This document shows, piece by piece, positions 1-64,000 of a stretch of 64,000 bases of DNA. Position numbers and translations under genes: made by a program. The notes under the pieces were generated by a model. That model was given only the letters and a program-made list of their open reading frames with translations, was not told the origin of the DNA and searched no databases. Every line of letters begins with the position of its first letter. Within the stretch, counting starts at the first letter, position 1. The DNA comes from Roseomonas gilardii subsp. gilardii (lineage in GTDB: Bacteria; Pseudomonadota; Alphaproteobacteria; Acetobacterales; Acetobacteraceae): positions 1 to 64,000 of the forward strand of contig NZ_CP095555.1 of assembly GCF_023078375.1 (NCBI RefSeq), in the 5' to 3' direction.

Positions 1-147
1 GGCCCGGCGACGCCGGGCGGCAAGGCGCTGCTGCGGATGAGCGTGAGCGCGGCGCTGACGCCGGGGCAGATCGACGGCGCCCTGGCGGCGATCATCCGCA
101 CGGCCCAGGCGCTGGGGCAGATCGGCACTCCGCTGGCGGCGGAGTAG
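1..147 (+). CDS. C-terminal end of an alpha-oxoamine synthase (serine palmitoyltransferase type), 5' truncated by window edge
   Basis: Only the last 48 codons are present, ending in TAG at 145-147. The visible text (GKALLRMSVSAALTPGQID, then an alanine-rich helix) matches the C-terminal small domain of class II PLP-dependent alpha-oxoamine synthases, the BioF/KBL/SPT family. The PLP lysine lies outside the window, so the exact member cannot be read from sequence. The adjacent lipid kinase, CDP-alcohol transferase, sphinganine-type hydroxylase and ceramide synthase-like genes favour serine palmitoyltransferase, which condenses serine with an acyl thioester to give 3-ketosphinganine. BioF is the main alternative. 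The next gene starts inside this stop codon (TAGTG), so the two are probably co-translated. Confidence 0.6.
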   Translation, partial: GPATPGGKALLRMSVSAALTPGQIDGALAAIIRTAQALGQIGTPLAAE

Positions 148-1661
148 TGCGGCCGGGCTTGCTGACGGCGCCACGACTGGAACAGGATCAGGGCCTCGCG
201 CGGGCATGGCCTGGCCTGCGGGCCATGCTCCTGTTGCTGGCCGTTGCCCTGCTGGCGCGCGGCTTCTTCTTCGGCAACCCGGTCCTCGAGAGCGACGAGC
301 AGTTCTACCTGCTGGTCGGCGACCGGATGCTGCAGGGCGCCCTGCCCTATCTCGACATCTGGGACCGCAAGCCCGTCGGCCTCTTCCTGATCTATGCGGC
401 GATCCGCGCCCTGGGTGGCGAGGGGATCGTCCAGTACCAGGTGGTGGCGACGCTCTTCGCCACGGCGACCGCCTTCCTGGTCACGCGGATCGGGGCGGAG
501 CTGGGCTCCCGCCGGGGCGGGCTCCTCGCCGGCATGGCCTATCTGCTCTGGCTCGGGGCCTTCGGGGGCGAAGGGGGGCAGGCGCCGGTCTTCTACAATC
601 TCTTCGTCGCGGGCGCCGCCTGGACGGCGCTGCGCGCGGTCGCGCACCCTGGCCTTCCCGCGCGGCTGACCGGGCTGGGGGCGGCGGCGATGCTCCTCAC
701 CGGGCTGGCGATGCAGGTGAAGTACACGGCCGTCTTCGAGGGGATGTTCTTCGGCTGCGCACTGCTCTGGGCCGCATGGCGGGCGCGAATGGCGGCTGGA
801 TGGCTGTTCCTCGCCGCCCTGGCCTGGATCGCCTGCGCCCTGCTGCCCACGGCGGCGGCCCTGGCGGCCTATGCCGCCATGGGGGAGGCATGGCCCTTCC
901 TCTTCGCCAACTTCCTCTCGATCTTCGAGCGGAACACGGCGGCGCTGGGCTCCTCCCTGCCGCGCCTGCTCGCCATGCTGGGGCTGCTGCTGCCGCTCGG
1001 CCTCTGCGCCCTGCTGGGCCTGCGGCTGTCCTGGCGGCACTCGACGATGGCACCGGAGATCCGCCGGGCGACGGGCTTCGTGGCGGGCTGGGCCCTGGTG
1101 GCGGTGTCGGGCGTCCTGGCCTTCGGGACCTACTACAACCACTATGCCCTGCCCCTGCTCCTGCCCCTCTCCGTGGCGGCCGCCCCCCTGCTGGGCTGGC
1201 CGGAAGCACGGGCCTGGAAAGTGACGGCCGCGGCCGCCCTGCTGCTGGCGGGGGCGGTCGCCACGGCGGTGCCAGGGGTGCTGCACCTCCGTTCGCGGGG
1301 CGATGGCCACGAGGTGCGGGCCCTGGTGGCGGCGATGCGGCCCGGGGCGACGCTCTATGTCTTCGACGGCGAAGCGGTGCTCTACCTGCTGTCCCACAGC
1401 CCCCTGCCGACGCGCTATGCCTTCCCGACCCATCTGAGCGATCTGCGGGAGGCTGGCGGGATCGGGACCGATCCGGAGGCGGAGCTGCGGCGCGTCCTGG
1501 CCTCCCGGCCGGACTATATCGTGACGACGGACATCGCCCGGGGCCGCATCAACCCGGAGGCGCAACGGCTGCTGCAGGAAACCCTGGCCACGGCCTACCG
1601 GCCGGTGCGCAGCGTGCGGATCGGGCGGGGCCATCGCCTGCTCTACGCGAAGCTGCCCTGA
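147..1661 (+). CDS. GT39/ArnT-like polytopic membrane glycosyltransferase
   Basis: The protein has 504 residues from a GTG start overlapping the upstream stop; an internal ATG near 227 would give a shorter version. It has about ten hydrophobic segments and an N-terminal acidic pair (D50-E51) in a first extracytoplasmic loop, followed by a DIWDRKPVG segment. This is the layout of PMT_2/GT39-family transferases, which use polyprenyl-phosphate sugars. A soluble C-terminal domain follows the membrane part. Its position directly after the oxoamine synthase suggests it glycosylates a product of this lipid locus, perhaps a ceramide headgroup. No substrate can be read from the sequence, and a role in protein or LPS glycosylation is equally possible. 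Confidence 0.75.
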   Translation: MRPGLLTAPRLEQDQGLARAWPGLRAMLLLLAVALLARGFFFGNPVLESDEQFYLLVGDRMLQGALPYLDIWDRKPVGLFLIYAAIRALGGEGIVQYQVVATLFATATAFLVTRIGAELGSRRGGLLAGMAYLLWLGAFGGEGGQAPVFYNLFVAGAAWTALRAVAHPGLPARLTGLGAAAMLLTGLAMQVKYTAVFEGMFFGCALLWAAWRARMAAGWLFLAALAWIACALLPTAAALAAYAAMGEAWPFLFANFLSIFERNTAALGSSLPRLLAMLGLLLPLGLCALLGLRLSWRHSTMAPEIRRATGFVAGWALVAVSGVLAFGTYYNHYALPLLLPLSVAAAPLLGWPEARAWKVTAAAALLLAGAVATAVPGVLHLRSRGDGHEVRALVAAMRPGATLYVFDGEAVLYLLSHSPLPTRYAFPTHLSDLREAGGIGTDPEAELRRVLASRPDYIVTTDIARGRINPEAQRLLQETLATAYRPVRSVRIGRGHRLLYAKLP

Positions 1662-1988
1662 TACGGACGACGGAGTTCCATGGCCTTCCCCGGGATCACA
1701 CCTCCCGCCGCCCCGACCGAGGCACGGCCCCAGATGCAAACGCCTCTTGCGCACCTGACCCCGCCCGGGCTACAGGAATAAAATCAGCGCATCGCCTTGC
1801 CACACCGCCACCCATCCGCAGCCTTCAGGCCGGGCAGTCCCCATTTGCCCAGCAAGGCTCGTCCAGCAGTCGGCAGCCTGCATCCGCCGGGATGGATAAA
1901 GGGCTAAAATCCTAAAACTCTAAAAACCCTAAGACGGCACCCACAACGGAGTCCCCCTGCACTCCAGGGCGGGATCACTGAACCGGGC
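1662..1988. other. Intergenic region between convergent genes
   Basis: No convincing gene was found in these 327 bases. The stretch around 1900-1935 is A-rich (CTAAAA and CTAAAAACC repeats) against a GC-rich background. A short hairpin (GGAGT/ACTCC) lies near 1950. Two convergent transcripts end here, so it probably contains weak termination signals. No strong stem with a U-run was found. Confidence 0.4.
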
Positions 1989-2897
1989 TCAGCGGACGGC
2001 GCCGCGCCGCCGCAGCCGCCAGAGCAGCAGGGGCGCCGCGAGGACGGGATGCCGGCGCTGCCAGGGGGTGAGCTCGACCGGCACGCCCGAATGCCGGGCG
2101 ATCTTGTCGGCGAGATAATCCGGCCCTCCATCGAAGGTGAAGGCCGCTTTCACAAGGCGCGCGATGTTCAGCGCCTTGCCGCCCAGGCGGCGCAGCGCCC
2201 AGGCCAGACGCCAGTTCCCGGCGGGGCGGCGGCCGATGCGGTGCAGGGCCGCGGGCAGCACGGCCTCGAACCAGCCGGGAGCCGTGGCGACGATGCTGTC
2301 CGGGCGGTTGCCCCGCTCGGCCCGCAATTCGGCGCCATAGGTACGGGCGAAGAGATGGCGCCAGAAGGCCGCAGGCGGGCCGGTGGGTGCGTCCAGCCGC
2401 AGGGCCCAGGTCACGGCGGTCTCCACCGCCCGGGCAACGGCGGCTTCGGTGCGGCGGCGGGCCCGGTCGTCGCGGGCATGGACGAGGGTGGTGGGCTGGC
2501 AGAAGCGGGCCCAGAGGGTGGTGTCGATCGAGCCCGGCCGCATCCTCCGTTCGAAGGCGCGCTGGGTCATGACCGCGACCTTGGCCCGGAGAGGCCCCTC
2601 CGCGCCGTCGCGGCGCCAGTGGAGGACCTGCGGCGGCAGGACGGCGTTGAGGAAGGCGGGAACCGGGCGCCGGTGAAAGGCGAGGTTTCCCACCGTGAGC
2701 ACGTAGAGGTCCAGCAGCCCCGCCGCCTCCCCCGTCCGGCGGCAGGAGCCATAGAAGAGGATCGCCGCCACCGCATCGCCATGCCGGGCGACGATATCCT
2801 CCGCCAGCAGGCGCGCGGCGCGCATGGCCGGGTCCGGGTCCAGCGGGAAAGCCAGTTCCGCCGCGACCAGGGCGGGCAGCCTCTCCGGCGCGGTCAT
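1989..2897 (-). CDS. Nucleotidyltransferase-like protein of the ceramide-phosphoglycerate type (CpgA-like position)
   Basis: The protein has 302 residues. The ATG at 2897 overlaps the stop of the lipid kinase (ATGA). Residues near 46-66 read AILFYGSCRRTGEAAGLLDL, resembling the GS...G...D core of a nucleotidyltransferase fold, but the usual second metal-binding aspartate is not clear, so activity is uncertain. The C-terminal half is helical and rich in Arg and Ala. It is the third gene of a minus-strand trio: CDP-alcohol transferase, kinase, then this. In Caulobacter a trio of similar make-up next to the serine palmitoyltransferase gene is needed for ceramide phosphoglycerate. Equivalence is inferred from order and size, and the biochemical role is unknown. 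Confidence 0.65.
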   Translation of the reverse strand: MTAPERLPALVAAELAFPLDPDPAMRAARLLAEDIVARHGDAVAAILFYGSCRRTGEAAGLLDLYVLTVGNLAFHRRPVPAFLNAVLPPQVLHWRRDGAEGPLRAKVAVMTQRAFERRMRPGSIDTTLWARFCQPTTLVHARDDRARRRTEAAVARAVETAVTWALRLDAPTGPPAAFWRHLFARTYGAELRAERGNRPDSIVATAPGWFEAVLPAALHRIGRRPAGNWRLAWALRRLGGKALNIARLVKAAFTFDGGPDYLADKIARHSGVPVELTPWQRRHPVLAAPLLLWRLRRRGAVR

Positions 2898-3841
2898 GGA
2901 ACCGCGAAGGTGACGGTGGCCGGGGCGGTGAGGACGAGCCCCTTCGGGCCGGGTTCGAAGACCTCGCCATCCAGCACGAAGGGCGTATCGAGATGGAGGG
3001 CGAGGCAGCCGGCGCGGCCGCTGGCATAGCCGGCCGCCGGCATCCAGGGGCGGGGCCGGCCCCGGCGTGCGGCCCAGAGGGCGGCGGCCAGGCGGCGCGG
3101 CGGGGCCGCCACGTCCAGCCAGTGCAGCGGCCCGGCCCCTTCGCCCGAGAAGGGCCAGAGACCGAGCATCAGCCGGTCCAGCGGCGTGGCGAGCACGAGG
3201 AAGCGGCGGCCTTCCGGCGCGGGCCGGCCATCCACCGACACGGCCATCGGCGCGCCAGCGCGCAGCGCATGCTCGCGCTGGACGATGCTGCGCAGAACCG
3301 TCCCCGCCAGGGCCAGGAAGACGGCCAGCCGGTCATGGATGCCGCGCCCATGCAGCCCCTCATCGGCCATCGTCTTGGCGGCCGTGAAAGCCCCGGCGCC
3401 GAACAGGAGGCCGCGCATCGGGGCCTCGTCCAGCCCCGGCCGCGTCACCTCCAGCACCGGAAGCCGGCGCTGGCGCAGCGCGCCGGAGGCCGCGGCGCGC
3501 CGCAGGGTGGCGAGGCCACCCTCCCCCGGCCCGGGCGACCCGACGACACGGGCGGCGAGGTTGGTCTTGCCGGTGGCCAGGAGGGCGATGGCCGGGGGGC
3601 GCTCGCCGAAGGCCTGCGGCAGGGCGGAAAGCACCTCGCGCAGCGTGCCGTCGCCGCCCTGGACGGCCAGCAGGTCCACCCCCTGCCCGGCGAAATCCGC
3701 CAGGGCGGCGCGCAGCCCGGCCGGGGTCGAGGGCGCCGCGCGCGGCAGGCCATCGGCCGCCTCCGCCAGCGCGAAGCGGCCTTCGCGAAGGGCCCGGCTG
3801 CGGGGGTTGGTGATGAGGCCGATGCGCCGCGCGCCGTTCAT
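2894..3841 (-). CDS. Diacylglycerol/sphingosine-kinase family lipid kinase, probable ceramide kinase
   Basis: The protein has 315 residues. The chosen ATG at 3841 overlaps the upstream stop (ATGA), although the frame stays open much further upstream. The DAGK catalytic core is clear: an NPRS motif at residues 12-15, QGGDGTLREV at 61-70 (nucleotide-binding GGDGT), then ATGKTNLAARV, where many kinases have a PLGTxND motif. The C-terminal beta-rich domain is present. The family phosphorylates lipid alcohols with ATP at the inner membrane. The neighbouring CDP-alcohol transferase and ceramide synthesis genes point to ceramide as substrate, as for the Caulobacter kinase of the same family. Diacylglycerol remains possible. 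Confidence 0.85.
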   Translation of the reverse strand: MNGARRIGLITNPRSRALREGRFALAEAADGLPRAAPSTPAGLRAALADFAGQGVDLLAVQGGDGTLREVLSALPQAFGERPPAIALLATGKTNLAARVVGSPGPGEGGLATLRRAAASGALRQRRLPVLEVTRPGLDEAPMRGLLFGAGAFTAAKTMADEGLHGRGIHDRLAVFLALAGTVLRSIVQREHALRAGAPMAVSVDGRPAPEGRRFLVLATPLDRLMLGLWPFSGEGAGPLHWLDVAAPPRRLAAALWAARRGRPRPWMPAAGYASGRAGCLALHLDTPFVLDGEVFEPGPKGLVLTAPATVTFAVP

Positions 3842-4917
3842 CCCTCGAGCCAGGAACGCAGGGGGCCCCGGCGGCGCGCCAGCCCGGCCTGGAGAGTGAC
3901 GACGACCTGTTCCAGGCAGCCGAACACGGTCCAGGCGGCGACGGCGAGCATGCCCCAGTCGGGGCGGCCGAACAGGGTGAAGAGGCTGAGGATCAGCAGG
4001 TTCGGGTTCCGGCGCGCGATCCACAGGCGGAAGACGCTGTCGAAGCGCCGCCAGACATGGATCTCCATCTTGTAGAGGCCGAGGAAAAGGCCCTCCTGCA
4101 GCCGCTGGAGCACGTAGCCGCCGAAGACGATGGCACCCACGGCGACCGGATGCGCCAGGGGCATTCCGACCTGGGACAGGCCATGGATCCAGGCCAGCCA
4201 CCAGAAGGGCGGGTGGATCAGGTCGATGGCATGGTCGAAGACATTGCCGAGCGGCGTGGAGGTGAGCGTCACCCGCGCCAGCTTGCCATCCACCGTGTCG
4301 AGGAAGGTCATGACCCAGGCGGCGAGCAGCCCGGGCAGCCAGGCGCCCGTGGCGAAAAGCCAGAGGGCCACGAAGACCAGGACCAGGCTGGCGAAGGTCA
4401 CCTGGTTGGGCGTGATGCCCAGGGCGGCGCAGCCGCGCACCACCTGGAAGGCCGGGCGGGGCCAGACATGCTTGGTGATGGCATCGGTGACGCCCTTGTA
4501 GGAGCCGCCGAACATCTCCCACTCCACCGCCCGCCGCGTTCCGGCATCGAGGCGCAGGAGATAGGGATTGCCCCGCTTGCGCAGGGCCTTGTTGTAGAGG
4601 TCCACGAGATCGGCCGGGCGGGCGGGGACGAGGCCGGCGAAGGCCGGGTCGCCGGCGGGGCGGCCAGCCTGGAGCGCGGCGGCCACGGAAGCCGCTCCGG
4701 CGGCCTCCGTCAGATGGGCCGCCACCGGCAGCCCGTCCTCCGGACGGCAAAGAAGCGTGCCGGGGCGGCGCGCCAGCCCCGCGACCAGCGAGGCGTCATA
4801 GACATGATCCGCGCGGAGCAGCAGCAGCGGCGCCTGCGGGGCGCTGCCGGTCCAGGGCGCGGCATCGGCGATGCCGGCGCGGACCAGGGCCCGGCGGAGC
4901 AGTTCGGAACCCGGCAT
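3838..4917 (-). CDS. CDP-alcohol phosphotransferase with N-terminal extra domain, probable sphingolipid headgroup transferase
   Basis: The protein has 359 residues. The family signature is complete: D207, D210-G211, A214-R215, G224, D228, D232 (FLDTVDGKLARV followed by GNVFDHAID). Several membrane segments follow from about residue 175. The first 130 residues are soluble and resemble the end of a nucleotidyltransferase-type domain, so it is longer than simple CDP-OH-P enzymes of about 200 residues. The family displaces CMP from a CDP-linked donor onto an alcohol or phosphate acceptor. Here a CDP-glycerate donor and ceramide phosphate acceptor would fit the neighbours. It is first in the minus-strand trio and divergent from the phosphoesterase, with an 80-bp shared promoter gap. 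Confidence 0.85.
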   Translation of the reverse strand: MPGSELLRRALVRAGIADAAPWTGSAPQAPLLLLRADHVYDASLVAGLARRPGTLLCRPEDGLPVAAHLTEAAGAASVAAALQAGRPAGDPAFAGLVPARPADLVDLYNKALRKRGNPYLLRLDAGTRRAVEWEMFGGSYKGVTDAITKHVWPRPAFQVVRGCAALGITPNQVTFASLVLVFVALWLFATGAWLPGLLAAWVMTFLDTVDGKLARVTLTSTPLGNVFDHAIDLIHPPFWWLAWIHGLSQVGMPLAHPVAVGAIVFGGYVLQRLQEGLFLGLYKMEIHVWRRFDSVFRLWIARRNPNLLILSLFTLFGRPDWGMLAVAAWTVFGCLEQVVVTLQAGLARRRGPLRSWLEG

Positions 4918-4997
4918 GCTCCAGACGGGTACGGGGATTCCCCCAGCCAGCGGGCCGCTGGCGCCGGGGCGGGGGACGGGCGAGACTGTGCCGCACC

Positions 4998-5924
4998 ATG
5001 TCCTTCAGCCTCGCGCACCTGTCCGACCTGCACCTGCCTGTACCCCCTGGGGCGATCCGCCCGCTCTCGCAACTCGCGGGGAAGCGCTTGCTCGCCTATT
5101 TCGCCTGGCGGCGCAAGCGGCGCCGGGCCGTGTCCGCCGCAGCCCTGCTGGCCGATCTGGCGGCGGCTGGGGCGGAGCATCTGGCCATCACCGGGGACCT
5201 GACGAACCTCGCCCTGCCCGGGGAATTCGCGGCCGCGCGGGACTGGCTGGCGGCACTCGGCCCACCGGAACGGGTCACCGTGGTGCCGGGCAACCATGAC
5301 GCCACCGTGCCCCTGCCCTGGGCGAGCGGGATCGGCCACTGGGCGCCCTGGATGGCCGGGGAGGCAACTGGCGCGCCCTTCCCTTTCCTGCGGCGGCGCG
5401 GGGCGGTCGCGCTGATCGGGCTGTCCTCGGCGGCGCCGACCCCGCCGGGTTCGGCGGCGGGACGGCTGGGCGCGGCACAGCTCTCGGCGCTGCCCGGGCT
5501 GCTGGATGCGGCCGGGCGCGAAGGGCTGTTCCGGATCGTGATGGTCCACCACCCGCCGCTGCCGGGGCCGGGCGGCCGGCGGAAGGCACTGTCGGACAGG
5601 GCGGCGCTCTGCGCGGTGCTGGCGCGGCACGGGGCGGAGCTCGTGCTGCATGGGCACCACCACCGGCCGCTGCGGGGGGAGGTTCCGGGGCCCCGGGGGC
5701 CGATCCCGGTGCTGGGCCCGCCCCAGGCCCTGGCGGCGGGACATGGCGGGCCGGCCGGCTGGCAGATGCTCCGCATCACGCGGGAGGCGGAGGGCTGGCG
5801 CGTGGCGGTCGAACTGCGGATGCAGGACCTGTCGGACGGGGTCTTCCGCGCCGCGCCGGCCACGATCCTGCGGATCAGTAGCGGAGGCGGATGGTCATCC
5901 GCGATTCCCCTGGCGGCACGGTGA
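4998..5924 (+). CDS. Calcineurin-like metallophosphoesterase
   Basis: The protein has 308 residues. All five metal motifs are visible: SDLHL near 9-13, GDLTN, PGNHD, a VMVHH segment and HGHHHRP. There is no signal peptide, so it should be cytoplasmic or membrane-associated through basic patches such as FAWRRKRRR. Family members hydrolyse phosphodiesters or nucleotide-linked lipids (LpxH-like) and cyclic nucleotides (CpdA-like). Its place opposite the lipid kinase/CDP-alcohol trio suggests a lipid phosphate or CDP-linked intermediate, but this is inference. Its 3' end overlaps the convergent DUF2141 gene by 50 bp. Confidence 0.8.
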   Translation: MSFSLAHLSDLHLPVPPGAIRPLSQLAGKRLLAYFAWRRKRRRAVSAAALLADLAAAGAEHLAITGDLTNLALPGEFAAARDWLAALGPPERVTVVPGNHDATVPLPWASGIGHWAPWMAGEATGAPFPFLRRRGAVALIGLSSAAPTPPGSAAGRLGAAQLSALPGLLDAAGREGLFRIVMVHHPPLPGPGGRRKALSDRAALCAVLARHGAELVLHGHHHRPLRGEVPGPRGPIPVLGPPQALAAGHGGPAGWQMLRITREAEGWRVAVELRMQDLSDGVFRAAPATILRISSGGGWSSAIPLAAR

Positions 5925-6363
5925 AGCGGACACTGTCGAAGGACGGCAGGCCGATGGCGGTGGGCGCGTCGTTGGAGAAGCCGTAGCCCTCGGCCGGCAG
6001 GCCGAGCAGGTTGCGGTTGAAGTCGTGGTCGTCGTTCTCGTCATGATAGACGGCAATGGCATAGATCCCCGGCGCGGCCAGGGCGAAGCAGGCCTCCGCC
6101 GAAGTCGTCCGCAGCGGGACGCGCTGGCGGGCGAGATAGGCATGACTGGCCAGGAAGCGTTCCGGCTTCGGACCATAGACCGTGATGGTGACGTTGCCGG
6201 CGACGCGGCGGGCGCCGGTGACGGTGACATGCAGGCGCGGCCCTGCCGGCGCATCGGCGGCGGCGCAGGCGGTCACGCGGGGACCGTCTTCCGGCCGCGC
6301 GAGCGCCGGCGGCGCCAAGGCAAGCAATGCCAGCAACGCGGTGCAGCATCGCAGGCTCCGCAC
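5875..6363 (-). CDS. DUF2141-family exported protein
   Basis: The body matches the DUF2141 family: a beta-sandwich with IYAIAVYHDENDDHDFNRN and LPAEGYGFSNDAP motifs. The GTG at 6363 is preferred because it starts an ideal Sec signal peptide (MRSLRC then a hydrophobic Leu/Ala run ending PPALA-RPE) and gives about 162 residues, usual for the family. Upstream ATGs at 6453 and 6465 would add a basic leader that is out of place before a signal peptide. The function of the family is unknown. The mature protein is predicted to be periplasmic. Its location inside a sphingolipid island hints at an envelope lipid role. Confidence 0.7.
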   Translation of the reverse strand: MRSLRCCTALLALLALAPPALARPEDGPRVTACAAADAPAGPRLHVTVTGARRVAGNVTITVYGPKPERFLASHAYLARQRVPLRTTSAEACFALAAPGIYAIAVYHDENDDHDFNRNLLGLPAEGYGFSNDAPTAIGLPSFDSVRFTVPPGESRMTIRLRY

Positions 6364-6451
6364 CGTCGCGGAGGCCCTGGCGAAGAGCCGGGATCGGGGG
6401 TGGCCGTGGCCTGTCTGGCGTCTTCCGGCGACAGGGCGTAGGTGTCTGCGC

Positions 6452-6919
6452 ATGCCCAGTGCCATACCGGATGCCACACCCAATGCCACGCTGGTCAAAT
6501 TCGGCTACCCCACCACGCTGATCGGCGAAACGCGTCACTGGACCGTGCTGCTGCGCCCGCAGCAGGTCACGCTCGGGGCGCTCGTCCTCGTCTGCCGCGA
6601 GGAGGCGACACGCTTCGGCGAAGTGAGCCCCGCGGCTTTCGCGGACCTGCATGCCGCCGTGAGCCGCATCGAGCCCATGCTCCGGGGCTTCGTCGGGTAT
6701 GAGAAGATCAACTACCTCATGCTGATGATGGTGGATCCGGATGTCCATTTCCATGTCATCCCCCGCTATGCCGGGGTGAGGACGCATCTTGGCCAGTCCT
6801 TCCCCGATGCCGGCTGGCCCGGGCCACCGGCGCTCGGCCAGGCGGTGGAGCCGGAGGATGCGGTGCGGGACGATCTGCTGCGCCACCTCCGCGAGAAATG
6901 GGCATCCGCGCGGGCGTGA
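6452..6919 (+). CDS. HIT-family nucleotide hydrolase/transferase
   Basis: The protein has 155 residues, with the HIT active site read as DVHFHVIPRY (His-x-His-x-x-Pro-Arg) near residue 100, after an MLMMVDP strand. HIT proteins hydrolyse nucleotide-linked phosphate esters such as Ap4A or adenylated conjugates. It is the first gene of the plus-strand operon that continues into the LptF-like gene, and its stop overlaps that gene. The ATG at 6452 lies in a CATG palindrome shared with an alternative DUF2141 start on the other strand. A housekeeping role is likely, but turnover of a CDP-type intermediate in this locus is possible. Confidence 0.8.
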   Translation: MPSAIPDATPNATLVKFGYPTTLIGETRHWTVLLRPQQVTLGALVLVCREEATRFGEVSPAAFADLHAAVSRIEPMLRGFVGYEKINYLMLMMVDPDVHFHVIPRYAGVRTHLGQSFPDAGWPGPPALGQAVEPEDAVRDDLLRHLREKWASARA

Positions 6920-8193
6920 GCGTCCCCATCCAGGCGAAGCCAGCGCGGGCCGGGGCCGCCACCAGGACTGCCCGCCGGCCACCTTCCGGGGGCGGTCTGG
7001 TCAGCCGCTACATGCTGCGGCTCCTCGCGCGGCCGCTGGCGGGCACGCTCCTCCTGGTGCTGCCAGCGCTGCTGCTGGAACGTCTGCTGCGGCTCTTCAA
7101 CCTGCTGGCGGGGGCAGGCAGCCCGGCCGCTTCCATCGCGCAGCTCGTGCTCTACCTGATCCCGCATTACCTGGGGCTGGCGGTGCCGGCGGCGCTGTTC
7201 CTGGCGGTCTATGCCGTCGTCTCGCGGCTCAGCCAGAACCACGAGCTGGATGCCCTGCAGGCATCGGGGCTTTCGCTGGCGTGGCTGGCGCGGCCCTTCC
7301 TGGCCGTGGGCCTGGCCTGTGCCCTGCTGGGCCTGGCACTCTATGGCTATGTTCAGCCGGTCAGCCGCTATGCCTATCGCGCCGCCCTGAATTCGCTGAT
7401 CGATGCGGGATGGAACGCGACCCTGGTTCCGGGCGAGTTCGCCCAGATCGGCCAGCGGCTCACGGTCCATGTCGAGCGGCGGGATCCGGAAACGGGCCTC
7501 CTGCACGGCATCTTCCTGCACCAGCGGCAGCAGGACGGAACCGACGTGCTGACCACCGCCGCCACGGGGCGGATGCTGCTGAGCATGGAGACCAGCGAGC
7601 TGCTGCTGGAATTGCAGGACGGGCGGCAGGTGGCGGTGGACCCGCAGGGACAGGCGCATACGCTGACCTTCTCGGCCTCGGAACAGGCACGCCCCTTCAT
7701 CCGGCGCCTGCCGATCTTCCGGCTGCGCGGCGCGGATGAGCGGGAGATGACGCTGGACGAGCTCTGGACGGGGGCGGAACAGGCGGATGCGCCCGTGGCC
7801 CCGCGCCGCATGGCCGGGGAGCTGCATGCGCGGCTGGTGCGCTCGGCCTCGCTGCTGCTGCTGCCGCTGCTGGCCATGCCCATGGGCCTGGCCGCCAAGC
7901 GTTCGCGCCGCTCGGTCGCGATCCTGCTGGGGGCGGTGATCCTCGTGGTCTATCAGCAGGCGCTGCAACTGGCCGGATCCCTCGGCGCCATCGGGCGGAT
8001 CAACGCGCCGCTGGCGCTGTGGCTGCTGTTCGCGCTGTTCGCCGGCTTCAGCATCCTGGTCTTCCGGCACAGCAACCTGCATCCGGAGGAAGGCCCCTTC
8101 GACCGGGTCCTGGCGCGGATGGACGACGCGGCGGCCTGGGCCGGCGGCCTGGTGGCGCGCTGCCTGCCGCGGCGGGCCAGGGCCGCGCGCTGA
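6898..8193 (+). CDS. LptF/LptG-family permease (first of a pair)
   Basis: The protein has 431 residues with LptF/YjgP architecture: two or three N-terminal membrane helices with an NHELDALQASGLS motif, a periplasmic beta-jellyroll-like middle, and three C-terminal helices with LLLPLLAMPMGLAAKRSRRS. A GTG at 6916 that overlaps the HIT stop is an alternative start. LptF and LptG form the membrane part of the LptB2FG lipopolysaccharide extractor. Here the pair sits next to the hydroxylase and ceramide synthase-like genes, with no lptB or lptC nearby. A paralogous pair dedicated to sphingolipid transport is therefore likely, though canonical LPS export cannot be excluded. Confidence 0.85.
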   Translation: MGIRAGVSVPIQAKPARAGAATRTARRPPSGGGLVSRYMLRLLARPLAGTLLLVLPALLLERLLRLFNLLAGAGSPAASIAQLVLYLIPHYLGLAVPAALFLAVYAVVSRLSQNHELDALQASGLSLAWLARPFLAVGLACALLGLALYGYVQPVSRYAYRAALNSLIDAGWNATLVPGEFAQIGQRLTVHVERRDPETGLLHGIFLHQRQQDGTDVLTTAATGRMLLSMETSELLLELQDGRQVAVDPQGQAHTLTFSASEQARPFIRRLPIFRLRGADEREMTLDELWTGAEQADAPVAPRRMAGELHARLVRSASLLLLPLLAMPMGLAAKRSRRSVAILLGAVILVVYQQALQLAGSLGAIGRINAPLALWLLFALFAGFSILVFRHSNLHPEEGPFDRVLARMDDAAAWAGGLVARCLPRRARAAR

Positions 8194-9259
8194 TGCCGCC
8201 ACGGGTGCTCGCGCGCTACCTGAGCGGGATCTTCCTTGCCCGGGCCACGGCGGTGCTGCTGGGGCTCGCCGCGCTGCTGCAACTGCTGGACCTGCTCGAC
8301 AAGGCCGGGGATGTGCTGGCCCGTGGCGGGGTGCCGGATATCGGGCGCTACGCCCTGCTGCGCCTGCCCACCACGCTGGGGCAGCTCGTGCCGCTCGCGG
8401 TGCTGGTGGGGGCGATCCTGACCTTCCGGCGGCTCGCCGCCTCGCTGGAAATCACCGCCATGCGGGCCACGGGGCTGGGAAGCTGGCGGATCATGGAGGC
8501 ACTGGTGCCCGCCTGCGCCCTGGCCGCTTGCCTGCAATTCGGCCTCCAGGCGGGCGTGGCGCCGTATAGCGAGCGGGCGCTCGCCGACTGGTGGGACCAC
8601 CGGGAGGTTCAGGACCGGCCGCTGGCCCTGGACCGCCGGATGTGGCTGCGCGACGGGACGGACATCCTGGCCGCCGATGCGGTCTCGCCCGATGGCACGG
8701 CGCTGGCCGGCGTCCTGCTGGTGCGGCGGGACCCGGCGGGACGGATCACGCTGCGGATCGCGGCGGAGGAGGCGCAGCACAGGGCCGGGGGCTGGCGGCT
8801 GACCGGGGTGCGGGTGCTGCACCCGGGCGAGGAGCGGGAAACGGCGCTGGCCGGGCTCGACTGGCCGGAAGGGCCTTCCCCCGGGCGATGCGGGCTCTCG
8901 CCCGGCCCACCGATGCGCTGAGCCTGTCCGCCCTGTTGCGCGGAAAGGCCGGCGAAGGCCCGGTGAGCCGGGGCCCCGCCTATTTCGGGACGCGGCTCCA
9001 GGCAGCGGCGGCGGCGGCGCTGGTGCCCTTCCTGATGCTGCTCCTGGCCATGCCCGCCGCCTTCGGCCTGCCCCGTCAGAATGGCGGCACGCGGCGGGCG
9101 GTGGTTGGCCTGGCGCTCGGGCTCGGCTATCTCGTCGCGCAAGGGCTGATGATCGCGATCGGCGAGGCCGGCGGTCTGGGCCCGCTCCCGGCGGCCTGGA
9201 GCATGTTGCCCTGCTTCGCCGTCGCGGGGCTCCTCTGCCTCTGGCACGAGGAAGCCTGA
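8193..9259 (+). pseudogene. LptG/LptF-family permease (second of a pair) with a one-base frameshift
   Basis: The ATG at 8193 overlaps the stop of the first permease (TGATG). The first 243 codons give a normal N-terminus (two helices, SLEITAMRATGLGSW, periplasmic domain) but run into TGA at 8919-8921. The remaining C-terminal part (LARPTDALSLSALL, then the terminal helices with LVPFLMLLLAMPAAFGLP) continues in the -1 frame to 9259. Adding one C to the CCCCC run at 8878-8882 restores a continuous reading (PEGPSPRAMRALARP), so a single deletion explains it. The intact product would be about 355 residues, normal for LptG. Either this is a sequencing error in a homopolymer, or the gene is inactivated or phase-variable. 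Confidence 0.8.
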
Positions 9260-9321
9260 AGGCACGTGCGGTCTCGGTGCCAACCCATCTGCCAACCCAA
9301 ACTGGGCGAGGAGGCGGTTCC

Positions 9322-10089
9322 ATGTACGGTCCCTGGAGGGGCGGACGCAGTTTCGATCTCGGCCGCATGACGCTGCGGGAGCTGGTGGTGGCCTATGCGG
9401 CGCATCCTGCGATCCATCTCTACGTGCTGCTGGGCGTGGTCTCGGCCGGGCTTTCGGTGCACTGGGCGGAAGGGGCGCTGCGGCCGGCATTGGCGGTGGC
9501 CGCCACGATCCTGGCCTATCCGCTGGCCTGGTACCTGATCCACCGCTTCATCCTGCATTCGCGCTTCCTCTACCGCTCGCCGCTGACGGCGGCGCTGTGG
9601 AAGCGCGTGCATTTCGACCACCACCAGGACCCGCACCGGCTGGACGTGCTGTTCGGCGCGCCGGTGACGACCGTGCCGACCATTCTGGCCATCCTGATCC
9701 CTGTCGGCTGGCTGATCGGCGGCGCGGCGGGCGCGGCGGCGGCCTGCGCCACAGGCTTCGTGATCACCTGCATCTACGAGTTCTGCCACTGCATCCAGCA
9801 CCTGAACTTCAAGCCGAAGAGCCGGCTGCTGCGGCGGATGAAGGAGTTGCATCTCGCGCATCATTTCCACCATGAGGGCGGGAATTACGGGATCACCAGC
9901 TTCGTCATCGACCGCGCCCTCGGCACCTATTACGGCGAGGTGCGGCAGCGGCCGCGCAGCCCGCATGTCTTCAACCTGGGCTATGACCGGGAGGAGGCCA
10001 GGCGCTTCCCCTGGGTGGAGAAGCTGACCGGCGCGCCGCCGCGCGACCGGCCCGCCCGCCCGGATGCCCGTCCGGACAAGGCGGCGTGA
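9322..10089 (+). CDS. Fatty acid/sphingoid base hydroxylase (sterol desaturase superfamily)
   Basis: The protein has 255 residues. The ATG at 9322 follows a strong Shine-Dalgarno (GAGGAGG), which rejects the in-frame upstream start near 9277. Diiron histidine clusters are complete: H74-H79 (HRFILH), H97-H101 (HFDHH), H156-H160 (HCIQH) and H177-H184 (HLAHHFHH). Four to five membrane helices are present. The superfamily hydroxylates or desaturates lipids with O2 and an electron donor. Next to a ceramide synthase-like gene, the best guess is C4 hydroxylation of sphinganine or dihydroceramide to the phyto form, as reported for acetic acid bacteria. Hydroxylation of the fatty acyl chain is the alternative. 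Confidence 0.85.
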   Translation: MYGPWRGGRSFDLGRMTLRELVVAYAAHPAIHLYVLLGVVSAGLSVHWAEGALRPALAVAATILAYPLAWYLIHRFILHSRFLYRSPLTAALWKRVHFDHHQDPHRLDVLFGAPVTTVPTILAILIPVGWLIGGAAGAAAACATGFVITCIYEFCHCIQHLNFKPKSRLLRRMKELHLAHHFHHEGGNYGITSFVIDRALGTYYGEVRQRPRSPHVFNLGYDREEARRFPWVEKLTGAPPRDRPARPDARPDKAA

Positions 10090-11243
10090 GCGCAGCCACC
10101 GTACGGGTCCCCTCCCCCATCGAGATCCTCCCCGTCACGGACCGCGCGGGGATGGAGCGTTTCATCCGGCTGCCGCATGCCCTGATGCGGCACGACCCCG
10201 CCTGGGTGCCGCCGCTGCTGCTGGAGCGGCGGGAGGCGCTGTCGCCGGCCAAGAATCCCTGGTTCCAGCATGGCGAGGCGGGTTTCTGGATCGCGCGGCG
10301 GGACGGGCGGGAGGTCGGGCGCATCAGCGCGCAGGACGACCGGCTGGTGCCGGAGCTGGAAGGCGGCCGGCCGGCGCATTTCGGGCTGCTGGCGGCGGAG
10401 GACGATGCCGAGGTGTTCTCGGCACTGCTGGACACCGCGGAGGCATGGGCGCGCGGCCGGGGGCTGCGGCGGATGCTGGGTCCGTTCAGCCTGTCCATCA
10501 ACGAGGAGACGGGCCTCCTCGTCTCCGGCTTCGACACCCCGCCGATGATGATGATGCCGCATGATCCGCCCTATGCCAGCGCACGGCTGGAGGCGCTGGG
10601 CTATGCCAAGGCGCGTGACATGCTCGCCTATGTCAGTCCCGTGGCGGAGGCGTTGCCGCCGGCGGCGGCGCGGGTGGTGGAACGCGGCCTGCCCTCCGGC
10701 GTCACCCTGCGGCCGCTGCGGCGCTCTGCCCTGCGGGAGGAGGTCGAGGCGCTGATCGGCATCTTCAACGAGGCCTGGGCGGGAAACTGGGGCTTCGTGC
10801 CCTTCACCGCGGCCGAGGTGGCGCATCTGGCCACCGCGCTGAAGCCGCTGCTGAACGAGAGGCTGGTCTGGTTCGCGGAGATGCGGGGCCAGCCCGTCGC
10901 CTTCGCCGTCTGCCTGCCGAACCTGAACGAGGCCATCCGGGACCTGTCGGGGCGGCTGCTGCCCTTCGGCTGGGCGAAGCTGCTCTGGCGCCTGAAGGTC
11001 GCGGGCGTCTCGACGGCGCGCGTGCCGCTGATGGGGGTGCGGCCGCGGTTGCAGGCCGGGCTGCTGGGGCGCGTGCTGCCGCTCTTCCTGGTGGAGGCCC
11101 TGCGGCGGGAGGCACGGGCCCTTGGCATCCGGCGGATCGAGATGTCCTGGGTGCTGGAGGACAACCTGCCCATGCGCCACCTCGCCGAGGTGCTGGGAGC
11201 GCGGGCCTACAAGACCTACCGCATCTACGGGAAGCCGCTGTGA
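10086..11243 (+). CDS. Bacterial ceramide synthase-like acyl-CoA N-acyltransferase
   Basis: The protein has 385 residues from a GTG start overlapping the hydroxylase stop (GTGA). The N-terminus (FIRLPHALMRHDPAWVPPLL, then a KNPWFQHGEAGFWIARRDG segment and VGRISAQ) is typical of the GNAT-like family that includes the Caulobacter ceramide synthase bCerS. The C-terminal RRIEMSWVLEDNLPMRHL resembles a GNAT fold end. There are no membrane helices. It would N-acylate sphinganine or 3-ketosphinganine with an acyl thioester. The family assignment is strong, and the substrate is inferred from the spt-like, hydroxylase and kinase neighbours. The product overlaps the next gene by four bases. Confidence 0.8.
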   Translation: MSAATVRVPSPIEILPVTDRAGMERFIRLPHALMRHDPAWVPPLLLERREALSPAKNPWFQHGEAGFWIARRDGREVGRISAQDDRLVPELEGGRPAHFGLLAAEDDAEVFSALLDTAEAWARGRGLRRMLGPFSLSINEETGLLVSGFDTPPMMMMPHDPPYASARLEALGYAKARDMLAYVSPVAEALPPAAARVVERGLPSGVTLRPLRRSALREEVEALIGIFNEAWAGNWGFVPFTAAEVAHLATALKPLLNERLVWFAEMRGQPVAFAVCLPNLNEAIRDLSGRLLPFGWAKLLWRLKVAGVSTARVPLMGVRPRLQAGLLGRVLPLFLVEALRREARALGIRRIEMSWVLEDNLPMRHLAEVLGARAYKTYRIYGKPL

Positions 11244-12019
11244 CGGGGGTCACGGCGCTGGTCCTGGCCGGGCAGAGGCGCGGGACGGACCCGATGGCCG
11301 CCGCTGCCGGGGTCTCGCACAAGGCGCTGCTGCCGGTGGCGGGGGTGCCCATGCTGCTGCGCGTGGTCTCGGCGCTGCGCTCGGCGCCCGGCATCGCCCG
11401 CATCGTCGTGTCCATCGAGGAGGCGCAGCGGGTGCTGGCCGGGCTGGAGGACGTGATCCTGCGGCCCGCCGCTCCGGGCCCCGCCCTCAGCGCGGCGGCG
11501 GTGTTCGAGGAGTTCGGCGCACCGCTCCTGATCACCACGGCGGACCACGCGCTGCTGACACCGGCCATGGTGGCGCATCTGCTGCGGGAGGCGCCTGAGG
11601 AAGCATCCGCCGTCGCAGCGCTCGCGCGGCGCGACACGATCCTGGCGGAGTTCCCGGAAACACGGCGCACCTGGTTGCGCTTCCGGGACGGCGATTTCAG
11701 CGGCTGCAACCTGTTCCTGCTGGCGCGGCCCGAGGCGGTCCAGGTGCTGCGCTTCTGGCAGCGGCTGGAACAGCAGCGGAAGCGGCCGACGGCCATGGCA
11801 CGGATGCTGGGGGTCGTCCCGCTGCTGCGCTATGCCCTGGGCTGGATGACGCTGCGGACCGGCCTGGACGCGCTGGGCGCACGATGCGGGACGCCGGTGG
11901 CCACGGTGGACATGCCCTTCGGCGCGGCGGCCCTGGATGTGGACAAGCCGGATGATCTGGCCCTGGTGGAGGCCCGTCTCGGCGCGGCGGAACGGCAGCC
12001 CGCTCCCCGGCCGGGCTGA
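11240..12019 (+). CDS. MobA-like NTP transferase, candidate phosphoglycerate cytidylyltransferase (CpgD-like)
   Basis: The protein has 259 residues from a GTG start overlapping the previous stop. The N-terminus ALVLAGQRRGTDPMA with K at the end of GVSHKALLPVAG is the nucleotide-binding signature of MobA/GlmU-type transferases. TTADHALLTP is the metal-binding acidic strand. In Caulobacter a protein of this type makes CDP-glycerate from CTP and 3-phosphoglycerate for ceramide phosphoglycerate synthesis. The same role here would supply the donor for the CDP-alcohol transferase at 3838-4917. This is inference from context. Molybdopterin or sugar-nucleotide synthesis is less likely, as no partner genes are near. 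It ends six bases from the convergent lyase gene. Confidence 0.7.
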   Translation: MTGVTALVLAGQRRGTDPMAAAAGVSHKALLPVAGVPMLLRVVSALRSAPGIARIVVSIEEAQRVLAGLEDVILRPAAPGPALSAAAVFEEFGAPLLITTADHALLTPAMVAHLLREAPEEASAVAALARRDTILAEFPETRRTWLRFRDGDFSGCNLFLLARPEAVQVLRFWQRLEQQRKRPTAMARMLGVVPLLRYALGWMTLRTGLDALGARCGTPVATVDMPFGAAALDVDKPDDLALVEARLGAAERQPAPRPG

Positions 12020-12024
12020 CGGCC

Positions 12025-12906
12025 TCACGGAGCCCAGGCACGCCGCAGGATCGTTTCCGCGCGGCGTATGACGGGGGGGTCCACCATCCGGCCGCCGATC
12101 TGGAAGGCGCCGCGCCCCGCGCGCCGGGCCTCCGCCTCCCCTGCCAGGACGCGGCGCGCCCAGTCGATCTCCTGCGGGCCGGGCGAGAATTCCCTGTTCA
12201 GCACCGCCACCTGCGCCGGATGGATTGCCAGGGCGCCCAGGAAACCCAGGCGCCGGGCCGCGCGCACGGTTTTCCCAAAAGCCTCCAGATCCGTGAAGGC
12301 GCCGATGCTGTCCACGAAGCCCAGCGGCACGATGCCGGCCGCCCGCGCGGCGCAAAGGACGGCGAAGTTCGGGGCCAGCAGGGTTTCGGGTTCCGCCACG
12401 CCACCGAGCGCCGCCGCGAAATCCTCCGGCCCCAGGGTCATCGCGGCGACGCGGGGATGCGCGGCGGCGATGGCATGGAGATGCGGCATCGCCGCCGGCG
12501 TCTCCACCTGCAGCAGCAGGACGATGCCGCCGGGCGGCAGGCCGCGTTCCGCTTCCAGCTCGTCCAGCGCTGCCGCCACCTCGCGCACGAAGCCGGGCTC
12601 CTCGACCTTCGGGAGAATGAGGCCGGCCAGCCCCGGCAGGACCGCCGCCTCCAGATCGCGCGCCAGGGCCCGCAGCCCGTGGTTGACGCGTACCATCGCC
12701 GCCGCGCCGCCCTGCCCCACACTGGCCAGCGCCGTGGCCAGGCCCGCCCGGGCAGCCTCCTTCTGCCCGGGCGGCACGGCATCCTCCAGGTCCAGGATCA
12801 CCGCATCGGCCCCGCGCTCATGCGCGCGGGCGACGAAACGTTCCACATGCGCCGGCACGAAGAGCAGGGAGCGCCAGGAGGCCGGGTCGTGCCGGTTCTG
12901 GGTCAT
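12025..12906 (-). CDS. CitE/HpcH-family CoA lyase, probable (S)-citramalyl-CoA lyase
   Basis: The protein has 293 residues. The ATG at 12906 overlaps the TctC stop, which rejects the longer open frame. HpcH/HpaI TIM-barrel motifs are visible: SLLFVPA, DAVILDLEDAVPPGQK, MVRVN, LILPKVEEP, LLLQVETPAAM and TLGPEDFAAALGG. The conserved Glu and Asp metal ligands are in QVET and GPED. The family cleaves acyl-CoA such as citramalyl-CoA to acetyl-CoA and pyruvate. With the CoA-transferase, HTD2 hydratase and acyl-CoA dehydrogenase upstream it fits the last step of itaconate or mesaconate degradation. Malyl-CoA or methylmalyl-CoA are alternatives. Confidence 0.8.
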   Translation of the reverse strand: MTQNRHDPASWRSLLFVPAHVERFVARAHERGADAVILDLEDAVPPGQKEAARAGLATALASVGQGGAAAMVRVNHGLRALARDLEAAVLPGLAGLILPKVEEPGFVREVAAALDELEAERGLPPGGIVLLLQVETPAAMPHLHAIAAAHPRVAAMTLGPEDFAAALGGVAEPETLLAPNFAVLCAARAAGIVPLGFVDSIGAFTDLEAFGKTVRAARRLGFLGALAIHPAQVAVLNREFSPGPQEIDWARRVLAGEAEARRAGRGAFQIGGRMVDPPVIRRAETILRRAWAP

Positions 12907-13889
12907 TGCGGTTCGATCCCGGCTTCGCGCGTCAGCGAGATCCAGCGGTCCGCCTCCCGCCGCATCGTCGAGCGGAGCGGTTCCGGCCCGCGCTCCGCCG
13001 GGGGTGGAATCTGCACGGCGAGCTCCGTGAAGCGCGTCCGGACCCAGGGGTCGTCCAGCACCTTGTCGAGGGCGGCAGTCAGGACCGTGGTCACGTCCCC
13101 GGGCGTACCGTGTGGCGCCACCACGGCGTTCCACACGGCGATGTCGAACTGGGGCAACCCGATCTCGGCGGAGGTGGGCGTGTCGGGGAGCTGGGGCAGG
13201 CGTCCCTTCACCGTCACGGCCAGTGGCCGCAGCATGTCGTTGCCGACCTGCGGGATGACGGTGAGGGCCTGGTCCACGATGGCATCGGTGACGCCGTTCA
13301 TCGTGTCCTGCAAGGCGGGGCCGGCGCCGCGATAGGGCACCAGCGTCGCCTGGGAGCCGATGGCGCGGTCCAGCAGCAGCGCCCCGAGATAGGAGACCGA
13401 ACCCGTCCCGGCCGTGGCGATGGTCATGCGTCCCTTGTTGCGGGCCGCCCAGTCGCGAAAGCCCGCCATGTCCTTCGCCAGATCGGGCCGCAGCGCGAGG
13501 ACCATCGGATTGGTGCCGTACTGGCCGATGAGGGCGAAGCTTTCCAGGGGCTGGTAGGGAAGGTTGCGGTAGAAGGCGAGGTTCGCCGCCAGTGTCCCGG
13601 TATGGCCGAGCCCGATCGTGTAGCCGTCCGGGGCGGCGCGGGCGGTGCGCTGTGATCCGATGATGCCGCCGGCCCCGCCATAGTTCTCGACCGGCACCGG
13701 CTGGCCGAGGACGGCCGAAAGCTTCTGCGCCATGACCCGCGCCATGACGTCGGTCGGCCCTCCGGCGGCGAAGGGCACCTGCATGACCACGGGGCGGTTC
13801 GGAAAGCGGCCTTCCGCCCGGAGGATGGAAGGGGTGGACAGCATCGCCACGGCGGTGCCCATACCTGACAGAAAGCTCCTGCGCTGCAT
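12903..13889 (-). CDS. Tripartite tricarboxylate transporter (Bug/TctC) periplasmic binding protein
   Basis: The protein has 328 residues with an N-terminal signal (MQRRSFLSGMGTAVAMLSTPSILRAEG). Bug family marks are present: PNRPVVMQVPFAAGGPTDVMAR, the VENYGGAGGIIG loop that holds the ligand carboxylate, PDGYTIGLGH and LPDTPTSAEIGLP. These proteins bind small carboxylates in the periplasm for TctAB-type carriers. No tctA/tctB genes are near, as is common for orphan Bug proteins. Being inside the C5-dicarboxylate operon, it probably binds itaconate, mesaconate or a similar acid. Confidence 0.85.
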   Translation of the reverse strand: MQRRSFLSGMGTAVAMLSTPSILRAEGRFPNRPVVMQVPFAAGGPTDVMARVMAQKLSAVLGQPVPVENYGGAGGIIGSQRTARAAPDGYTIGLGHTGTLAANLAFYRNLPYQPLESFALIGQYGTNPMVLALRPDLAKDMAGFRDWAARNKGRMTIATAGTGSVSYLGALLLDRAIGSQATLVPYRGAGPALQDTMNGVTDAIVDQALTVIPQVGNDMLRPLAVTVKGRLPQLPDTPTSAEIGLPQFDIAVWNAVVAPHGTPGDVTTVLTAALDKVLDDPWVRTRFTELAVQIPPPAERGPEPLRSTMRREADRWISLTREAGIEPQ

Positions 13890-13974
13890 CCTGTTACGTC
13901 TCCCGTTCTGTTGCTGGACTGTTCACTGTTCTTGCGGGGAAGACCCCGTGGCGGGGGACATCACCCCGGTCGTG

Positions 13975-14841
13975 TCAGCCGATCCGCGCCTCCGCCCGCA
14001 TCGCCAGCCCGCCCCCGGCATTGGTGGCCCAGAGCGGCACGCGCCCTTCCGCATCGGGCGGTGCGCCATTCAGGTGCAGGGGCGCGCCATCGAAGATCGG
14101 CGACACGGCGCGGAAGGTGAAATGCGTCACCCGCGCCTCCGGCCGTTGCCGCCGGAGCAGGTCGAGCAGCAGCGTGGCGATCAGCGGCCCGTGCACGATC
14201 AGGCCGGGATAGCCTTCCTCCTCCGTCACATAGGGGCGGTCGTAATGGATGCGGTGGCCGTTGAAGGTCAGCGCGGAATAGCGGAAGAGCAGCACCGGGT
14301 CCGGCACCAGGCTGCGCTGCCACGGCCCGGGCGGCGGCGCCTCCGGCGCGGGTTTGACGGCGTTGGCACGGGCATCGCGATAGACGATGTCATGCTCCTC
14401 CTCCAGCAGTGCCGGGCCGCCGGCGGTGTCCTCGCGGATCTCGTGCCGCACGGTGACGAAGACCAGCGGGCCGAGCGAGCCCTCCCGCGCCGAGACGGCG
14501 GCGATGGTGGAACGGCGCCGGACCGCCATGCCGACCCGTAGCGGCGCATGGAAGACGAGGCGGCTGCCCGCCCACATCCGGCGCGGCAGCGCATGCACCG
14601 GCGGAAGGAAACCGCCCCGCGCGGCATGCCCATCCGGTCCCAGCGCCGAATGCGGCTCGCCGGGCAGGAACATGCACCAGTGCGAGAGCGGAGTTGCCGC
14701 CTCGCCGGGACGCAGAGGCGGGTCCTCGCGATCCAGCGTGGCGTTCAGCCGGTCCAGGGGGCCGGCGGCGACGAGGTCCAGCCGGTCCTCGGTGCGGCCG
14801 ATCCAGTCGGCGTAGCGGCCCGTTTCCGCGGTCATGTCCAT
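13975..14841 (-). CDS. HTD2/MaoC-type enoyl-CoA hydratase, probable itaconyl- or mesaconyl-CoA hydratase
   Basis: The protein has 288 residues from the ATG at 14841, which has a clear GGGAGG site. A TTG at 14859, overlapping the dehydrogenase stop, is open but less likely. It is a double hot-dog protein: the N-terminal half carries the LSHWCMFLP segment, and the C-terminal half carries the catalytic FRYSALTFNGHRIHYDRPY block (Asn-His and His-Tyr-Asp), the MaoC signature. Proteins of this kind hydrate itaconyl-CoA (Pseudomonas Ich) or mesaconyl-C4-CoA (Chloroflexus Meh) to citramalyl-CoA. The neighbouring CitE-type lyase makes citramalyl-CoA the likely product. Confidence 0.8.
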   Translation of the reverse strand: MDMTAETGRYADWIGRTEDRLDLVAAGPLDRLNATLDREDPPLRPGEAATPLSHWCMFLPGEPHSALGPDGHAARGGFLPPVHALPRRMWAGSRLVFHAPLRVGMAVRRRSTIAAVSAREGSLGPLVFVTVRHEIREDTAGGPALLEEEHDIVYRDARANAVKPAPEAPPPGPWQRSLVPDPVLLFRYSALTFNGHRIHYDRPYVTEEEGYPGLIVHGPLIATLLLDLLRRQRPEARVTHFTFRAVSPIFDGAPLHLNGAPPDAEGRVPLWATNAGGGLAMRAEARIG

Positions 14842-14855
14842 GCGCTCCTCCCGTC

Positions 14856-16040
14856 TCAATAGGAGCGCGGCATGCCGAGGACATGCTCGCCGAGATAGGA
14901 CAGGATCAGGTTGGTGCTGATCGGCGCCACCTGATACAGCCGTGTCTCACGGAACTTGCGCTCGATGTCGTATTCCTCGGCGAAGCCGAAGCCACCATGC
15001 GTCTGCACGCAGGCTTCGGCGGCGGCCCAGCTCGCCTCGGCGGCCAGCATCTTGCCCATATTGGCTTCCTCGCCCGGCCGCTCGCCACGCTCGAAGCGTT
15101 CCAGCCCGCGCTGCACGATCGCCTCGGCGGCGCGCATCTGGGCGTAGGCGCGGGCGATGGGGAATTGCACGCCCTGGTTCGCGCCGATCGGGCGTCCGAA
15201 CAGCACGCGCTCCTTCGCGTAGTTAACGGCTTTCTCGATGAACCACTTCGCGTCGCCGATGCATTCCGAAGCGATCAGCAGGCGCTCCGCGTTCATCCCG
15301 TCAAGGACGTAGCGGAAGCCCTGGCCCTCCTCGCCCACGAGGTTCTCCGCCGGCACCTCCATGTTGTCGAAGAAGACCTCGCAACTGTTGTGGTTCATCA
15401 TGGTGCGGATCGGCCGGATGGTGAGCCCGTTGTCGAGCGCCTGCCGCATGTCCACGATAAAGGTGGAAAGCCCCTCGGTCTTCTTCGCCACCTGGTCGCG
15501 CGACGTGGTCCGGGCCAGCAGCAGCATGAGATCGGAATGCTCGGCGCGCGAGGTCCAGATCTTCTGGCCGTTGACGATGTAGCGGTCGCCCTCCCGCCGC
15601 GCGGTGGTGCGCAGCGCGGTGGTGTCCGTCCCGCTCGTCGGTTCGGTCACGCCGAAGGCCTGCAGGCGCAGCGCCCCGCTCGCGATCCCCGGCAGGTACC
15701 CGGCCTTCTGCGCCGCGCTGCCGTGGCGCAGGATCGTGCCCATGATGTACATCTGGGCGTGGCAGGCGGCGCCGTTGCAGCCCTGCCGCTGCACCTCCTC
15801 CAGGATCGCGGCGGCGGCGGAAAGGCCGAGCCCGGCGCCGCCATATTCCTCCGGGATCAGCGCGCCGAGATAGCCCGCCTCCGTCAGTGCCTGCACGAAC
15901 TCCGTCGGATAGCCGCGCACCTCGTCCAGCTTGCGCCAGTACTCGCCGGGAAAGCCAGCGCAGAGCTTGGCGACCTCGGCCCGCAGATCGGCCCAGGATT
16001 CGGTGCCGGGCGCGGGGTCCATGGGGTTGGCGATGGTCAT
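14856..16040 (-). CDS. Acyl-CoA dehydrogenase of the C5-dicarboxylate cluster
   Basis: The protein has 394 residues from the ATG at 16040, overlapping the CoA-transferase stop. ACAD domains are in order: helical N-terminus, a beta domain with GVTEPTSGTDT and IVNGQKIWTS, and a helical C-terminus with VQTHGGFGFAEEYDIER. The usual C-terminal catalytic YEGT is replaced by YQVAPIS. A glutamate in AERLLIAS (E252) occupies the position used by isovaleryl- and long-chain dehydrogenases, so it is probably the base. A homologous gene sits in the Pseudomonas itaconate operon. Its exact substrate is unknown; a methylsuccinyl- or other C5 acyl-CoA is plausible. Confidence 0.8.
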   Translation of the reverse strand: MTIANPMDPAPGTESWADLRAEVAKLCAGFPGEYWRKLDEVRGYPTEFVQALTEAGYLGALIPEEYGGAGLGLSAAAAILEEVQRQGCNGAACHAQMYIMGTILRHGSAAQKAGYLPGIASGALRLQAFGVTEPTSGTDTTALRTTARREGDRYIVNGQKIWTSRAEHSDLMLLLARTTSRDQVAKKTEGLSTFIVDMRQALDNGLTIRPIRTMMNHNSCEVFFDNMEVPAENLVGEEGQGFRYVLDGMNAERLLIASECIGDAKWFIEKAVNYAKERVLFGRPIGANQGVQFPIARAYAQMRAAEAIVQRGLERFERGERPGEEANMGKMLAAEASWAAAEACVQTHGGFGFAEEYDIERKFRETRLYQVAPISTNLILSYLGEHVLGMPRSY

Positions 16041-17263
16041 TCGGCGCTCCTCCGTTCCAGCTCCCGGGCCGGTCGCGCATCCTGGGGAACCGTGAACTCG
16101 GCACGGATCGCCGCGCTGTGTTCGCCGATCGCGGGCACGGGGCCCAGCACCGGCGGATGGCCGTCGCGCAGCGCGGGCGGCGCCACCACCGAGGCCATCC
16201 CGCCCGGCACCGCCACGGGCAGGCGCCGGAGCGCCGGGTGTCGTGTCAGGTCGGCGAGTTCGTTGACGAAACCATAGGCCGTGCCCGCCCGGTCCAGCCG
16301 CGCCGCGATTTCCGCCCGCGTGGCGGCCGCGAAGCTCCGGGCGACCCGGGCATCGACCGCCGGGCGGTTGGCGACGCGGGCATTGTTGCTGTCGAAGCCG
16401 GGCTGCTCCGCAAGGGCCGCTTCGTCCAGGACGGCGTCGCAGAAGCGCGCCCATTCGCGTTCGTTCTGGATGGAGATCAGCACCATCGCCCCATCCGCCG
16501 TGGCGAAGGCGCCATAGGGGCAGATCGAGGGATGCGCGAGGCCGACGCGCTGCGGCGCCCGGCCCGTGCCTTCGAAATACAGCAGCGGCACGTTCATCCA
16601 GTCTGCCATGCCGTCGAAGAGGCTGACCTCAATGCGCCGCCCCTGCCCCGTGATGCCGCGCGCGATCAGCGCCTCCAGCACCGCCGCATGGGCCGACATG
16701 CCGCAGGCCACGTCGCAGACCGAGACGCCGACGCGGCCCGGCCCCGCCGGATGGCCGGTGATCGCGGCCAGCCCGCTTTCCGCCTGGACCAGCAGGTCAT
16801 AGGCCTTCATCCCGGCATAGGCATGGCCCTGGCCATAGCCGGTGACATCCACGGTGATCAGGCGCGGATGCCGGCGGCGCAGCGCCTCGGAGCCGAAGCC
16901 CGCCCGCTCCGCCGCACCCGGGGCGAGATTCTGGATGAAGACATCGGCCTGCGCGATGATCCGGTGCAGCAGCGCCGCGTCCTCGGGCGCCTTGATATCG
17001 GCCACGAGGCTCTGCTTGCCGCGGTTCAGCCAGACGAAATAGCTGGAAAGCCCGTGCACGGCGTCGTCATAGCCACGGGCGAAATCGCCTTCCGGCCTTT
17101 CGATCTTGATCACCCGCGCGCCGGCATCGGCGAGGCGCGAGCTGCAATAGGGCGCGGCCACGGCCTGTTCCAGCGCCACCACCAGCAGGCCCCGCAACGG
17201 TTTCTCCGCATCGGCGGGTGGAGGTGTCGCGGCATCTGCGTCCATTCCGGCTTCCCTGCTCAT
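16037..17263 (-). CDS. Class III (CaiB/BaiF) CoA-transferase, probable itaconate/C5-dicarboxylate CoA-transferase
   Basis: The protein has 408 residues from the ATG at 17263; an ATG at 17245 is possible. Family III marks are present: LVVALEQAVAAPYCSSRLADAGARV near the N-terminus, IKIERPEGDFARGYDD, FVWLNRGKQSLVADIK, and the catalytic aspartate in GVSVCDVACGM. The enzyme would move CoA from succinyl-CoA or a similar donor to a dicarboxylate, forming the substrate for the hydratase downstream. It is the first gene of the minus-strand operon and divergent from the LysR regulator, which places it under that control. Confidence 0.8.
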   Translation of the reverse strand: MSREAGMDADAATPPPADAEKPLRGLLVVALEQAVAAPYCSSRLADAGARVIKIERPEGDFARGYDDAVHGLSSYFVWLNRGKQSLVADIKAPEDAALLHRIIAQADVFIQNLAPGAAERAGFGSEALRRRHPRLITVDVTGYGQGHAYAGMKAYDLLVQAESGLAAITGHPAGPGRVGVSVCDVACGMSAHAAVLEALIARGITGQGRRIEVSLFDGMADWMNVPLLYFEGTGRAPQRVGLAHPSICPYGAFATADGAMVLISIQNEREWARFCDAVLDEAALAEQPGFDSNNARVANRPAVDARVARSFAAATRAEIAARLDRAGTAYGFVNELADLTRHPALRRLPVAVPGGMASVVAPPALRDGHPPVLGPVPAIGEHSAAIRAEFTVPQDARPARELERRSAE

Positions 17264-17425
17264 GGCCCGCGGCCGTTTGCCCGGCGCGGCCCGTTTGCGT
17301 GCGGCGGCGAACAGCCAAGGGAATCACGGTGCCAGGCCATGGGTCCCCCTGATCGGACCCGGTGGCAAGACTTCCTCCCTTTGGCCGCTTCCGCGGTTCT
17401 GCGAAGGAGGATGGCGCGGAAGAGA

Positions 17426-17462
17426 ATGGCGGTCCAATATATTGATCTTCATGGACCGCCAT
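17426..17462. promoter_or_regulatory. 11-bp inverted repeat, candidate LysR operator
   Basis: ATGGCGGTCCA at 17426-17436 and its exact complement TGGACCGCCAT at 17452-17462 flank a 15-base AT-rich spacer. It lies in the 209-bp gap between the divergent CoA-transferase and LysR genes, where LysR proteins usually bind a dyad. The right arm covers the ATG at 17461, which supports translation from the next ATG at 17473. Confidence 0.6.
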
Positions 17463-17472
17463 GGTTTCAGAT

Positions 17473-18357
17473 ATGGATCTTCGCCATCTCCGCTATTTCG
17501 TCGCCGTGGCCGAGGAGTTGAACTTCACCCGGGCCGCAGCGCGCCTCGGCCTTAACCAGGCACCGCTCAGCCAGCAGATCCAGCAGTTGGAGCGGGAGGC
17601 CGGGATGCCGCTCTTCGACCGGCTGCCGCGCGGCGTGGCGCTGACGGCGGCCGGGCGCAGCCTGTTGCGGGACGCGCGGGACATCTTGTCCCGCAGCGAG
17701 GAAGCCCTGCTGGCCGCACGGCGGGCCGCACGGGGGCAGACCGGCCGGCTGCGGATCGGCTTCACCTCCTCGGCCGCCTTCAACCCGCTGGTGACGCGCG
17801 CCATCCGTGACTATCGCGAGGCCTTTCCGGAGGTGCGGGTGGAACTGGCCGAGGAGAACACGACCCAGATCCTCAAGAGCCTGCGCGCGCAGCACCTGGA
17901 TGTGGCCTTCATCCGCCCGGCGGCCGGCGAGGCCGCACCGCTGGCGAGCCTGCCGGTCCAGCAGGAGGAGATGCTGTTGGCCATGCCGGCCGGCCACCCC
18001 CTGGCGCGGTTCGAGGCGGTCGCGCTGACGGCGCTGCGCGAGGAAGCCTTCATTCTTTATCCGCGCCGCAATGGGCGGGCGCTCTACGATGCCATCCTGA
18101 GCGCCTGCGAAGCCGCCGGCTTCACCCCGCAGATCGAGCAGGAGGCGCCGCAGATGGCCTCCACCGTCACGCTGATCGCCTCCGGCATCGGGCTCTCGAT
18201 CGTTCCAGCCTCCATGGGGCAGCTCCTTGCGCATGGCGTCGCCTATCGCACGCTGCTGCCGCCAGCGCCGCGCGCGCCACTGCATCTCGTCTATCAGGAG
18301 GAAAGTGCCCGCGAGGTGACAGGCGCCTTCACGGCACTGGTCCGGTCCATGGCATAG
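17473..18357 (+). CDS. LysR-family transcriptional regulator of the C5-dicarboxylate operon
   Basis: The protein has 294 residues from MDLRHLRYFVAVAEELNFTR, the canonical LysR start; the ATG at 17461 lies in an inverted repeat and is less likely. The winged helix-turn-helix covers residues 1-60 (AARLGLNQAPLSQQIQQLER), followed by the substrate-binding domain with LRIGFTSSA. It is divergent from the CoA-transferase/dehydrogenase/hydratase/TctC/lyase operon, as RipR is from the Pseudomonas itaconate operon. The likely effector is a pathway acid or CoA ester. Confidence 0.85.
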   Translation: MDLRHLRYFVAVAEELNFTRAAARLGLNQAPLSQQIQQLEREAGMPLFDRLPRGVALTAAGRSLLRDARDILSRSEEALLAARRAARGQTGRLRIGFTSSAAFNPLVTRAIRDYREAFPEVRVELAEENTTQILKSLRAQHLDVAFIRPAAGEAAPLASLPVQQEEMLLAMPAGHPLARFEAVALTALREEAFILYPRRNGRALYDAILSACEAAGFTPQIEQEAPQMASTVTLIASGIGLSIVPASMGQLLAHGVAYRTLLPPAPRAPLHLVYQEESAREVTGAFTALVRSMA

Positions 18358-18359
18358 GT

Positions 18360-18394
18360 GAAGCCTTCATCGCCATCGGTACGGCGAAGGCTTC
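18360..18394. terminator. Bidirectional hairpin between convergent genes
   Basis: GAAGCCTTC (18360-18368) pairs perfectly with GAAGGCTTC (18386-18394) across a 17-base loop. It sits between the ends of the LysR gene and the lipoate ligase gene. There is no long T run, so it would be a factor-assisted or weak intrinsic terminator. Confidence 0.5.
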
Positions 18395-18400
18395 CATGCC

Positions 18401-19450
18401 TCAGGGGATATGCCGCAGCCAAGCATCGGAGGAGAACTTCCCTGCAGCGAGCTTCTCGGCCGCCGCATATTCCTCCGGCGTGATCTGCCCGGCTGAGCCG
18501 CCGTGCAGCGACACGAAGGTCTCCCGCATCCGCCGGATCACCGCCTCGCGCGGCAGGCCGGTCTGGCTGCGCAGCGGATCGACGCGCTTGACCGCACTCA
18601 CCGTGCCCTTGTCGCTCAGCTTCTCGCGCCCGATGCGCAGCACCTTCACCATCTTCTCCGCGTCCATGTCATAGGCCATGGTCACGTGGTGCAGGACCGT
18701 GCCGGCCGAGAAGCGCTTCTGCGCCGCTCCGCCGATTTTCCCCTTGGAACTGGAGATGTCGTTGAGCGGCTTGTAGAAGGCATCGATGCCGAGGGAGATC
18801 AGCGCCTGCAGCACCCAGGCATCGAGGAAAGCGTAGGAGTCGGCGAAGTTCATGTCGCGCACCAGTTCGCCTGGTGCGTAGAGCGAGTAGGTGACGCTGT
18901 TGCCTGGCTCCGCCAGCATGGCGCCGCCGCCGGTGACGCGGCGGACGACCTCCACGCCCAGTTCAGTGGCCGCCTCGAGATCCACCTCGTTGCGCAGCGA
19001 CTGGAAGGCGCCGATGATGATGGCGGGCCGCTCCCATTCCCAGAAACGCAGCGTCGGGCCACGATGGCCGGCGGCAACCTCCTGGGCCAGGACCTCGTCC
19101 AGCGCCAGATGCATCGCGGGTGAAACGGGGGGCGCCTCGATGATCTGCCAGTCGTAATCCCGCCAGCCGCCGCGCGACCCGAGGGCGCGGCGCACCGCGA
19201 TGGCCACGGCCTCGGCACTGAAGCCGATGAGCGCCGCATCCGGTCTCAGGGCTGCGCGGATCGCCGCCGCGATCTGCTCGAACCCTGCTTCAGCCGGCAA
19301 GCCCTCCACCGCGCCGCGAATGTCGTCCAGCGCATCGGCTGGTTCGAGGAAGAAGTCGCCGGCGATCTGGACATCGGCGATGCGGCCGTCCCGGACGTCG
19401 AGATCGACGACGACGAGCTTGCCGCCCTGTACCTTGTATTCACCGTGCAT
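18401..19450 (-). CDS. Lipoate-protein ligase A family, accessory domain at N-terminus
   Basis: The protein has 349 residues from the ATG at 19450. The frame is open further upstream but without family similarity. Residues 1-85 look like the lipoate ligase accessory domain (IADVQIAGDFFLEPADALDDI), which is C-terminal in E. coli LplA, so the domain order is swapped. The catalytic domain follows with LRFWEWERPAIIIGAFQS, the lipoyl-AMP loop VVRRVTGGGAMLAEPGNSV, and the lysine in SSKGKIGGAAQKR. It would attach lipoate or octanoate to E2 and H proteins in the cytoplasm. It has no operon partner and is divergent from the methyltransferase gene. Confidence 0.85.
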   Translation of the reverse strand: MHGEYKVQGGKLVVVDLDVRDGRIADVQIAGDFFLEPADALDDIRGAVEGLPAEAGFEQIAAAIRAALRPDAALIGFSAEAVAIAVRRALGSRGGWRDYDWQIIEAPPVSPAMHLALDEVLAQEVAAGHRGPTLRFWEWERPAIIIGAFQSLRNEVDLEAATELGVEVVRRVTGGGAMLAEPGNSVTYSLYAPGELVRDMNFADSYAFLDAWVLQALISLGIDAFYKPLNDISSSKGKIGGAAQKRFSAGTVLHHVTMAYDMDAEKMVKVLRIGREKLSDKGTVSAVKRVDPLRSQTGLPREAVIRRMRETFVSLHGGSAGQITPEEYAAAEKLAAGKFSSDAWLRHIP

Positions 19451-19717
19451 GTCTCGCGAGACCCGTCCGTCCACCGGGTGCCAGCATGGACCACACGGGC
19501 GCACGCGGCCAAGGGGCCAGCGGACCGAACGGGCTTGTCCGGCCCGACGCGAAGCCTTCAAGAAATCTTCACCCCCGGCGAAAGGCCGGATTCTATACCC
19601 GTTGCATCATGGGCTACCGGCGATCGGATTCAGGACGATCTGGCCGGGTGCCACTGCTGCCCCGTGTTCCATCTCGGCCAACGCGCCAGCCGGGGCCCTT
19701 GAACGAGGATCCACGGA

Positions 19718-20416
19718 TTGCCTGTTTCGACGCTCGTGCCGCGGCTCGCGCGGCTTGCCGCCACCCTGCGAAAGGTTGGTCCCAGTGCATCGGTCTCCTC
19801 TGCGCCCGTCTCGTTCCGCCCTCCAGACCCGGCATCCAGCCCGCCTGAGCCGGGCCGTGGGATCGCCAATGCGGGCCTGTTCCTGAAACAGTGGGCGAGC
19901 AACCCGCTGCGCATGGGCAGCGTGGTGCCGTCTTCCCCGGCCCTGTGCCAGCGGATCGCCCGGCTGACCCGTGCCGGCGAGGGGGAGATCGTGGTGGAAC
20001 TCGGCGCCGGAACGGGCGTGGTGTCCCGGGCCCTGCTGGCCCAGGGGCTGGCACCGGAACGACTCACCGTGGTCGAGATCGAGAGCGAAATGGCCCAGCA
20101 CCTGCGCCGCAAGCTGCCCGGCGCCTGCGTGGTCACGGGCGATGCCTTTGATCTCCCGCGTCTGATCCCGGCCAGCCAGCATGGCCGCGTCGGCACGGTG
20201 ATCTGCGGCATTCCCCTGGTGCTGCTGCCGCTGGAGCGGCAGCAGCGCTTCGTTCGGGCGGTGGAGGCCGTCGCGCCGGGGCGCGGCTTTCTGCTCTACA
20301 CCTACTGCATCACCTCGCCCCTGCCCTATCGGCGGCTCGACCTGACGGCCCGGCGGGAGGCATGGACGCCACTGAACCTGCCCCCGGCCAGCGTCTGGCA
20401 CTACCGGCCGGCCTGA
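19718..20416 (+). CDS. PmtA-like phospholipid N-methyltransferase
   Basis: The protein has 232 residues from a TTG start with a GAGG site about ten bases upstream; no ATG lies before the domain, and a GTG at 19736 is an alternative. The class I methyltransferase core reads EIVVELGAGTGVVSRALLAQG (SAM loop) followed by LTVVEIESEMAQHLRR, and FLKQWASNPLRMGSVVPSS is the typical lead-in of Rhodobacter/Agrobacterium PmtA. It probably methylates phosphatidylethanolamine toward phosphatidylcholine at the membrane. An rRNA dimethylase-like role is less likely. It precedes the Ugp-type importer in the same direction, which may link it to glycerophospholipid turnover. Confidence 0.7.
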   Translation: MPVSTLVPRLARLAATLRKVGPSASVSSAPVSFRPPDPASSPPEPGRGIANAGLFLKQWASNPLRMGSVVPSSPALCQRIARLTRAGEGEIVVELGAGTGVVSRALLAQGLAPERLTVVEIESEMAQHLRRKLPGACVVTGDAFDLPRLIPASQHGRVGTVICGIPLVLLPLERQQRFVRAVEAVAPGRGFLLYTYCITSPLPYRRLDLTARREAWTPLNLPPASVWHYRPA

Positions 20417-20505
20417 ACGGGCATTGCCATCAAAGCTTCGCGAAACCGCAACCGGGGCGTCATCCCCCGGGTGCATCAGGCCGCCCGCATCTGCGGAGAT
20501 TCGGT

Positions 20506-21645
20506 TTGCCTGGGGTTCTGATCAGCGGAGTCACGAAGTCCTTCGGCGGGGCCCCGATCCTGTCCGGCGTCTCGCTGGAGATGGCGGAAGGGGAGTTCAT
20601 CGCCCTGGTGGGGCCGTCCGGCTGCGGCAAGTCCACGCTGATGCGCATCGCCGCGGGGATCGAACAGCCGGATCAGGGGCGTATCGAGATCGCCAACCGC
20701 GATGTGACCCGCCGGCGCGCCGCCGACCGCGACGTTGCCATGGTGTTCCAGTCCTATGCGCTCTATCCCCATCTGACCGCCGCGCAGAACATCGCGGTGC
20801 CACTGTCCATGCGGCGGATGAACGGCTGGCAGCGCCTGCCCTTCCTGGGGCGTTTCCTGCCAGGAACATCCGAAATCCGGCAGGGTATCCAGGCCGATGT
20901 GCAGAAGGCAGGGCGCGCCCTTGGCCTCGCCGGGCTACTTGACCGCAAGCCCGGCCAGCTTTCCGGTGGGCAAAGGCAGCGTGTGGCCCTGGCACGCGCC
21001 ATGGTGCGGCAACCGAAGCTGTTTCTGATGGATGAGCCGCTGTCCAACCTCGACGCATCGCTGCGGGTCCAGACACGGCGCGAGATCGTGGAGATCCACC
21101 GCCGCAGCGGCGCGGCCACGCTCTATGTGACGCATGACCAGTCCGAGGCCCTCACCATGGCCGATCGCGTCGCGGTCATGCTCGGCGGCCGCATCCTGCA
21201 GATGGCCACGCCCGAGGCGATCTACAACGATCCCGCCGATCTGCGCGTCGCCACCTTCATCGGCTCGCCCCGCATCAACACCCTGCCGGCCGAGGCGGAG
21301 GCGGATGGGATCGTCCGGGTCGCCGGCTTCGCCATCGGGCTGCGCGCCACGCCGGGGCCGCTGACGCTGGCCGTGCGGCCGGAGGACCTGCACCTCACCT
21401 CCAATGGCCTGCCGGCCCATGTCGAGGCGATGGAGTTCCTGGGCGAGAGCCTTCTGCTGCATCTGCGTCATCCGGGCAGCGGCTCCTCCTTGACTCTCCG
21501 CCGCCTGCCGCCGGAAGGCCGCGCCAGCATTCCCGGTGACGGGCAGGTCTTCCTGGGCTTCGACGCGGGCAAGGCGCTGCTTTTCGACGCCGCCGGTCGG
21601 CGCTGCCCTTCCGTGGCGCTGGGGGCGGAACTGGCCCATGTCTGA
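20506..21645 (+). CDS. UgpC/MalK-type ABC transporter ATP-binding protein
   Basis: The protein has 379 residues from a TTG at 20506 placed seven bases after GGAG; earlier starts give an unrelated leader. Walker A is GPSGCGKST at 36-44, and signature [14 protein letters not shown], Walker [17 protein letters not shown] and the switch VTHDQSE follow. The C-terminal TOBE/OB region ([10 protein letters not shown]) is typical of CUT1 importers. An insertion between Q-loop and signature ([13 protein letters not shown]) is unusual. It energises the two permeases that follow, and its stop overlaps the next ATG. Confidence 0.9.
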
Positions 21646-22555
21646 GGCTGTGCTCACGGCGCCTGTGGCGCAGACGAAAGGGCATGGCGAAGCCCTCGCC
21701 GCCTGGTTGCTGAGCCTGCCGGCGGTGATCGCCTATGTGCTGATGATCCTGCTGCCGACCCTGGCGGCCGTGGCCATGGCCTTCACCGACTACGAACTCG
21801 GCGTCGAGGGCTTCCACTGGGTCGGGCTCGACAACTTCTCCGAGCTTCTCGCGGATCGCGGCTTCGCCCAGTCGGTCCGCAACACGCTGGTCTATGTCGG
21901 GCTGACCACACCGGTCTCCGTGCTGGGAGGGCTGGGGCTGGCCGTGCTGATCGAGTCCGGTCTGCGCGGGCGCGCCTTCTTCCGCGCCGTCTTCTTCCTG
22001 CCCGTCGTGTCGCTCGCCGTCGCCATGGCCGCCGCCTGGCAGTACCTGCTGCACCCCACCATCGGCCCACTGAACGCCATGCTGCGTACCATCGGCCTGC
22101 CGGGGCCGGCCTGGCTGTCCTCCTCGGACACGGTGCTGCTCTCCCTCGCCGCGATCGGAAGCTGGGAGAATCTGGGTTTCAACATGGTGCTCTTCATGGC
22201 GGGCCTGACGGCCATCCCGCGCGAGCTCTATGCCGCCGCCGAGGTGGATGGCGTGCGCTCGGGCTGGGAACGGTTCCGCCTCGTCACCTGGCCGCTGCTT
22301 GGTCCCACCACGCTCTTCGTGCTGACCATCACCATGATCCGGGCCCTGACGCGGTCCTTCGACCTCGTGGCCGTGCTGACGCAGGGTGGGCCGAACAAGG
22401 CCTCCGCCGTGCTGCTCTACACGCTCTACGAGGAAGGGTTCACCTATTTCCGCCTTGGCTATGCGGCGGCGATCACGCTGGTCTTCCTGGCCATCGTGCT
22501 GACGCTGATGTGGCTGCAGACGCACTTCCTGGACAAGCAGGTGCACTATGGCTGA
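21638..22555 (+). CDS. CUT1-family ABC permease, UgpA/MalF-like
   Basis: The protein has 305 residues with six helices. The EAA loop is ELYAAAEVDGVRSGWERFRLVTWPLL, which docks to the ATP-binding protein. The ATG at 21638 overlaps the previous stop, and its own stop overlaps the next permease. It forms the channel with the downstream permease for uptake of a sugar, polyol phosphate or glycerophosphodiester. Confidence 0.9.
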   Translation: MSEAVLTAPVAQTKGHGEALAAWLLSLPAVIAYVLMILLPTLAAVAMAFTDYELGVEGFHWVGLDNFSELLADRGFAQSVRNTLVYVGLTTPVSVLGGLGLAVLIESGLRGRAFFRAVFFLPVVSLAVAMAAAWQYLLHPTIGPLNAMLRTIGLPGPAWLSSSDTVLLSLAAIGSWENLGFNMVLFMAGLTAIPRELYAAAEVDGVRSGWERFRLVTWPLLGPTTLFVLTITMIRALTRSFDLVAVLTQGGPNKASAVLLYTLYEEGFTYFRLGYAAAITLVFLAIVLTLMWLQTHFLDKQVHYG

Positions 22556-23390
22556 ACCGCGCGACACGCCCTTCCTGCGCGACCTGCCGCGCCTCGCCCT
22601 GCTGACCCTGCTCGGGCTGCTGGTGCTGATGCCCTATATCTGGATGCTCGCCGCCAGCCTGAAGCCGCTGGACGAGATCTTCCGGGACTCCCTCTCGCTG
22701 CTGCCCGAGCGGCTGAACGCGGTGGAGAACTACGGCAAGGTCTTCGAGCGCATCCCCGTCTTCCGTTATCTGTTGAATGGCGTGGTGGTCTGCGGCGCCA
22801 TCCTGTTCTTCCAGCTCCTCTTCGCCGTTCCGGCAGGCTATGCCCTGGCCAAGCTGCGCTTTCCAGGGCGGGAGGTGCTGTTCGGTGCGGTGATGCTCGG
22901 CCTGCTGGTGCCGGTGCAGGCCACCGCCCTGCCGATCTATGTGACGCTCGCCTCGCTGGGCTGGCTGAACACCTATGCCGCGCTGATCGCCCCCTTCACC
23001 ATCTCGGTCTTCGCGGTCTTCCTGTTCCGGCAGTTCTTCCGCTCCCTGCCGGATGACCTGCTGCATGCCGCCCGGCTCGATGGGATGGGCGAGATGGCCA
23101 TCGTCTGGCGCATCGTCCTGCCCAATGCCTGGCCGGCCGCGACCGCCTTCGCGATCTTCTCGGTGGTGGCGCACTGGAACGACCTGTTCTGGCCCCTGCT
23201 CGTGGTCAGCGGGCCGGACCGCGCCACGCCGGCCCTGGGCGTGCTGTTCTTCCGCTCGGTGGATGCCGGCGATGACTACGGCGCGCTGATGGCCACCGCC
23301 GTGGTGATGACAGCCCCCCTGGTGATCGCCTTCCTCCTGGCCCAGCGCCGTTTCGTGGAAGGCATCGCCTCCACGGGGCTCAAGGGCTGA
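22548..23390 (+). CDS. CUT1-family ABC permease, UgpE/MalG-like
   Basis: The protein has 280 residues with six helices. The N-terminal PYIWMLAASLKPLDEIF and the EAA loop DLLHAARLDGMGEMAIVWRIVLPNAWPA are typical of the MalG group. It pairs with the preceding permease. The downstream binding protein starts 32 bases after its stop. Confidence 0.9.
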   Translation: MAEPRDTPFLRDLPRLALLTLLGLLVLMPYIWMLAASLKPLDEIFRDSLSLLPERLNAVENYGKVFERIPVFRYLLNGVVVCGAILFFQLLFAVPAGYALAKLRFPGREVLFGAVMLGLLVPVQATALPIYVTLASLGWLNTYAALIAPFTISVFAVFLFRQFFRSLPDDLLHAARLDGMGEMAIVWRIVLPNAWPAATAFAIFSVVAHWNDLFWPLLVVSGPDRATPALGVLFFRSVDAGDDYGALMATAVVMTAPLVIAFLLAQRRFVEGIASTGLKG

Positions 23391-23422
23391 CCCCGACAAG
23401 AACCGTATCCGGAGATACAGTC

Positions 23423-24712
23423 ATGACCCTCGCCCTCGGGCGCCGCAAGGCGCTGGCCCTGCCGCTCGCCACCCTGGCCGCCCCTCTCGCGGCACCGCGC
23501 CTCGCCCGCGCCGCGGAGACGGAGATCACCGTCCACTACGCGCAGCCCTTCATCTACAAGGACAGCTACGACGCGATCATGGCCGAGTTCGCGAAGCGCG
23601 AGCCGGGGATCAAGGTCAACTTCATCAACACCCCCAACTACGAGGAAGGCGCGCAGCTCCTGCTGCGCCAGGCCGGCACCAACCAGCTCCCCGATCTCAG
23701 CTACCAGGGCTTCAACCGGCTGCGTGTCTTCGCCGAACGTGGCATCGCCCAGGATCTGACGCCTCTGCTGCAGGAAGAGGGCGACCCGGCCAAGGCAGGC
23801 TATACGCCGAACATGCTGGCGCTGGGCCGGTTCGGCGGCATCCAGGCGGGGCTGGCCTATGCGGCCTCCAACCCGGTGACCTACTACAATGCCGATCTGG
23901 TGCGCCGTGCCGGTGGCGATCCCGAGAATTTCCCGAAGGACTGGAATGGCGTCCTGGAGCTGGCCGGGAAGATCCACCGCCTTGGCGATGGCATCGAGGG
24001 TATGTGGTACACCTGGAACGGCGACGACTGGATGTTCTCTGCCCTGCTCTTCGGCGCCGGCGGACGGATGTTGACGCCGGATGAGCGCGACGTGGCCTTC
24101 GGCGGGCCGGAAGGGCTGAACGCGCTACGCCTGATCGACCGGATGGTGAAGGAGGGCGGCATGCCGAACCTCACCGCCGCCGCGGCGCGCCAGGCCTTCG
24201 GCGCGGGCAAGCTCGGCATGATCTTCCAGACCACGGCCCTGGTGCGCGGTACGGTCAGTTCGGTGGGGGAGAACTTCGCGTTGCGGACCACGGAGATGCC
24301 GGTGATCGACGCGCAGAAGGGCCGCCTGCCGACCGGCGGCGCCGCCGGCATGCTGACCGCGAAGGACCCGGCGAAGCGCGCCGCCGCCTGGAAGTTCCTG
24401 CGCTTCTCCACCGGCCCCGAGGGGCAGGCGATGATGGTGAAGAACACTGGCTACCTGCCCTGCAACCAGATCGCGATCGACGACCCGCAATACCTGGCGG
24501 CCTTCTACAAGGCGAACCCGCTTTTCGTGCCGGCGGTGCGGCAGATCCCGATCTCCGTGCCCTGGTACGCCTTCCCCGGCAGCAACAGCGTGCGCGTGAC
24601 CCAGACGATGGTGGACAACATCGCCCGGGTGGTGGAACAGAAGGCGACACCGGAGCAGGTCCTCCCGGACATGGTGGCCGAGGTGCGCCGCCTGCTGCCG
24701 CGGAAGGGCTGA
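23423..24712 (+). CDS. Family 1 extracellular solute-binding protein, UgpB-like
   Basis: The protein has 429 residues with a signal peptide carrying twin arginines (LALGRRKALALPLATLAAPL, then an Ala-rich cleavage zone). The mature part has the family 1 layout, with FAKREPGIKVNFINTPNYEEG and LPDLSYQGFNRLRVFAERG. It would deliver the ligand to the two permeases. UgpB-type proteins bind glycerol-3-phosphate or glycerophosphocholine. The adjacent phosphoesterase supports a glycerophosphodiester ligand, but this is inferred, not read from residues. Confidence 0.85.
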   Translation: MTLALGRRKALALPLATLAAPLAAPRLARAAETEITVHYAQPFIYKDSYDAIMAEFAKREPGIKVNFINTPNYEEGAQLLLRQAGTNQLPDLSYQGFNRLRVFAERGIAQDLTPLLQEEGDPAKAGYTPNMLALGRFGGIQAGLAYAASNPVTYYNADLVRRAGGDPENFPKDWNGVLELAGKIHRLGDGIEGMWYTWNGDDWMFSALLFGAGGRMLTPDERDVAFGGPEGLNALRLIDRMVKEGGMPNLTAAAARQAFGAGKLGMIFQTTALVRGTVSSVGENFALRTTEMPVIDAQKGRLPTGGAAGMLTAKDPAKRAAAWKFLRFSTGPEGQAMMVKNTGYLPCNQIAIDDPQYLAAFYKANPLFVPAVRQIPISVPWYAFPGSNSVRVTQTMVDNIARVVEQKATPEQVLPDMVAEVRRLLPRKG

Positions 24713-24716
24713 ACCC

Positions 24717-25565
24717 ATGGTGTTCCGTCTCGCGCAGATCAGCGACACGCATCTTTCCCCGCGCCACCCCGTCTTCGACCGCAACTTCGCGGTCGTGGCG
24801 GAGCGGCTGCGGGCCGACCGGCCGGATCTCGTGGTCCATACCGGCGACATCTCCGCGCATGGCGAGCTGGGCGGGGAGGCCGGGCAGGCGGAACTGGAGC
24901 ATGCCTTCGCCCGGCACCAGGAGATGGGGCTCGACTGGCTGGCCATCCCCGGCAACCACGATGTGGGCAACGATCCGGCCATCGCCAAACGCGACGGCGC
25001 GGATGCCGAGCGTGTCGGGCGCTGGAACGGCATTTTCGGCGCGGACCGCTTCCTGCGCGATGTGCCGGGCTGGCGGCTGATCGGGCTGAACACCCTCATC
25101 ACCGCGACCGAGATGGCCGAGGAGCAGTTCGCCTTCCTGGAGGATGCCCTGTCGGGGGCTGGCGGGCGCAGCATCGCGATCTTCCTGCACAAGCCGCTCT
25201 GCGAACAGGCGCTGGATGAAGCAGGCCGCAGCTATTGGCATGTGCTGGAAGCGCCGCGCCGCCGGATGGTGGAGATGTTCCGGGCCCATCCCCCGGCCTT
25301 CGTTGCCTCCGGCCATGTGCATCAATGGCGTGACCGTGGCCTGTGCGAGGGACTCCGGCAGATCTGGGCTCCGGCGGTCGCCTTCCATGTCGGCGATGCC
25401 TGGGCCGACGGCAAACCCTTCGGCGAGAAGGTGCAGGGCTATGTGATGCACGCCCTGCATCCGGATGGCCGGCATGACTACGAGCTGGTCCGGCCGGAAG
25501 GCGTCCGGCCGCACGATATCGGCCGCATGCCGGACATCTACGGCGCGTTGCAGCCGGCCGAATAG
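24717..25565 (+). CDS. GpdQ/CpdA-type metallophosphodiesterase linked to the Ugp-type importer
   Basis: The protein has 282 residues with complete metal motifs: ISDTHLS near the N-terminus, HTGDIS, PGNHDVGND, FLHKPL and SGHVHQWRD. No signal peptide is present, so it acts in the cytoplasm. It begins four bases after the binding-protein gene, so it belongs to the same operon, like phosphodiesterases found with ugp systems. It probably cleaves the imported glycerophosphodiester to glycerol-3-phosphate and an alcohol. Cyclic-nucleotide hydrolysis is an alternative within the family. Confidence 0.8.
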   Translation: MVFRLAQISDTHLSPRHPVFDRNFAVVAERLRADRPDLVVHTGDISAHGELGGEAGQAELEHAFARHQEMGLDWLAIPGNHDVGNDPAIAKRDGADAERVGRWNGIFGADRFLRDVPGWRLIGLNTLITATEMAEEQFAFLEDALSGAGGRSIAIFLHKPLCEQALDEAGRSYWHVLEAPRRRMVEMFRAHPPAFVASGHVHQWRDRGLCEGLRQIWAPAVAFHVGDAWADGKPFGEKVQGYVMHALHPDGRHDYELVRPEGVRPHDIGRMPDIYGALQPAE

Positions 25566-25583
25566 AACCGGCCGGAGGAAGCC

Positions 25584-25814
25584 TCAGCGGCGCGGATGCG
25601 CCCGCATCGCTGAGGTCATCTCGGAACTGCCGCTGTCGCCGACATCGTAGCTGATGGTCGCCTTGGAGGCGAGGACGACCGGGGCGGAGAACAGCGGCAG
25701 CAGCACACGGGCTTCCAGCCCGCGCCGGTTGGCGGCTTGCAGGAAGCCGAGACGCCGCTCCGCATCGGGCTCATGCAGGGCGGCGTCGATCAGCCGGTCA
25801 GTGGTCTGCGCCAT
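25584..25814 (-). pseudogene. Remnant C-terminus of a family 5 (peptide/nickel) solute-binding protein
   Basis: The 76 codons read like the last part of a family 5 binding protein: a helix DRLIDAALHEPDAERRLGFL, then VLLPLFSAPVVLASKATISY and a short tail. In-frame DNA upstream meets a stop only four codons before the ATG, and no other part of the protein (about 500 residues expected) is near. It is therefore a broken relic rather than a real small gene. It faces the phosphoesterase gene across 18 bases. Confidence 0.5.
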
Positions 25815-26051
25815 CCATCCAGATCATCCGCTGGCGGCAAGTCCGGCGATGCGGAGGTCATGACTTCCGGATATGGGATTCGGCATGATCCGGGCGTGAG
25901 ATGCCGCGGCGCCCCGCCCCTGCCACGGTGCTGGGCGGAACTTCTCGATCCCTGGCGCCGCAGCAGGCATTCTCGCCACCCGACCCAGTGATTCCCGTGT
26001 CCCTTCCCATGGACTCTCCACCATGGCGGGAAACGGGGTAGGGCCGGGCCG

Positions 26052-26231
26052 ATGCGCCTGCGTGCCGTCGGTGGGCGGCGCCCGCTGACCTTTCTGGTGG
26101 ATGGCACCCCGCTGGAAGGGCAGCCGGCCCGGCGGGATGTGGCCTGGGAACCGTCGAGCCCCGGCCTGTACCGCGTTTCCGTGCTGGATGCGGACGGCGC
26201 TTCGTCCAGTGCGAGGCTGCGCGTGCGCTGA
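26052..26231 (+). pseudogene. Remnant C-terminal domain of penicillin-binding protein 1C
   Basis: Fifty-nine codons after an ATG match the terminal BiPBP_C beta domain: LRAVGGRRPLTFLVDGTPL, then WEPSSPGLYRVSVLDADG and a basic end. Upstream in the same frame there is only unrelated sequence and a stop at about 25989. The transglycosylase and transpeptidase domains are missing. It is probably a fragment left by a deletion or rearrangement. The similarity is by eye. Confidence 0.45.
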
Positions 26232-26284
26232 ACTGGAAGATGGCCGGGGGCGGTTCTTCCGGACCACCCCCGGCCCGTCCGGGA

Positions 26285-27415
26285 CTATTCCGCGGCGACG
26301 GCGGAATGGCCTGCGGCGTCGCGTGCGGCCACCAGGGCCCGGACGCGCGGAATGAGCTCCCTGCCATACTGGATGGAATCCACCAGCGGGTCGAAGCCGC
26401 GGATCAGGAAGGTGGTGATGCCGAGATCGTAGTAGTCCAGCATTGCCTCGGCCACCTGATCCGGCGTGCCGACCAGCGAGGTGGAGTTGCCGGATGCATT
26501 GGTCAGGGCGGCGATCCCGGTCCAGAGGCGCTTGTCCAGGCGGCTGCCCTGCGAGGCCGCGGCCAGGAGGCGGCGCGAGCCTTCATTGGGCGGCGCCACC
26601 ACCCCCGGCCCGCCATGCCGCTCGTTCTGCGGGGCGCGCCGGTCGCCGCCGCTCTCCCTCAGGGCCTTGGCCCGGGCCAGGATGGCGTCGGCCTTGGCCC
26701 AGGCCTGTTCCTCGGTCTCGGCGAGGATCGGGCGCAGGGACAGGCTGAAGCGCGGCTGCCGCCCGAACGGCGCGGCCGCGGCACGGATGCGCGCCACGAT
26801 CTCCCGCACCTGGTCGTAGGTCTCGCCCCAGAGCGCATAGACATCGGCATGCTTGCCGGCCACCGGGACGGCCGCCGCGGAGGCGCCGCCGAAATAGACC
26901 GGGATACCCTCCGGCCGCACCGGCCGGACATCGCCGAAGCCCCGCCGCACCTGGTAGTAGCGGCCCTCGTAATCGAAGGGCTGCGGCGAGGTCCATTCCT
27001 GGCGAAGGATGTCGAGATACTCGCTGGTACGCGCGTATCGTTCGTCCTTCGTCAGATGGTCGCCATCCTGGGCCAACTCGGCATCGTTGCCGCCGGTGAT
27101 GATGTGCACCGCCGCGCGGCCGCGCGAGAACTGGTCCAGCGTGGCCAACTGCCGCGCCGCCAGGGTCGGCGCGGTGAAGCCGGGCCGGTGGGCGATCATC
27201 AGGCCCAGCCGGTCCGTGACGCTCGCGATGTGCTGGCCGATCAGGATGCTCTCGGCCGAGGTGGAGTGGAAGGCGACCAGGACGCGGTCGAAGCCACCCA
27301 GTTCCTGCGCCTTGGCCGAGGCTTCCACGAAATCGATATCCAGGGCCGGACCGCTCCGGCGGATGGTCTCAGACGAATTGAAGTGGCCGACATAGCCGAT
27401 GAACTCGACGCTCAT
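26285..27415 (-). CDS. FMNH2-dependent SsuD-like monooxygenase (LLM family)
   Basis: The protein has 376 residues. The luciferase-like TIM barrel is visible, with FDRVLVAFHSTSAESILIGQ, LGLMIAHRPGFTAPTLAARQ, RAAVHIITGGNDAELAQDGD and YYQVRRGFGDVRP, all close to alkanesulfonate monooxygenase. Such enzymes use FMNH2 and O2 to release sulfite from sulfonates. No ssuE-type reductase is nearby. It lies 18 bases after the SsuA-like gene and ends the minus-strand cluster. The substrate is unknown. Confidence 0.8.
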   Translation of the reverse strand: MSVEFIGYVGHFNSSETIRRSGPALDIDFVEASAKAQELGGFDRVLVAFHSTSAESILIGQHIASVTDRLGLMIAHRPGFTAPTLAARQLATLDQFSRGRAAVHIITGGNDAELAQDGDHLTKDERYARTSEYLDILRQEWTSPQPFDYEGRYYQVRRGFGDVRPVRPEGIPVYFGGASAAAVPVAGKHADVYALWGETYDQVREIVARIRAAAAPFGRQPRFSLSLRPILAETEEQAWAKADAILARAKALRESGGDRRAPQNERHGGPGVVAPPNEGSRRLLAAASQGSRLDKRLWTGIAALTNASGNSTSLVGTPDQVAEAMLDYYDLGITTFLIRGFDPLVDSIQYGRELIPRVRALVAARDAAGHSAVAAE

Positions 27416-27433
27416 GCTGGGCTCCCTTCCGGT

Positions 27434-28387
27434 TCAGCTGGAATAGGCATTGAAGGACGGATCGAAGCTGCGGCGGACATCGACGCCCGCCGGCAGAAGA
27501 CCCTCGCGCGTGTAGAGATCGACCGTGCGCTGCTGCGCGTCGATGACCTGTTCGTCCACCGGCACGGGCAGGAAGCCCCGGGCATCGAGGGTGCGGCGCG
27601 CCACCTCCTCGGTCACGCCGGTCTCGCGGGCCCAGGACTGGGCGTAGCGGTCCAGGTTCCGGTCGCCCCAGCGCAGCGCCTCGGCCCAGAGGCGGAGGAA
27701 CTCCGCGATCTCGGCCCGCTTCCCGGCAATGGCCGGCTGCGTGGCCGCCTGGAAGCTCAGGCCGCTCATCAGGCCTCGGCCGTCCAGGAGGATGCGCGCC
27801 TTGTCCTGCGCCTCGGCGAGGTAGACATACTGCCCCCAGCTCGACCAGGCATCGATCTGGCGGGAAGCGAAGGCGGACTTGGCCTCGGCCGGCGACAGGA
27901 AGACGATCTGGACGTCCCGTCGGCCCAGCCCAGCCTGCTCTCTTGCGGCGACAGCAAGGAAATGCCCGACGGAGCCCTTGCCGGTCCCGATCCTCTTGCC
28001 CTTGAGGTCGGCGAAGCTCTTGTAGGGAGCGTCGTCATGCACCAGGAGTGCCGTGCTGCGGCCGCTCGAACGCGTGGCGCCGACGGCCCTGATGGGTGCC
28101 CCCGCGGCATGGGCGAAGGCGAAGGGCGCATCGCCGATCCCGCCGATATCGATGGCATTGGCGTTCAGCGCCTCCGCCAGAGGCGCGGCCGCGGCGAACT
28201 GCGCCCATTCCACGCGCAGCGGGCTGTCGCGCAGGACGCCCGAGGCGAGGATCAGCGACTGGTTGCCGCCTTTCTGATCGCCCACGCGCAGGGTTCCCGT
28301 TTCCTGCGCCCTGGCGCGCCCGAGATGCAGGGCAGGCAGGGCGAGCAGGCTGGCGATGGCCGACCTGCGGCCAAGTTGACCGGACAT
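27434..28387 (-). CDS. SsuA/NMT1-like ABC substrate-binding protein
   Basis: The protein has 317 residues from the ATG at 28387; a TTG nine bases upstream overlaps the aldolase stop and has a GGAG spaced for it, so either start may be used. The signal peptide has paired arginines (LGRRSAIASLLALPALHLGRARA). The mature fold shows NMT1/SsuA features: LRVGDQKGGNQSL, IDIGGIGDAPFAFAHAAG, FADLKGKRIGTGKGSVGH and IDAWSSWGQYVYLAEA. It would bind an aliphatic sulfonate or similar. No cognate SsuB/SsuC genes are beside it. Confidence 0.8.
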   Translation of the reverse strand: MSGQLGRRSAIASLLALPALHLGRARAQETGTLRVGDQKGGNQSLILASGVLRDSPLRVEWAQFAAAAPLAEALNANAIDIGGIGDAPFAFAHAAGAPIRAVGATRSSGRSTALLVHDDAPYKSFADLKGKRIGTGKGSVGHFLAVAAREQAGLGRRDVQIVFLSPAEAKSAFASRQIDAWSSWGQYVYLAEAQDKARILLDGRGLMSGLSFQAATQPAIAGKRAEIAEFLRLWAEALRWGDRNLDRYAQSWARETGVTEEVARRTLDARGFLPVPVDEQVIDAQQRTVDLYTREGLLPAGVDVRRSFDPSFNAYSS

Positions 28388-28392
28388 GGCGC

Positions 28393-29226
28393 TCAATCCA
28401 GCAGCTCCGGCTCCTGGGAGAGGATCCAGTCGCGCAAGGGCTGAAAGGACAGCAGGCCACCGCGGGCACTGCCCACCTGGGTCGCGGTCAGGCGCGCGGT
28501 CTCGGCCGGAATGGGGCGCGGCGTGCCGGCGGCCTCAGCCAGGAGCTGGGTCCGCGCGGCGTTGTCCATCGCGATGAACCACCAGGCTGCCGCTTCCACC
28601 GTGGGCCCCGCCGTCAGGATACCGTGGTTCAGAAGGATCACCGCCTTGTGCGTTCCGAGGGCCTCGGCGATCCGGTCGCCTTCCGAACGGTCGAGCACGA
28701 CGCCGGTGAAATCGTCGAAGACCGCATGATCCTCGAAGAAGGCGCAGGAATCCTGTGTCAGCGGATCCAGCCTGCGTCCCAGCGAGGCCCATGCCTTGCC
28801 GTGGGTGGAATGCGTGTGTGCCGCCGCCACGACATCCGGGCGAGCGGCGTGGATCGCGGCATGGATGGCGAAGGCGGCGCGATTCACCGGCTGGTCGCCG
28901 TGGACCACCTCCCCTTGGTGATTCACGCGGATCAGGTCGGAGACCCGGATCCGGCCGAAATGCTGCCCCAGCGGGTTCACCCAGAACTCGTCCGGGAATT
29001 CCGGGTCGCGCGCGGTGACGTGCCCGGCCAGGCCCTGGTCGAAGCCCAGGCGCGCGAACAGGCGGAAGGTGACGGCGAGGGATTGCTGGCGGTGCAGCCG
29101 CTCCTCCGCGATGCTGCGCCGGGGCGGCCCGTCCCGCAACAGGGCGCCGAAATCGTACCGGGGGCTTCTTGGCAGCGGGCTGATCTGGTTCACGGGAACG
29201 GCTTCTCCGGCTGAGTCAGGCGGCAT
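28393..29226 (-). CDS. Class II aldolase/adducin family protein
   Basis: The protein has 277 residues. Zinc-site histidines are visible in AAAHTHSTHGKAWA, with GLAGHVTARDPE and VILLNHGILTAGPTVEAA downstream. These are the hallmarks of class II aldolase/adducin proteins (fuculose-phosphate aldolase type). Without an associated kinase the substrate cannot be named, and in this family many members are decarboxylases or dehydratases of small acids. Its stop meets the SsuA-like start, so they are coupled. Confidence 0.8.
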   Translation of the reverse strand: MPPDSAGEAVPVNQISPLPRSPRYDFGALLRDGPPRRSIAEERLHRQQSLAVTFRLFARLGFDQGLAGHVTARDPEFPDEFWVNPLGQHFGRIRVSDLIRVNHQGEVVHGDQPVNRAAFAIHAAIHAARPDVVAAAHTHSTHGKAWASLGRRLDPLTQDSCAFFEDHAVFDDFTGVVLDRSEGDRIAEALGTHKAVILLNHGILTAGPTVEAAAWWFIAMDNAARTQLLAEAAGTPRPIPAETARLTATQVGSARGGLLSFQPLRDWILSQEPELLD

Positions 29227-29288
29227 GGCTCCACGATCGCCGCTCGCGATGGCGCGGCGACGCGGTCTTGCGGTCGTTGCGTGGAAGG

Positions 29289-29307
29289 GCCGGAGCGGTG
29301 CTCCGGC
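29289..29307. terminator. Perfect 8-bp hairpin in the PrpD-aldolase gap
   Basis: GCCGGAGC (29289-29296) and GCTCCGGC (29300-29307) form a perfect stem with a three-base loop. It lies in the 275-bp space between the MmgE/PrpD stop and the aldolase start, which otherwise shows no gene. No T run follows on either strand, so it may be an attenuator, an mRNA processing site or a weak terminator. Confidence 0.35.
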
Positions 29308-29501
29308 TACATACAGATCACGAACAGGCGCCGGCCCGACGAGACGGATGAGCGGGTGCCGATCCCAGGAAATGTCTTCCTCATTCCGGGAAGCCTAGTC
29401 GGTGCCGGTGATCGGACCAAGAGAAGCGGTTTTCGAACTTCGCTTTGTACAGGCGACAACGTCATCGCCAAGGACAGGGCGGGGAGGCGTTCCTTTTCTG
29501 C

Positions 29502-30848
29502 TCAGGATGGTTTCCCGCCGAGTATCCGCAGGCGCAGGAGCAACTGCGCGAGATCCTTCTCCGTCCACATGCTTCTCACGCGATCCGAAATCGCCGCCGC
29601 ATCGGCGAGGCCGGCGGCGGCATCGAGGAACTTCGCGCCGGGATCGGCGACACCGCGCACCTTCGTGGCCGTCCGGCTCAGCCTCCTCCCGTCACGCAGA
29701 TGCAGATCGACGCGGGCGAAGCGCTTTTCCGGGGCTTCGCCGATCGACGGGACGCCATGGTCCACCTGGCGGCGGATGCGCGGCAGCAGGGCGGCGATAT
29801 CCGCGCGAAGCGGCCGGTCGGCGAAGGCGGCGAGCCCCAGCCGGCCGTCGAGCAGCGCGACGGCGATGACGTATTCGACGCTGAAGCGGCCATCGAGGCC
29901 GGAGCGGGGTTCCGTCACCACCAGAGCCGCCTCGCCACCGGGCGGGAAGGTGATGACGGCCTCCGCCACATCCTCCGCCGTCACGCCATGTTCGGCGATC
30001 AGGTCGAGGATGGCGTCGGCCGGCAGGTGGCTGGCGCCGCAGCAGGCATAGGCCTTGAAGGCCAGGCCGGGGGAAAGGATCTCCCATTCCTCACCCCAGC
30101 CGGCGACGGCACGTTCCGGCGCGGTGCCGCCGAGGCCCAGGACCTCCAGGAAGCCCAGGCGCCCGTCGAGGAAGGTCCGGTTGCCTTGCAGACCGGCACG
30201 GGCCAGCAGCACCGCCAGCACCCCGGCGCGGGCCGCGAGGCCGGCATGCAGCGGCTTGACCTCGCTGGCGAATTGCAGGCGCAGCCCGGCCGCCTGCGTG
30301 GCGGCGATGCCCAGCGCATTCGCCGTATCCTCGACGGAAAGGCCCATCAGGTGCGACAGCGCCGCCGCGGCGCCCACCGGTCCCAGCGTCGCGGTGTTGT
30401 GGAAGCCGGTCTCGTAGTGGCGCGATCCCATGGCACGGCCGAGCCGCGCCATCGCCTCGATGCCGGTGACATAGGCGGCCAGCAGGGCCTCGGCCCCGGC
30501 GCCGCTCTCCTCGGCCAGCGCCAGCAAGGCGGGCAGGATCACCGTGCTGGGATGGCCGCGCACGCCAGCCTGGACATCGTCATAGTCCAGCGCATGGCCG
30601 AGCGTGCCGTTCAGCAGCGCTGCGGTCTGCGCATCCAGGCGATCCGGATGGCCGATGACGCTGGCCTGCCCCTGGCCGGCGAGGGGCAGCAGAGCTCGTT
30701 TCACCTTGAGGTAGCCGCCATCCTCCAGCCCGCCCACGGCGGCGGCGAGGAAATCGAGCCCGCCGTCCCGGGCCGCGGCGAGAGCGGCTGCCCCCGGCCG
30801 GCTGCCGGTGATCAGCGTGGCGTAGCGATGGGTGAGGTCCTGGCTCAT
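29502..30848 (-). CDS. MmgE/PrpD family protein
   Basis: The protein has 448 residues from the ATG at 30848, preceded by an AGGAAG/CAGG region; a GTG at 30863 overlaps the upstream stop and is the alternative. Family marks include LNGTLGHALDYDDVQAGVRG near residue 90, HPSTVILPALLALAE, and FKAYACCGASHLPADAILDL. The family dehydrates 2-methylcitrate, decarboxylates cis-aconitate, or acts on uncharacterised acids. It sits among monooxygenase and transporter genes rather than prpB/prpC, so methylcitrate is unlikely. The true substrate is unknown. Confidence 0.8.
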   Translation of the reverse strand: MSQDLTHRYATLITGSRPGAAALAAARDGGLDFLAAAVGGLEDGGYLKVKRALLPLAGQGQASVIGHPDRLDAQTAALLNGTLGHALDYDDVQAGVRGHPSTVILPALLALAEESGAGAEALLAAYVTGIEAMARLGRAMGSRHYETGFHNTATLGPVGAAAALSHLMGLSVEDTANALGIAATQAAGLRLQFASEVKPLHAGLAARAGVLAVLLARAGLQGNRTFLDGRLGFLEVLGLGGTAPERAVAGWGEEWEILSPGLAFKAYACCGASHLPADAILDLIAEHGVTAEDVAEAVITFPPGGEAALVVTEPRSGLDGRFSVEYVIAVALLDGRLGLAAFADRPLRADIAALLPRIRRQVDHGVPSIGEAPEKRFARVDLHLRDGRRLSRTATKVRGVADPGAKFLDAAAGLADAAAISDRVRSMWTEKDLAQLLLRLRILGGKPS

Positions 30849-30859
30849 CCTGGTCTTCC

Positions 30860-32167
30860 TCACATCGCCTCGAAGCGGTTGGCGGGGCGCGGCAGGCCAA
30901 GATTCTCGCGCAGGGTGCGGCCGGCATATTCGGTGCGGAACAGTCCGCGCCGCTGCAGCACCGGCACGACATGATCGACGAAGAGGTCGAACTGCCCCGG
31001 GAACCAGGGTGGCATGATGTTGAAACCGTCCGCTGCCTCACCCTCGAACCATTCCTGCAGGCGGTCCGCGATCTCCTCGGGCGTGCCGCGCACGACGCCA
31101 TGGCCGCGCGCCATGCCGGCATGCAGGGCGAGTTCGCGCACGGTCATGTTCTCGCGCCGCGCCAGGGCGGTCAGAAGCTCGGCCCGGCTGCGGAGCTGGT
31201 CCGAGATCGGCAGGTCCGGCAGCGGCGCGTCGAGGTCGAGGCCGCGCACGTCATGCCCCAGCCGGTCGGAGAGAAGGGCCAGCGCGCCGTTCAGGTCCGT
31301 CACCGCGCGCAGGCGGTTGTAGTTCTCCTCGGCCTCCGCACGGTCGCGGCCGATGACCGTGAAGACGCCCGGCATGACGGCGATCGCTTCCGGGGGGCGG
31401 CCGTACTGTGCCAGACGGCCCTTGAGGCTGCGGTAGAAAGCCTGCGCCTCGCCGAGATCGCCCTGGGCGGTGAAGACGACATCGGCGGTGCGGGCGGCGA
31501 GGTCCTGGCCCGGGCCGGAGGAGCCCGCCTGAATGATGATCGGATGGCCCTGCGGCGGACGGGAGGCGTTCAGCGGCCCGCGCACCGAGAAATGCTTGCC
31601 CTTGTGGTCGAGCACATGCATCCGCGCCGGGTCGGCGAAGACGCCGCTCTCCTTGTCCATCCGGATGGCGCCATCGCCCCAGCTGTCCCAGAGCCCCTTG
31701 CAGATATCGACGAATTCCTCGGCGATCTCATAGCGGGCATCGTGTTCCGGGTGCGAGCCGCGGGTGAAGTTCGCGGCGGAACGGGCATAGCTGGTCGTCA
31801 CCACGTTCCAGGCGGCGCGGCCGCCGCTCAGATGATCGAGCGAGGCGAAGACGCGGGCGGTCTGGTAGGGTTCGCCATAGGTGGTGGAGGCGGTGGCGGC
31901 GAGGCCGATATGGCTGGTCGTCATCGCCAGGGCCGCGAGCAGGGTCAGCGGCTCGAAGCGCACGACCGTGGAGGGATGCGCGTCGGTGCCGCTGGTCAGC
32001 CCATCGGCCAGGAAGAAGATGTCGAAGAGCCCGCGCTCGGCGGTCTTCGCGATGCGCTGGAGAAGGTCGAGATTCTCCGCGCCGGCCTCGGCACCGGGCA
32101 GGCGCCAGCCGGAGACGTGGTGGCCGGCGGCCTGGACGAAGACCCCGAGATGCATCTGGCGTGTCAC
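30860..32167 (-). CDS. NtaA/SnaA/DszA-type FMN-dependent monooxygenase
   Basis: The protein has 435 residues from a GTG at 32167; an ATG at 32155 is possible. The luciferase-like family is clear: GLFDIFFLADGL, FEPLTLLAALAMTTSHIGLAAT, YGEPYQTARVFASLDHLSGGR, AAWNVVTTSYARSAANFT and HPIIIQAGSSGPGQDLAA. These enzymes oxidise chelators, sulfones or S-containing amino-acid derivatives with FMNH2 from a reductase. Together with the downstream SsuD-like enzyme and a polar amino-acid importer it suggests uptake and oxidation of an organosulfur compound. Confidence 0.8.
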   Translation of the reverse strand: MTRQMHLGVFVQAAGHHVSGWRLPGAEAGAENLDLLQRIAKTAERGLFDIFFLADGLTSGTDAHPSTVVRFEPLTLLAALAMTTSHIGLAATASTTYGEPYQTARVFASLDHLSGGRAAWNVVTTSYARSAANFTRGSHPEHDARYEIAEEFVDICKGLWDSWGDGAIRMDKESGVFADPARMHVLDHKGKHFSVRGPLNASRPPQGHPIIIQAGSSGPGQDLAARTADVVFTAQGDLGEAQAFYRSLKGRLAQYGRPPEAIAVMPGVFTVIGRDRAEAEENYNRLRAVTDLNGALALLSDRLGHDVRGLDLDAPLPDLPISDQLRSRAELLTALARRENMTVRELALHAGMARGHGVVRGTPEEIADRLQEWFEGEAADGFNIMPPWFPGQFDLFVDHVVPVLQRRGLFRTEYAGRTLRENLGLPRPANRFEAM

Positions 32168-32282
32168 GGTTGGATCAATCCTGATCTTGCCGCGGCGCGG
32201 GCTGAAGGGCCCGGCCGGGATCGGTGAAGCATGGGATGGCGCCGCGTTGTGGCGGCACCAGGGGCGGTCAGGCCATGCTGAC

Positions 32283-33040
<758 letters not shown>

Positions 33041-33044
<4 letters not shown>

Positions 33045-33910
33045 CGCCGGGCCCTCGCGCCACGGTCGAAGCGGCGTTCGACATATTGCTGCAGGACGGA
33101 GAGGACCGACGTCATCACGATGTACCAGAGGGCGGCGACGACCAGCAGCGGGATCACCTCGTAGGTGCGCTCATAGATCACCTGGGCCGAGTAGAGCACG
33201 TTCTCCAGCGCGATCACGGAGACGACCGAGGTGGTCTTGAGCAGCGAGATGATCTGGTTGCCGGCCGGCGGCAGCATGGTGCGCATCGCCTGTGGCAGGA
33301 TGATGCGCCAGGTGGTGCGCAGCGGCGTGAAGCCAAGGGCCCGCGCCGCATCCGTCTGCCCCTGCCCCACCCCGATCATGCCGGCGCGCACGATCTCGCT
33401 GGCATAGGCGGCCTCGTGCAGGATGAGGGCGATCAGCGCGGCGCCGAAGGTGCCGATCAGGCTGTTGGTCTGGGCCGACCAGAGCGTGCCGAAGCCCGGC
33501 AGGGCGAGGCTGAGAGTCGGATAGAGCGCCGCGATGTTGAACCAGAAGAAGAGCTGCACCAGGGTCGGGACGGAGCGGAAGATCCAGGTGAAGCCCCAGC
33601 TGATCGACGCCAGCACCGGATTGCCGGACAGGCGCATGATCGCCAGGGCGACGCCGCCCGCGAAGCCCACCACCGCGGCGATGGCGGTCAGTTCCAGGGT
33701 GACCAGCACCCCGGAGAGGATGGAGGGGGCGGTCAGGTTGCGGGCGACGACATCCCACTGCATGCGTGGGTTCTGCGCCAGCGAGAACAGCAACAGGCCC
33801 ACGGCCAGCAGCGCCACGGCGCCGGTGATCCAGCGCCCGACATGCCGGCGCGGGACCAGCACCGGGCCGGTGGAGGAGCCGGCGGCGGGAGGCAGGACGG
33901 TCGCGCTCAT
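33041..33910 (-). CDS. Polar amino-acid ABC permease
   Basis: The protein has 289 residues from the ATG at 33910, which overlaps the binding-protein stop. A first helix is followed by the PAAT permease domain: [31 protein letters not shown]-like segment ([17 protein letters not shown]), [19 protein letters not shown] and a [18 protein letters not shown] coupling loop. It probably acts as a homodimer with the GlnQ-like protein. Confidence 0.9.
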
Positions 33911-34854
33911 CCGCCGCTGGCCGCCTTGCGGGGCGCCTCGAGGATCGCGTCGTTCTGCCGTGCCGCGGTGAGGGCGCCGTAGTCGAGCCCCCACTTCTTC
34001 AGGATCGCGAGATAGGTGCCGTCCTGGATCAGCGAGTTCAGCGCCTCCGCCACCAGCGGCGTGAGCGGGCTGTCCTTCTGCAGGCCGATGCCCACGAAAT
34101 CCCCCGGCACGGTGAAAGTGCCGGCGAGGACGAGCCGGTCCTGCGAGGCCGAGACCATGTAGACGAGCCCTTCATAGGGACCGACGAAACCCGGGATGCG
34201 GCCGCTGAGCACCGCCTGCACGCCGGCCGGGCGTCCGGGAAAGAGCGGCACGGTGATGGGCTTCCGGCCCGCCGCCACGCAGGCCTCGCTCTGGCGCAGC
34301 AGCACCTCCGCATTCGTGGTGCCGGAGCCCGCGCCGATCGTGTCCCCGCAGAGGCTCATCAGGTCCGTGGCCGGCTTCCCGTCGAAACCGTCCTTCGCCC
34401 GCACCAGGCCGAGGCGGTTGTTGTCGAAATAGGAGACGAAATCCACCTGCTTCAGCCGCTCCGGCGTGACGCTCAGATTGGCGAGGGCCGCGTCATAGCG
34501 ACCGCTGGCGAGACCCGGCACGATGTTGCCGAAGCTGCCGGCATTGACCCAGCGCGGCTCCAGCCCGAGCCGGTGGGCCACTGCGCTCATCACGTCGATC
34601 TCCCGCCCCGCCAGGGTGCGGTTGTCCTCGGTGATATAGATGGTGGGCGGGGTGTTGGGGTTGGTGGCGACGGTCAGGATGCCGGCCTGGCGGTACCGCT
34701 GCGGCACCTTGGACGCCAGCGCCGGGTCGGGCTTGACCTCGAAGCCGGTCCGGTAGGGAAGGCCGCCTTCGGCAGGCTGCGCATGAACGGCAGGGGCCGC
34801 GAGGAAGAGGGCCGCGCCGCAGAGGGCCAGGAAAAGCGTCCGACGTGGGATCAT
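33907..34854 (-). CDS. Family 3 (polar amino-acid type) solute-binding protein
   Basis: The protein has 315 residues with a Sec signal (MIPRRTLFLALCGAALFLAAPAVHA). The family 3 fold shows GILTVATNPNTPPTIYITED, LAGREIDVMSAVAHRLGLE, DAALANLSVTPERLKQVDFV and a conserved central Cys pair in LMSLCGDTIGAGSG and SEACVAAG. The ligand is probably an amino acid or an S- or N-containing derivative processed by the downstream monooxygenase genes. It is the first gene of the operon, so the promoter lies in the gap to 35428. Confidence 0.85.
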   Translation of the reverse strand: MIPRRTLFLALCGAALFLAAPAVHAQPAEGGLPYRTGFEVKPDPALASKVPQRYRQAGILTVATNPNTPPTIYITEDNRTLAGREIDVMSAVAHRLGLEPRWVNAGSFGNIVPGLASGRYDAALANLSVTPERLKQVDFVSYFDNNRLGLVRAKDGFDGKPATDLMSLCGDTIGAGSGTTNAEVLLRQSEACVAAGRKPITVPLFPGRPAGVQAVLSGRIPGFVGPYEGLVYMVSASQDRLVLAGTFTVPGDFVGIGLQKDSPLTPLVAEALNSLIQDGTYLAILKKWGLDYGALTAARQNDAILEAPRKAASGG

Positions 34855-35428
34855 GGATACTCCGGTCTCGATCCCAGGACAGCGGAGATGGCGGCGGGGT
34901 CGCCCGGCATGGGATGAAGCGCCGCATGGCTGGTGGCCGGCAACGGATCATCGCGTCGATATGGCGCCACTGCGCCCCTCGGAAGCCTGTGAAGGAGGAT
35001 CTGGGACAGTCGTTGGGTTGGCGCCGGGTTATAGGCTGTACGGCGCTGGCGTCCACGGCCCTGGCTCCATGGTGAGGGGTCGGAATGGATTTATCTTGGA
35101 GTATCCTATTCTATAAGATGCAAAGGGAATGACTTTATCGTTTCGCCGGGGATTTTTAGGTTATTCTTCTATCTTGCTGTCTAGGTCATGCCGCGCGGTG
35201 GGCCGGTCCTCCCTGGCCGCGGCGAAGCTGCGGATCGTTCGCCCATTGAACCGGCTCGGTGTGCCGCCCGACCCTGCTTCGCTTGGCTTGCCGCAACCTT
35301 GGGGTCCATCGCGGCTTAGTTGTGAAACAGAACCTGTTCCAGGCAGTCCCGGTGTCCCCCCTCCATCCCGGCGCCGTGTGATGTCGCGGGGGGGTCCGGA
35401 CAGGCGTGAAACCTGGACAAAAGAGCCG
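34855..35428. promoter_or_regulatory. Divergent intergenic region with an AT-richer core
   Basis: This is a 574-base gap between the binding-protein start and the catalase-like start. Bases about 35080-35180 are clearly AT-rich (TTATCTT, CCTATTCTATAAGATG, GGATTTTTAGG), unlike the rest of the window. This is probably where promoters for both sides lie. TATAAG near 35112 could be a -10 element, but no spaced -35 was found. No reading frame with coding character was recognised. Confidence 0.45.
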
Positions 35429-36520
35429 ATGATGAGTCTCAGCCCCCCGGTCCGCTACACCCCCGCTGTCGAGGAGATCCAACCCGACGAGCAGGATACG
35501 ATCCGGGGCCTGAACGAGGCCTTCGACACTATCCTGGAGACGACGGCGAAGGATTATGGCCATGCCGTCCGCTCCGTCCACGCCAAGGCTCATGCTGTTC
35601 TCGAAGGCAGGATGGCGATTGCCGCCGACCTGCCGCCGGAGTTGGCCCAGGGGCTCTTCGCCAGGCCGGGCGAGCACAAGGTCTATTTGCAGATCTCGAC
35701 CAATGCAGGCGACATTCTGCCGGACGCGATCTCCCTTCCGCGCGGCATGGCGCTGAAGGTGCTGGATGTGGAGGGCAAGCGCCTGCCCGGCGCCGAGGGC
35801 AAAACCCAGGACTTCATCATGGTGAACGGCCCGGTCTTCCAGACGAAGACCGCCAGGCAATTCCTGAGCAATCTGAAAATGCTGGCCAGGACCACCGATC
35901 GGCTGGAGGGCACCAAGACGGTCATGTCCTCCGTGCTGCGCGGTGTGAACACCGCGCTGGAGGCCATGGGGATCGAGAGCACCAAGGTCCAGTCGCTGGG
36001 CGGCGCGCCCAATGTCGATCCCCTCGGCGAGACCTATTACAGCGTCACGCCGTTCCGCTATGGGGACCACATCGCGAAGTTCAGCCTCGTCCCGGTTGCG
36101 CCGGAACTGCTGGCGCTGAAGGGCCAGGAGATCGACGCCACTGGCCGGCCGGATGCGATCCGCGAAACGATACAGGCCGAGATGAAGGGCATCGACGGTG
36201 TCTGGGAGTTTCGCGTGCAGCTATGCCGCGATCTGGAGGAGCAGCCGGTCGAGGACCCGACCGTCGAGTGGAATAAGGAGAAGGCGCCCTTCCGGACGGT
36301 GGCCACCATCACCGTGCCGCGTCAGGATAGCTGGGATGCCGCGCGCGTGCAGGCTGTGAATGAAGAGATGCATTTCATGGTCTGGACCGGCCTTGCCGCC
36401 CATCAGCCGCTGGGCAACATCAACCGGGCCCGGCGTGAAGCCTACAGGCATTCGACCGGGTTCCGCGAACGCTTCAACCGCTGCCCGATCCACGAACCCG
36501 GCACCCAGGCGGACACCTGA
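35429..36520 (+). CDS. Catalase-family (SrpA/KatA-like) small heme protein
   Basis: The protein has 363 residues from the first of two adjacent ATGs at 35429. It resembles the small catalase-related family: AVRSVHAKAHAVLEG in place of the distal His segment, LQISTNAGDILPDAISLPRGMALKV, and a C-terminal RREAYRHSTGFRERFNR that could offer the axial Tyr. It is shorter than true catalases of about 480 residues and lacks a classical RLFSY motif. Members may be peroxidases or catalase-like heme proteins. It has no signal peptide and no operon partners. Confidence 0.75.
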   Translation: MMSLSPPVRYTPAVEEIQPDEQDTIRGLNEAFDTILETTAKDYGHAVRSVHAKAHAVLEGRMAIAADLPPELAQGLFARPGEHKVYLQISTNAGDILPDAISLPRGMALKVLDVEGKRLPGAEGKTQDFIMVNGPVFQTKTARQFLSNLKMLARTTDRLEGTKTVMSSVLRGVNTALEAMGIESTKVQSLGGAPNVDPLGETYYSVTPFRYGDHIAKFSLVPVAPELLALKGQEIDATGRPDAIRETIQAEMKGIDGVWEFRVQLCRDLEEQPVEDPTVEWNKEKAPFRTVATITVPRQDSWDAARVQAVNEEMHFMVWTGLAAHQPLGNINRARREAYRHSTGFRERFNRCPIHEPGTQADT

Positions 36521-36537
36521 CCATTCCGGAGAGCCGC

Positions 36538-36552
36538 GCCGCCCCAGGCGGC
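36538..36552. terminator. Short GC hairpin between convergent genes
   Basis: GCCGCC and GGCGGC pair around a CCA loop in the 37-base gap between the catalase-like gene and the DUF4432 gene. It is short and lacks a T run, so a terminator role is only suggested. Confidence 0.3.
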
Positions 36553-36557
36553 ATGGC

Positions 36558-37640
36558 CTAGCCGAGCGACGCGATCAGGGCGGCCGTCCGGAGAGCGGCC
36601 TCGCGATCGAGATAGCCGGTGCGGACGGTGAAGCGCGCCGTCTCACCCGGTAGCAGGAAGCGGATCTGGCCATTCCGGCGCGCTGCCGCCTGACCCTCCG
36701 GATAGCAGGTTGCCGGCAGGGCCAGGGCCACGACCTTCTGGTCCGGATCGTTCAGCACCCAGCGCACGGTCTGTGGGAAATCCGCCGTGGCGTAGGAGAC
36801 GGCAAAGCCGTCACCCTCCGGCCGCTCCAGCATCAGATGCGTCCGCCCCTCCGCATCGGCGCCGAGGCCATGCAGGTAGAAGACCTGCTCCGGGTCATAA
36901 CGGCCAGGCTCTGACAACACCTCCATGCGTTCCGGATGCGCGGCCAGCTCGTCGATCAGGGCGAGATAGGCTGGATCGGGCACGACATGCGCCGGGACGG
37001 CGCGACGGACCGAGACACGCTCCGGCGTGAAAGGCGCTGCCTGCCGGAAGCGGCCGCCCGGCACGAAGGCGAAGTTGATGTGGCACATGTACATCAGCTC
37101 CATCGGCTTCCCGGAGCGGTTCTCCACCGCGAGGCCGATGTCGAAGAGCGTCGCATCCGGCCGCAGGGTCAGCGAGGGATGCGCCAGATAGTGTGCGCCG
37201 AAGCCCATGACATGGTCGCGCCGGCTGAGCAGGCGCAGGAAGTGCCCCTCCGCATCCTCGCCGAGCTCCAGCAGAGCGCCGTCCATCGGCGCGCAGGGGA
37301 ATTCACCATGGGCGGCGTGGCTGTCCTCCGCCGTGGGCACGCCATTGTGCAGCAGCCCGCTGTGGAAGGCGAAGCAGCCATAGGTCTCGGCGATCTGCCT
37401 TGCCGGGCGCGGTGCGTCGAAGCCGCTGGCCATGGCGAGCTCCACGCCGTCGAAATTCGCGGACCAGACCATGCCGCCCATCCAAGGCAGGACCACGACC
37501 TCGCCACGGGCATTGGCGAGGCGCAGGGCGGCGATGCCAGTGCGGAAGCGGAAGAGGCTGGCGCGCAGCCCCTCCCCGGCCAGGATCTCGCGCTCCGCCG
37601 CGCCGGCGAGGCTTTCATGGAGGGGGATGATCGTGGTCAT
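36558..37640 (-). CDS. DUF4432 aldose 1-epimerase-like protein
   Basis: The protein has 360 residues from the ATG at 37640. It matches the DUF4432 galactose-mutarotase-like beta sandwich, with VVLPWMGGMVWSANFDG, YGCFAFHSGLLHNGVP and MELMYMCHINFAFVPGGRF. The histidines in FAFHSG and MCHINF are candidate mutarotase residues. It is the last gene of the deoC/ribose-type ABC operon, so it probably interconverts anomers of the imported sugar. Confidence 0.75.
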   Translation of the reverse strand: MTTIIPLHESLAGAAEREILAGEGLRASLFRFRTGIAALRLANARGEVVVLPWMGGMVWSANFDGVELAMASGFDAPRPARQIAETYGCFAFHSGLLHNGVPTAEDSHAAHGEFPCAPMDGALLELGEDAEGHFLRLLSRRDHVMGFGAHYLAHPSLTLRPDATLFDIGLAVENRSGKPMELMYMCHINFAFVPGGRFRQAAPFTPERVSVRRAVPAHVVPDPAYLALIDELAAHPERMEVLSEPGRYDPEQVFYLHGLGADAEGRTHLMLERPEGDGFAVSYATADFPQTVRWVLNDPDQKVVALALPATCYPEGQAAARRNGQIRFLLPGETARFTVRTGYLDREAALRTAALIASLG

Positions 37641-37642
37641 GC

Positions 37643-38632
37643 TCAACGCACCCGGTTGCGCCAGGCGGCCAGGGCGATCGAGAGCAGCAGGAAGCCGCCC
37701 CAGATCAGGTCCACCAGGAAGTTGCTGAAACGCATCATCTGCAGGCCGGAGGACAGCAGCATCAGCGCCAGGAGCGCGAGGCCGACCGCCACCACATTGC
37801 CGCGCCCGCCCGCCGGGTTGGTGCCGGCCAGCACGGCGATCAGCACGGCCTGGAGCAGGTAGGAGACGCCGTAGTCGGATTTCGCCGCATTGGTGCGGCC
37901 GGATAGCAGAATCCCGGCGAGGCTGGCCAGCACGCCGGTCAGCACATAGGAGAAGAAGACCCGCCGCCCCGTCCGGATTCCGGCGAAGGCCGCGGCCCGC
38001 GCATTCGTGCCGATCAGGGCGAGGTCGATGCCGAAGCCCGTACGGGTCAGCAGGAACCAGACCAGGGCCGAGACGACGAGGAAGACGAGAAGCGGCACGG
38101 CGATGCCGAGGAGCGTGCCGTTGCCGATCTGCCCCCAGAGAGCCGGGAAGCCCACCACGGCGGGGCCGCCGGTGAGGACGAGGCAGATGCCGGTGAAGAC
38201 CTGCCCCGTGCCGATGGTGGCGAGGATCGGGGTGATCCGGAGCTTCGTGATCAGGAAGCCGTTCACCGCACCCGCCAGGATGCCTGTGCAGAGGGCGAGC
38301 AGCACGCCGAGCCCGACCATCGGCAGGGGAAGGTTCACCAGTTCCGGCCCGCGCGGGGCGCCGACAGCGTGGAAGAAGAGGCCGGCCAGGATGCAGGACA
38401 GGTTGGCGATGCCGATCACCGAGAGGTCGATGCCGCCGGTCAGCATGGCCACCATCATGGCGATGGCGAGGAGCCCCAGTTCCGGCGCGACGAAGGTGAT
38501 GGATTCGAAGACATAGGGACGCAGGAAGCGCTCCGGGTTCAGCACCGCCATGCCGGCGAAGATCAGCACCGTGAGCAGGACGAGCTGCAGCAGGTTGCTG
38601 TCGATGCGGAGGCGCTTCGTCAGGCCGTTCAT
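37643..38632 (-). CDS. Ribose/autoinducer-type ABC permease (RbsC family), copy 2
   Basis: The protein has 329 residues with eight to ten helices. CUT2 motifs include AMMVAMLTGGIDLSVIGIAN, ILATIGTGQVFTGI and AVLAGTNPAGGRGNVVAV. It pairs with the neighbouring permease, an arrangement seen in importers such as LsrCD. The ATG at 38632 is 19 bases after the preceding gene. Confidence 0.9.
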   Translation of the reverse strand: MNGLTKRLRIDSNLLQLVLLTVLIFAGMAVLNPERFLRPYVFESITFVAPELGLLAIAMMVAMLTGGIDLSVIGIANLSCILAGLFFHAVGAPRGPELVNLPLPMVGLGVLLALCTGILAGAVNGFLITKLRITPILATIGTGQVFTGICLVLTGGPAVVGFPALWGQIGNGTLLGIAVPLLVFLVVSALVWFLLTRTGFGIDLALIGTNARAAAFAGIRTGRRVFFSYVLTGVLASLAGILLSGRTNAAKSDYGVSYLLQAVLIAVLAGTNPAGGRGNVVAVGLALLALMLLSSGLQMMRFSNFLVDLIWGGFLLLSIALAAWRNRVR

Positions 38633-38651
38633 GCGGTGTCCTCCCTCCCGC

Positions 38652-39644
38652 TCAGGCGATGCGCCGGCGGTCGCGCCAGGCCGTGGCGGCCGTGGCGGCG
38701 ATCACGATCAGGCCCACGACGACACGCTGCCAGGTGGTGTCCATGCCCAGGATGATCAGGCTGTTGGTGATCACCACCAGGGTCAGCACACCGAGCACCG
38801 TGCCGATGACGCTGCCGCGCCCGCCGAAGATGCTGGCGCCGCCGAGCACCACCGCGGCGATGACGTCGAGTTCCAGCCCCACCATGTCGCGTGGGTTGGC
38901 CGTCCAGATCATCGCCCCGTGCAGCAGCCCGGCGAAGCCCGCCAGCGCCCCGGCCAGGCCATAGATGAAGAAGGTGATGCGGCGGGTGTTGAAGCCGACG
39001 CGCCGCGCCGCTTCCTCGCCGCCGCCCAGTGCGTAGATGCCACGGCCGATCATCGTGTGGCGGAGCATCAGATGCACCAGCAGGGCGATGCCGGCATAGA
39101 CCAGCACCATGGAGGAGAGCCCGGCCTGGCTGCCATCCGCCTGGGTGACATGCAGGAACTCGCCCCGGGCGAAGCCGATCAGCAGCGGAGGCATCTGGTC
39201 GATGTTGATCTGGCTGGTGCCGACCACGCCCAGGATGAAGCCGCGCACGGCCGTGCCGGTGCCGAGCGTGACGATCAGCGGGATCATCCGCAGGTAATGG
39301 ACGAAGACCGCGTTCACGAGGCCCAGCAGCAGGCCGATGCCCGTCGCCATCAGGAAGGGCAAGACCACCCCGTCGAAGCCCCAGGCGATCATCGCCTTCA
39401 CCGTCAGGTACATCGCCGCGATGGCGAAGGCGGGAAAGGAGACGTCGATGCCGCCCGAAAGCATGACCATCAGCACGGCGAGCGCCAGGATGCCCGAGAT
39501 GACGCTGGCCCGCAGCAGCGAGAAGAGGTTGGCCGGCTGCCAGAAGACCGGGTTGACCGTGCCGATCACCAGCACGGCGGCCAGCAGGACGGCGCCGACC
39601 ATGAATTCCGGGTGGCGGCGCAGCAGGGCGGCGAGGCGGCTCAT
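38652..39644 (-). CDS. Ribose/autoinducer-type ABC permease (RbsC family), copy 1
   Basis: The protein has 330 residues. It carries VLMVMLSGGIDVSFPAFAIA, IVTLGTGTAVRGFILG, YALGGGEEAARRVGFN and AVVLGGASIFGGRGSVIG, all typical of CUT2 permeases. The two permeases differ enough to form a heterodimer. Its ATG overlaps the end of the ATP-binding gene. Confidence 0.9.
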   Translation of the reverse strand: MSRLAALLRRHPEFMVGAVLLAAVLVIGTVNPVFWQPANLFSLLRASVISGILALAVLMVMLSGGIDVSFPAFAIAAMYLTVKAMIAWGFDGVVLPFLMATGIGLLLGLVNAVFVHYLRMIPLIVTLGTGTAVRGFILGVVGTSQINIDQMPPLLIGFARGEFLHVTQADGSQAGLSSMVLVYAGIALLVHLMLRHTMIGRGIYALGGGEEAARRVGFNTRRITFFIYGLAGALAGFAGLLHGAMIWTANPRDMVGLELDVIAAVVLGGASIFGGRGSVIGTVLGVLTLVVITNSLIILGMDTTWQRVVVGLIVIAATAATAWRDRRRIA

Positions 39645-41134
39645 GCCAGTTCTCCCAGCATCGCGCTCAGCCGCCCTTCGTCGGTCGCCTCGGCGGGCAG
39701 GTCAGACACCAGGCGCCCCCGGTGCAGGACGAGGATGCGGTTGCAGTTGTCCACCAGTTCGGGAAGGTCGTCCGAGATCATCAGGACGCCCAGGCCGCGC
39801 TCGCGTGCCAGATCGCGGATCTTGCGGTGGATGCCGGCCTTGGAGCCGACATCGACACCCACGGTCGGGCCGTTCAGGATCAGCAGCCTCGGGTCGTTCA
39901 GCAGCCAGCGGCCGATCACCACGCGCTGCTGATTGCCGCCGGAGAGCTGCGTCACCGGCCGGTCGCCGGTCGGGGTGGCGATGGCCATCTCGCGGATCGT
40001 GGCCGCCGCGTCGCGGGCGGCGGCATCGCGGCGGATCACGCCCCACCGGCTCAGCCGCTCATGCGAGGTGGCGAGGATGTTGCGGTCGATGGTCTGGGTC
40101 AGGAAGAGGCCCTCGGTCAGCCGGTCCTCGGGCACATAGGCCACGCCCTCGGCGATGGCCGCCTGCACGCTGTCCAGCCGCACGGGCCTGCCGTTCAGGC
40201 GGACCTCCCCGGCATGGCCCGGCTTCATGCCGAACAGCGCCAGGGCCAGTTCCGTACGGCCGGAGCCGAGCAGGCCGGAGATGCCGACGATCTCGCCCGG
40301 CATGACGCGCAGGCTGATATCCTGGAGCTGCCCCGGGATGCCGAGGCCGTTGACCTCCAGCACCGGCACCGAGGCCGACCCGGCCCAGCGATAGCCTTCG
40401 GTGGCGATGTCCTGCCCGGTCATGGCACGGGTGATGGCGGCCTCGTTGAATTCGGCGATAGGCCCGGCGGCCACGACGCGGCCGCTGCGGATCACCGTCA
40501 GGCGCTCGCTGATCTCCAGCATCTCGCGCATCTTGTGGCTGACGAAGAGCACGGCGATGCCACGCGACTGGATATCGCGCACCACGCGGAACAGCGCCTC
40601 GACCTCCCGCCCCGTGAGCGCGGTGGTGGGTTCATCCATGATCAGCAGGCGCGGGTCGGACATCAGCGCGCGGGCGATGGCCACGAGTTGCCGGCCCGCG
40701 GTCGGCAGGGTTTCCACCAGCGCGTCGAGGTCGAGCTCGACGCCCAGCCGGGCGGTGGCGGCCTCGGCGATGGCGCGCACCCGGCGCCAGGAGACGAGGC
40801 TGCGCCGTGCCTGCAGCTCGGTGCTGAGGGCGAGGTTCTCGGCGACCGTGAGGTTCCCGAAGAGCGAGAAATCCTGATAGATCACCTGCACGCCATGGGC
40901 GATGGCCGAGCGTGGGGTCATGCTCTCGGCCTTCTGCCCGTCGATCAGAATCTCCCCCTGGTCCGGCTGCCAGACCCCCGAGATCACCTTGATCAGCGTG
41001 GACTTGCCGGAGCCGTTCTCACCGGCCAGGCAGTGGATCTCGCCCTGGCCGATGGTCAGGGAAACGTCGTCCAGGGCGCGCACGGCGGCAAAGCTCTTGC
41101 CGATATGGCGGAGTTCGATCAGCGGAGCGGTCAT
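39641..41134 (-). CDS. Two-domain sugar ABC ATPase (RbsA family) with degenerate second Walker B
   Basis: The protein has 497 residues. NBD1 is intact: Walker A GENGSGKST, Walker B LLIMDEPTTALT. NBD2 has GLLGSGRTEL instead of a normal Walker A, as is usual in this family, and its Walker B reads LLILNGPTVGVDVGSK, where the acidic Asp-Glu pair is replaced by Asn-Gly. The signature LSGGNQQRVVIGRWL is retained. NBD2 is probably not hydrolytic, which is known to occur in parts of the CUT2 family. It drives the two RbsC-type permeases. Confidence 0.9.
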   Translation of the reverse strand: MTAPLIELRHIGKSFAAVRALDDVSLTIGQGEIHCLAGENGSGKSTLIKVISGVWQPDQGEILIDGQKAESMTPRSAIAHGVQVIYQDFSLFGNLTVAENLALSTELQARRSLVSWRRVRAIAEAATARLGVELDLDALVETLPTAGRQLVAIARALMSDPRLLIMDEPTTALTGREVEALFRVVRDIQSRGIAVLFVSHKMREMLEISERLTVIRSGRVVAAGPIAEFNEAAITRAMTGQDIATEGYRWAGSASVPVLEVNGLGIPGQLQDISLRVMPGEIVGISGLLGSGRTELALALFGMKPGHAGEVRLNGRPVRLDSVQAAIAEGVAYVPEDRLTEGLFLTQTIDRNILATSHERLSRWGVIRRDAAARDAAATIREMAIATPTGDRPVTQLSGGNQQRVVIGRWLLNDPRLLILNGPTVGVDVGSKAGIHRKIRDLARERGLGVLMISDDLPELVDNCNRILVLHRGRLVSDLPAEATDEGRLSAMLGELA

Positions 41135-41209
41135 GCCCTTCCGTCGCCACAGGCGTCACGAGGGGCCGGAGGCACGGGGCCTCCGGCGGGTTCCAGACCT
41201 GGATGCGGC

Positions 41210-42271
41210 TCAGAAGTTGTACTGGGCCATGTTGTCCTTGGTCACGCCGACCCATCCCTGGCCGACCAGCACGTTGGGCCGCTTGGCATCGGGCACCTGC
41301 AGGTTCTCATAACCGGCGAGGCCGAGATTGGTGCCCGCCTTGATGTCCTTCTTCGCCAGCGCCATCACAGCCATCACGTTCATGGCATAGCCGGCCACCG
41401 CCGGGTCCCAGAACTGGATGTAGTTGATGTCGCCATTGCGCAGGTACTGCCCGGCGACGGAAACGAGGCCGGTGCCGGAGAAGAAGAGCTTGCCCCTGAG
41501 GTTGCGCTCGGCGATCAGCCGCCCGGCACCGGCCGAGGTCGGCATGGGCGCGCCGAGGATGCCCTTCAGGTCCGGATAGGCGGTCAGCACTTCCTTCAGC
41601 TTGTTGTAGTCGGTGGTCGCGTCGTCATAGGTCTCGATGCGCTTCGTCACCTCCTGCATCTTCGGGAAGTGCTGCTTCTGGTAGGCGACGGCACCGTCGA
41701 TCCACTCGTTCTGGGACTGGGAGGTCAGGCTGCCGACGGTGGCGACATACTTGCCCTCGCCGCCCATGTCGCGCGCCAGAACCTCCATCAGCTTGGCGCC
41801 GTAGGCGTGATTGTCGAAAGCCTCGATATCGTAATCCGTGTTCTGGAGGTTCGAAGCCTCATGCGAGATCACCACAATGCCCTGGCGGCGGGCCTTCTGC
41901 AGCACGGGCTCCACCGCCTCCACCGAGAAGGGCACGATGCAGATCGCGTCCACGCCCTGGGCGATCAGGCTCTCGACCAGCTGCACCTGCGCCGCCGCAT
42001 CCGCCTGGCTGGGGCCCACCATCCAGGTGTCGTGGCCCTGGTCCTTGCCGAATTGCGTGACGCCGACGCGCATCCGGTCGAACCAGGCGATGCCGTCCAC
42101 CTTCACCACCGTGGCGATGCTGCGCTTCTTGCCGGCCTTGGCGTTGATGTCGGCGGCCACCTTGCTGGCATCCACCGCCGCGGCCTGCGCGAAGGCCGGG
42201 CCGCCGGCGACAGAGGCCAGCAGCCCGCCCGCCGCCATTGCACCAAAATGGCGCCTGCTGATTCCGTTCAT
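41210..42271 (-). CDS. Periplasmic sugar-binding protein (RbsB/LsrB-like)
   Basis: The protein has 353 residues with a signal of twin-arginine type (ISRRHFGAMAAGGLLASVAGG). The type I binding fold shows DRMRVGVTQFGKDQG, VESLIAQGVDAICIVPFS, VISHEASNLQNTDYDIEAFDN and KGILGAPMPTSAGAGR. LsrB and rhamnose-binding proteins share this layout. The ligand could be a deoxy sugar or pentose, given the nearby deoC. Confidence 0.85.
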   Translation of the reverse strand: MNGISRRHFGAMAAGGLLASVAGGPAFAQAAAVDASKVAADINAKAGKKRSIATVVKVDGIAWFDRMRVGVTQFGKDQGHDTWMVGPSQADAAAQVQLVESLIAQGVDAICIVPFSVEAVEPVLQKARRQGIVVISHEASNLQNTDYDIEAFDNHAYGAKLMEVLARDMGGEGKYVATVGSLTSQSQNEWIDGAVAYQKQHFPKMQEVTKRIETYDDATTDYNKLKEVLTAYPDLKGILGAPMPTSAGAGRLIAERNLRGKLFFSGTGLVSVAGQYLRNGDINYIQFWDPAVAGYAMNVMAVMALAKKDIKAGTNLGLAGYENLQVPDAKRPNVLVGQGWVGVTKDNMAQYNF

Positions 42272-42299
42272 CGCTTCCTCTCCTGTTCTCGTTCTTGCG

Positions 42300-43001
42300 T
42301 CAGTAGCCGGTACCGGAGGCCGGCGCGCCCGTGATCAGGGCAACGCCGGAGCTGGCACCGATCCGGTTCGCGCCGGCGGCGATCATCGCCAGCGCCGTAT
42401 CCCAGTCGCGGATGCCGCCGGACGCCTTCACACCCAGCGCACTCCCCACGGTCTCGCGCATCAGCCGCACATCCTCCACCGTGGCGCCGCCGGTGGAGAA
42501 GCCGGTGGAGGTCTTCACGAAATCGGCCTTCGCCTCGGCGGCAAGGCGGCAGGCGGTGCGCTTCTGCTCATCCGTCAGCAGGCAGGTCTCGATGATGACC
42601 TTCAGCACCCGTCCTTCGCAGGCCTTGCGCACCGCGGCGATGTCCTCGCGCACGACCTCCAGCCGCCCGTCCCGCAGCGCACCGATATTGATCACCATGT
42701 CGATCTCGTCGGCGCCATGATGCACGGCATTCGCTGTCTCGGCGGCCTTGTCCCAGGCGGTCGTGGCCCCCAGCGGAAAGCCGACCACGGAGCAGGTCTT
42801 CACCGCGCTGCCGCGCAGAAGCTGGGCCACCAGCGGCACGTTCACCGGGTTGACGCAGACCGAGCAGAACAGGTGCCGGAGCGCCTCCTCGCCATGGCGG
42901 CGCAGATCCGCCTCGCCGGCTCCGGGCTGGAGCAGCGTATGGTCGATCAGCGGGGCGAGGTCTTCGGGCCTGCGCGGCAGGGCGGTGTGCTGTGTCGTCA
43001 C
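42300..43001 (-). CDS. deoC: Deoxyribose-phosphate aldolase
   Basis: The protein has 233 residues. DeoC motifs are complete: [68 protein letters not shown] (Schiff-base lysine) and [14 protein letters not shown] (proton-relay lysine). It splits 2-deoxyribose-5-phosphate, or a related aldol, into acetaldehyde and glyceraldehyde-3-phosphate. It is first in the ABC importer operon and divergent from the DeoR regulator. Confidence 0.9.
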
Positions 43002-43062
43002 TTCGGCCTCCTTCGGGCCGTCAGAGCGGGCCGGGTTGGTCCCGTATTTGTCAGTCTTCTGA

Positions 43063-43075
43063 ATTTTGTTAAAAT
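43063..43075. promoter_or_regulatory. Palindromic site between deoC and the DeoR-type regulator
   Basis: ATTTT and AAAAT flank a GTT centre in the otherwise GC-rich 121-base divergent gap. Direct TGTCA elements lie on both sides (near 43050 and 43099). It is a plausible operator for the DeoR protein. Confidence 0.4.
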
Positions 43076-43122
43076 CGTCACATCATGGGGTCGGGTGTCA
43101 AGACTTCCCCGCGAGGAGAGGG

Positions 43123-43920
43123 ATGATCCAGGGCGACACAGCGGTGGGAGAAGCACGCCGGCAGGACCGGTTGCGGCGCCTCGCCGAGATGTTGCGGCGC
43201 AGCGGCCCCTTGCGGCTCGGTGATGCGGCCGCGGCCCTTCACGTCTCCTCCATGACCTTACGGCGGGATCTTTCGCAGTCGCGGCACGGGCTTACCCTCC
43301 TGGGAGGACATGTGCTGCTGCAAGGTGGCCCACCCGCCGAGAGCCCCTATGCGCTGGAGCGGGAGCAGGACAGCCATGCCGCCGCCAAGCGCCAGGCCGG
43401 GCGCCATGCCGCCGCGCTGGTGGAGGATGGAGATAAGTTGTTCATCGACTGCGGCACCACCACGCCGCACTTGGTGGAAGCCCTGGCACCTGGACTGGCG
43501 CTGACCGTGTTCTGCTATGCGCTGAACATCGCGAACCTGCTCAGCCATCGGCCTCGCACCCAGCTCCTGTTGCTCGGCGGGCTGTTCCACCCCGCCTCGG
43601 CCAGCTTCGCTTCGGACGAGGTGCTGGCCGGCCTGCGCCGGTCGCGGATCGACAAGGCCTTCGTCTCGGCCGGCGGCGTGGAGGCAGCCCTGGGTGCCTC
43701 CTGCTCCCATGCCCATGAGGTGCCGGTGAAGCAGGCGGCCATCGCCAGTGCCCGGCGCGCCATCCTCGTGGTCGATGACAGCAAGCTCGGCGCGCGTAAG
43801 CCTGCTGGCTTCGCCCCGCTTTCCGCCTTCGAACGAATCGTCACCAATCCGCCCCGCGAGGCTGCGGCGGCGGACCTTCTACGCCAGGCCGGGGCCCGCC
43901 TCGACCTGGCCGAGGGTTGA
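43123..43920 (+). CDS. DeoR-family transcriptional regulator
   Basis: The protein has 265 residues from the ATG at 43123 with a GAGGAGAGGG site; the open frame further upstream is rejected. Residues about 10-65 form the DeoR winged helix ([38 protein letters not shown]). The sugar-phosphate sensor domain has [17 protein letters not shown] and a [19 protein letters not shown] segment. It probably represses the divergent deoC/ABC operon and the FGGY kinase that follows 22 bases later. Confidence 0.85.
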
Positions 43921-43942
43921 GCCGGGAGCAGGAGTTTCCGCC

Positions 43943-45574
43943 ATGCAGGAGATCGTCATCGGTGTGGATGTCGGCACCGGCAGTGCCCGTGCCGGCGCCT
44001 TCACGCTGGACGGCAGGATGTTGGTCCAGGCGGTGCACCCGATCCGGCTCTGGCGGCCCCGGCCCGATTTCGCGCAGCAGTCCTCGGCGGATATCTGGGC
44101 CGCCGTCTGCCGGGCGGTCCGGGAGGTGCTGGCAGGGCGGACGGATCTCCACATTCGTGGCCTCGGCTTCGACGCCACCTGCTCGCTCGTGGTGCTGGAT
44201 GCCGGTGGCGGGCCGGTCTCCGTCAGCCCTGATGGTGAGGCGGAGCAGGATGTCGTCGTCTGGATGGACCATCGCGCCGCGGCGGAAGCCGAGGCAATCA
44301 ATGCGGGCTCCCACGAGGTCCTGCGCTATGTCGGCGGCCGCATCTCGCTGGAGATGCAGGTGCCCAAGCTGCTCTGGCTCAAGCACCACCTGCCGGGCTG
44401 CTGGCGGCGGGCGGCGCATTTCCTCGACCTGCCGGATTTCCTGACATGGCGCGCCACCGGCAGCCTGACGCGCTCGTTCTGCTCCACCGTCTGCAAATGG
44501 ACCTATCGCGGCGAGGAAGGGCGCTGGGACGAGGGGTTCTTCCGTGCCGTTGGACTGGAGGATCTGGCCGAGGAGGGCTTCCGCCGCATCGGCACAGCGA
44601 TCCTGCCAGTCGGCGCCCCCGTGCCGGGCGGGCTCAGCCCAGCGGCCGCCGCCGAGCTGGGATTGCCGCCGGGCACGCCGGTTGGCACCTCGGCGATCGA
44701 TGCCCATGCCGGTGGTCTGGGGGTGATCGGGGCCGCTCTGGAAGGCGGGGCGCCGGATGCGGAGGCGCTCCGGCACCGCCTCGCCCTGGTGGGCGGCACC
44801 TCCTCCTGCCACATGGCAGTGTCGGAGGTGCCGCGCTTCGTTCCGGGGATCTGGGGGCCGTATTTCTCCGCCATGCAGCCCGGCCTGTGGCTGAATGAGG
44901 GCGGTCAGTCGGCCACCGGGGCGCTGATCGACCATGTGATCACCGGCCACGCCGCCTATCCTTCCCTCGCCGAGGCGGCGCGGCAGGCGGGGGTGACGGT
45001 CTACCAGCGGTTGAACGAGCGCCTCGCCGTGCTGGCGGCCCCCCTGCCCTTCCCCGCTCTGCTGACCGAGGGGCTGCATGTCATGCCGGACTTCCACGGC
45101 AACCGCTCGCCCCGTGCCGATGCCTCGCTGCGCGGCATGGTCTCGGGCCTGCGCCTTTCCACGACGGAAGACGACCTGGCGCTGCTCTATCTCGCGACGA
45201 TCCAGGCCATCGCCTATGGGACACGCCATATCATCGAGGTGCTGAACGCCGAGGGCTATGCCATCGATACCGTGCTGGCCTGTGGCGGCGGCACGAAGAA
45301 CCCGGTCTTCCTGCGGGAACATGCGGACGCCACCGGATGCCGGATCGTGCTGCCCGGGGAGCCGGAGGCGATCCTGCTGGGCGCCGCCATGCTCGGCGCC
45401 GTCGCGGGGAGGGCGCAGGCCGATCTTCCGGCCGCCATGGCGACGATGAGCCGCGCCGGCGGCACCATCGCGCCCTCATCCGGCCCGGTGCAGCAATACC
45501 ATGCCCGGAAATACGCCGTGTTCCAGCAGATGCATGCCGACCAGCTCCGCTATCGCCGACTCATGTCCGGTTGA
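43943..45574 (+). CDS. FGGY-family carbohydrate kinase (ribulokinase-like)
   Basis: The protein has 543 residues from the ATG at 43943 with GAGCAGGAG upstream. N-terminal [19 protein letters not shown] is the phosphate loop of the FGGY/ASKHA fold. [24 protein letters not shown] and the C-terminal [21 protein letters not shown] complete the pattern of D-ribulokinase-type members. Its partners are deoC, a mutarotase-like protein and a ribose-type importer, so it should phosphorylate a pentulose or deoxy sugar. Because FGGY enzymes usually act on ketoses or polyols, an isomerase may be missing from this window. Confidence 0.85.
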
Positions 45575-45627
45575 CGGAGGCAGCACGGGGATCGTCACCG
45601 GCGCCCGGTCAACGACACCATGCGGGA

Positions 45628-45783
45628 TCACTCGTGTATCCTGGCTTGCTGTTCCAGTACCGCAAGGAAGGCCTGGGCGGCCGGTGAAAGAGCGCGCTGG
45701 GTGGCGGCGTCACACGATCCCTCGCGCTCGACGCCCATGGCAAATGTCTCGCTTCCCTGATGCTGGAACTGGACATCCTGGCC
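45628..45783 (-). pseudogene. Possible C-terminal fragment of a LysR-type regulator
   Basis: In one minus-strand frame the text ends TQRALSPAAQAFLAVLEQQ and a stop at 45628-45630. This reads like the last helix of a LysR substrate-binding domain. There is no start codon and no helix-turn-helix nearby. It may be a relic between two convergent operons. The match is short and could be chance. Confidence 0.3.
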
Positions 45784-45838
45784 GACGCCAGCCCCTCTTG
45801 AGAAGCCGGAGCATGCGGGGCGGCCCGAGGCGTGTGTC

Positions 45839-46642
45839 TCAGGCCTGTAAGATCCACTCGTGGTCGGGGTCGTTATGGAAGCGCCAGTTCCGCACCGGCC
45901 CCGCCATGACGTTCAGGTAGTAGAGGTCGTAACCGTGGATCGTGGCACAAGGGTGGTAGCCCTTGGGCACGAGTGTCAGGTCTCCATCCTCCAGCAGCAT
46001 GGTCTCGTCCAGGCTGCGGTCATCCGTATAGACCCGCTGGAAGGCGAAGCCCTGTGGAGGGTTGAGCCGGTGGTAGTAGGTTTCCTCCAGGAGGGTCTGC
46101 CGTGGCGGATCGTCCTCGTCATGACGGTGTGGCGGGTAGCTGGAGGTGTTGCCGCCGGGGGTGATCACCTCCACCACCAGCAGCCCATCCGCTTCCGCCG
46201 TCTCCGGCAGGATGTTGGTGACATGGCGGGTGTTGCTGCCCCTGCCCCGCATCTCCTGCGTCACGTCGTCCGGCGCGATGCGCCGGGCCGCGCGCCTGCC
46301 CGCTTCGCCTGGCGCGCTGCAGACGGCCAGCACGGCTTCCTCCGGCCCCTCCCCCACGGCCGTCCAGGGGGCGCCCGCCGGGACATAGACGGAATCCGGC
46401 CGGCCCTCGAAGGGCGAGGCCCGCCCCCCGATAACCCCGAAATCCTGCCCCGCGGCGGCGATGCGCGCCTTGCCGGACACAAGGACGAGGCAGGCCTCGC
46501 GCTCCGGCTCGCCACCCGCCGCCTCGGCCCCGGGCCGCAGCCGGTGAAGGTCGAAGCCGACATAGGTCCAGCCGGCAGTTTCGGGCGTCACATGGAGCAC
46601 GCGGCCGGAATTTCCCTGCGGCCGCAGGCGCAATCTGGACAT
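45839..46642 (-). CDS. iolB: 5-deoxy-glucuronate isomerase
   Basis: The protein has 267 residues from the ATG at 46642 behind GGGAGGCAAGG. It is a double cupin with the metal site in SSYPPHRHDEDDPPRQTLLEE and the second cupin GFAFQRVYTDD / LVPKGYHPCATIHGYDLYYL. It converts 5-deoxy-glucuronate to 2-deoxy-5-keto-gluconate. It is the last gene of the iol operon. Confidence 0.9.
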   Translation of the reverse strand: MSRLRLRPQGNSGRVLHVTPETAGWTYVGFDLHRLRPGAEAAGGEPEREACLVLVSGKARIAAAGQDFGVIGGRASPFEGRPDSVYVPAGAPWTAVGEGPEEAVLAVCSAPGEAGRRAARRIAPDDVTQEMRGRGSNTRHVTNILPETAEADGLLVVEVITPGGNTSSYPPHRHDEDDPPRQTLLEETYYHRLNPPQGFAFQRVYTDDRSLDETMLLEDGDLTLVPKGYHPCATIHGYDLYYLNVMAGPVRNWRFHNDPDHEWILQA

Positions 46643-46659
46643 GCCTTGCCTCCCTCGTT

Positions 46660-47577
46660 TCAAGCGGCGCGCGTTGCCACCGGCCCGGACAGGCGCGGGC
46701 CGAAGCCTGCGTCCTTCAGGAAGCCGACGAGGCTGTCGAAGCCCATGCGGACATAGGTCTCCGGCGGCGCCTTCAGCGGGTCCTGCTCCGCCTCGATGAC
46801 CACCCAACCCGCATAGTCGGGGATCGCGCGGAAGACGGAGACATAGTCCACCGACCCGTCGCCCGGCACGGTATAGACCCCCTCCATCACGGAGCGGAGG
46901 AAGGACCAGTCCTCCGCCATCGCCCGCCCCGCGACCGGCAGGCGCACGTCCTTCGCATGGACATGGGCGATGCGGTCGCGATGGCGCGCGGCCAGGACCG
47001 CCGGATCGGCACCGGCCCAGGTCGCATGCCCCGTGTCGAGCAGCAGATGCACCGCCGCGCCCGTGCCCTGCATCAGCCGGCCGATCTCCGCCTCGGTCTG
47101 CACCACCGTGCCCATGTGGTGGTGATAGACCAGGGCCAGGCCCTCCGCCGCGATCATCTCCGCGAAGCGGGTCAGCCGGGGCAGGAACCGGTTCCACTCG
47201 GCCTCATCCATCACCGGCCGCGCGGAAAGCGGCGTGCCTTCCAGCGGATGCACCGTGCGGGTGCATTCGCAGGTGATAAAGACCTTGCTGCCCAGGGCCT
47301 TCAGCTTCGCCAGATGCGCCTGCGCCGCGGCCAGTTCCGCCTCGGGATCGCGCTCCAGCAGAAAAGTCGAGTACCATCCGCCGACCAGGGCCAGGCCGTG
47401 GCGGCCCAGCACCTCCGCCAGTGCCTTAGGGTCGGAGGGGAACTTGTTGCCGAGTTCCATGCCCTCCAGCCCGATTTCCCTGGCCTGGGTCAGGCACTGC
47501 TCAAGGGTGATGTGGCCGCCGATCTCCGGCTTGTCGTCATTCGACCAGCAGATCGGGTTGGCGCCGATGCGGATCAT
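46660..47577 (-). CDS. iolE: Inosose dehydratase
   Basis: The protein has 305 residues from the ATG at 47577 with a GGAGGG site. It is an AP-endonuclease-type TIM barrel: IGANPICWSNDDKPEIGG, GLEGMELGNKFPSD, YHHHMGTVVQTEAE, HLLLDTGHATWAGADP and HVHAKDVR, which give the metal ligands. It dehydrates scyllo-inosose to the trihydroxycyclohexane-dione used by IolD. It is 52 bases after iolD. Confidence 0.9.
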   Translation of the reverse strand: MIRIGANPICWSNDDKPEIGGHITLEQCLTQAREIGLEGMELGNKFPSDPKALAEVLGRHGLALVGGWYSTFLLERDPEAELAAAQAHLAKLKALGSKVFITCECTRTVHPLEGTPLSARPVMDEAEWNRFLPRLTRFAEMIAAEGLALVYHHHMGTVVQTEAEIGRLMQGTGAAVHLLLDTGHATWAGADPAVLAARHRDRIAHVHAKDVRLPVAGRAMAEDWSFLRSVMEGVYTVPGDGSVDYVSVFRAIPDYAGWVVIEAEQDPLKAPPETYVRMGFDSLVGFLKDAGFGPRLSGPVATRAA

Positions 47578-47629
47578 GCATGTCCTCCCTGGCGCCCGTC
47601 TCTCGTGGCGGGCGCGGTGCTTGTGAATC

Positions 47630-49479
47630 TCAGTCGAAACGCTGGCCCTGCCGCGCGGCGTCGTAGCGGGAGCGGGCGGCCGCGACCTCCGGGCGCTGGC
47701 TGACCTCGGGCACCGCGACATCCCACCAGTGGCCACCTTCCCGGGTGATGATGGCCGGATCGGTATCGATGACGATCACCGTGGCGCGCGGCGCGTTCCG
47801 GGCCTCGCGCACAGCCTGTTCCAACTCGGCCAGGGAGGCGACATGCCGGGCGTCGGCACCCAGGCTGCGCGCATGGGCCGCGAAGTCGATCTCCGGCAGC
47901 GTGTCGTGCCGCGCATCGGCAAGGAGGTTGTTGAAGGCGGCCCCGCCGCATCCGGCCTGAAGCCGGTTGATGCAGCCATAGCCGCGATTGTCCAGCAGCA
48001 CGACGGTGAAGCGCAACCCCAGCATGACCGCGCTCGCCAGCTCCGAATTCAGCATGAGGTAGGAACCATCGCCAACCATGACGACGACCTCCTCCTCCGG
48101 CCGTGCCAGCTTCACGCCCAGCCCGCCGGCGATCTCGTAGCCCATGCAGGAGAAGCCGTATTCGAGGTGGTAACGGCCGGGCGCGGTCGGGCGCCAGAGC
48201 TTGTGCAACTCGCCGGGCAGGCCACCCGCGGCACAGACCACGGTGGCATTCCAGTCGAGCGCACGACCGACGGCGCCGATCACCTGCGCGTCGGAGGGCA
48301 GGGCCGCGCCGTCCGTCGGGGCCATGGCGCGGTCCGCCGCCGCCACCCAGTCACGCTTCAGCGCCTCCGCACCTTCCCGCCAGGCTCCGGGAGCGGCGTA
48401 GTCCGGCAGCCCTTCCTCCAGCGCCGCGAGGCCGGTGACGAGGTCGGCGACCAGGGGCATGGCGCGGTGCTTGCCGGCATCGAAGGGCTGGATGTTGAGG
48501 CCAAGGATCTTCCGCCCCTCCCCCCGGAACAGGGACCAGGAGCCGGTGGTGAAATCCTGCAGCCTTGTCCCCGCGGCAATGATGACATCCGCCTCCTCCG
48601 CCAGCGCATTGGCCGCCGAGCTGCCGGTGACGCCGATGGACCCCATGGCCAGCGGATGCCCGAAGGGCAGTGAGGACTTGCCGGCCTGGGTTTCCGCCAC
48701 CGGAATCCCGTGCCGCTCGGCAAAAGCCGCCAACTCGCCAGCCGCCCCGGCATAGAGGACACCGCCCCCGGCCACGATCAACGGCTTGCGCGCGCCCGCA
48801 GCAGCGCGACGGCGCGGGCGGCCTCGGCCTCGCAGGGACGGGGCCGCCGCCTGTTCCAGACCCGGCGGCCGAAGAATGCTTCCGGATAGTCATAAGCCTC
48901 GGCCTGCACGTCCTGGCACAGGGACAGCGTGACCGGGCCGCATTCGGCGGGATCGGTCAGCACCGCCATGGCGCGTTCCAGCGCCGGGATGATCTGCTCT
49001 GGCCGGGTGATCCGGTCGTAGAACCGGGAGATCGGCCGGAAGCAGTCATTGGCCGAGATGGTGGCATCGCCGAAATCCTCGACCTGCTGCAGCACCGGGT
49101 CCGGGCGGCGGCTGGCGAAGACATCCCCGGGCAGGAGCAGCAGCGGCAGGCGGTTCACATGCGCCACGGCGCAGGCGGTGGCGAGGTTCAGCGCTCCGGG
49201 GCCGATGGAGGTGGTGACCGCCATCATGCGGCGGCGGAAGCTGGCCTTGGCGAAGGCAATGGCCGCATGGGCCATGCCCTGCTCGTTATGCCCGCGCAGG
49301 ACCGGAAGACGCTCACGCTCCTGGTACAGCGCCTCGCCGAGCGCGGCGACGTTGCCATGGCCGAAAATGGCCCAGACACCGGCGAAGAGCGGCACTTCCC
49401 GGCCATCGATCTCGGTGAACTGGTTGGCCAGGAAGCGCGTCAGCGCCTGCGACATGGTGAGGCGGATGGTGCCGGTCAT
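47630..49479 (-). pseudogene. iolD: 3D-trihydroxycyclohexane-1,2-dione hydrolase with one-base frameshift
   Basis: The ATG at 49479 has an excellent GGAGGGG site. The N-terminal TPP-binding domain (GHNEQGMAHAAIAFAKAS, TSIGPGALNLATACA) runs to a TGA at 48778. The rest (KPLIVAGGGVLYAG, the central domain, then the TPP/Mg site VMVGDGSYLMLNSELAS...LLDNRGYG) continues in another frame to 47630. One missing base in the GCGCGCGC tract at 48788-48797 explains the shift, and with it restored the protein would be about 616 residues, normal for IolD. If real, inositol growth through this pathway would be blocked. A sequence error is equally likely. Confidence 0.85.
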
Positions 49480-49540
49480 TTCCCCTCCGGATGGTCTTTC
49501 GTTGTTTCCCGGAGCGGATACCGTGCTCCGGCGCATGACG

Positions 49541-51466
49541 TCAGGCCGCCCGTGCCTGGCGCAGGGCCTGCCAGCCCTCCACGAGCCGCCCGAAGCGCGC
49601 GGCCATCTCGGCTATGGCATCCTCGTCCCCGATCCGGCCGGCGAGCCAGTTCTCCACCGCTTCGGCAAAAATGGTGCGCCCGACCGCGAAGCCGCGGACC
49701 AGCCGCGACAGGCTGGCCTGGCGGAAGGACTGCATGAGTTCGGCTTCCGGTGCCTCCAGGCCGAGCAGCAGGATGCCGCGGCAATAGGGGTCATTCGCCA
49801 GAATGGCTTCATCGATGGCGTGCCAGGCTGCCGGACCCTGATTGGCTTCCAGCTTCCACAGGTCGGGCCGGATGCCCAGTGCATAGAGGCGCCGGATCGC
49901 CAAGGCGACGGTGTCGTCGCCCAGTGGACCGGTTTTGGCGGCGATGATCTCGACCATCAGCTCCAGCCCGGCGCCGCGCGTGGCTTCATGAAGCTGGAGC
50001 AGCGCCTGCTCCTGCTGCTCGCGCAGTCCGGCCGGATCGTCGGGGTGATAGAAGCAGAGGCATTTGACCGTGTGGTTCAACGGCCAGTTGCGCAGATGGC
50101 TGCCGAGATCCGCCATGCCGTCGAAAGCCAGTGGCCGTGAGCCGGGCTTCTCGACGGGCCGCCCGATCCAGAAGTTGCGCGGCACCTTCGCGAAGGCTTC
50201 GGTGCCGTAGGTGCCGTCGATCAGCACGCCATAGCCGTCCCGTCCCCCGGCCACACGGGCCGCGGCCTCGACGGCGAGGGCCTTGAACCTGTCGATGCGC
50301 TGGCGCGGCACACCGAGGCGGTCGGCCAGGGCCTCGATCTGGGCGCGGTGGTCGCAGGCAAGGGCGAGGATGCTTTCCGGTTGCGGCCGGCGCGTCGTGG
50401 CCCAGTGGATGTGGTTCAGATCGGCATCGCGCCGCAGGGCACGATGCGGGCTGCCATGCCGCAGGAAGTGCTGCAGTTCCGGAAAGGTCGGGATCTCGGG
50501 GGAGCAGAGCAGGCGCGACACGGCGAAGGCGCCGCAGGCATTGGCCCAGGTGGCGGCGGTGGACCAGCTTTCGCCACCGAGCCAGCCACGCAGCAGGCCG
50601 GACATGAAGGCGTCGCCCGCGCCCAGCACGTTATAGACCTCGATCGGGAAGCCCTGGCCGAGGATGCCGTCCTCCAGCCTGTCGCTGATCGGGCCGTCAT
50701 AGACGATGCAGCCCATGGGGCCGCGCTTGAGCACGATGGTGGCGGCGGAGACCGAGCGGATCGTCCTGAGCGCGGCCAGAAGGTCCTCTGCCCCGGAAGC
50801 GATCAGGATCTCCTCTTCCGTGCCCACGATCAGGTCGCATTCGGGCAGGACCGGCCGGAGCTGCGCGGACACGCGATCGGACTTCACATAGCGTGCGAAG
50901 CCCTCCGCGTGTCCCGCGAGGCCCCAGAGATTGGGGCGGTAATCGACATCGAGCACGACCCGTGTACCGGCCTCCTTCGCGGCGCGGATCGCCTTCCATT
51001 GCGCCGCCCCGGTGTTGGGACGGGAGAAATGCGTGCCGGTGACGACCAGGGCGTGGGAGGAGGCGATGAAGGCGGGGTCGATATCCTCCTCGGAAAGCGC
51101 CATGTCGGCGCAATCCTCGCGATAGAAGATCATCGGCGAGGTATGGTCCGCCTCCACCGCCAGCAGGACCAGTGCGGTCAGGCGTTGCGGGTCGGTCACG
51201 ACGCCTCGCGTCTCGACGCCTTCGCGTGAGAGCTGCTCGCGGATGAAGTTCCCCATCTGCTCCGCGCCGACCCGCGTTACCAGGGCCGAACGCAGCCCCA
51301 GCCTGGCCGTACCGATGGCGATATTGGCGGGGCATCCGCCGACCGACTTGGCGAAGGAGGCGATGTCCTCCAGCCGCGAACCGATCTGCTGTCCGTAGAG
51401 ATCCACTGAGGAACGGCCGATCGCGATGACGTCGAGCAAGCGAGTTTCGGCTGTATCATCCATCAT
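49541..51466 (-). CDS. iolC: 5-dehydro-2-deoxygluconokinase fused to DUF2090 aldolase-like domain
   Basis: The protein has 641 residues. Residues about 10-335 form the PfkB kinase, with DVIAIGRSSVDLYGQQIGSR, SVGGCPANIAIGTARLGL and the catalytic NVLGAGDAFMSGLLRG. From about 345 onward a DUF2090 domain follows (ILALACDHRAQIEALADRLG, VKCLCFYHPDD, LELMVEIIAAK), a TIM-barrel fold expected to cleave the kinase product to dihydroxyacetone phosphate and malonate semialdehyde. The fusion is common in alphaproteobacterial inositol operons and probably replaces a separate iolJ. No iolA is in the window. Confidence 0.9.
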   Translation of the reverse strand: MMDDTAETRLLDVIAIGRSSVDLYGQQIGSRLEDIASFAKSVGGCPANIAIGTARLGLRSALVTRVGAEQMGNFIREQLSREGVETRGVVTDPQRLTALVLLAVEADHTSPMIFYREDCADMALSEEDIDPAFIASSHALVVTGTHFSRPNTGAAQWKAIRAAKEAGTRVVLDVDYRPNLWGLAGHAEGFARYVKSDRVSAQLRPVLPECDLIVGTEEEILIASGAEDLLAALRTIRSVSAATIVLKRGPMGCIVYDGPISDRLEDGILGQGFPIEVYNVLGAGDAFMSGLLRGWLGGESWSTAATWANACGAFAVSRLLCSPEIPTFPELQHFLRHGSPHRALRRDADLNHIHWATTRRPQPESILALACDHRAQIEALADRLGVPRQRIDRFKALAVEAAARVAGGRDGYGVLIDGTYGTEAFAKVPRNFWIGRPVEKPGSRPLAFDGMADLGSHLRNWPLNHTVKCLCFYHPDDPAGLREQQEQALLQLHEATRGAGLELMVEIIAAKTGPLGDDTVALAIRRLYALGIRPDLWKLEANQGPAAWHAIDEAILANDPYCRGILLLGLEAPEAELMQSFRQASLSRLVRGFAVGRTIFAEAVENWLAGRIGDEDAIAEMAARFGRLVEGWQALRQARAA

Positions 51467-51530
51467 AGACGTTCCGTTCCATCTTGCTTGTTTCGGGAGG
51501 ACATGACCGCCATGAGGTCATTTGCCTGAA

Positions 51531-52406
51531 TCAGGAACCGCGCCGGACCTCCGCCACCATGACGGTCAGCGTCATGGCCAGGGCGAGACTGGCGGAGAGG
51601 AGGCGGAAGCCATGAAGATCGGCCTCCACCACCTCGAACCAGAGAGAGGATTTCGCCACGAGCGGGCTGAAGGGGCTGTCGGTGATCGCGACCAGTGGAG
51701 CATTGCGCTCCGCCACCATGTGCGCATGGGCAATCGTGGTGGAGGCATAGGGCGAGAAGCTGATCGCCACGGCCGCATCGCGCTTCGTGACGAAGGAAAG
51801 GGTTTCCTGGTCGGTTCCCGCCGGCGAGCCGATCAGCACGTTCTTCACGCCGAGCTTGCCGAAGCTGTAGCTCATATAGGCGCTGATCGGGAAGGAGCGG
51901 CGTTGCGCGATCAGGTAGATCGTATCGGCGGCCGCGAGAAGCTCAGCCGCGCGCTCGATCTGGCCGACATCGATCCGGTCATGCAACTGGGACAGGGAGC
52001 GCGTGGCGGCCTGGAAGAATCCGTCCAGGATGTTTGCCGCGAGCGAGCTCCGCCCCTCCGCCTGCTTCAGCGAGAGCAGGCGATCGTCGTAATTCGAGAC
52101 CTGGCTGCGCAGGCGATCGCGAAACAGGAGTTGGAGGTCGGAGAAGCCGTTCAACCCGACGGATTTGGAGAAGCGCACCAGGGTGGATGGTTGCACCCCT
52201 GCCCGCTCCGCGATTCCGGCCGCGGTGCCAAGGGCGACTTCCTCGGGCTCCGCCACGACGAAGGAGGCAACCTGAGCCAGGCGCTTGGGCAGCTTCACGC
52301 GACCCGATAGAAGCAGGTCGCGCAATTCCTGGTAGCTCCGCGGCGGTGCCGCAGCCCCAAGAAGACTGGCCGTGTCCTCCACAATATCGGGATCGTCCTG
52401 GTTCAT
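51531..52406 (-). CDS. RpiR-family regulator of the inositol genes (IolR type)
   Basis: The protein has 291 residues from the ATG at 52406; an ATG at 52451 is possible. The N-terminal RpiR helix-turn-helix (LPKRLAQVASFVVAEPEEVAL, AERAGVQPSTLVRFSKSVG) is followed by a SIS domain (ADTIYLIAQRRSFPISAYM, AVAISFSPYASTTI). In alphaproteobacteria the inositol repressor belongs to this family. It sits between iolG and iolC in the same operon, so it probably autoregulates and responds to a pathway phosphosugar. Confidence 0.85.
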   Translation of the reverse strand: MNQDDPDIVEDTASLLGAAAPPRSYQELRDLLLSGRVKLPKRLAQVASFVVAEPEEVALGTAAGIAERAGVQPSTLVRFSKSVGLNGFSDLQLLFRDRLRSQVSNYDDRLLSLKQAEGRSSLAANILDGFFQAATRSLSQLHDRIDVGQIERAAELLAAADTIYLIAQRRSFPISAYMSYSFGKLGVKNVLIGSPAGTDQETLSFVTKRDAAVAISFSPYASTTIAHAHMVAERNAPLVAITDSPFSPLVAKSSLWFEVVEADLHGFRLLSASLALAMTLTVMVAEVRRGS

Positions 52407-52471
52407 GGCGAGGCGCCTGCCTGCTTCGGCATGCCTGGTCCTGACGGCCATTTGCTCATCCTGTGCACCCG

Positions 52472-53464
52472 TCAGATCCGGACCGGGGCCCCTGTCTGCC
52501 ACGATGCCGTCGCGGCATCCGCCAGGCGCTGGGCGAGAAGGCCGTCCCGCCCGGATGGCGCAGGCGGCGTTCCCGTTTCGACATGCGACAGGAAGGCGGC
52601 CAGTTCCTCGCGGTAGGCATCGGCATAGCGCTGGAGGAAGAAGTCCTGGACCGGATCGGCCAGGAAACCAGCGCCGGTTGCGATCTCCACGGTGGATTTG
52701 TGGATGTTGCCGGCACGCAGCATGCCCTTGGAGCCATGCACCTCGATGCGCTGGTCGTAACCATAGCTGGCGCGGCGGGAGTTCGAGATCTGGCAGATGC
52801 GGCCCTGGGCGGTCTTCATCAGCACCGCGGCGGTATCGGCATCCCCGGCCTGCCCGATGGCCGGGTCCACCAGGGCCGATCCGATGGCATGGACCTCCAC
52901 CACCTCGTCGCCGCCAAGAAGGAAGCGCGTCATGTCGAAGTCGTGGATCATCATGTCGCGAAAGATCCCGCCGGAGGAGGCGACATAGGAAGCCGGGGGC
53001 GGTGCGGGGTCGCGCGAGATCACGGTCACCATCTCCACCTCGCCGACCATGCCTTCCACGAGGCGGCGGCGCAGTTCCGCGAAGTTCGGATCGAAACGGC
53101 GGTTGAAGCCGATCATCAAGGGCACGCCGGCCTTCTCCACCACGTCGAGGCAGGCGGCGATTCTTTCGGATGACAGGTCCACCGGCTTTTCACAGAAGAT
53201 CGCCTTGCCGGCGCGCGCGGCCCTTTCGATGAAACCGGCATGGGTGGTCGTGGGCGTGCCGATGATGACGGCATCCACATCGGGGCTTTCGATCGCGGCA
53301 TCCACGTCGCGGACCTCGGCTCCGGTCATCTGCGCGAGCTTCTCGGCCGCCGGCCGATGCGGATCGGCCACGGCAACAAGATGCGCGGCCGGCGAAGCTG
53401 CCACGTTCAGGCCATGGATGGCACCGATGCGACCGGCACCCAGAACAGCGATCCTCATCCTCAT
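52472..53464 (-). CDS. iolG: Inositol 2-dehydrogenase
   Basis: The protein has 330 residues from the first of two close ATGs. The Rossmann motif is RIAVLGAGRIGAIHG, followed by the Gfo/Idh/MocA lysine site FCEKPVDLS and GGIFRDMMIHDFDMTRFLLG, with the catalytic Asp-His pair in IHDFD. It oxidises myo-inositol to scyllo-inosose with NAD. It is the first gene of the iol operon, with a promoter at 53522-53550. Confidence 0.9.
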   Translation of the reverse strand: MRMRIAVLGAGRIGAIHGLNVAASPAAHLVAVADPHRPAAEKLAQMTGAEVRDVDAAIESPDVDAVIIGTPTTTHAGFIERAARAGKAIFCEKPVDLSSERIAACLDVVEKAGVPLMIGFNRRFDPNFAELRRRLVEGMVGEVEMVTVISRDPAPPPASYVASSGGIFRDMMIHDFDMTRFLLGGDEVVEVHAIGSALVDPAIGQAGDADTAAVLMKTAQGRICQISNSRRASYGYDQRIEVHGSKGMLRAGNIHKSTVEIATGAGFLADPVQDFFLQRYADAYREELAAFLSHVETGTPPAPSGRDGLLAQRLADAATASWQTGAPVRI

Positions 53465-53521
53465 CCCCCGTGGCGGGCCCTCAGGCCCAGCATCAGCCGT
53501 AATTTATCTTCCGTGGGGATC

Positions 53522-53550
53522 ATAATGGAATGAATATGCCGTATTGGCAA
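53522..53550 (-). promoter_or_regulatory. Sigma-70-like promoter of iolG
   Basis: On the minus strand TTGCCA (53550-53545) and CATTAT (53527-53522) are separated by exactly 17 bases, 58 bases upstream of the iolG start. The -35 matches five of six and the -10 four of six consensus positions. Confidence 0.5.
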
Positions 53551-53630
53551 GATGAGATCGGAGCTGATCGTTCTCTCTCCCGTCTCGCCCCGAGTGCTTC
53601 CAATGCTCAACTGATGTCCTGCGCAGAGCC

Positions 53631-53645
53631 TTTTTCCTGGAAAAA
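53631..53645. promoter_or_regulatory. 15-bp palindrome TTTTTCC-T-GGAAAAA
   Basis: Seven-base perfect arms surround a single T. It contains a TTCC/GGAA core and lies upstream of the iolG promoter. It is a candidate binding site of the RpiR regulator or of a pleiotropic factor. Confidence 0.45.
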
Positions 53646-53738
53646 TTAATCTATATCAGCACATTAATGGATACTGCCCGTCACTTTGGTCAGGGTCTCC
53701 ATCTCGCGAGGAAGGCGAATTACCATTCGGTATTTTTG

Positions 53739-53753
53739 TTCCTGACACAGGAA
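53739..53753. promoter_or_regulatory. 15-bp palindrome TTCCTG-ACA-CAGGAA
   Basis: Six-base perfect arms are separated by ACA; flanking CCATT and AATGG extend the symmetry imperfectly. It shares the TTCC...GGAA core with the palindrome at 53631-53645. Confidence 0.45.
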
Positions 53754-53992
53754 AATGGAATTGACAGTTCAGCAGGCCGAGCGGAGAGTGATGGAAAGGA
53801 CGTGGCCTGGGACCTCAGAGCCCGCATCCAAGGAGGGAGAATGTCCTCATGATCCGTGCAAAGACGCAGCACGATCGTGTCGCGACCGAGTTCGCACCAC
53901 ACCTCCGGCGATGCACAGCGACATGCCCGTTCGGCATTTCGCGGCTAGACCAGCGTATCTGCATGGTCCGCTCGTACGCGTTCCTCCACGGG

Positions 53993-54011
53993 AAGGAATG
54001 TGCTGTTCCTT
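53993..54011. promoter_or_regulatory. Inverted repeat AAGGAA-N7-TTCCTT
   Basis: It contains GGAA-N7-TTCC, one base wider than the GGAA-N6-TTCC site I recall for alphaproteobacterial IolR. It lies 68 bases upstream of the -10 of the uptake operon, so an RpiR protein bound here could control that operon. Confidence 0.45.
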
Positions 54012-54038
54012 AGCACCAGAAATCATCGCGCTTCGTCA

Positions 54039-54084
54039 GTATTTCAAATACACGAACGACTTCGCGATCAATAAAAATTATAAT
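54039..54084 (+). promoter_or_regulatory. Promoter of the uptake operon: GTATTT-C-AAATAC palindrome and TATAAT
   Basis: A perfect TATAAT lies at 54079-54084, 43 bases before the binding-protein ATG. No good -35 is found at 16-18 bases, and a perfect 13-bp palindrome (54039-54051) sits just upstream of that position. This suggests an activator-dependent promoter or an overlapping operator. Confidence 0.5.
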
Positions 54085-54127
54085 AACCAAACAACCAACA
54101 CAGAAAACCAAGGGGAAGAAGCGGGAA

Positions 54128-55156
54128 ATGCTCAAGAACACGCTGAAGACATTTGTTTTCCTGGGCGCTCTCGTGGCGGGTGGCGGCAGCCTCCATGCCG
54201 AGGGCGGCAGTCTGGTCATGTATTGCGGCGTGAATGAGCAGTGGTGCCGTGCCGCCGCGAACGCTTTCCAGGGAGAGACAGGCATCCGCGTCGATATGAC
54301 GCGCCAGAGCGCAGGCGAGATCTACGCCCGCCTGCGTGCCGAGAAGAACAATCCGCGCGGCGATGTCTGGTTTGGCGGCACGGGCGATCCGCATCTGCAG
54401 GCCGCTTCCGAAGGGCTCACGGAAGCCTATCAATCCAAGAGCCTCGACCAGTTGCAGGACTGGGCCCGCAAGCAGGCGGAGCGCTCCGGATACCGGACTG
54501 TCGGCCTGTACATGGGGGCGCTTGGCTACGGCTATAACGAGACCGAGTTGCAGCGCCGGAAGATCGCGGCTCCGAAGTGTTGGGCCGACCTCCTGAAGCC
54601 GGAGTTCAAGGGGGAGATCCAGGTCGCCGATCCGAACGCCTCAGGGACAAGCTGGACCATGCTGGCCACGCTCGTGCAGCTGATGGGTGAGGACCCGGCC
54701 TTCGATTATCTGAAGAAGCTGGATGCGAATGTTGACCAGTACACCAGCGCGGGTGCGGCCCCGGCGCAGGCCACGGCGCGTGGCGAGACCATGGTCGGGA
54801 TCGCTTTCCAGCATGATGTCATCGACGCGGCCAAGCAGAACCCTCATGTGAAGGTGGTCTCCCCCTGCGAGGGCACTGGCTACGAGATCGGTTCGATGAG
54901 TATCGTCCAGGGCGCCCGCCATCCGGAGGAGGCCAGGCGCTTCTACGAATGGGCGCTGACGCCGGCGGCGCAGAAGATCGCGGCCAGCAACGGTTCCTTC
55001 CAGGTCCCGTCGAACAAGGCGACGCCCGTGCCGCCGGAGGCCCCTGATATCAGCCAGATCAAGCTGATCAACTATGATTTCGAGAAGTACGGCTCTTCGC
55101 AGGAACGCGGGCGGCTCCTGTCACGCTGGACCCGCGAAGTCAAGAACGCACGCTGA
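54128..55156 (+). CDS. Family 1 ABC solute-binding protein of the AfuA/FbpA group
   Basis: The protein has 342 residues with signal MLKNTLKTFVFLGALVAGG...HAEG and a GGGGAAG site. The mature part has LVMYCGVNEQWCRAAANAFQ, GEIYARLRAEKNNPRGDVWFGG, YMGALGYGYNE and QATARGETMVGIAFQHD, as in ferric-type and sugar-phosphate-binding AfuA proteins. The Tyr pair that binds iron in FbpA is not evident. The linked phosphatases favour a phosphorylated sugar or inositol phosphate as ligand rather than iron. It is the first gene of the five-gene operon. Confidence 0.8.
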   Translation: MLKNTLKTFVFLGALVAGGGSLHAEGGSLVMYCGVNEQWCRAAANAFQGETGIRVDMTRQSAGEIYARLRAEKNNPRGDVWFGGTGDPHLQAASEGLTEAYQSKSLDQLQDWARKQAERSGYRTVGLYMGALGYGYNETELQRRKIAAPKCWADLLKPEFKGEIQVADPNASGTSWTMLATLVQLMGEDPAFDYLKKLDANVDQYTSAGAAPAQATARGETMVGIAFQHDVIDAAKQNPHVKVVSPCEGTGYEIGSMSIVQGARHPEEARRFYEWALTPAAQKIAASNGSFQVPSNKATPVPPEAPDISQIKLINYDFEKYGSSQERGRLLSRWTREVKNAR

Positions 55157-55167
55157 CCGGCATCATC

Positions 55168-57363
55168 ATGCGAAAGGCGCCGATGGGAGCGTCGCGTCGC
55201 GGCGCCGTATGGTGGCTGGTGGCTTCGGCCGCCGCCCTGTTCCTCCTGCCCTGGTATGGCCTGGAAGACGGCCTGTTCGGGGGCCGCTGGAGTTCGCTCC
55301 CGGCCGTGGCGGAGGCCGTGCTGAATGGCCGTATCTGGCTGTGGCCCCTGTTCTTGCCCATGCTGCTGGCTGCCTGGGGCATCTGGCAGCGGGCGCCGAA
55401 GATCCTGGTGATGGCGGGCCTTGCCGGTCTGGCCTGGCTGGTTCTTGAGGCCTTCGGCCTACGGCAGCACGGCCTGCATTTGGGCGGGCTGTCCGCGCTG
55501 CTGGAAGGGAGCGCGAGCCAGCCGGCACTGGGCTGGGGTGCGTTGCTCTATGCCGTGGCCACCATGATGCTCCTGGCCTACGGGCTTGCGTGGCAGGGCT
55601 GGTGCAAGGGTGAGGTCTTCACCGTCGGCGCGATCGGCCTCGTCTGCGGTTCCATCCTGGTCTTCGTCGGCTACCCGGTCCTGTCCATCCTGACCTCTGC
55701 CTTCCAGGACAATGACGGGCATATGGACCTGCTGCTCTTCGCCCGGAAGATCACGGATGAATCCATCTGGAGCCTGGATTGCCTGGCGGGCGGCCGCAGT
55801 TGTGGTGTCGCGTGGAACTCGCTGGCCCAGGGTATCGTGGTCGGCGTGCTCAGCACCCTGCTGGGCTTGGCCTTCGCCCTGGTCGCGACCCGCACGCGCT
55901 TTCCCTTCCCGCGCCTGCTGCGCATCATGTCCGTGTTGCCGGTCATCACCCCGCCCTTCGTGATCGGCCTGGCGCTGATCCTGCTTTTCGGCCGTGCCGG
56001 CATGGTCTCCAACCTGTTGCAGGACTGGTTCGACCTGCCGCGTTCCCGCTGGATCTATGGCATGCCGGGGCTGACCATCGCGCAGCTCCTGGCCTTCACG
56101 CCGATTTCCTTCCTGGTGCTCCAGGGCGTTCTGCAGGGCGTGAGCCCCAGCATGGAGGAGGCCTCGCAGACGCTGCGCTCGGGGCGCTGGCGCACCTTCC
56201 GCCATGTCACCTGGCCACTGATCCGACCGGGCCTCGCCAATGCCTTTCTGATCGCCTTCATCGAGAGCCTCGCGGATTTTGGCAATCCGATCATGATCGG
56301 CGGCAATTTCCGGGTCCTCTCCACCTCCATCTACTTCGCCGTGGTCGGTGCCTCGCACGACCAGGGACAGGCGGCGGTGCTGGCGATCGTCCTTCTGGTC
56401 TTCACCCTGTCCGCCTTTCTGTTGCAGCGCTTCTGGATCGGCCGACGTTCCTATGTGACCCTTTCCGGCAAGGGCGATGCCGGGCTGCCCCTGCAACTCC
56501 CCACGGGGCTGCGGCGCCTGTGCCTGGCCATCGTGATGCCCTGGGTCCTGCTGACGGCGGCCGTCTATGCCATCATCCTGCTCGGCGGCTTCGTGAAGGC
56601 AATCGGGAACGACAACAGCTTCACCTTGCAGCACTTCCTGACCGCCTTCGCCATCCAGCACGGTGCGGCCGGATGGTTCCTCGCCGGCTCGGCCTGGAAC
56701 TCGCTGCTCACGACGCTGATGGTGGCCCTGTTGGCCATGCCGCTAACCGCGGCGCTGGGCATCCTGACGGGCTACCTGCTCAACCGGCAGAACTTCGCCG
56801 GGCGGGGAGTCTTCGAGTTCCTGACCATGATGAGCTTCGCCATCCCCGGAACGGTGATCGGCATCAGCTATATCCTGGCCTTCAATGTCCCGCCGCTGGA
56901 GCTCACCGGCACGGCGCTGATCATGGTGGTGGCCTTCGTGTTCCGGAACATGCCGGTGGGCATCCGGGCCAGCATCGCCAATCTGAGCCAGGTGGACCGG
57001 TCGCTGGACGAGGCCTCGTTGACGCTCGGCGCGCGCTCGGCCTCGACCTTGTGGCGGGTCATCCTGCCGATCCTCCGGCCGGCCGTGGCCACCTCCATGG
57101 TCTATGCCTTCGTGCGGGCGATCACCTCGGTCAGTGCGGTGATCTTCCTGGTCAGCGGCGAATACAACCTGGCCACGGTCTACATCGTCGGACGCGCGGA
57201 GTTCGGGGAGTACGGCATCGCCATCGTCTATTCCGCGGTGCTGATCGTCATCATGGTCGCCGCACTGATGGCCATTCAGGCGCTGGTGGGTGAGCGCCGC
57301 ATCGGGCGGCGCAAGGCTGCGGAGGCAGCCGCCCCGGCACGGCCCGCAGTGGCAGGAGCATGA
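55168..57363 (+). CDS. Fused two-domain ABC permease, AfuB/FbpB type
   Basis: The protein has 731 residues. After four N-terminal helices, two permease domains follow in one chain, each with a coupling loop: SPSMEEASQTLRSGRWRTFRH near residue 325 and VDRSLDEASLTLGARSASTLW near residue 610. This fused form is typical of AfuB, which imports hexose phosphates, and FbpB, which imports iron. It overlaps the ATPase gene by four bases. Confidence 0.9.
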   Translation: MRKAPMGASRRGAVWWLVASAAALFLLPWYGLEDGLFGGRWSSLPAVAEAVLNGRIWLWPLFLPMLLAAWGIWQRAPKILVMAGLAGLAWLVLEAFGLRQHGLHLGGLSALLEGSASQPALGWGALLYAVATMMLLAYGLAWQGWCKGEVFTVGAIGLVCGSILVFVGYPVLSILTSAFQDNDGHMDLLLFARKITDESIWSLDCLAGGRSCGVAWNSLAQGIVVGVLSTLLGLAFALVATRTRFPFPRLLRIMSVLPVITPPFVIGLALILLFGRAGMVSNLLQDWFDLPRSRWIYGMPGLTIAQLLAFTPISFLVLQGVLQGVSPSMEEASQTLRSGRWRTFRHVTWPLIRPGLANAFLIAFIESLADFGNPIMIGGNFRVLSTSIYFAVVGASHDQGQAAVLAIVLLVFTLSAFLLQRFWIGRRSYVTLSGKGDAGLPLQLPTGLRRLCLAIVMPWVLLTAAVYAIILLGGFVKAIGNDNSFTLQHFLTAFAIQHGAAGWFLAGSAWNSLLTTLMVALLAMPLTAALGILTGYLLNRQNFAGRGVFEFLTMMSFAIPGTVIGISYILAFNVPPLELTGTALIMVVAFVFRNMPVGIRASIANLSQVDRSLDEASLTLGARSASTLWRVILPILRPAVATSMVYAFVRAITSVSAVIFLVSGEYNLATVYIVGRAEFGEYGIAIVYSAVLIVIMVAALMAIQALVGERRIGRRKAAEAAAPARPAVAGA

Positions 57364-58478
57364 GCGTGAACCAGATCCGACGCGACCAACCCAGCCACGG
57401 GATCGAGAAGATGAGCGGACATCCGGCCCTGGAGTTCCGGGGGGTCGTCAAGCGATATGGACCGGTCACGGCGGTCCAGGCGGCTGACTTCGCCATCGCG
57501 CCCGGAAGCCTGGTGACGTTGCTGGGGCCGTCCGGTTGCGGCAAGACCAGCACCCTCCGGCTGATGGCGGGGCTGGAGCACCCGTCGGAGGGTCGCATCC
57601 TGATCGACGGCCAGGATGTGACCCATCTCTCCGCCGCGGAACGCGACGTTTCCATGGTGTTCCAGTCCTACGCGCTTTTCCCGCACATGACGGTGATGGA
57701 GAATGTCTGCTACGGCCTGCGTGCCTCCGGCATGCGCCGTGCCGAAGCCGAGGCGCAGGCGGCGGACAAGCTGCTGGCCGTCGGCCTCTCGGGGTTCGAG
57801 AACCGGCTGCCTTCCGAACTGTCCGGCGGGCAGCAGCAGCGGGTGGCGGTGGCCCGCGCCATTGTCCTGAAGCCGAAGGTGCTGCTCTTCGACGAACCCC
57901 TGTCCAACCTCGACGCCAAGCTGCGCCGGCGCGTGCGGGCCGATATCCGGGACCTGCAGCAATCGCTGGGCCTGACCGTCGTCTATGTGACCCACGATCA
58001 GGAGGAGGCCCTGGCCGTCTCCGACCGGATCATCGTCATGCGCGGTGGTGTCATCGTCCAGGATGGCGATCCGCGCGACCTGTATGAGCGCCCGAACAGC
58101 CGCTTTATCGCCGACTTCATCGGCAATGCGAACCTCCTTCCGGTGACGGTTCTGCGTCGTGACGAGGCGCTGGCGGAGGTCAGCCTGGGTTCGCTGGCGC
58201 TTGCCTTGCCGCATCGGAATTTGCCGGATGGCGGCGCCTTGCTGGCCGTCCGTCCGCAGAGCGTGGCCCTGCGCCCCGGCACGGCCGGAAGCGGCGAGTT
58301 GCCGGGACATCTGCGCAAGGCGGCCTATCTGGGGGAGCATATGGAATACGAGGTGGTGCTGGATGGCTCTGGGGCGGAGCTTCTGGTCAAGACATCGGAT
58401 TGCGCCGCGGTGATCCCGGAGGGTTCCAGTGTGGCGGTTCGGATCGACCCCGCCGGTGCGGTGGTGGTGCCGGCATGA
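57360..58478 (+). CDS. AfuC/FbpC/PotA-type ABC ATP-binding protein
   Basis: The protein has 372 residues from the ATG at 57360 (overlap ATGA); a second ATG at 57411 would drop a non-conserved leader. Motifs are Walker A GPSGCGKTS, signature [15 protein letters not shown], Walker [21 protein letters not shown]-switch VTHDQEEALAVSD, and a C-terminal TOBE domain with LAVRPQSVAL. It drives the fused permease. Its stop overlaps the IMPase ATG. Confidence 0.9.
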   Translation: MSVNQIRRDQPSHGIEKMSGHPALEFRGVVKRYGPVTAVQAADFAIAPGSLVTLLGPSGCGKTSTLRLMAGLEHPSEGRILIDGQDVTHLSAAERDVSMVFQSYALFPHMTVMENVCYGLRASGMRRAEAEAQAADKLLAVGLSGFENRLPSELSGGQQQRVAVARAIVLKPKVLLFDEPLSNLDAKLRRRVRADIRDLQQSLGLTVVYVTHDQEEALAVSDRIIVMRGGVIVQDGDPRDLYERPNSRFIADFIGNANLLPVTVLRRDEALAEVSLGSLALALPHRNLPDGGALLAVRPQSVALRPGTAGSGELPGHLRKAAYLGEHMEYEVVLDGSGAELLVKTSDCAAVIPEGSSVAVRIDPAGAVVVPA

Positions 58479-59266
58479 CGGACGGAATCGCCCGCCGCCT
58501 GGAAGCGGCCATGGAACTCGCGCGCGAGGCCGGCGCGATCGCGCAGGACATGCGGGCGAAACTGGGGCCGGTCGAGACGAAGAATCCGATCGATTTCTGC
58601 ACTGCCGCAGATCATGCGGTGGAGGAGATGCTGCGCGCCCGCCTCACTGCGGCCTTCGGCGACAGCATGATCGGCGAGGAGGATGGCGGGGAGGCTTCCG
58701 ACAGCGTCTGGGTGGTGGACCCGATCGACGGCACAGCCAACTACATCCATGGCGGTCCGCGCTGGTGCATCTCGCTTGCCTATCTCCGCGCGGGGCAGGT
58801 CGAACTGGGCGTGATTCACCAGCCGGGGGAGGACCGCCTTTTCACAGCGCGGCGCGGGCATGGTGCTTTCCTCAACGGGAAACGTCTGAGTGTCAGCCAT
58901 CTGTCTCATGGCGCCGCGCCGCTGGTGGAGGTCGGGTGGTCGGCGCGGAGGAGCCTCGCCTCCTATGGTGGTTTCCTCGCCCAGTTGACCGAGGCGAATT
59001 ATGAGTTCCGGCGTCACGGCTCGGGAGCGCTCGGCATGGCGGATGTCGCCGCTGGGCTGAACGATGCCTATGCGGAACTTCATATCAATGCCTGGGACGT
59101 GCTCGCCGGCCTTCTCCTGGTGCAGGAGGCCGGGGGCGTGACCAACGATTTCCTGGCTGGGAGCGGTTTGACCCAGGGGAATCTGGTGCTGGCCGCCACG
59201 CCGGAGATCGGCGCGTCCCTGGCCCGGATGCTGGGGACCAGTCTCCTGCCGCAGCAGGGGAGTTGA
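58475..59266 (+). CDS. Inositol monophosphatase family phosphatase
   Basis: The protein has 263 residues. The metal and catalytic motifs are intact: G67-E68-E69-D70, D82-P-I-D85-G-T87 (VVDPIDGTANYIHGG) and W207-D208 with A211-G212. There is no signal peptide, so it works in the cytoplasm on imported substrate. Position in the importer operon and opposite the iol genes argues for myo-inositol phosphate as substrate. Histidinol phosphate or fructose bisphosphate are alternatives in the family. Confidence 0.85.
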   Translation: MTDGIARRLEAAMELAREAGAIAQDMRAKLGPVETKNPIDFCTAADHAVEEMLRARLTAAFGDSMIGEEDGGEASDSVWVVDPIDGTANYIHGGPRWCISLAYLRAGQVELGVIHQPGEDRLFTARRGHGAFLNGKRLSVSHLSHGAAPLVEVGWSARRSLASYGGFLAQLTEANYEFRRHGSGALGMADVAAGLNDAYAELHINAWDVLAGLLLVQEAGGVTNDFLAGSGLTQGNLVLAATPEIGASLARMLGTSLLPQQGS

Positions 59267-59321
59267 GATCAGGCAGCCTGCCATCCTGCCTGAGACGGAT
59301 CGCAAGAAACGGGAGGGAAAC

Positions 59322-60644
59322 ATGTGGGGAAAACGAGGCTTCGTCGCCGCGGCCTTGTGGGCCGGACTCGCGGCCATGCCGCAAATGGCCAAGGCCGAGG
59401 AAATGGTCATGGAGAAGGCCGTGACCCTGATGCGGCATGGGGTCCGCCCGCCGACCGAATCCGAGGAACTGAAGCATTACACACAGAAGGCCTGGCCGAG
59501 TTGGCCGGTCGCCGATGGGCAGCTCACGCCACACGGGGCTGAGGCCATTGCGCGGCTCGGGCAGTGGGAACGAGGCTATTACGCGGAGGCCGGGCTGCTT
59601 CCGGCGCAGGGTTGTCCGGACAAGGCCAGCGTCTTCGCCTGGGCCAATCGCGGGTATCAGCGCACCATCGACACGGGCAAGGCCATGCTGGCCGCCATGT
59701 TCCCGGGCTGTGACCTGACGGTCGGGGTGGCGCCGGGCAAGGGCCATGATCCCCTCTTCACGGCCCGGCAGACCGAGACCGGCCGCATGAATCCGGCCAC
59801 CGCACGCGCTACGATCATGGAGAAGATGGGCGGCAGTTTCGACCGGCCGCGTGCCGAACTCGCTGCGCTTCTGCCGCCGCTCCAGGCGGTTCTGGATTGC
59901 TGCTCCGCCACGCTCTGCCCGGACAAGGCCAAGCCATGCCAGTTCGGCGATCTGCCCTGGAGCATCGCGACGTCGAGCAATGACGGGAATGTCGATTTCA
60001 AGGGCCCGCTGAATGTCGGCTCCACCATCGCGCAGGTCATGCTGCTGGAATATCTCGAGGGAATGCCGGCGGACCAACTGGGCTGGGGACAGGTCGCGAC
60101 ACGGGAGGATGTGATCCGCCTTTCCGCCATCCGGCTGCTGAAGTACCGCTACATGGAGGGCGTGCCCTACATCGCACGACATGGCGCCTCGAACATTGCC
60201 CGCCAGATCGCCCTTGCGCTGGAACAGGGGGGCGGCATCAAGCGGGATGACAGCGATATGGGGCCGCCGCCGGCGAAGCTGGTCCTGTTCGTGGGCAGCG
60301 ATACGCAGATTGCCGAACTTGGCACACTGCTCGGTGCGCATTGGAGCGTCGATGGCTATCTGGAGGATGAGACGCCGCCCGGGGGTGGTCTGAGCTTCGA
60401 GCTCCTGCGCGGGAAGGATGGCAAGCATTATGTGCGCAGCCTGTTCCTGGCGCAGACGCCGGACCAGATCCGCGGTGCCCAGGTGCTGGATGGCAAGAAC
60501 CAGCCGTCGCGCCATGTTGCGGTGCCGGATTTCTGCCGGGACAGCCTGAAGGAAGACGCCTGCCCCGTCGAGGTGTTCAGCAAAGGGCTCCGCGACAGGA
60601 TCGATGTCACCGCTGTTTCCGTCCCGGCCTGGCGGCAGCAGTGA
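59322..60644 (+). CDS. Secreted histidine acid phosphatase (AppA/Agp family), candidate phytase
   Basis: The protein has 440 residues with signal MWGKRGFVAAALWAGLAAMP ending AKA-EE. The catalytic motif is R38-H39-G40-V41-R42-P43-P44, the nucleophile His39. A conserved Arg lies in NRGYQRT. The usual HD proton-donor pair appears as S326-D327 (LFVGSDTQIAEL), keeping Asp but losing His. TPPGG in the C-terminal region is like AppA. In the periplasm it would release phosphate from phytate, glucose-1-phosphate or similar. The neighbours point to inositol phosphates. Specificity cannot be read from sequence. Confidence 0.8.
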   Translation: MWGKRGFVAAALWAGLAAMPQMAKAEEMVMEKAVTLMRHGVRPPTESEELKHYTQKAWPSWPVADGQLTPHGAEAIARLGQWERGYYAEAGLLPAQGCPDKASVFAWANRGYQRTIDTGKAMLAAMFPGCDLTVGVAPGKGHDPLFTARQTETGRMNPATARATIMEKMGGSFDRPRAELAALLPPLQAVLDCCSATLCPDKAKPCQFGDLPWSIATSSNDGNVDFKGPLNVGSTIAQVMLLEYLEGMPADQLGWGQVATREDVIRLSAIRLLKYRYMEGVPYIARHGASNIARQIALALEQGGGIKRDDSDMGPPPAKLVLFVGSDTQIAELGTLLGAHWSVDGYLEDETPPGGGLSFELLRGKDGKHYVRSLFLAQTPDQIRGAQVLDGKNQPSRHVAVPDFCRDSLKEDACPVEVFSKGLRDRIDVTAVSVPAWRQQ

Positions 60645-60683
60645 CGCACTCTGAAGTGGAAGGGTAGAGGGCCCGGCCCGCTG

Positions 60684-60712
60684 GTGCTGCTGTCCGGAAT
60701 GGACAGCAGCAC
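60684..60712 (+). terminator. 12-bp perfect hairpin after the phosphatase gene
   Basis: GTGCTGCTGTCC (60684-60695) pairs with GGACAGCAGCAC (60701-60712) around GGAAT. It lies 40 bases after the phosphatase stop, between convergent genes. A T run is absent, but the stem is strong, so it may stop both transcripts. Confidence 0.65.
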
Positions 60713-60719
60713 GGATGAT

Positions 60720-60744
60720 CGGTGGCCGGCTTACCCGGCCACCG
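60720..60744 (-). terminator. 10-bp hairpin overlapping the MFS stop codon
   Basis: CGGTGGCCGG (60720-60729) and CCGGCCACCG (60735-60744) pair around CTTAC. The TAA of the MFS gene (60733-60731, minus strand) is in the loop. It probably works with the adjacent hairpin as a bidirectional terminator. Confidence 0.5.
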
Positions 60745-61960
60745 GCCTTGGGCGGGATGCCGCCGCGACGGCCAGGGCACCGACGGCCACGGCGAGGGGC
60801 GCGAAGGACAGCCAGAGAACCGTGTTCCAGCCATAATTCGCCAAGAGGCTGCCGGACAGGAAGGACCCGAAGGTCATGGTCCCGAACACCAGGAAATCAT
60901 TGAGCGACTGCACCCGTGCCCTTTCCTCCGGGCGGTGGCACTCGAGCACCATGGCCGACGCGCCCACGAAGCCGAAATTCCAGCCGAGGCCGAGCAGGAT
61001 CAGGGTGAGCCAGAAATGCGTGATGTCCACGCCCAGGAGCCCCACTATGGCGGAGGCGGCGGTCAACGCCAGCCCCGTCATCACGACGCGGGATGCCCCG
61101 AAGCGGGTGATCAGGCGCCCGGTGAAGAAGCTCGGACCGTACATCGCGATCACATGCCATTGCAGGCCGAGATTCGCCGCCTCCTGCGACAGGCCACACA
61201 GCCGCATGGCCAGGGGGGCCGCGGTCATGAGGAAGTTCATGAGCAGATAGGACACGACGCCGCAGATCACGGCAGTGATGAAGCGCGGCTGGCGCGCGAT
61301 CACTCCGAGAGGGCGGCCACGGCCGGTTTCCGCCACGCTGGGCATGGGGAGCCGGATGCCGAGCAGGACGAGGGCGGACACGGCCGCCACCGCCGCCTGG
61401 GCGACGAAGCTGGCCGCGAACATGTAGGGCAGCCACAGATCCATGGTGTAGGTGACGAGTTGCGGGCCGATGACCCCGGCGAAGACCCCGCCCGCCATGA
61501 CGGCTGACAAGGCGCGCGGGCGCCGTTCCGGCGGCGCGCAGTCCGCGGCCGCGAAGCGGAAGGACAGCACCACGGCGGCATAGGCACCGGCGAGAAAGGT
61601 TGCCACGCAGAACAGCCAGAAGGACGCCAGGACGACGGCCAGGGCAGCGAGCAGGCCCGCGAGCATGCCGCATCCCGTTCCCGCCAGGAAGGCGGCGCGG
61701 CGCCCGTGACGCTGGGCGACGAGGCCGGCAGGCAGGGTACAGGCGGCCATCCCCACCACGAAGACGGAAATGGGCAGGGTCGCCAGCGTCTTGTCCGGCG
61801 CGAGCATGTTGCCGACGATGGCGCCCGTTGCGTACACGACCGTCGCGTTCGCCCCGGCGAGCGCCTGGGCGATGGCCAGCCGCAGGACGTTGCCGCGCTC
61901 GTGCCTGTAGGTCGGGTCGGAAGACTGTTTCACCAGAGTGCCGGCGTTGGCGTGCGTCAT
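60731..61960 (-). CDS. Major facilitator superfamily transporter
   Basis: The protein has 409 residues from the ATG at 61960, with GAGAG just upstream. About twelve helices and the MFS loop-2 motif (GLVAQRHGRRAAFLAG) are visible; ECHRPEERARVQSLNDF lies in a later loop. The frame is also open upstream without a stop through the TPR gene, so a 908-residue fusion is formally readable. Substrate unknown. The divergent AraC gene resembles the AraC-MFS pairs that control efflux pumps. Confidence 0.8.
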   Translation of the reverse strand: MTHANAGTLVKQSSDPTYRHERGNVLRLAIAQALAGANATVVYATGAIVGNMLAPDKTLATLPISVFVVGMAACTLPAGLVAQRHGRRAAFLAGTGCGMLAGLLAALAVVLASFWLFCVATFLAGAYAAVVLSFRFAAADCAPPERRPRALSAVMAGGVFAGVIGPQLVTYTMDLWLPYMFAASFVAQAAVAAVSALVLLGIRLPMPSVAETGRGRPLGVIARQPRFITAVICGVVSYLLMNFLMTAAPLAMRLCGLSQEAANLGLQWHVIAMYGPSFFTGRLITRFGASRVVMTGLALTAASAIVGLLGVDITHFWLTLILLGLGWNFGFVGASAMVLECHRPEERARVQSLNDFLVFGTMTFGSFLSGSLLANYGWNTVLWLSFAPLAVAVGALAVAAASRPRPVAG

Positions 61961-63406
61961 GATGTCTCTCAGGCCGTGAGAAGGCTTTTCCAGCGCGTCA
62001 CGCGGCGACGGGCGGCGATGCAGGCGGCGGTCGAGGAGCCGACGAGCCTTTTCGGCCTCTCCACTGCGCATCAGGGACAGGAGGAGCATGTCTTCCACGA
62101 TCTCGCGCTGGGCGCCACTGCCCCCGACACGCACGACCTCGGCCGCGACAGGTTCCAGGAGGCGGGCACAGGCCGCGTAATCTTCCTCCGCGAAGGCGAG
62201 AGCGGCACGGCAGATCGCGGGCACCACCGGCCCGGCGGCCAAGGCTCCGGCCTCGATCAGCGTCATCAGTGCCGTGACGCGCTGTTCGACCGCGGTCCTG
62301 TCGCCGGTGCCTGCTGCAAGAAGTGCCATGTGGATATCGGCGAAGGCGAATCCAGCCCTGGGAAAGGCTGGAGCGGCATAGGAGGTGGCCGCCTGCCACA
62401 GCCCCGCCGGCACCTCATGGCCATAGGCCTGCAGCCGCCACAGGAAGGAGGCGGTGTCGCTGACCACGTTGATCGGCATGCCGGCCGAGACCGACGGCTG
62501 GACATGCTCGCCATAGATCGCGAGTGCCCGGTCCGTGTCCCCATGTTCCAGGGCGGCGAGGGCCGCGTGCCAGGCGATATGGCCGTGCAGGATGCCGGAG
62601 CGTTCGTAGCCCGGCAGCCAGTCGGCGATCAGCCTGTCCGCTTCCTCTCCGGCACCGCCCTCGAACATGGCGTGCGAAAGCGCGTGGACCGCGTTGGCAT
62701 TGTTGCTGCGGAGGCCATAGGCGCGCTGGGTCAGGTCGCGGCCATGCTCGACCGCGCCGTTCTCGGCATGGGACCAGCCGCGATAGGTGAGGAACCACCA
62801 GTCATCGGCCGCGAAATGGGCGGCATGGTGCTCGCACAGATCCACCCGCGCCTGATCGTGGTCGGCCCTGCCGGAGAAGGCGAGGAGCCCGAAGGCACCC
62901 AGGAGCAGGGAGAAGATCAGGACGTCCCGAGGCCAGGCATCGACATGCGCGATCGCCCGCTCCAGTGCCCTGGCGGAGTGGCCGTGGATCGCCAGGGCGA
63001 GGATCTCGACATGGTTCCGCTCACGCTCGGTGCCATGCCGGTTGACGATCTCCGCCGCCTTCGCGATCCGGGCCTTGGCCTGCACAGGCTCGGCGCGTAT
63101 CGCGTGCAGGCGGGCGCGAGCCGCATGGGCGAGGGCGAAGTCGGGATCGGCCGCGGCCGCCTCCTCCAGGACCTCCGCCGCGCCCGGCCAAGCCGAGAGA
63201 AGGAGGTCGACCCCCTCCCGGTAGCGCCCGGCCGCGCGGTCTGAAGTGGTCGAGAGCGGCAGGCCGCGGTGGTCGAGGCGGGCTATGGCGAGGCTCCTCC
63301 CATCTGGAAACAGGTCAAGGCATGGGCGGCGGCCCAGAGGGCACCATCCCTCGCCGGATACTAGCCCGCCTCGCCTTGTCTGTATTTCGATGTTCAGCCA
63401 TTTCAT
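61961..63406 (-). CDS. TPR (TTC38-like) repeat protein, frame continuous with the MFS gene
   Basis: The body has about 450 residues. It matches the TTC38 family: LPLSTTSDRAAGRYREGVDL, ADPDFALAHAARARLH, WWFLTYRGWSHAENG, NNANAVHALSHAMFEGG and RRLHRRPSPRD near the end. Its own stop is missing in this frame; in the +1 frame a TGA at 61971-61969 would end it eight bases before the MFS ATG. A one-base insertion or two-base deletion may have removed it. The start is uncertain: the ATG at 63406 is the only ATG before the domain, and a promoter-like TAATAT overlaps the region. Function is unknown. Confidence 0.6.
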
Positions 63407-63437
63407 GTATATTAACAGCCAAATCCGGAGGAGGATC
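63360..63437. promoter_or_regulatory. Divergent promoter region between the TPR/MFS genes and the AraC gene
   Basis: The AT-rich core (TTTCATGTATATTAAC around 63400-63416) offers -10-like TATATT on the plus strand and TAATAT on the minus strand. GGAGGAGG just before the AraC ATG at 63438 is a strong ribosome site. Confidence 0.45.
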
Positions 63438-64000
63438 ATGATCTGGGGGACGGTCACCGCACCGCCCGGCCTGCCCGCCCCGAAGCCGATGACGGTGCGT
63501 GCTCAGTCCATTCCGGCGCGTCACTTCTTCCCGGAACACGCCCATGGCTGGAACCAACTGGTCTATGCCATCTCCGGGGTGCTGACCGTGGCCGTGGAGG
63601 GGCGATCCTTCGCGATCTCGCCTGAGCAGGCGGTCTGGCTCCCGACCGGCCTGCCGCACCGGGTGGGTTCGTTGCTCGGAGCGGAATTCCGCAGCCTCTG
63701 GATCGCCGACGAGGCCGGCGCTGGTCTGCCGGAGACTCCCACTGTCATCGCCGTCAAGCCGCTTCTGAAGGCATTGATCGTCGAGGCGGCCGAGATCGAG
63801 GGATCTGATGACCGTGACGGCTATGCGGGCCGCGTCGCGGGCCTGATCCTCGATCAGCTCCGACGCGCACCATCCCTCTTCGGCGCCCTCCCATGGCCGC
63901 GCGAGGGGCCCCTGGCGATCGTGTGCGAGGCTCTCTACGCCGATCCGTCCGATCCCCGTGGCCCGGAGGAGTGGGGGCGGGCAACCGGGATCTCGGCGCG
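63438..64000 (+). CDS. AraC-family regulator, N-terminal part, cut by window end
   Basis: There are 187 codons present without a stop. The N-terminal cupin has HFFPEHAHGWNQLVYAISG and VWLPTGLPHRVGSL, the signature of the NimR/AraC_binding group. The helix-turn-helix would begin near the end of the window (LYADPSDPRGPEEWGRATG). It is divergent from the TPR/MFS genes and probably controls them, as in NimR-NimT type pairs. Confidence 0.75.
   Translation, partial: MIWGTVTAPPGLPAPKPMTVRAQSIPARHFFPEHAHGWNQLVYAISGVLTVAVEGRSFAISPEQAVWLPTGLPHRVGSLLGAEFRSLWIADEAGAGLPETPTVIAVKPLLKALIVEAAEIEGSDDRDGYAGRVAGLILDQLRRAPSLFGALPWPREGPLAIVCEALYADPSDPRGPEEWGRATGISA

Follow-up and report, generated by a model that had tools for sequence, protein, structure and literature searches.

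A predicted inositol-phosphate uptake and breakdown locus in Roseomonas gilardii

Much organic phosphorus occurs as phytate. Ins(2)P is the end product of histidine acid phosphatase (HAP) phytases and a poor substrate for well-studied inositol monophosphatases (IMPases), a family whose members can also accept sugar phosphates. The established inositol degradation pathway comprises IolG, IolE, IolD, IolB and IolCJ together with an IolA-type dehydrogenase, and in Caulobacter, IbpA-IatAP is a CUT2-family ABC importer of free inositol. In a search of the open-licence PMC literature, no bacterial inositol-phosphate importer was found, and that literature likewise yielded no account of bacterial import of the last phosphorylated piece of phytate for its ring carbon.

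The AfuB protein of AfuABC importers is a fused permease. Its partner AfuA binds F6P, G6P and S7P with Kd values of 8, 23 and 57 nM, while glucose, fructose and phosphate are not bound (PMC4546632). His205, Asp206 and Glu229 define AfuA homologues in the authors' usage, and the S37A variant has a roughly 40-fold worse Kd (PMC4546632). Contacts described for AfuA include His205, Asp206, Glu229, Thr150, Ser148, Gly149, Tyr103 and Gln269 (PMC4546632, PMC8427247). The pyridoxal-phosphate importer P5PAB belongs to the same binding-protein family (PMC8427247), so cargo changes within the family while the phosphate site stays.

The locus and its iol arm

The window is a 64,000-nucleotide stretch of the Roseomonas gilardii subsp. 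gilardii genome, in which two divergent arms flank one 663-bp region. The minus-strand arm is an iol operon (iolG, rpiR, iolCJ, iolD, iolE, iolB), and the plus-strand arm holds five genes, for an AfuA-type periplasmic binding protein (SBP), a fused permease, an ATPase, an IMPase-family enzyme and a secreted HAP. The sequence-only reading had placed a secreted phosphatase, an AfuABC-type importer, an IMPase and iol genes around one control region, and both genes and coordinates are confirmed:

45839..46642, minus strand: iolB, 5-deoxy-glucuronate isomerase (TIGR04378, 320 bits, cut-off 205)
46660..47577, minus strand: iolE, myo-inosose-2 dehydratase (TIGR04379, 365 bits, cut-off 290)
47630..48781, minus strand: iolD C-terminal piece (TIGR04377 positions 229-615, below family cut-off)
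48778..49479, minus strand: iolD N-terminal piece (TIGR04377 positions 1-224, below family cut-off)
49541..51466, minus strand: iolCJ, 5-dehydro-2-deoxygluconokinase fused to DUF2090 aldolase (NF047869, 719 bits, cut-off 600)
51531..52502, minus strand: RpiR-family regulator (Pfam HTH_6 and SIS)
52472..53464, minus strand: iolG, inositol 2-dehydrogenase (TIGR04380, 435 bits, cut-off 355)
53465..54127, no strand: shared divergent control region (AATGGAAT at 53524 and 53754)
54128..55156, plus strand: AfuA-family SBP, predicted inositol-phosphate binder (PDB 4r72, 2.4e-88)
55168..57363, plus strand: AfuB-type fused permease, 731 aa (Pfam PF00528, two BPD_transp_1 stretches)
57360..58478, plus strand: AfuC-type ATPase with TOBE domain (Pfam PF00005, PF08402)
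58475..59266, plus strand: IMPase-family phosphatase (PF00459, 185 bits, cut-off 27)
59322..60644, plus strand: secreted HAP, AppA/phytase-like, SD variant (PDB 4arv phytase, 1.3e-58)

The iol equivalogs G, E, B and CJ score above their cut-offs, and D appears as two pieces that each fall below. This iolD is frameshifted in the window assembly and a single frame in the congener locus L042, which is 88-96% identical to the window gene by gene; the frameshift is either genuine or an artefact of the assembly. An iolA homologue above cut-off lies on the same replicon outside the locus. The RpiR-family regulator is a putative iol repressor. Both window copies of AATGGAAT fall within the control region, with no copy of its reverse complement in the 64 kb, and both elements also occur in L042, making them candidate operators. 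GGAA-N6-TTCC, the operator of other IolR, is absent from the control region, and its sole copy in the 64-kb window is at 2846.

The plus-strand proteins

The SBP aligns with AfuA from end to end, and its closest solved structures are 8x1a, AfuA (4r72-75, 2.4e-88) and P5PA. The eight AfuA contacts named above are all retained, including the defining triad as His229, Asp230 and Glu253. At the phosphate site, AfuA Thr150 is kept as Thr174 and Ser37 is replaced by Ala62, with a Glu two residues further on where AfuA has Ser. Thr85, Ser172-Gly173-Thr174 and Gly209 of this site are conserved in 15/15 iol-linked SBPs examined (window included), as is Ser61. The best SBPs of 17 of the 19 examined genomes without iolD (from 28 such importer genomes) instead carry the AfuA-like Gly-Ser at 61-62 with Thr210. 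The 731-aa permease with two BPD_transp_1 stretches and the single TOBE-bearing ATPase gene complete an AfuABC-type architecture.

The IMPase-family enzyme contains DPIDGT and WDVLAG, which match the family motifs DPIDGT and WDxxAG, and no signal peptide was seen in it. It scores 128.8 bits against the inositol-1-monophosphatase equivalog NF008027 (cut-off 332) and 135.1 bits against the HisN model (cut-off 275), so family membership does not fix its substrate. In the IMPase tree, it groups with IMPases linked to both HAP and AfuABC (99/97). The enzymes linked to HAP and an MFS transporter have as their sister group AfuABC-linked ones from Neorhizobium, Pantoea and Shinella (99/95). L060 and L061 have iol-linked IMPases that fall outside the window clade, and one clade member (L160, genome G011) has no importer within the 14 kb read.

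The HAP has the active-site motif RHGxRxP as RHGVRPP. Its second motif is GSDTQ rather than HD, so that Asp is retained and His replaced; among 80 HAP relatives this motif reads HD in 58, SD in 21 and ND in one. Against the AppA model NF007552 it reaches 240 bits, below the cut-off of 585. It carries a signal peptide and is a putative phytase.

Linkage across the order and in other bacteria

What is observed directly is which genes are present, how they are ordered and related, and that their linkage is conserved. Across 394 genomes of the order, importer-iolD linkage exceeds chance, with linkage counts uncorrected for genome kinship. The SBP family is present in 76 of the 394; iolD is present in 48 of these importer genomes and missing from 28. 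In 37 of the 76, or 37/48 of those with iolD, no more than 6.5 kb separates the best SBP copy from iolD. Among iolD genomes, 31/48 with the importer have an IMPase homologue no further than 15 kb from iolD, against 2/64 without it (Fisher 3e-13, uncorrected for kinship), and SBP and IMPase are linked in 31/48 importer genomes with iolD and 0/28 without. In G310, one of the two importer-less exceptions, iolD and IMPase are separated by genes for a LacI regulator and another kind of ABC importer.

IMPase homologues as such (P0003, E <=1e-42) occur in 48/48 importer genomes with iolD, in 4/28 importer genomes without it and, by an eye count, in 44/64 iolD genomes without the importer; some may be HisN. 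Because such copies are also frequent in iolD genomes without the importer, the mere presence of a second IMPase was abandoned as a marker of the pathway. Among 14 fetched relatives in the order with SBP and iol together, no adjacent IMPase is seen in nine, including three (L049, L052, L058) whose contig stops inside or just past the SBP or permease. An AfuABC-like system of Pseudoroseomonas cervicalis, 59% identical, has neither iol nor IMPase nearby. Na/Pi transporter genes lie beside or near the importer at L048, L051 and L040, a neighbourhood that would suit the release of phosphate inside the cell.

The HAP accompanies the importer in one of the 76 importer genomes; within the order, the phosphatase arm is a rare add-on and not a conserved part. 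Elsewhere, the order SBP-permease-ATPase-IMPase-HAP is repeated in Inquilinus limosus (two records) and Azospirillum TSH64. HAP and IMPase are joined by a UhpC/GlpT/PgtP-type MFS transporter at 8 of 80 HAP loci (Pleomorphomonas, five Pseudomonas, Winslowiella, Vibrio) and likewise at Klebsiella locus L034, and by a different ABC system in Klebsiella indica and on plasmid pKP121-2. Seven of the 80 loci combine a HAP relative with a beta-propeller phytase, a TonB receptor and iolD, and 51 of the 80 have no partner of any of these kinds. On a Neorhizobium NCHU2750 plasmid, iolGCDEB converges with a Ugp-like ABC system, an IMPase and afuCBA.

Predicted route, alternatives and described systems

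Across many genomes, the locus constitutes a strong prediction of inositol-phosphate import and breakdown. The plus-strand genes probably form an uptake-and-unwrap route feeding the divergent iol operon. Its importer is best read as an AfuABC-type carrier of inositol (mono)phosphate supplying IMPase and iol, because it is linked to iolD (37/48), IMPase-iolD linkage accompanies it (31/48 vs 2/64), HAP-IMPase sets recur with other importers and AfuA pocket residues are retained. The same evidence supports the earlier proposal of phosphorylated import, inner dephosphorylation and iol catabolism. Substrates, direction of flux and regulation are predicted here. The secreted HAP would work in the periplasm or extracellularly, stripping phytate or lower inositol phosphates of phosphate groups. 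By analogy with AfuA, the SBP would bind the small remainder, most likely inositol monophosphate, holding the ring by His229, Asp230 and Glu253 and the phosphate by Thr174 and its neighbours; the cargo may be Ins1P, Ins2P, Ins3P, InsP2 or glycerophosphoinositol. The fused permease and ATPase would bring this product in intact, the cytoplasmic IMPase-family enzyme would take off the last phosphate, and IolG, E, D, B and CJ with the iolA-type dehydrogenase elsewhere on the replicon would degrade the inositol. Several observations weigh against this reading: the replacement of AfuA Ser37 and the Glu close by, the relatives with no IMPase next to importer and iol, the importer genomes lacking iolD, the rarity and SD motif of the HAP, the 51 HAP loci without partners, the tree positions of L060, L061 and L160, the sub-cut-off IMPase scores, the poor activity of well-studied IMPases on Ins(2)P and the split iolD.

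Import of a phosphodiester or other derivative (glycerophosphoinositol, cyclic or di-inositol phosphate), split inside to inositol phosphate, is unlikely. The Ugp-like ABC system between IMPase and iolB in Neorhizobium fits it, as does Klebsiella locus L035, which groups another ABC system with a metallo-beta-lactamase-fold hydrolase, LacI and IMPase; however, no phosphodiesterase gene was seen among the window locus genes, and AfuA, whose contacts are retained, binds small monophosphates. A hexose- or heptose-phosphate carrier beside iol by chance, with the IMPase as a sugar phosphatase, would share the fold family and the His/Asp/Glu triad, and IMPase-family activity on sugar phosphates accords with it. 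The importer-iolD linkage, the way IMPase linkage tracks the importer and the split between Gly-Ser/Thr210 and Ser61 proteins make that account decidedly unlikely.

Free inositol as cargo, with other roles for IMPase and HAP, is very unlikely: nine of the 14 closely read relatives do show the importer and iol with no IMPase alongside, but phosphate-site residues are conserved in all 15 iol-linked SBPs, glucose and fructose are not bound by AfuA (PMC4546632), and IMPase linkage follows the importer, not iol alone. Within the region checked, the sequence-only observation that a typical inositol permease is missing from the neighbourhood is upheld, the nearest importer being a CUT2 system at 37.6-42.3 kb beside a pentulose kinase. 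This system was set aside as a free-inositol importer because its binding protein is closest to 5bra and the kinase lies alongside. The genome encodes seven Peripla_BP_4 proteins; of three examined, the two besides the CUT2 protein resemble ChvE and ribose types. A free-inositol importer may exist elsewhere in the genome, for example an MFS permease. Ferric iron import with unrelated neighbours is extremely improbable. Ferric and PhnT2 models give the ATPase its highest scores, all short of the respective cut-offs, and a relative's permease was deposited as "iron ABC transporter permease", but iron import is rejected because the SBP is AfuA-like (2.4e-88, against 1e-13 or weaker to iron-binding proteins).

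More broadly, the balance tilts towards a dedicated, widespread and convergent bacterial route to inositol-phosphate carbon, in which an outer phytase-like phosphatase, an importer recruited independently from three to four transporter groups and a cytoplasmic IMPase lead to iol in genomes that have it; among ABC importers, the AfuABC form would be the first for inositol phosphate. The groups would be the AfuABC type, a second ABC type, the UhpC/GlpT-type MFS and a Pot/Phn-like ABC (G310). If true, this would explain how phytase products turn into a carbon source, provide a marker for bacteria of soil, plants and gut that use phytate carbon, and put right the annotation of genes now listed as iron importers.

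AfuABC of Actinobacillus and Citrobacter (PMC4546632) shares with the window importer an SBP, fused permease and ATPase, the ring-binding His/Asp/Glu triad and most phosphate contacts, whereas the window system is linked to iol, IMPase and HAP. From AfuA to the window SBP, Ser37 becomes Ala, Gly36 Ser, Ser9 Gly, Thr11 Asn, Ser184 and Ile186 Ala, and Leu204 Gln. P5PA, from the same SBP family, has Ala at both positions of the Asp/Glu pair that the window SBP retains (PMC8427247). AppA-type phytases (4arv, 1dkl) resemble the window HAP in signal peptide, RHGxRxP and near full-length similarity, but the latter has SD for HD and scores below the NCBIfam AppA cut-off. Klebsiella L034 (LacI, IMPase, UhpC/GlpT-type MFS, HAP) similarly clusters a phosphatase, a phospho-compound importer and a cytoplasmic IMPase, yet its importer is an MFS protein and no iol genes occur in the 21 kb read. 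IbpA-IatAP supplies iol catabolism, as proposed for the window importer, while the CUT2 system near the window locus resembles 5bra.

Layout of the locus and the proposed route

The genome comprises two contigs (4.62 Mb), and the window covers the initial 64 kb of contig C2 (424 kb). Two gene arms, together spanning 45.8-60.6 kb, diverge from one 663-bp region. The sequence-only reading had placed the importer, the phosphatases and the iol operon around one shared region, and this gene content and divergent layout were verified, with iolD corrected to a split gene:

45.8 kb to the divergent region, minus strand: inositol catabolic genes in the order iolG-rpiR-iolCJ-iolD-iolE-iolB, including an RpiR-family regulator
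47630-49479, minus strand: iolD, two overlapping ORFs
54128-55156, plus strand: AfuA-type periplasmic binding protein (SBP)
following the SBP, plus strand: 731-aa fused permease, then ATPase
58475-59266, plus strand: inositol monophosphatase-family enzyme (IMPase)
59322-60644, plus strand: histidine acid phosphatase (HAP)

Plus-arm genes overlap or are separated by 11 bp, except for HAP, which starts 55 bp past the IMPase gene. Read by eye, signal peptides are apparent at the N-termini of the SBP and HAP translations and none at that of IMPase. The congener locus (L042), with an SBP 96% identical to that of the window and gene-by-gene identities of 88-96%, carries iolD in a single frame, so the split in the window reflects either a genuine frameshift or an error in the assembly. 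A genuine frameshift would leave the strain unable to complete inositol breakdown via that gene. A second split iolD occurs within the order in genome G368. The same replicon carries, at 220.8 kb, an iolA-type dehydrogenase that scores above cut-off, and IolC-DUF2090 fusions like iolCJ have been described (PMC9007349). Adjoining the iol arm (37643-45574) are a CUT2 sugar ABC importer, a DeoR regulator and an FGGY pentulose kinase.

The divergent region contains two AATGGAAT elements, the sole copies in the window, and both are conserved in the congener. Because of these elements and the divergent layout, we infer that the RpiR regulator may control both arms jointly.

Most likely, HAP would trim inositol phosphates outside the cell, the monophosphate would enter by AfuABC-type import, IMPase would free inositol, and IolG, IolE, IolD, IolB and IolCJ would degrade it. 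HAP phytases yield inositol 2-monophosphate as their end product, and an importer with a cytoplasmic phosphatase would therefore help to give access to the carbon ring. Well-studied IMPases hydrolyse this isomer slowly, a real tension with the proposed route. Relatives that lack HAP presumably depend on inositol phosphate supplied by other organisms.

The open-licence PMC literature searched yielded no bacterial inositol-phosphate importer. The passages of PMC12838507 examined discuss inositol release from phytate and contain no such importer, and the word "monophosphatase" is absent from the main text of an iol-cluster survey (PMC9430895). One Klebsiella is reported to use phytate as sole carbon source (PMC11219571); a word search of that paper returned nothing on transport, uptake, operon, gene cluster or monophosphatase, and one of PMC5866894 returned nothing on end products.

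Linkage across the order

The sample consisted of 394 genomes of the order with completeness >= 90, using thresholds of E <= 1e-70 for the SBP family and E <= 1e-100 for iolD, with linkage defined as within 15 kb. The SBP family is present in 76 genomes, 48 of which also have iolD, and iolD is found in 112 genomes overall. In 37 of these 48, iolD is found no more than 15 kb (actually 6.5 kb) from the best SBP; in 31, an IMPase homologue is no more than 15 kb (actually 4.3 kb) away from that SBP, and 28 combine both linkages. At least one of the 11 unlinked iolD genomes (G275, locus L043) is counted as such only because its contig begins inside iolD. None of the 28 importer genomes that lack iolD has an IMPase near its best SBP.

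Where the importer is present, 31 of 48 iolD genomes have IMPase no further than 15 kb from iolD, versus 2 of 64 where it is absent (Fisher 3e-13, kinship uncorrected). In one exception, G310, iolD and IMPase are separated by genes for an SBP_bac_8 protein, two permeases, an ATPase and a LacI regulator; the other, G098, has a weaker IMPase match (8.6e-36) 10 kb from iolD.

Twenty loci of the order were read closely. The congener locus follows the gene order of the window from iolB through IMPase and lacks HAP. L043 and L044 carry iol genes-SBP-permease-ATPase-IMPase on one strand, while in L060 and L061 IMPase stands directly ahead of SBP. Importer and iol genes occur with no adjoining IMPase in nine loci (L045, L047, L049, L051, L052, L054, L057-L059), three of which (L049, L052, L058) come from contigs that stop inside or just past the SBP/permease genes. 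No iol genes were seen in the fetched part of six loci (L046, L048, L050, L053, L055, L056). In L048, L051 and L040, Na/Pi transporter genes adjoin the importer or are found close to it. Six loci (L047, L050, L053, L055, L057, L059) encode a TPP enzyme adjacent or close to the AfuC-type ATPase, with 78-83% identity to the L047 copy; NF004807 scores above cut-off in the two checked (L047, L057).

HAP (E <= 1e-15) occurs in 1 of 76 importer genomes, that of the window. It is found in 12 of 150 genomes of the family, the remaining 11 copies at <= 35% identity. The conserved core in the order is the importer and iol genes, with IMPase in part of the loci, and HAP is a rare addition. Genomic context across lineages supports the predicted import of phosphorylated inositol, its internal dephosphorylation and iol catabolism; the HAP arm did not hold up as a conserved part in the order.

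Phosphatases and alternative importers

HAP relatives were drawn from GTDB species contigs, and the best 80 of 246 were analysed. Beta-propeller phytase was Pfam-confirmed in L089, L114 and L118 and assigned in other loci by similarity to those.

Neighbours of HAP within 8 kb (less at contig ends), best 80 of 246 relatives
No sought partner: 51/80
IMPase + UhpC/GlpT-type MFS: 8/80
Beta-propeller phytase + TonB receptor + iolD: 7/80
AfuA + IMPase: 3/80
Beta-propeller phytase + UhpC/GlpT-type MFS + TonB: 3/80
TonB only: 3/80
TonB + iolD: 2/80
IMPase + second ABC type: 1/80
Beta-propeller phytase + TonB: 1/80
Beta-propeller phytase + IMPase: 1/80

Within this set, an importer also adjoins in 12 of the 13 HAP loci having IMPase. 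The SBP-permease-ATPase-IMPase-HAP order of the window recurs in Inquilinus limosus (L062, L063) and Azospirillum TSH64 (L083), each with an adjoining divergent LacI-family gene and with no iol genes found within 8 kb; identities to the window are 75, 74 and 63% for SBP and 53, 52 and 42% for HAP, respectively. Klebsiella has both non-AfuABC versions: LacI-IMPase-MFS-HAP (L034), and porin-HAP-permease-ATPase-SBP-IMPase::DSP-LacI on plasmid pKP121-2 (L029) and in K. indica (L128). PgtP, UhpC, GlpT and UhpT models match the five MFS proteins checked (L034, L064, L088, L089, L136), all below cut-off. A Neorhizobium plasmid carries iolGCDEB in convergent orientation to a Ugp-like ABC system, IMPase and afuCBA.

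The second ABC system (SBP of ~367 aa, permease of ~608 aa; L029 12528-13967, L036 1465-10401, L037 4670-11959) is accompanied by IMPase, a LacI-family regulator and a DSP-type phosphatase, which in Klebsiella is fused to the IMPase; L037 has a metallophosphoesterase as well. Klebsiella L035 (3011-9675) combines an ABC importer, a metallo-beta-lactamase-fold hydrolase, LacI and IMPase, possibly a route for taking up a different phosphodiester or phosphate of inositol. Sphingomonad-type loci L089, L098 and L103 hold beta-propeller phytase, HAP, TonB receptor and UhpC/GlpT-type MFS together; IMPase was not found within them. In Azospirillum B510 (L028 10001-11162), iolC-iolD-iolE and a sugar ABC system adjoin an apparently broken HAP that matches in two pieces.

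The window HAP contains the RHGVRPP motif, and GSDTQ replaces the usual HD motif. Among the best 80 of 246 relatives, the second motif is HD in 58, SD in 21 and ND in 1, and SD is therefore a group feature and not a lesion of the window gene. The HAPs of both Inquilinus loci have SD, as does the MFS-linked one of Pleomorphomonas, and that of Azospirillum TSH64 has HD. SD enzymes may act on phytate or may favour lower inositol phosphates.

In the IMPase tree, the window enzyme belongs to an eight-row clade (support 99/97) with the AfuABC+HAP-linked enzymes of Inquilinus and Azospirillum, L042-L044, and L160, for which no importer was seen nearby. The IMPases that accompany AfuABC in Neorhizobium, Pantoea and Shinella form the sister group (99/95) of MFS+HAP-linked enzymes from Klebsiella, Pseudomonas, Winslowiella, Vibrio and Pleomorphomonas, a topology suggesting that these taxa retained one IMPase lineage and exchanged the importer. 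A single IMPase origin is countered by the separate placement of the iol-linked L060 and L061 enzymes and of the second-ABC-linked enzymes; the tree also has several long branches. Six PF00459 genes are present in the window's genome, and the locus IMPase is therefore not its sole IMPase-like gene.

The binding protein compared with AfuA

The best PDB relatives of the SBP by phmmer are 8x1a (2.9e-94), AfuA (2.4e-88) and the pyridoxal-phosphate binding protein P5PA (1.3e-72), with iron binders far behind at 1e-13 or weaker. AfuA binds F6P, G6P and S7P with nanomolar affinity, does not bind glucose, fructose or phosphate, and requires His205, Asp206 and Glu229 (PMC4546632). Further contacts (PMC8427247) were mapped onto the window SBP via the phmmer alignment.

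Among iol-linked SBPs, Ser occupies window position 61 in all 15 examined (14 relatives in the order and the window). SBPs were also examined from 19 of the 28 importer genomes lacking iolD; the best copy has an AfuA-like Gly61, with Thr210 and Val228, in 17 and Ser61 in two (L056, L142). The six loci of the order without an iol gene in the fetched part, L056 included, likewise have Ser61. This distribution suggests that the pocket has shifted along with iol linkage, imperfectly, while most of a phosphate site stays. In AfuA numbering, the window SBP keeps the His205/Asp206/Glu229 triad, Tyr103, Gln269, Gly59, Thr60, Ser148, Gly149, Thr150, Gly185 and Phe203, whereas Ser9, Thr11, Gly36, Ser37, Ser184 and Ile186 are changed, as is Leu204 beside the triad.
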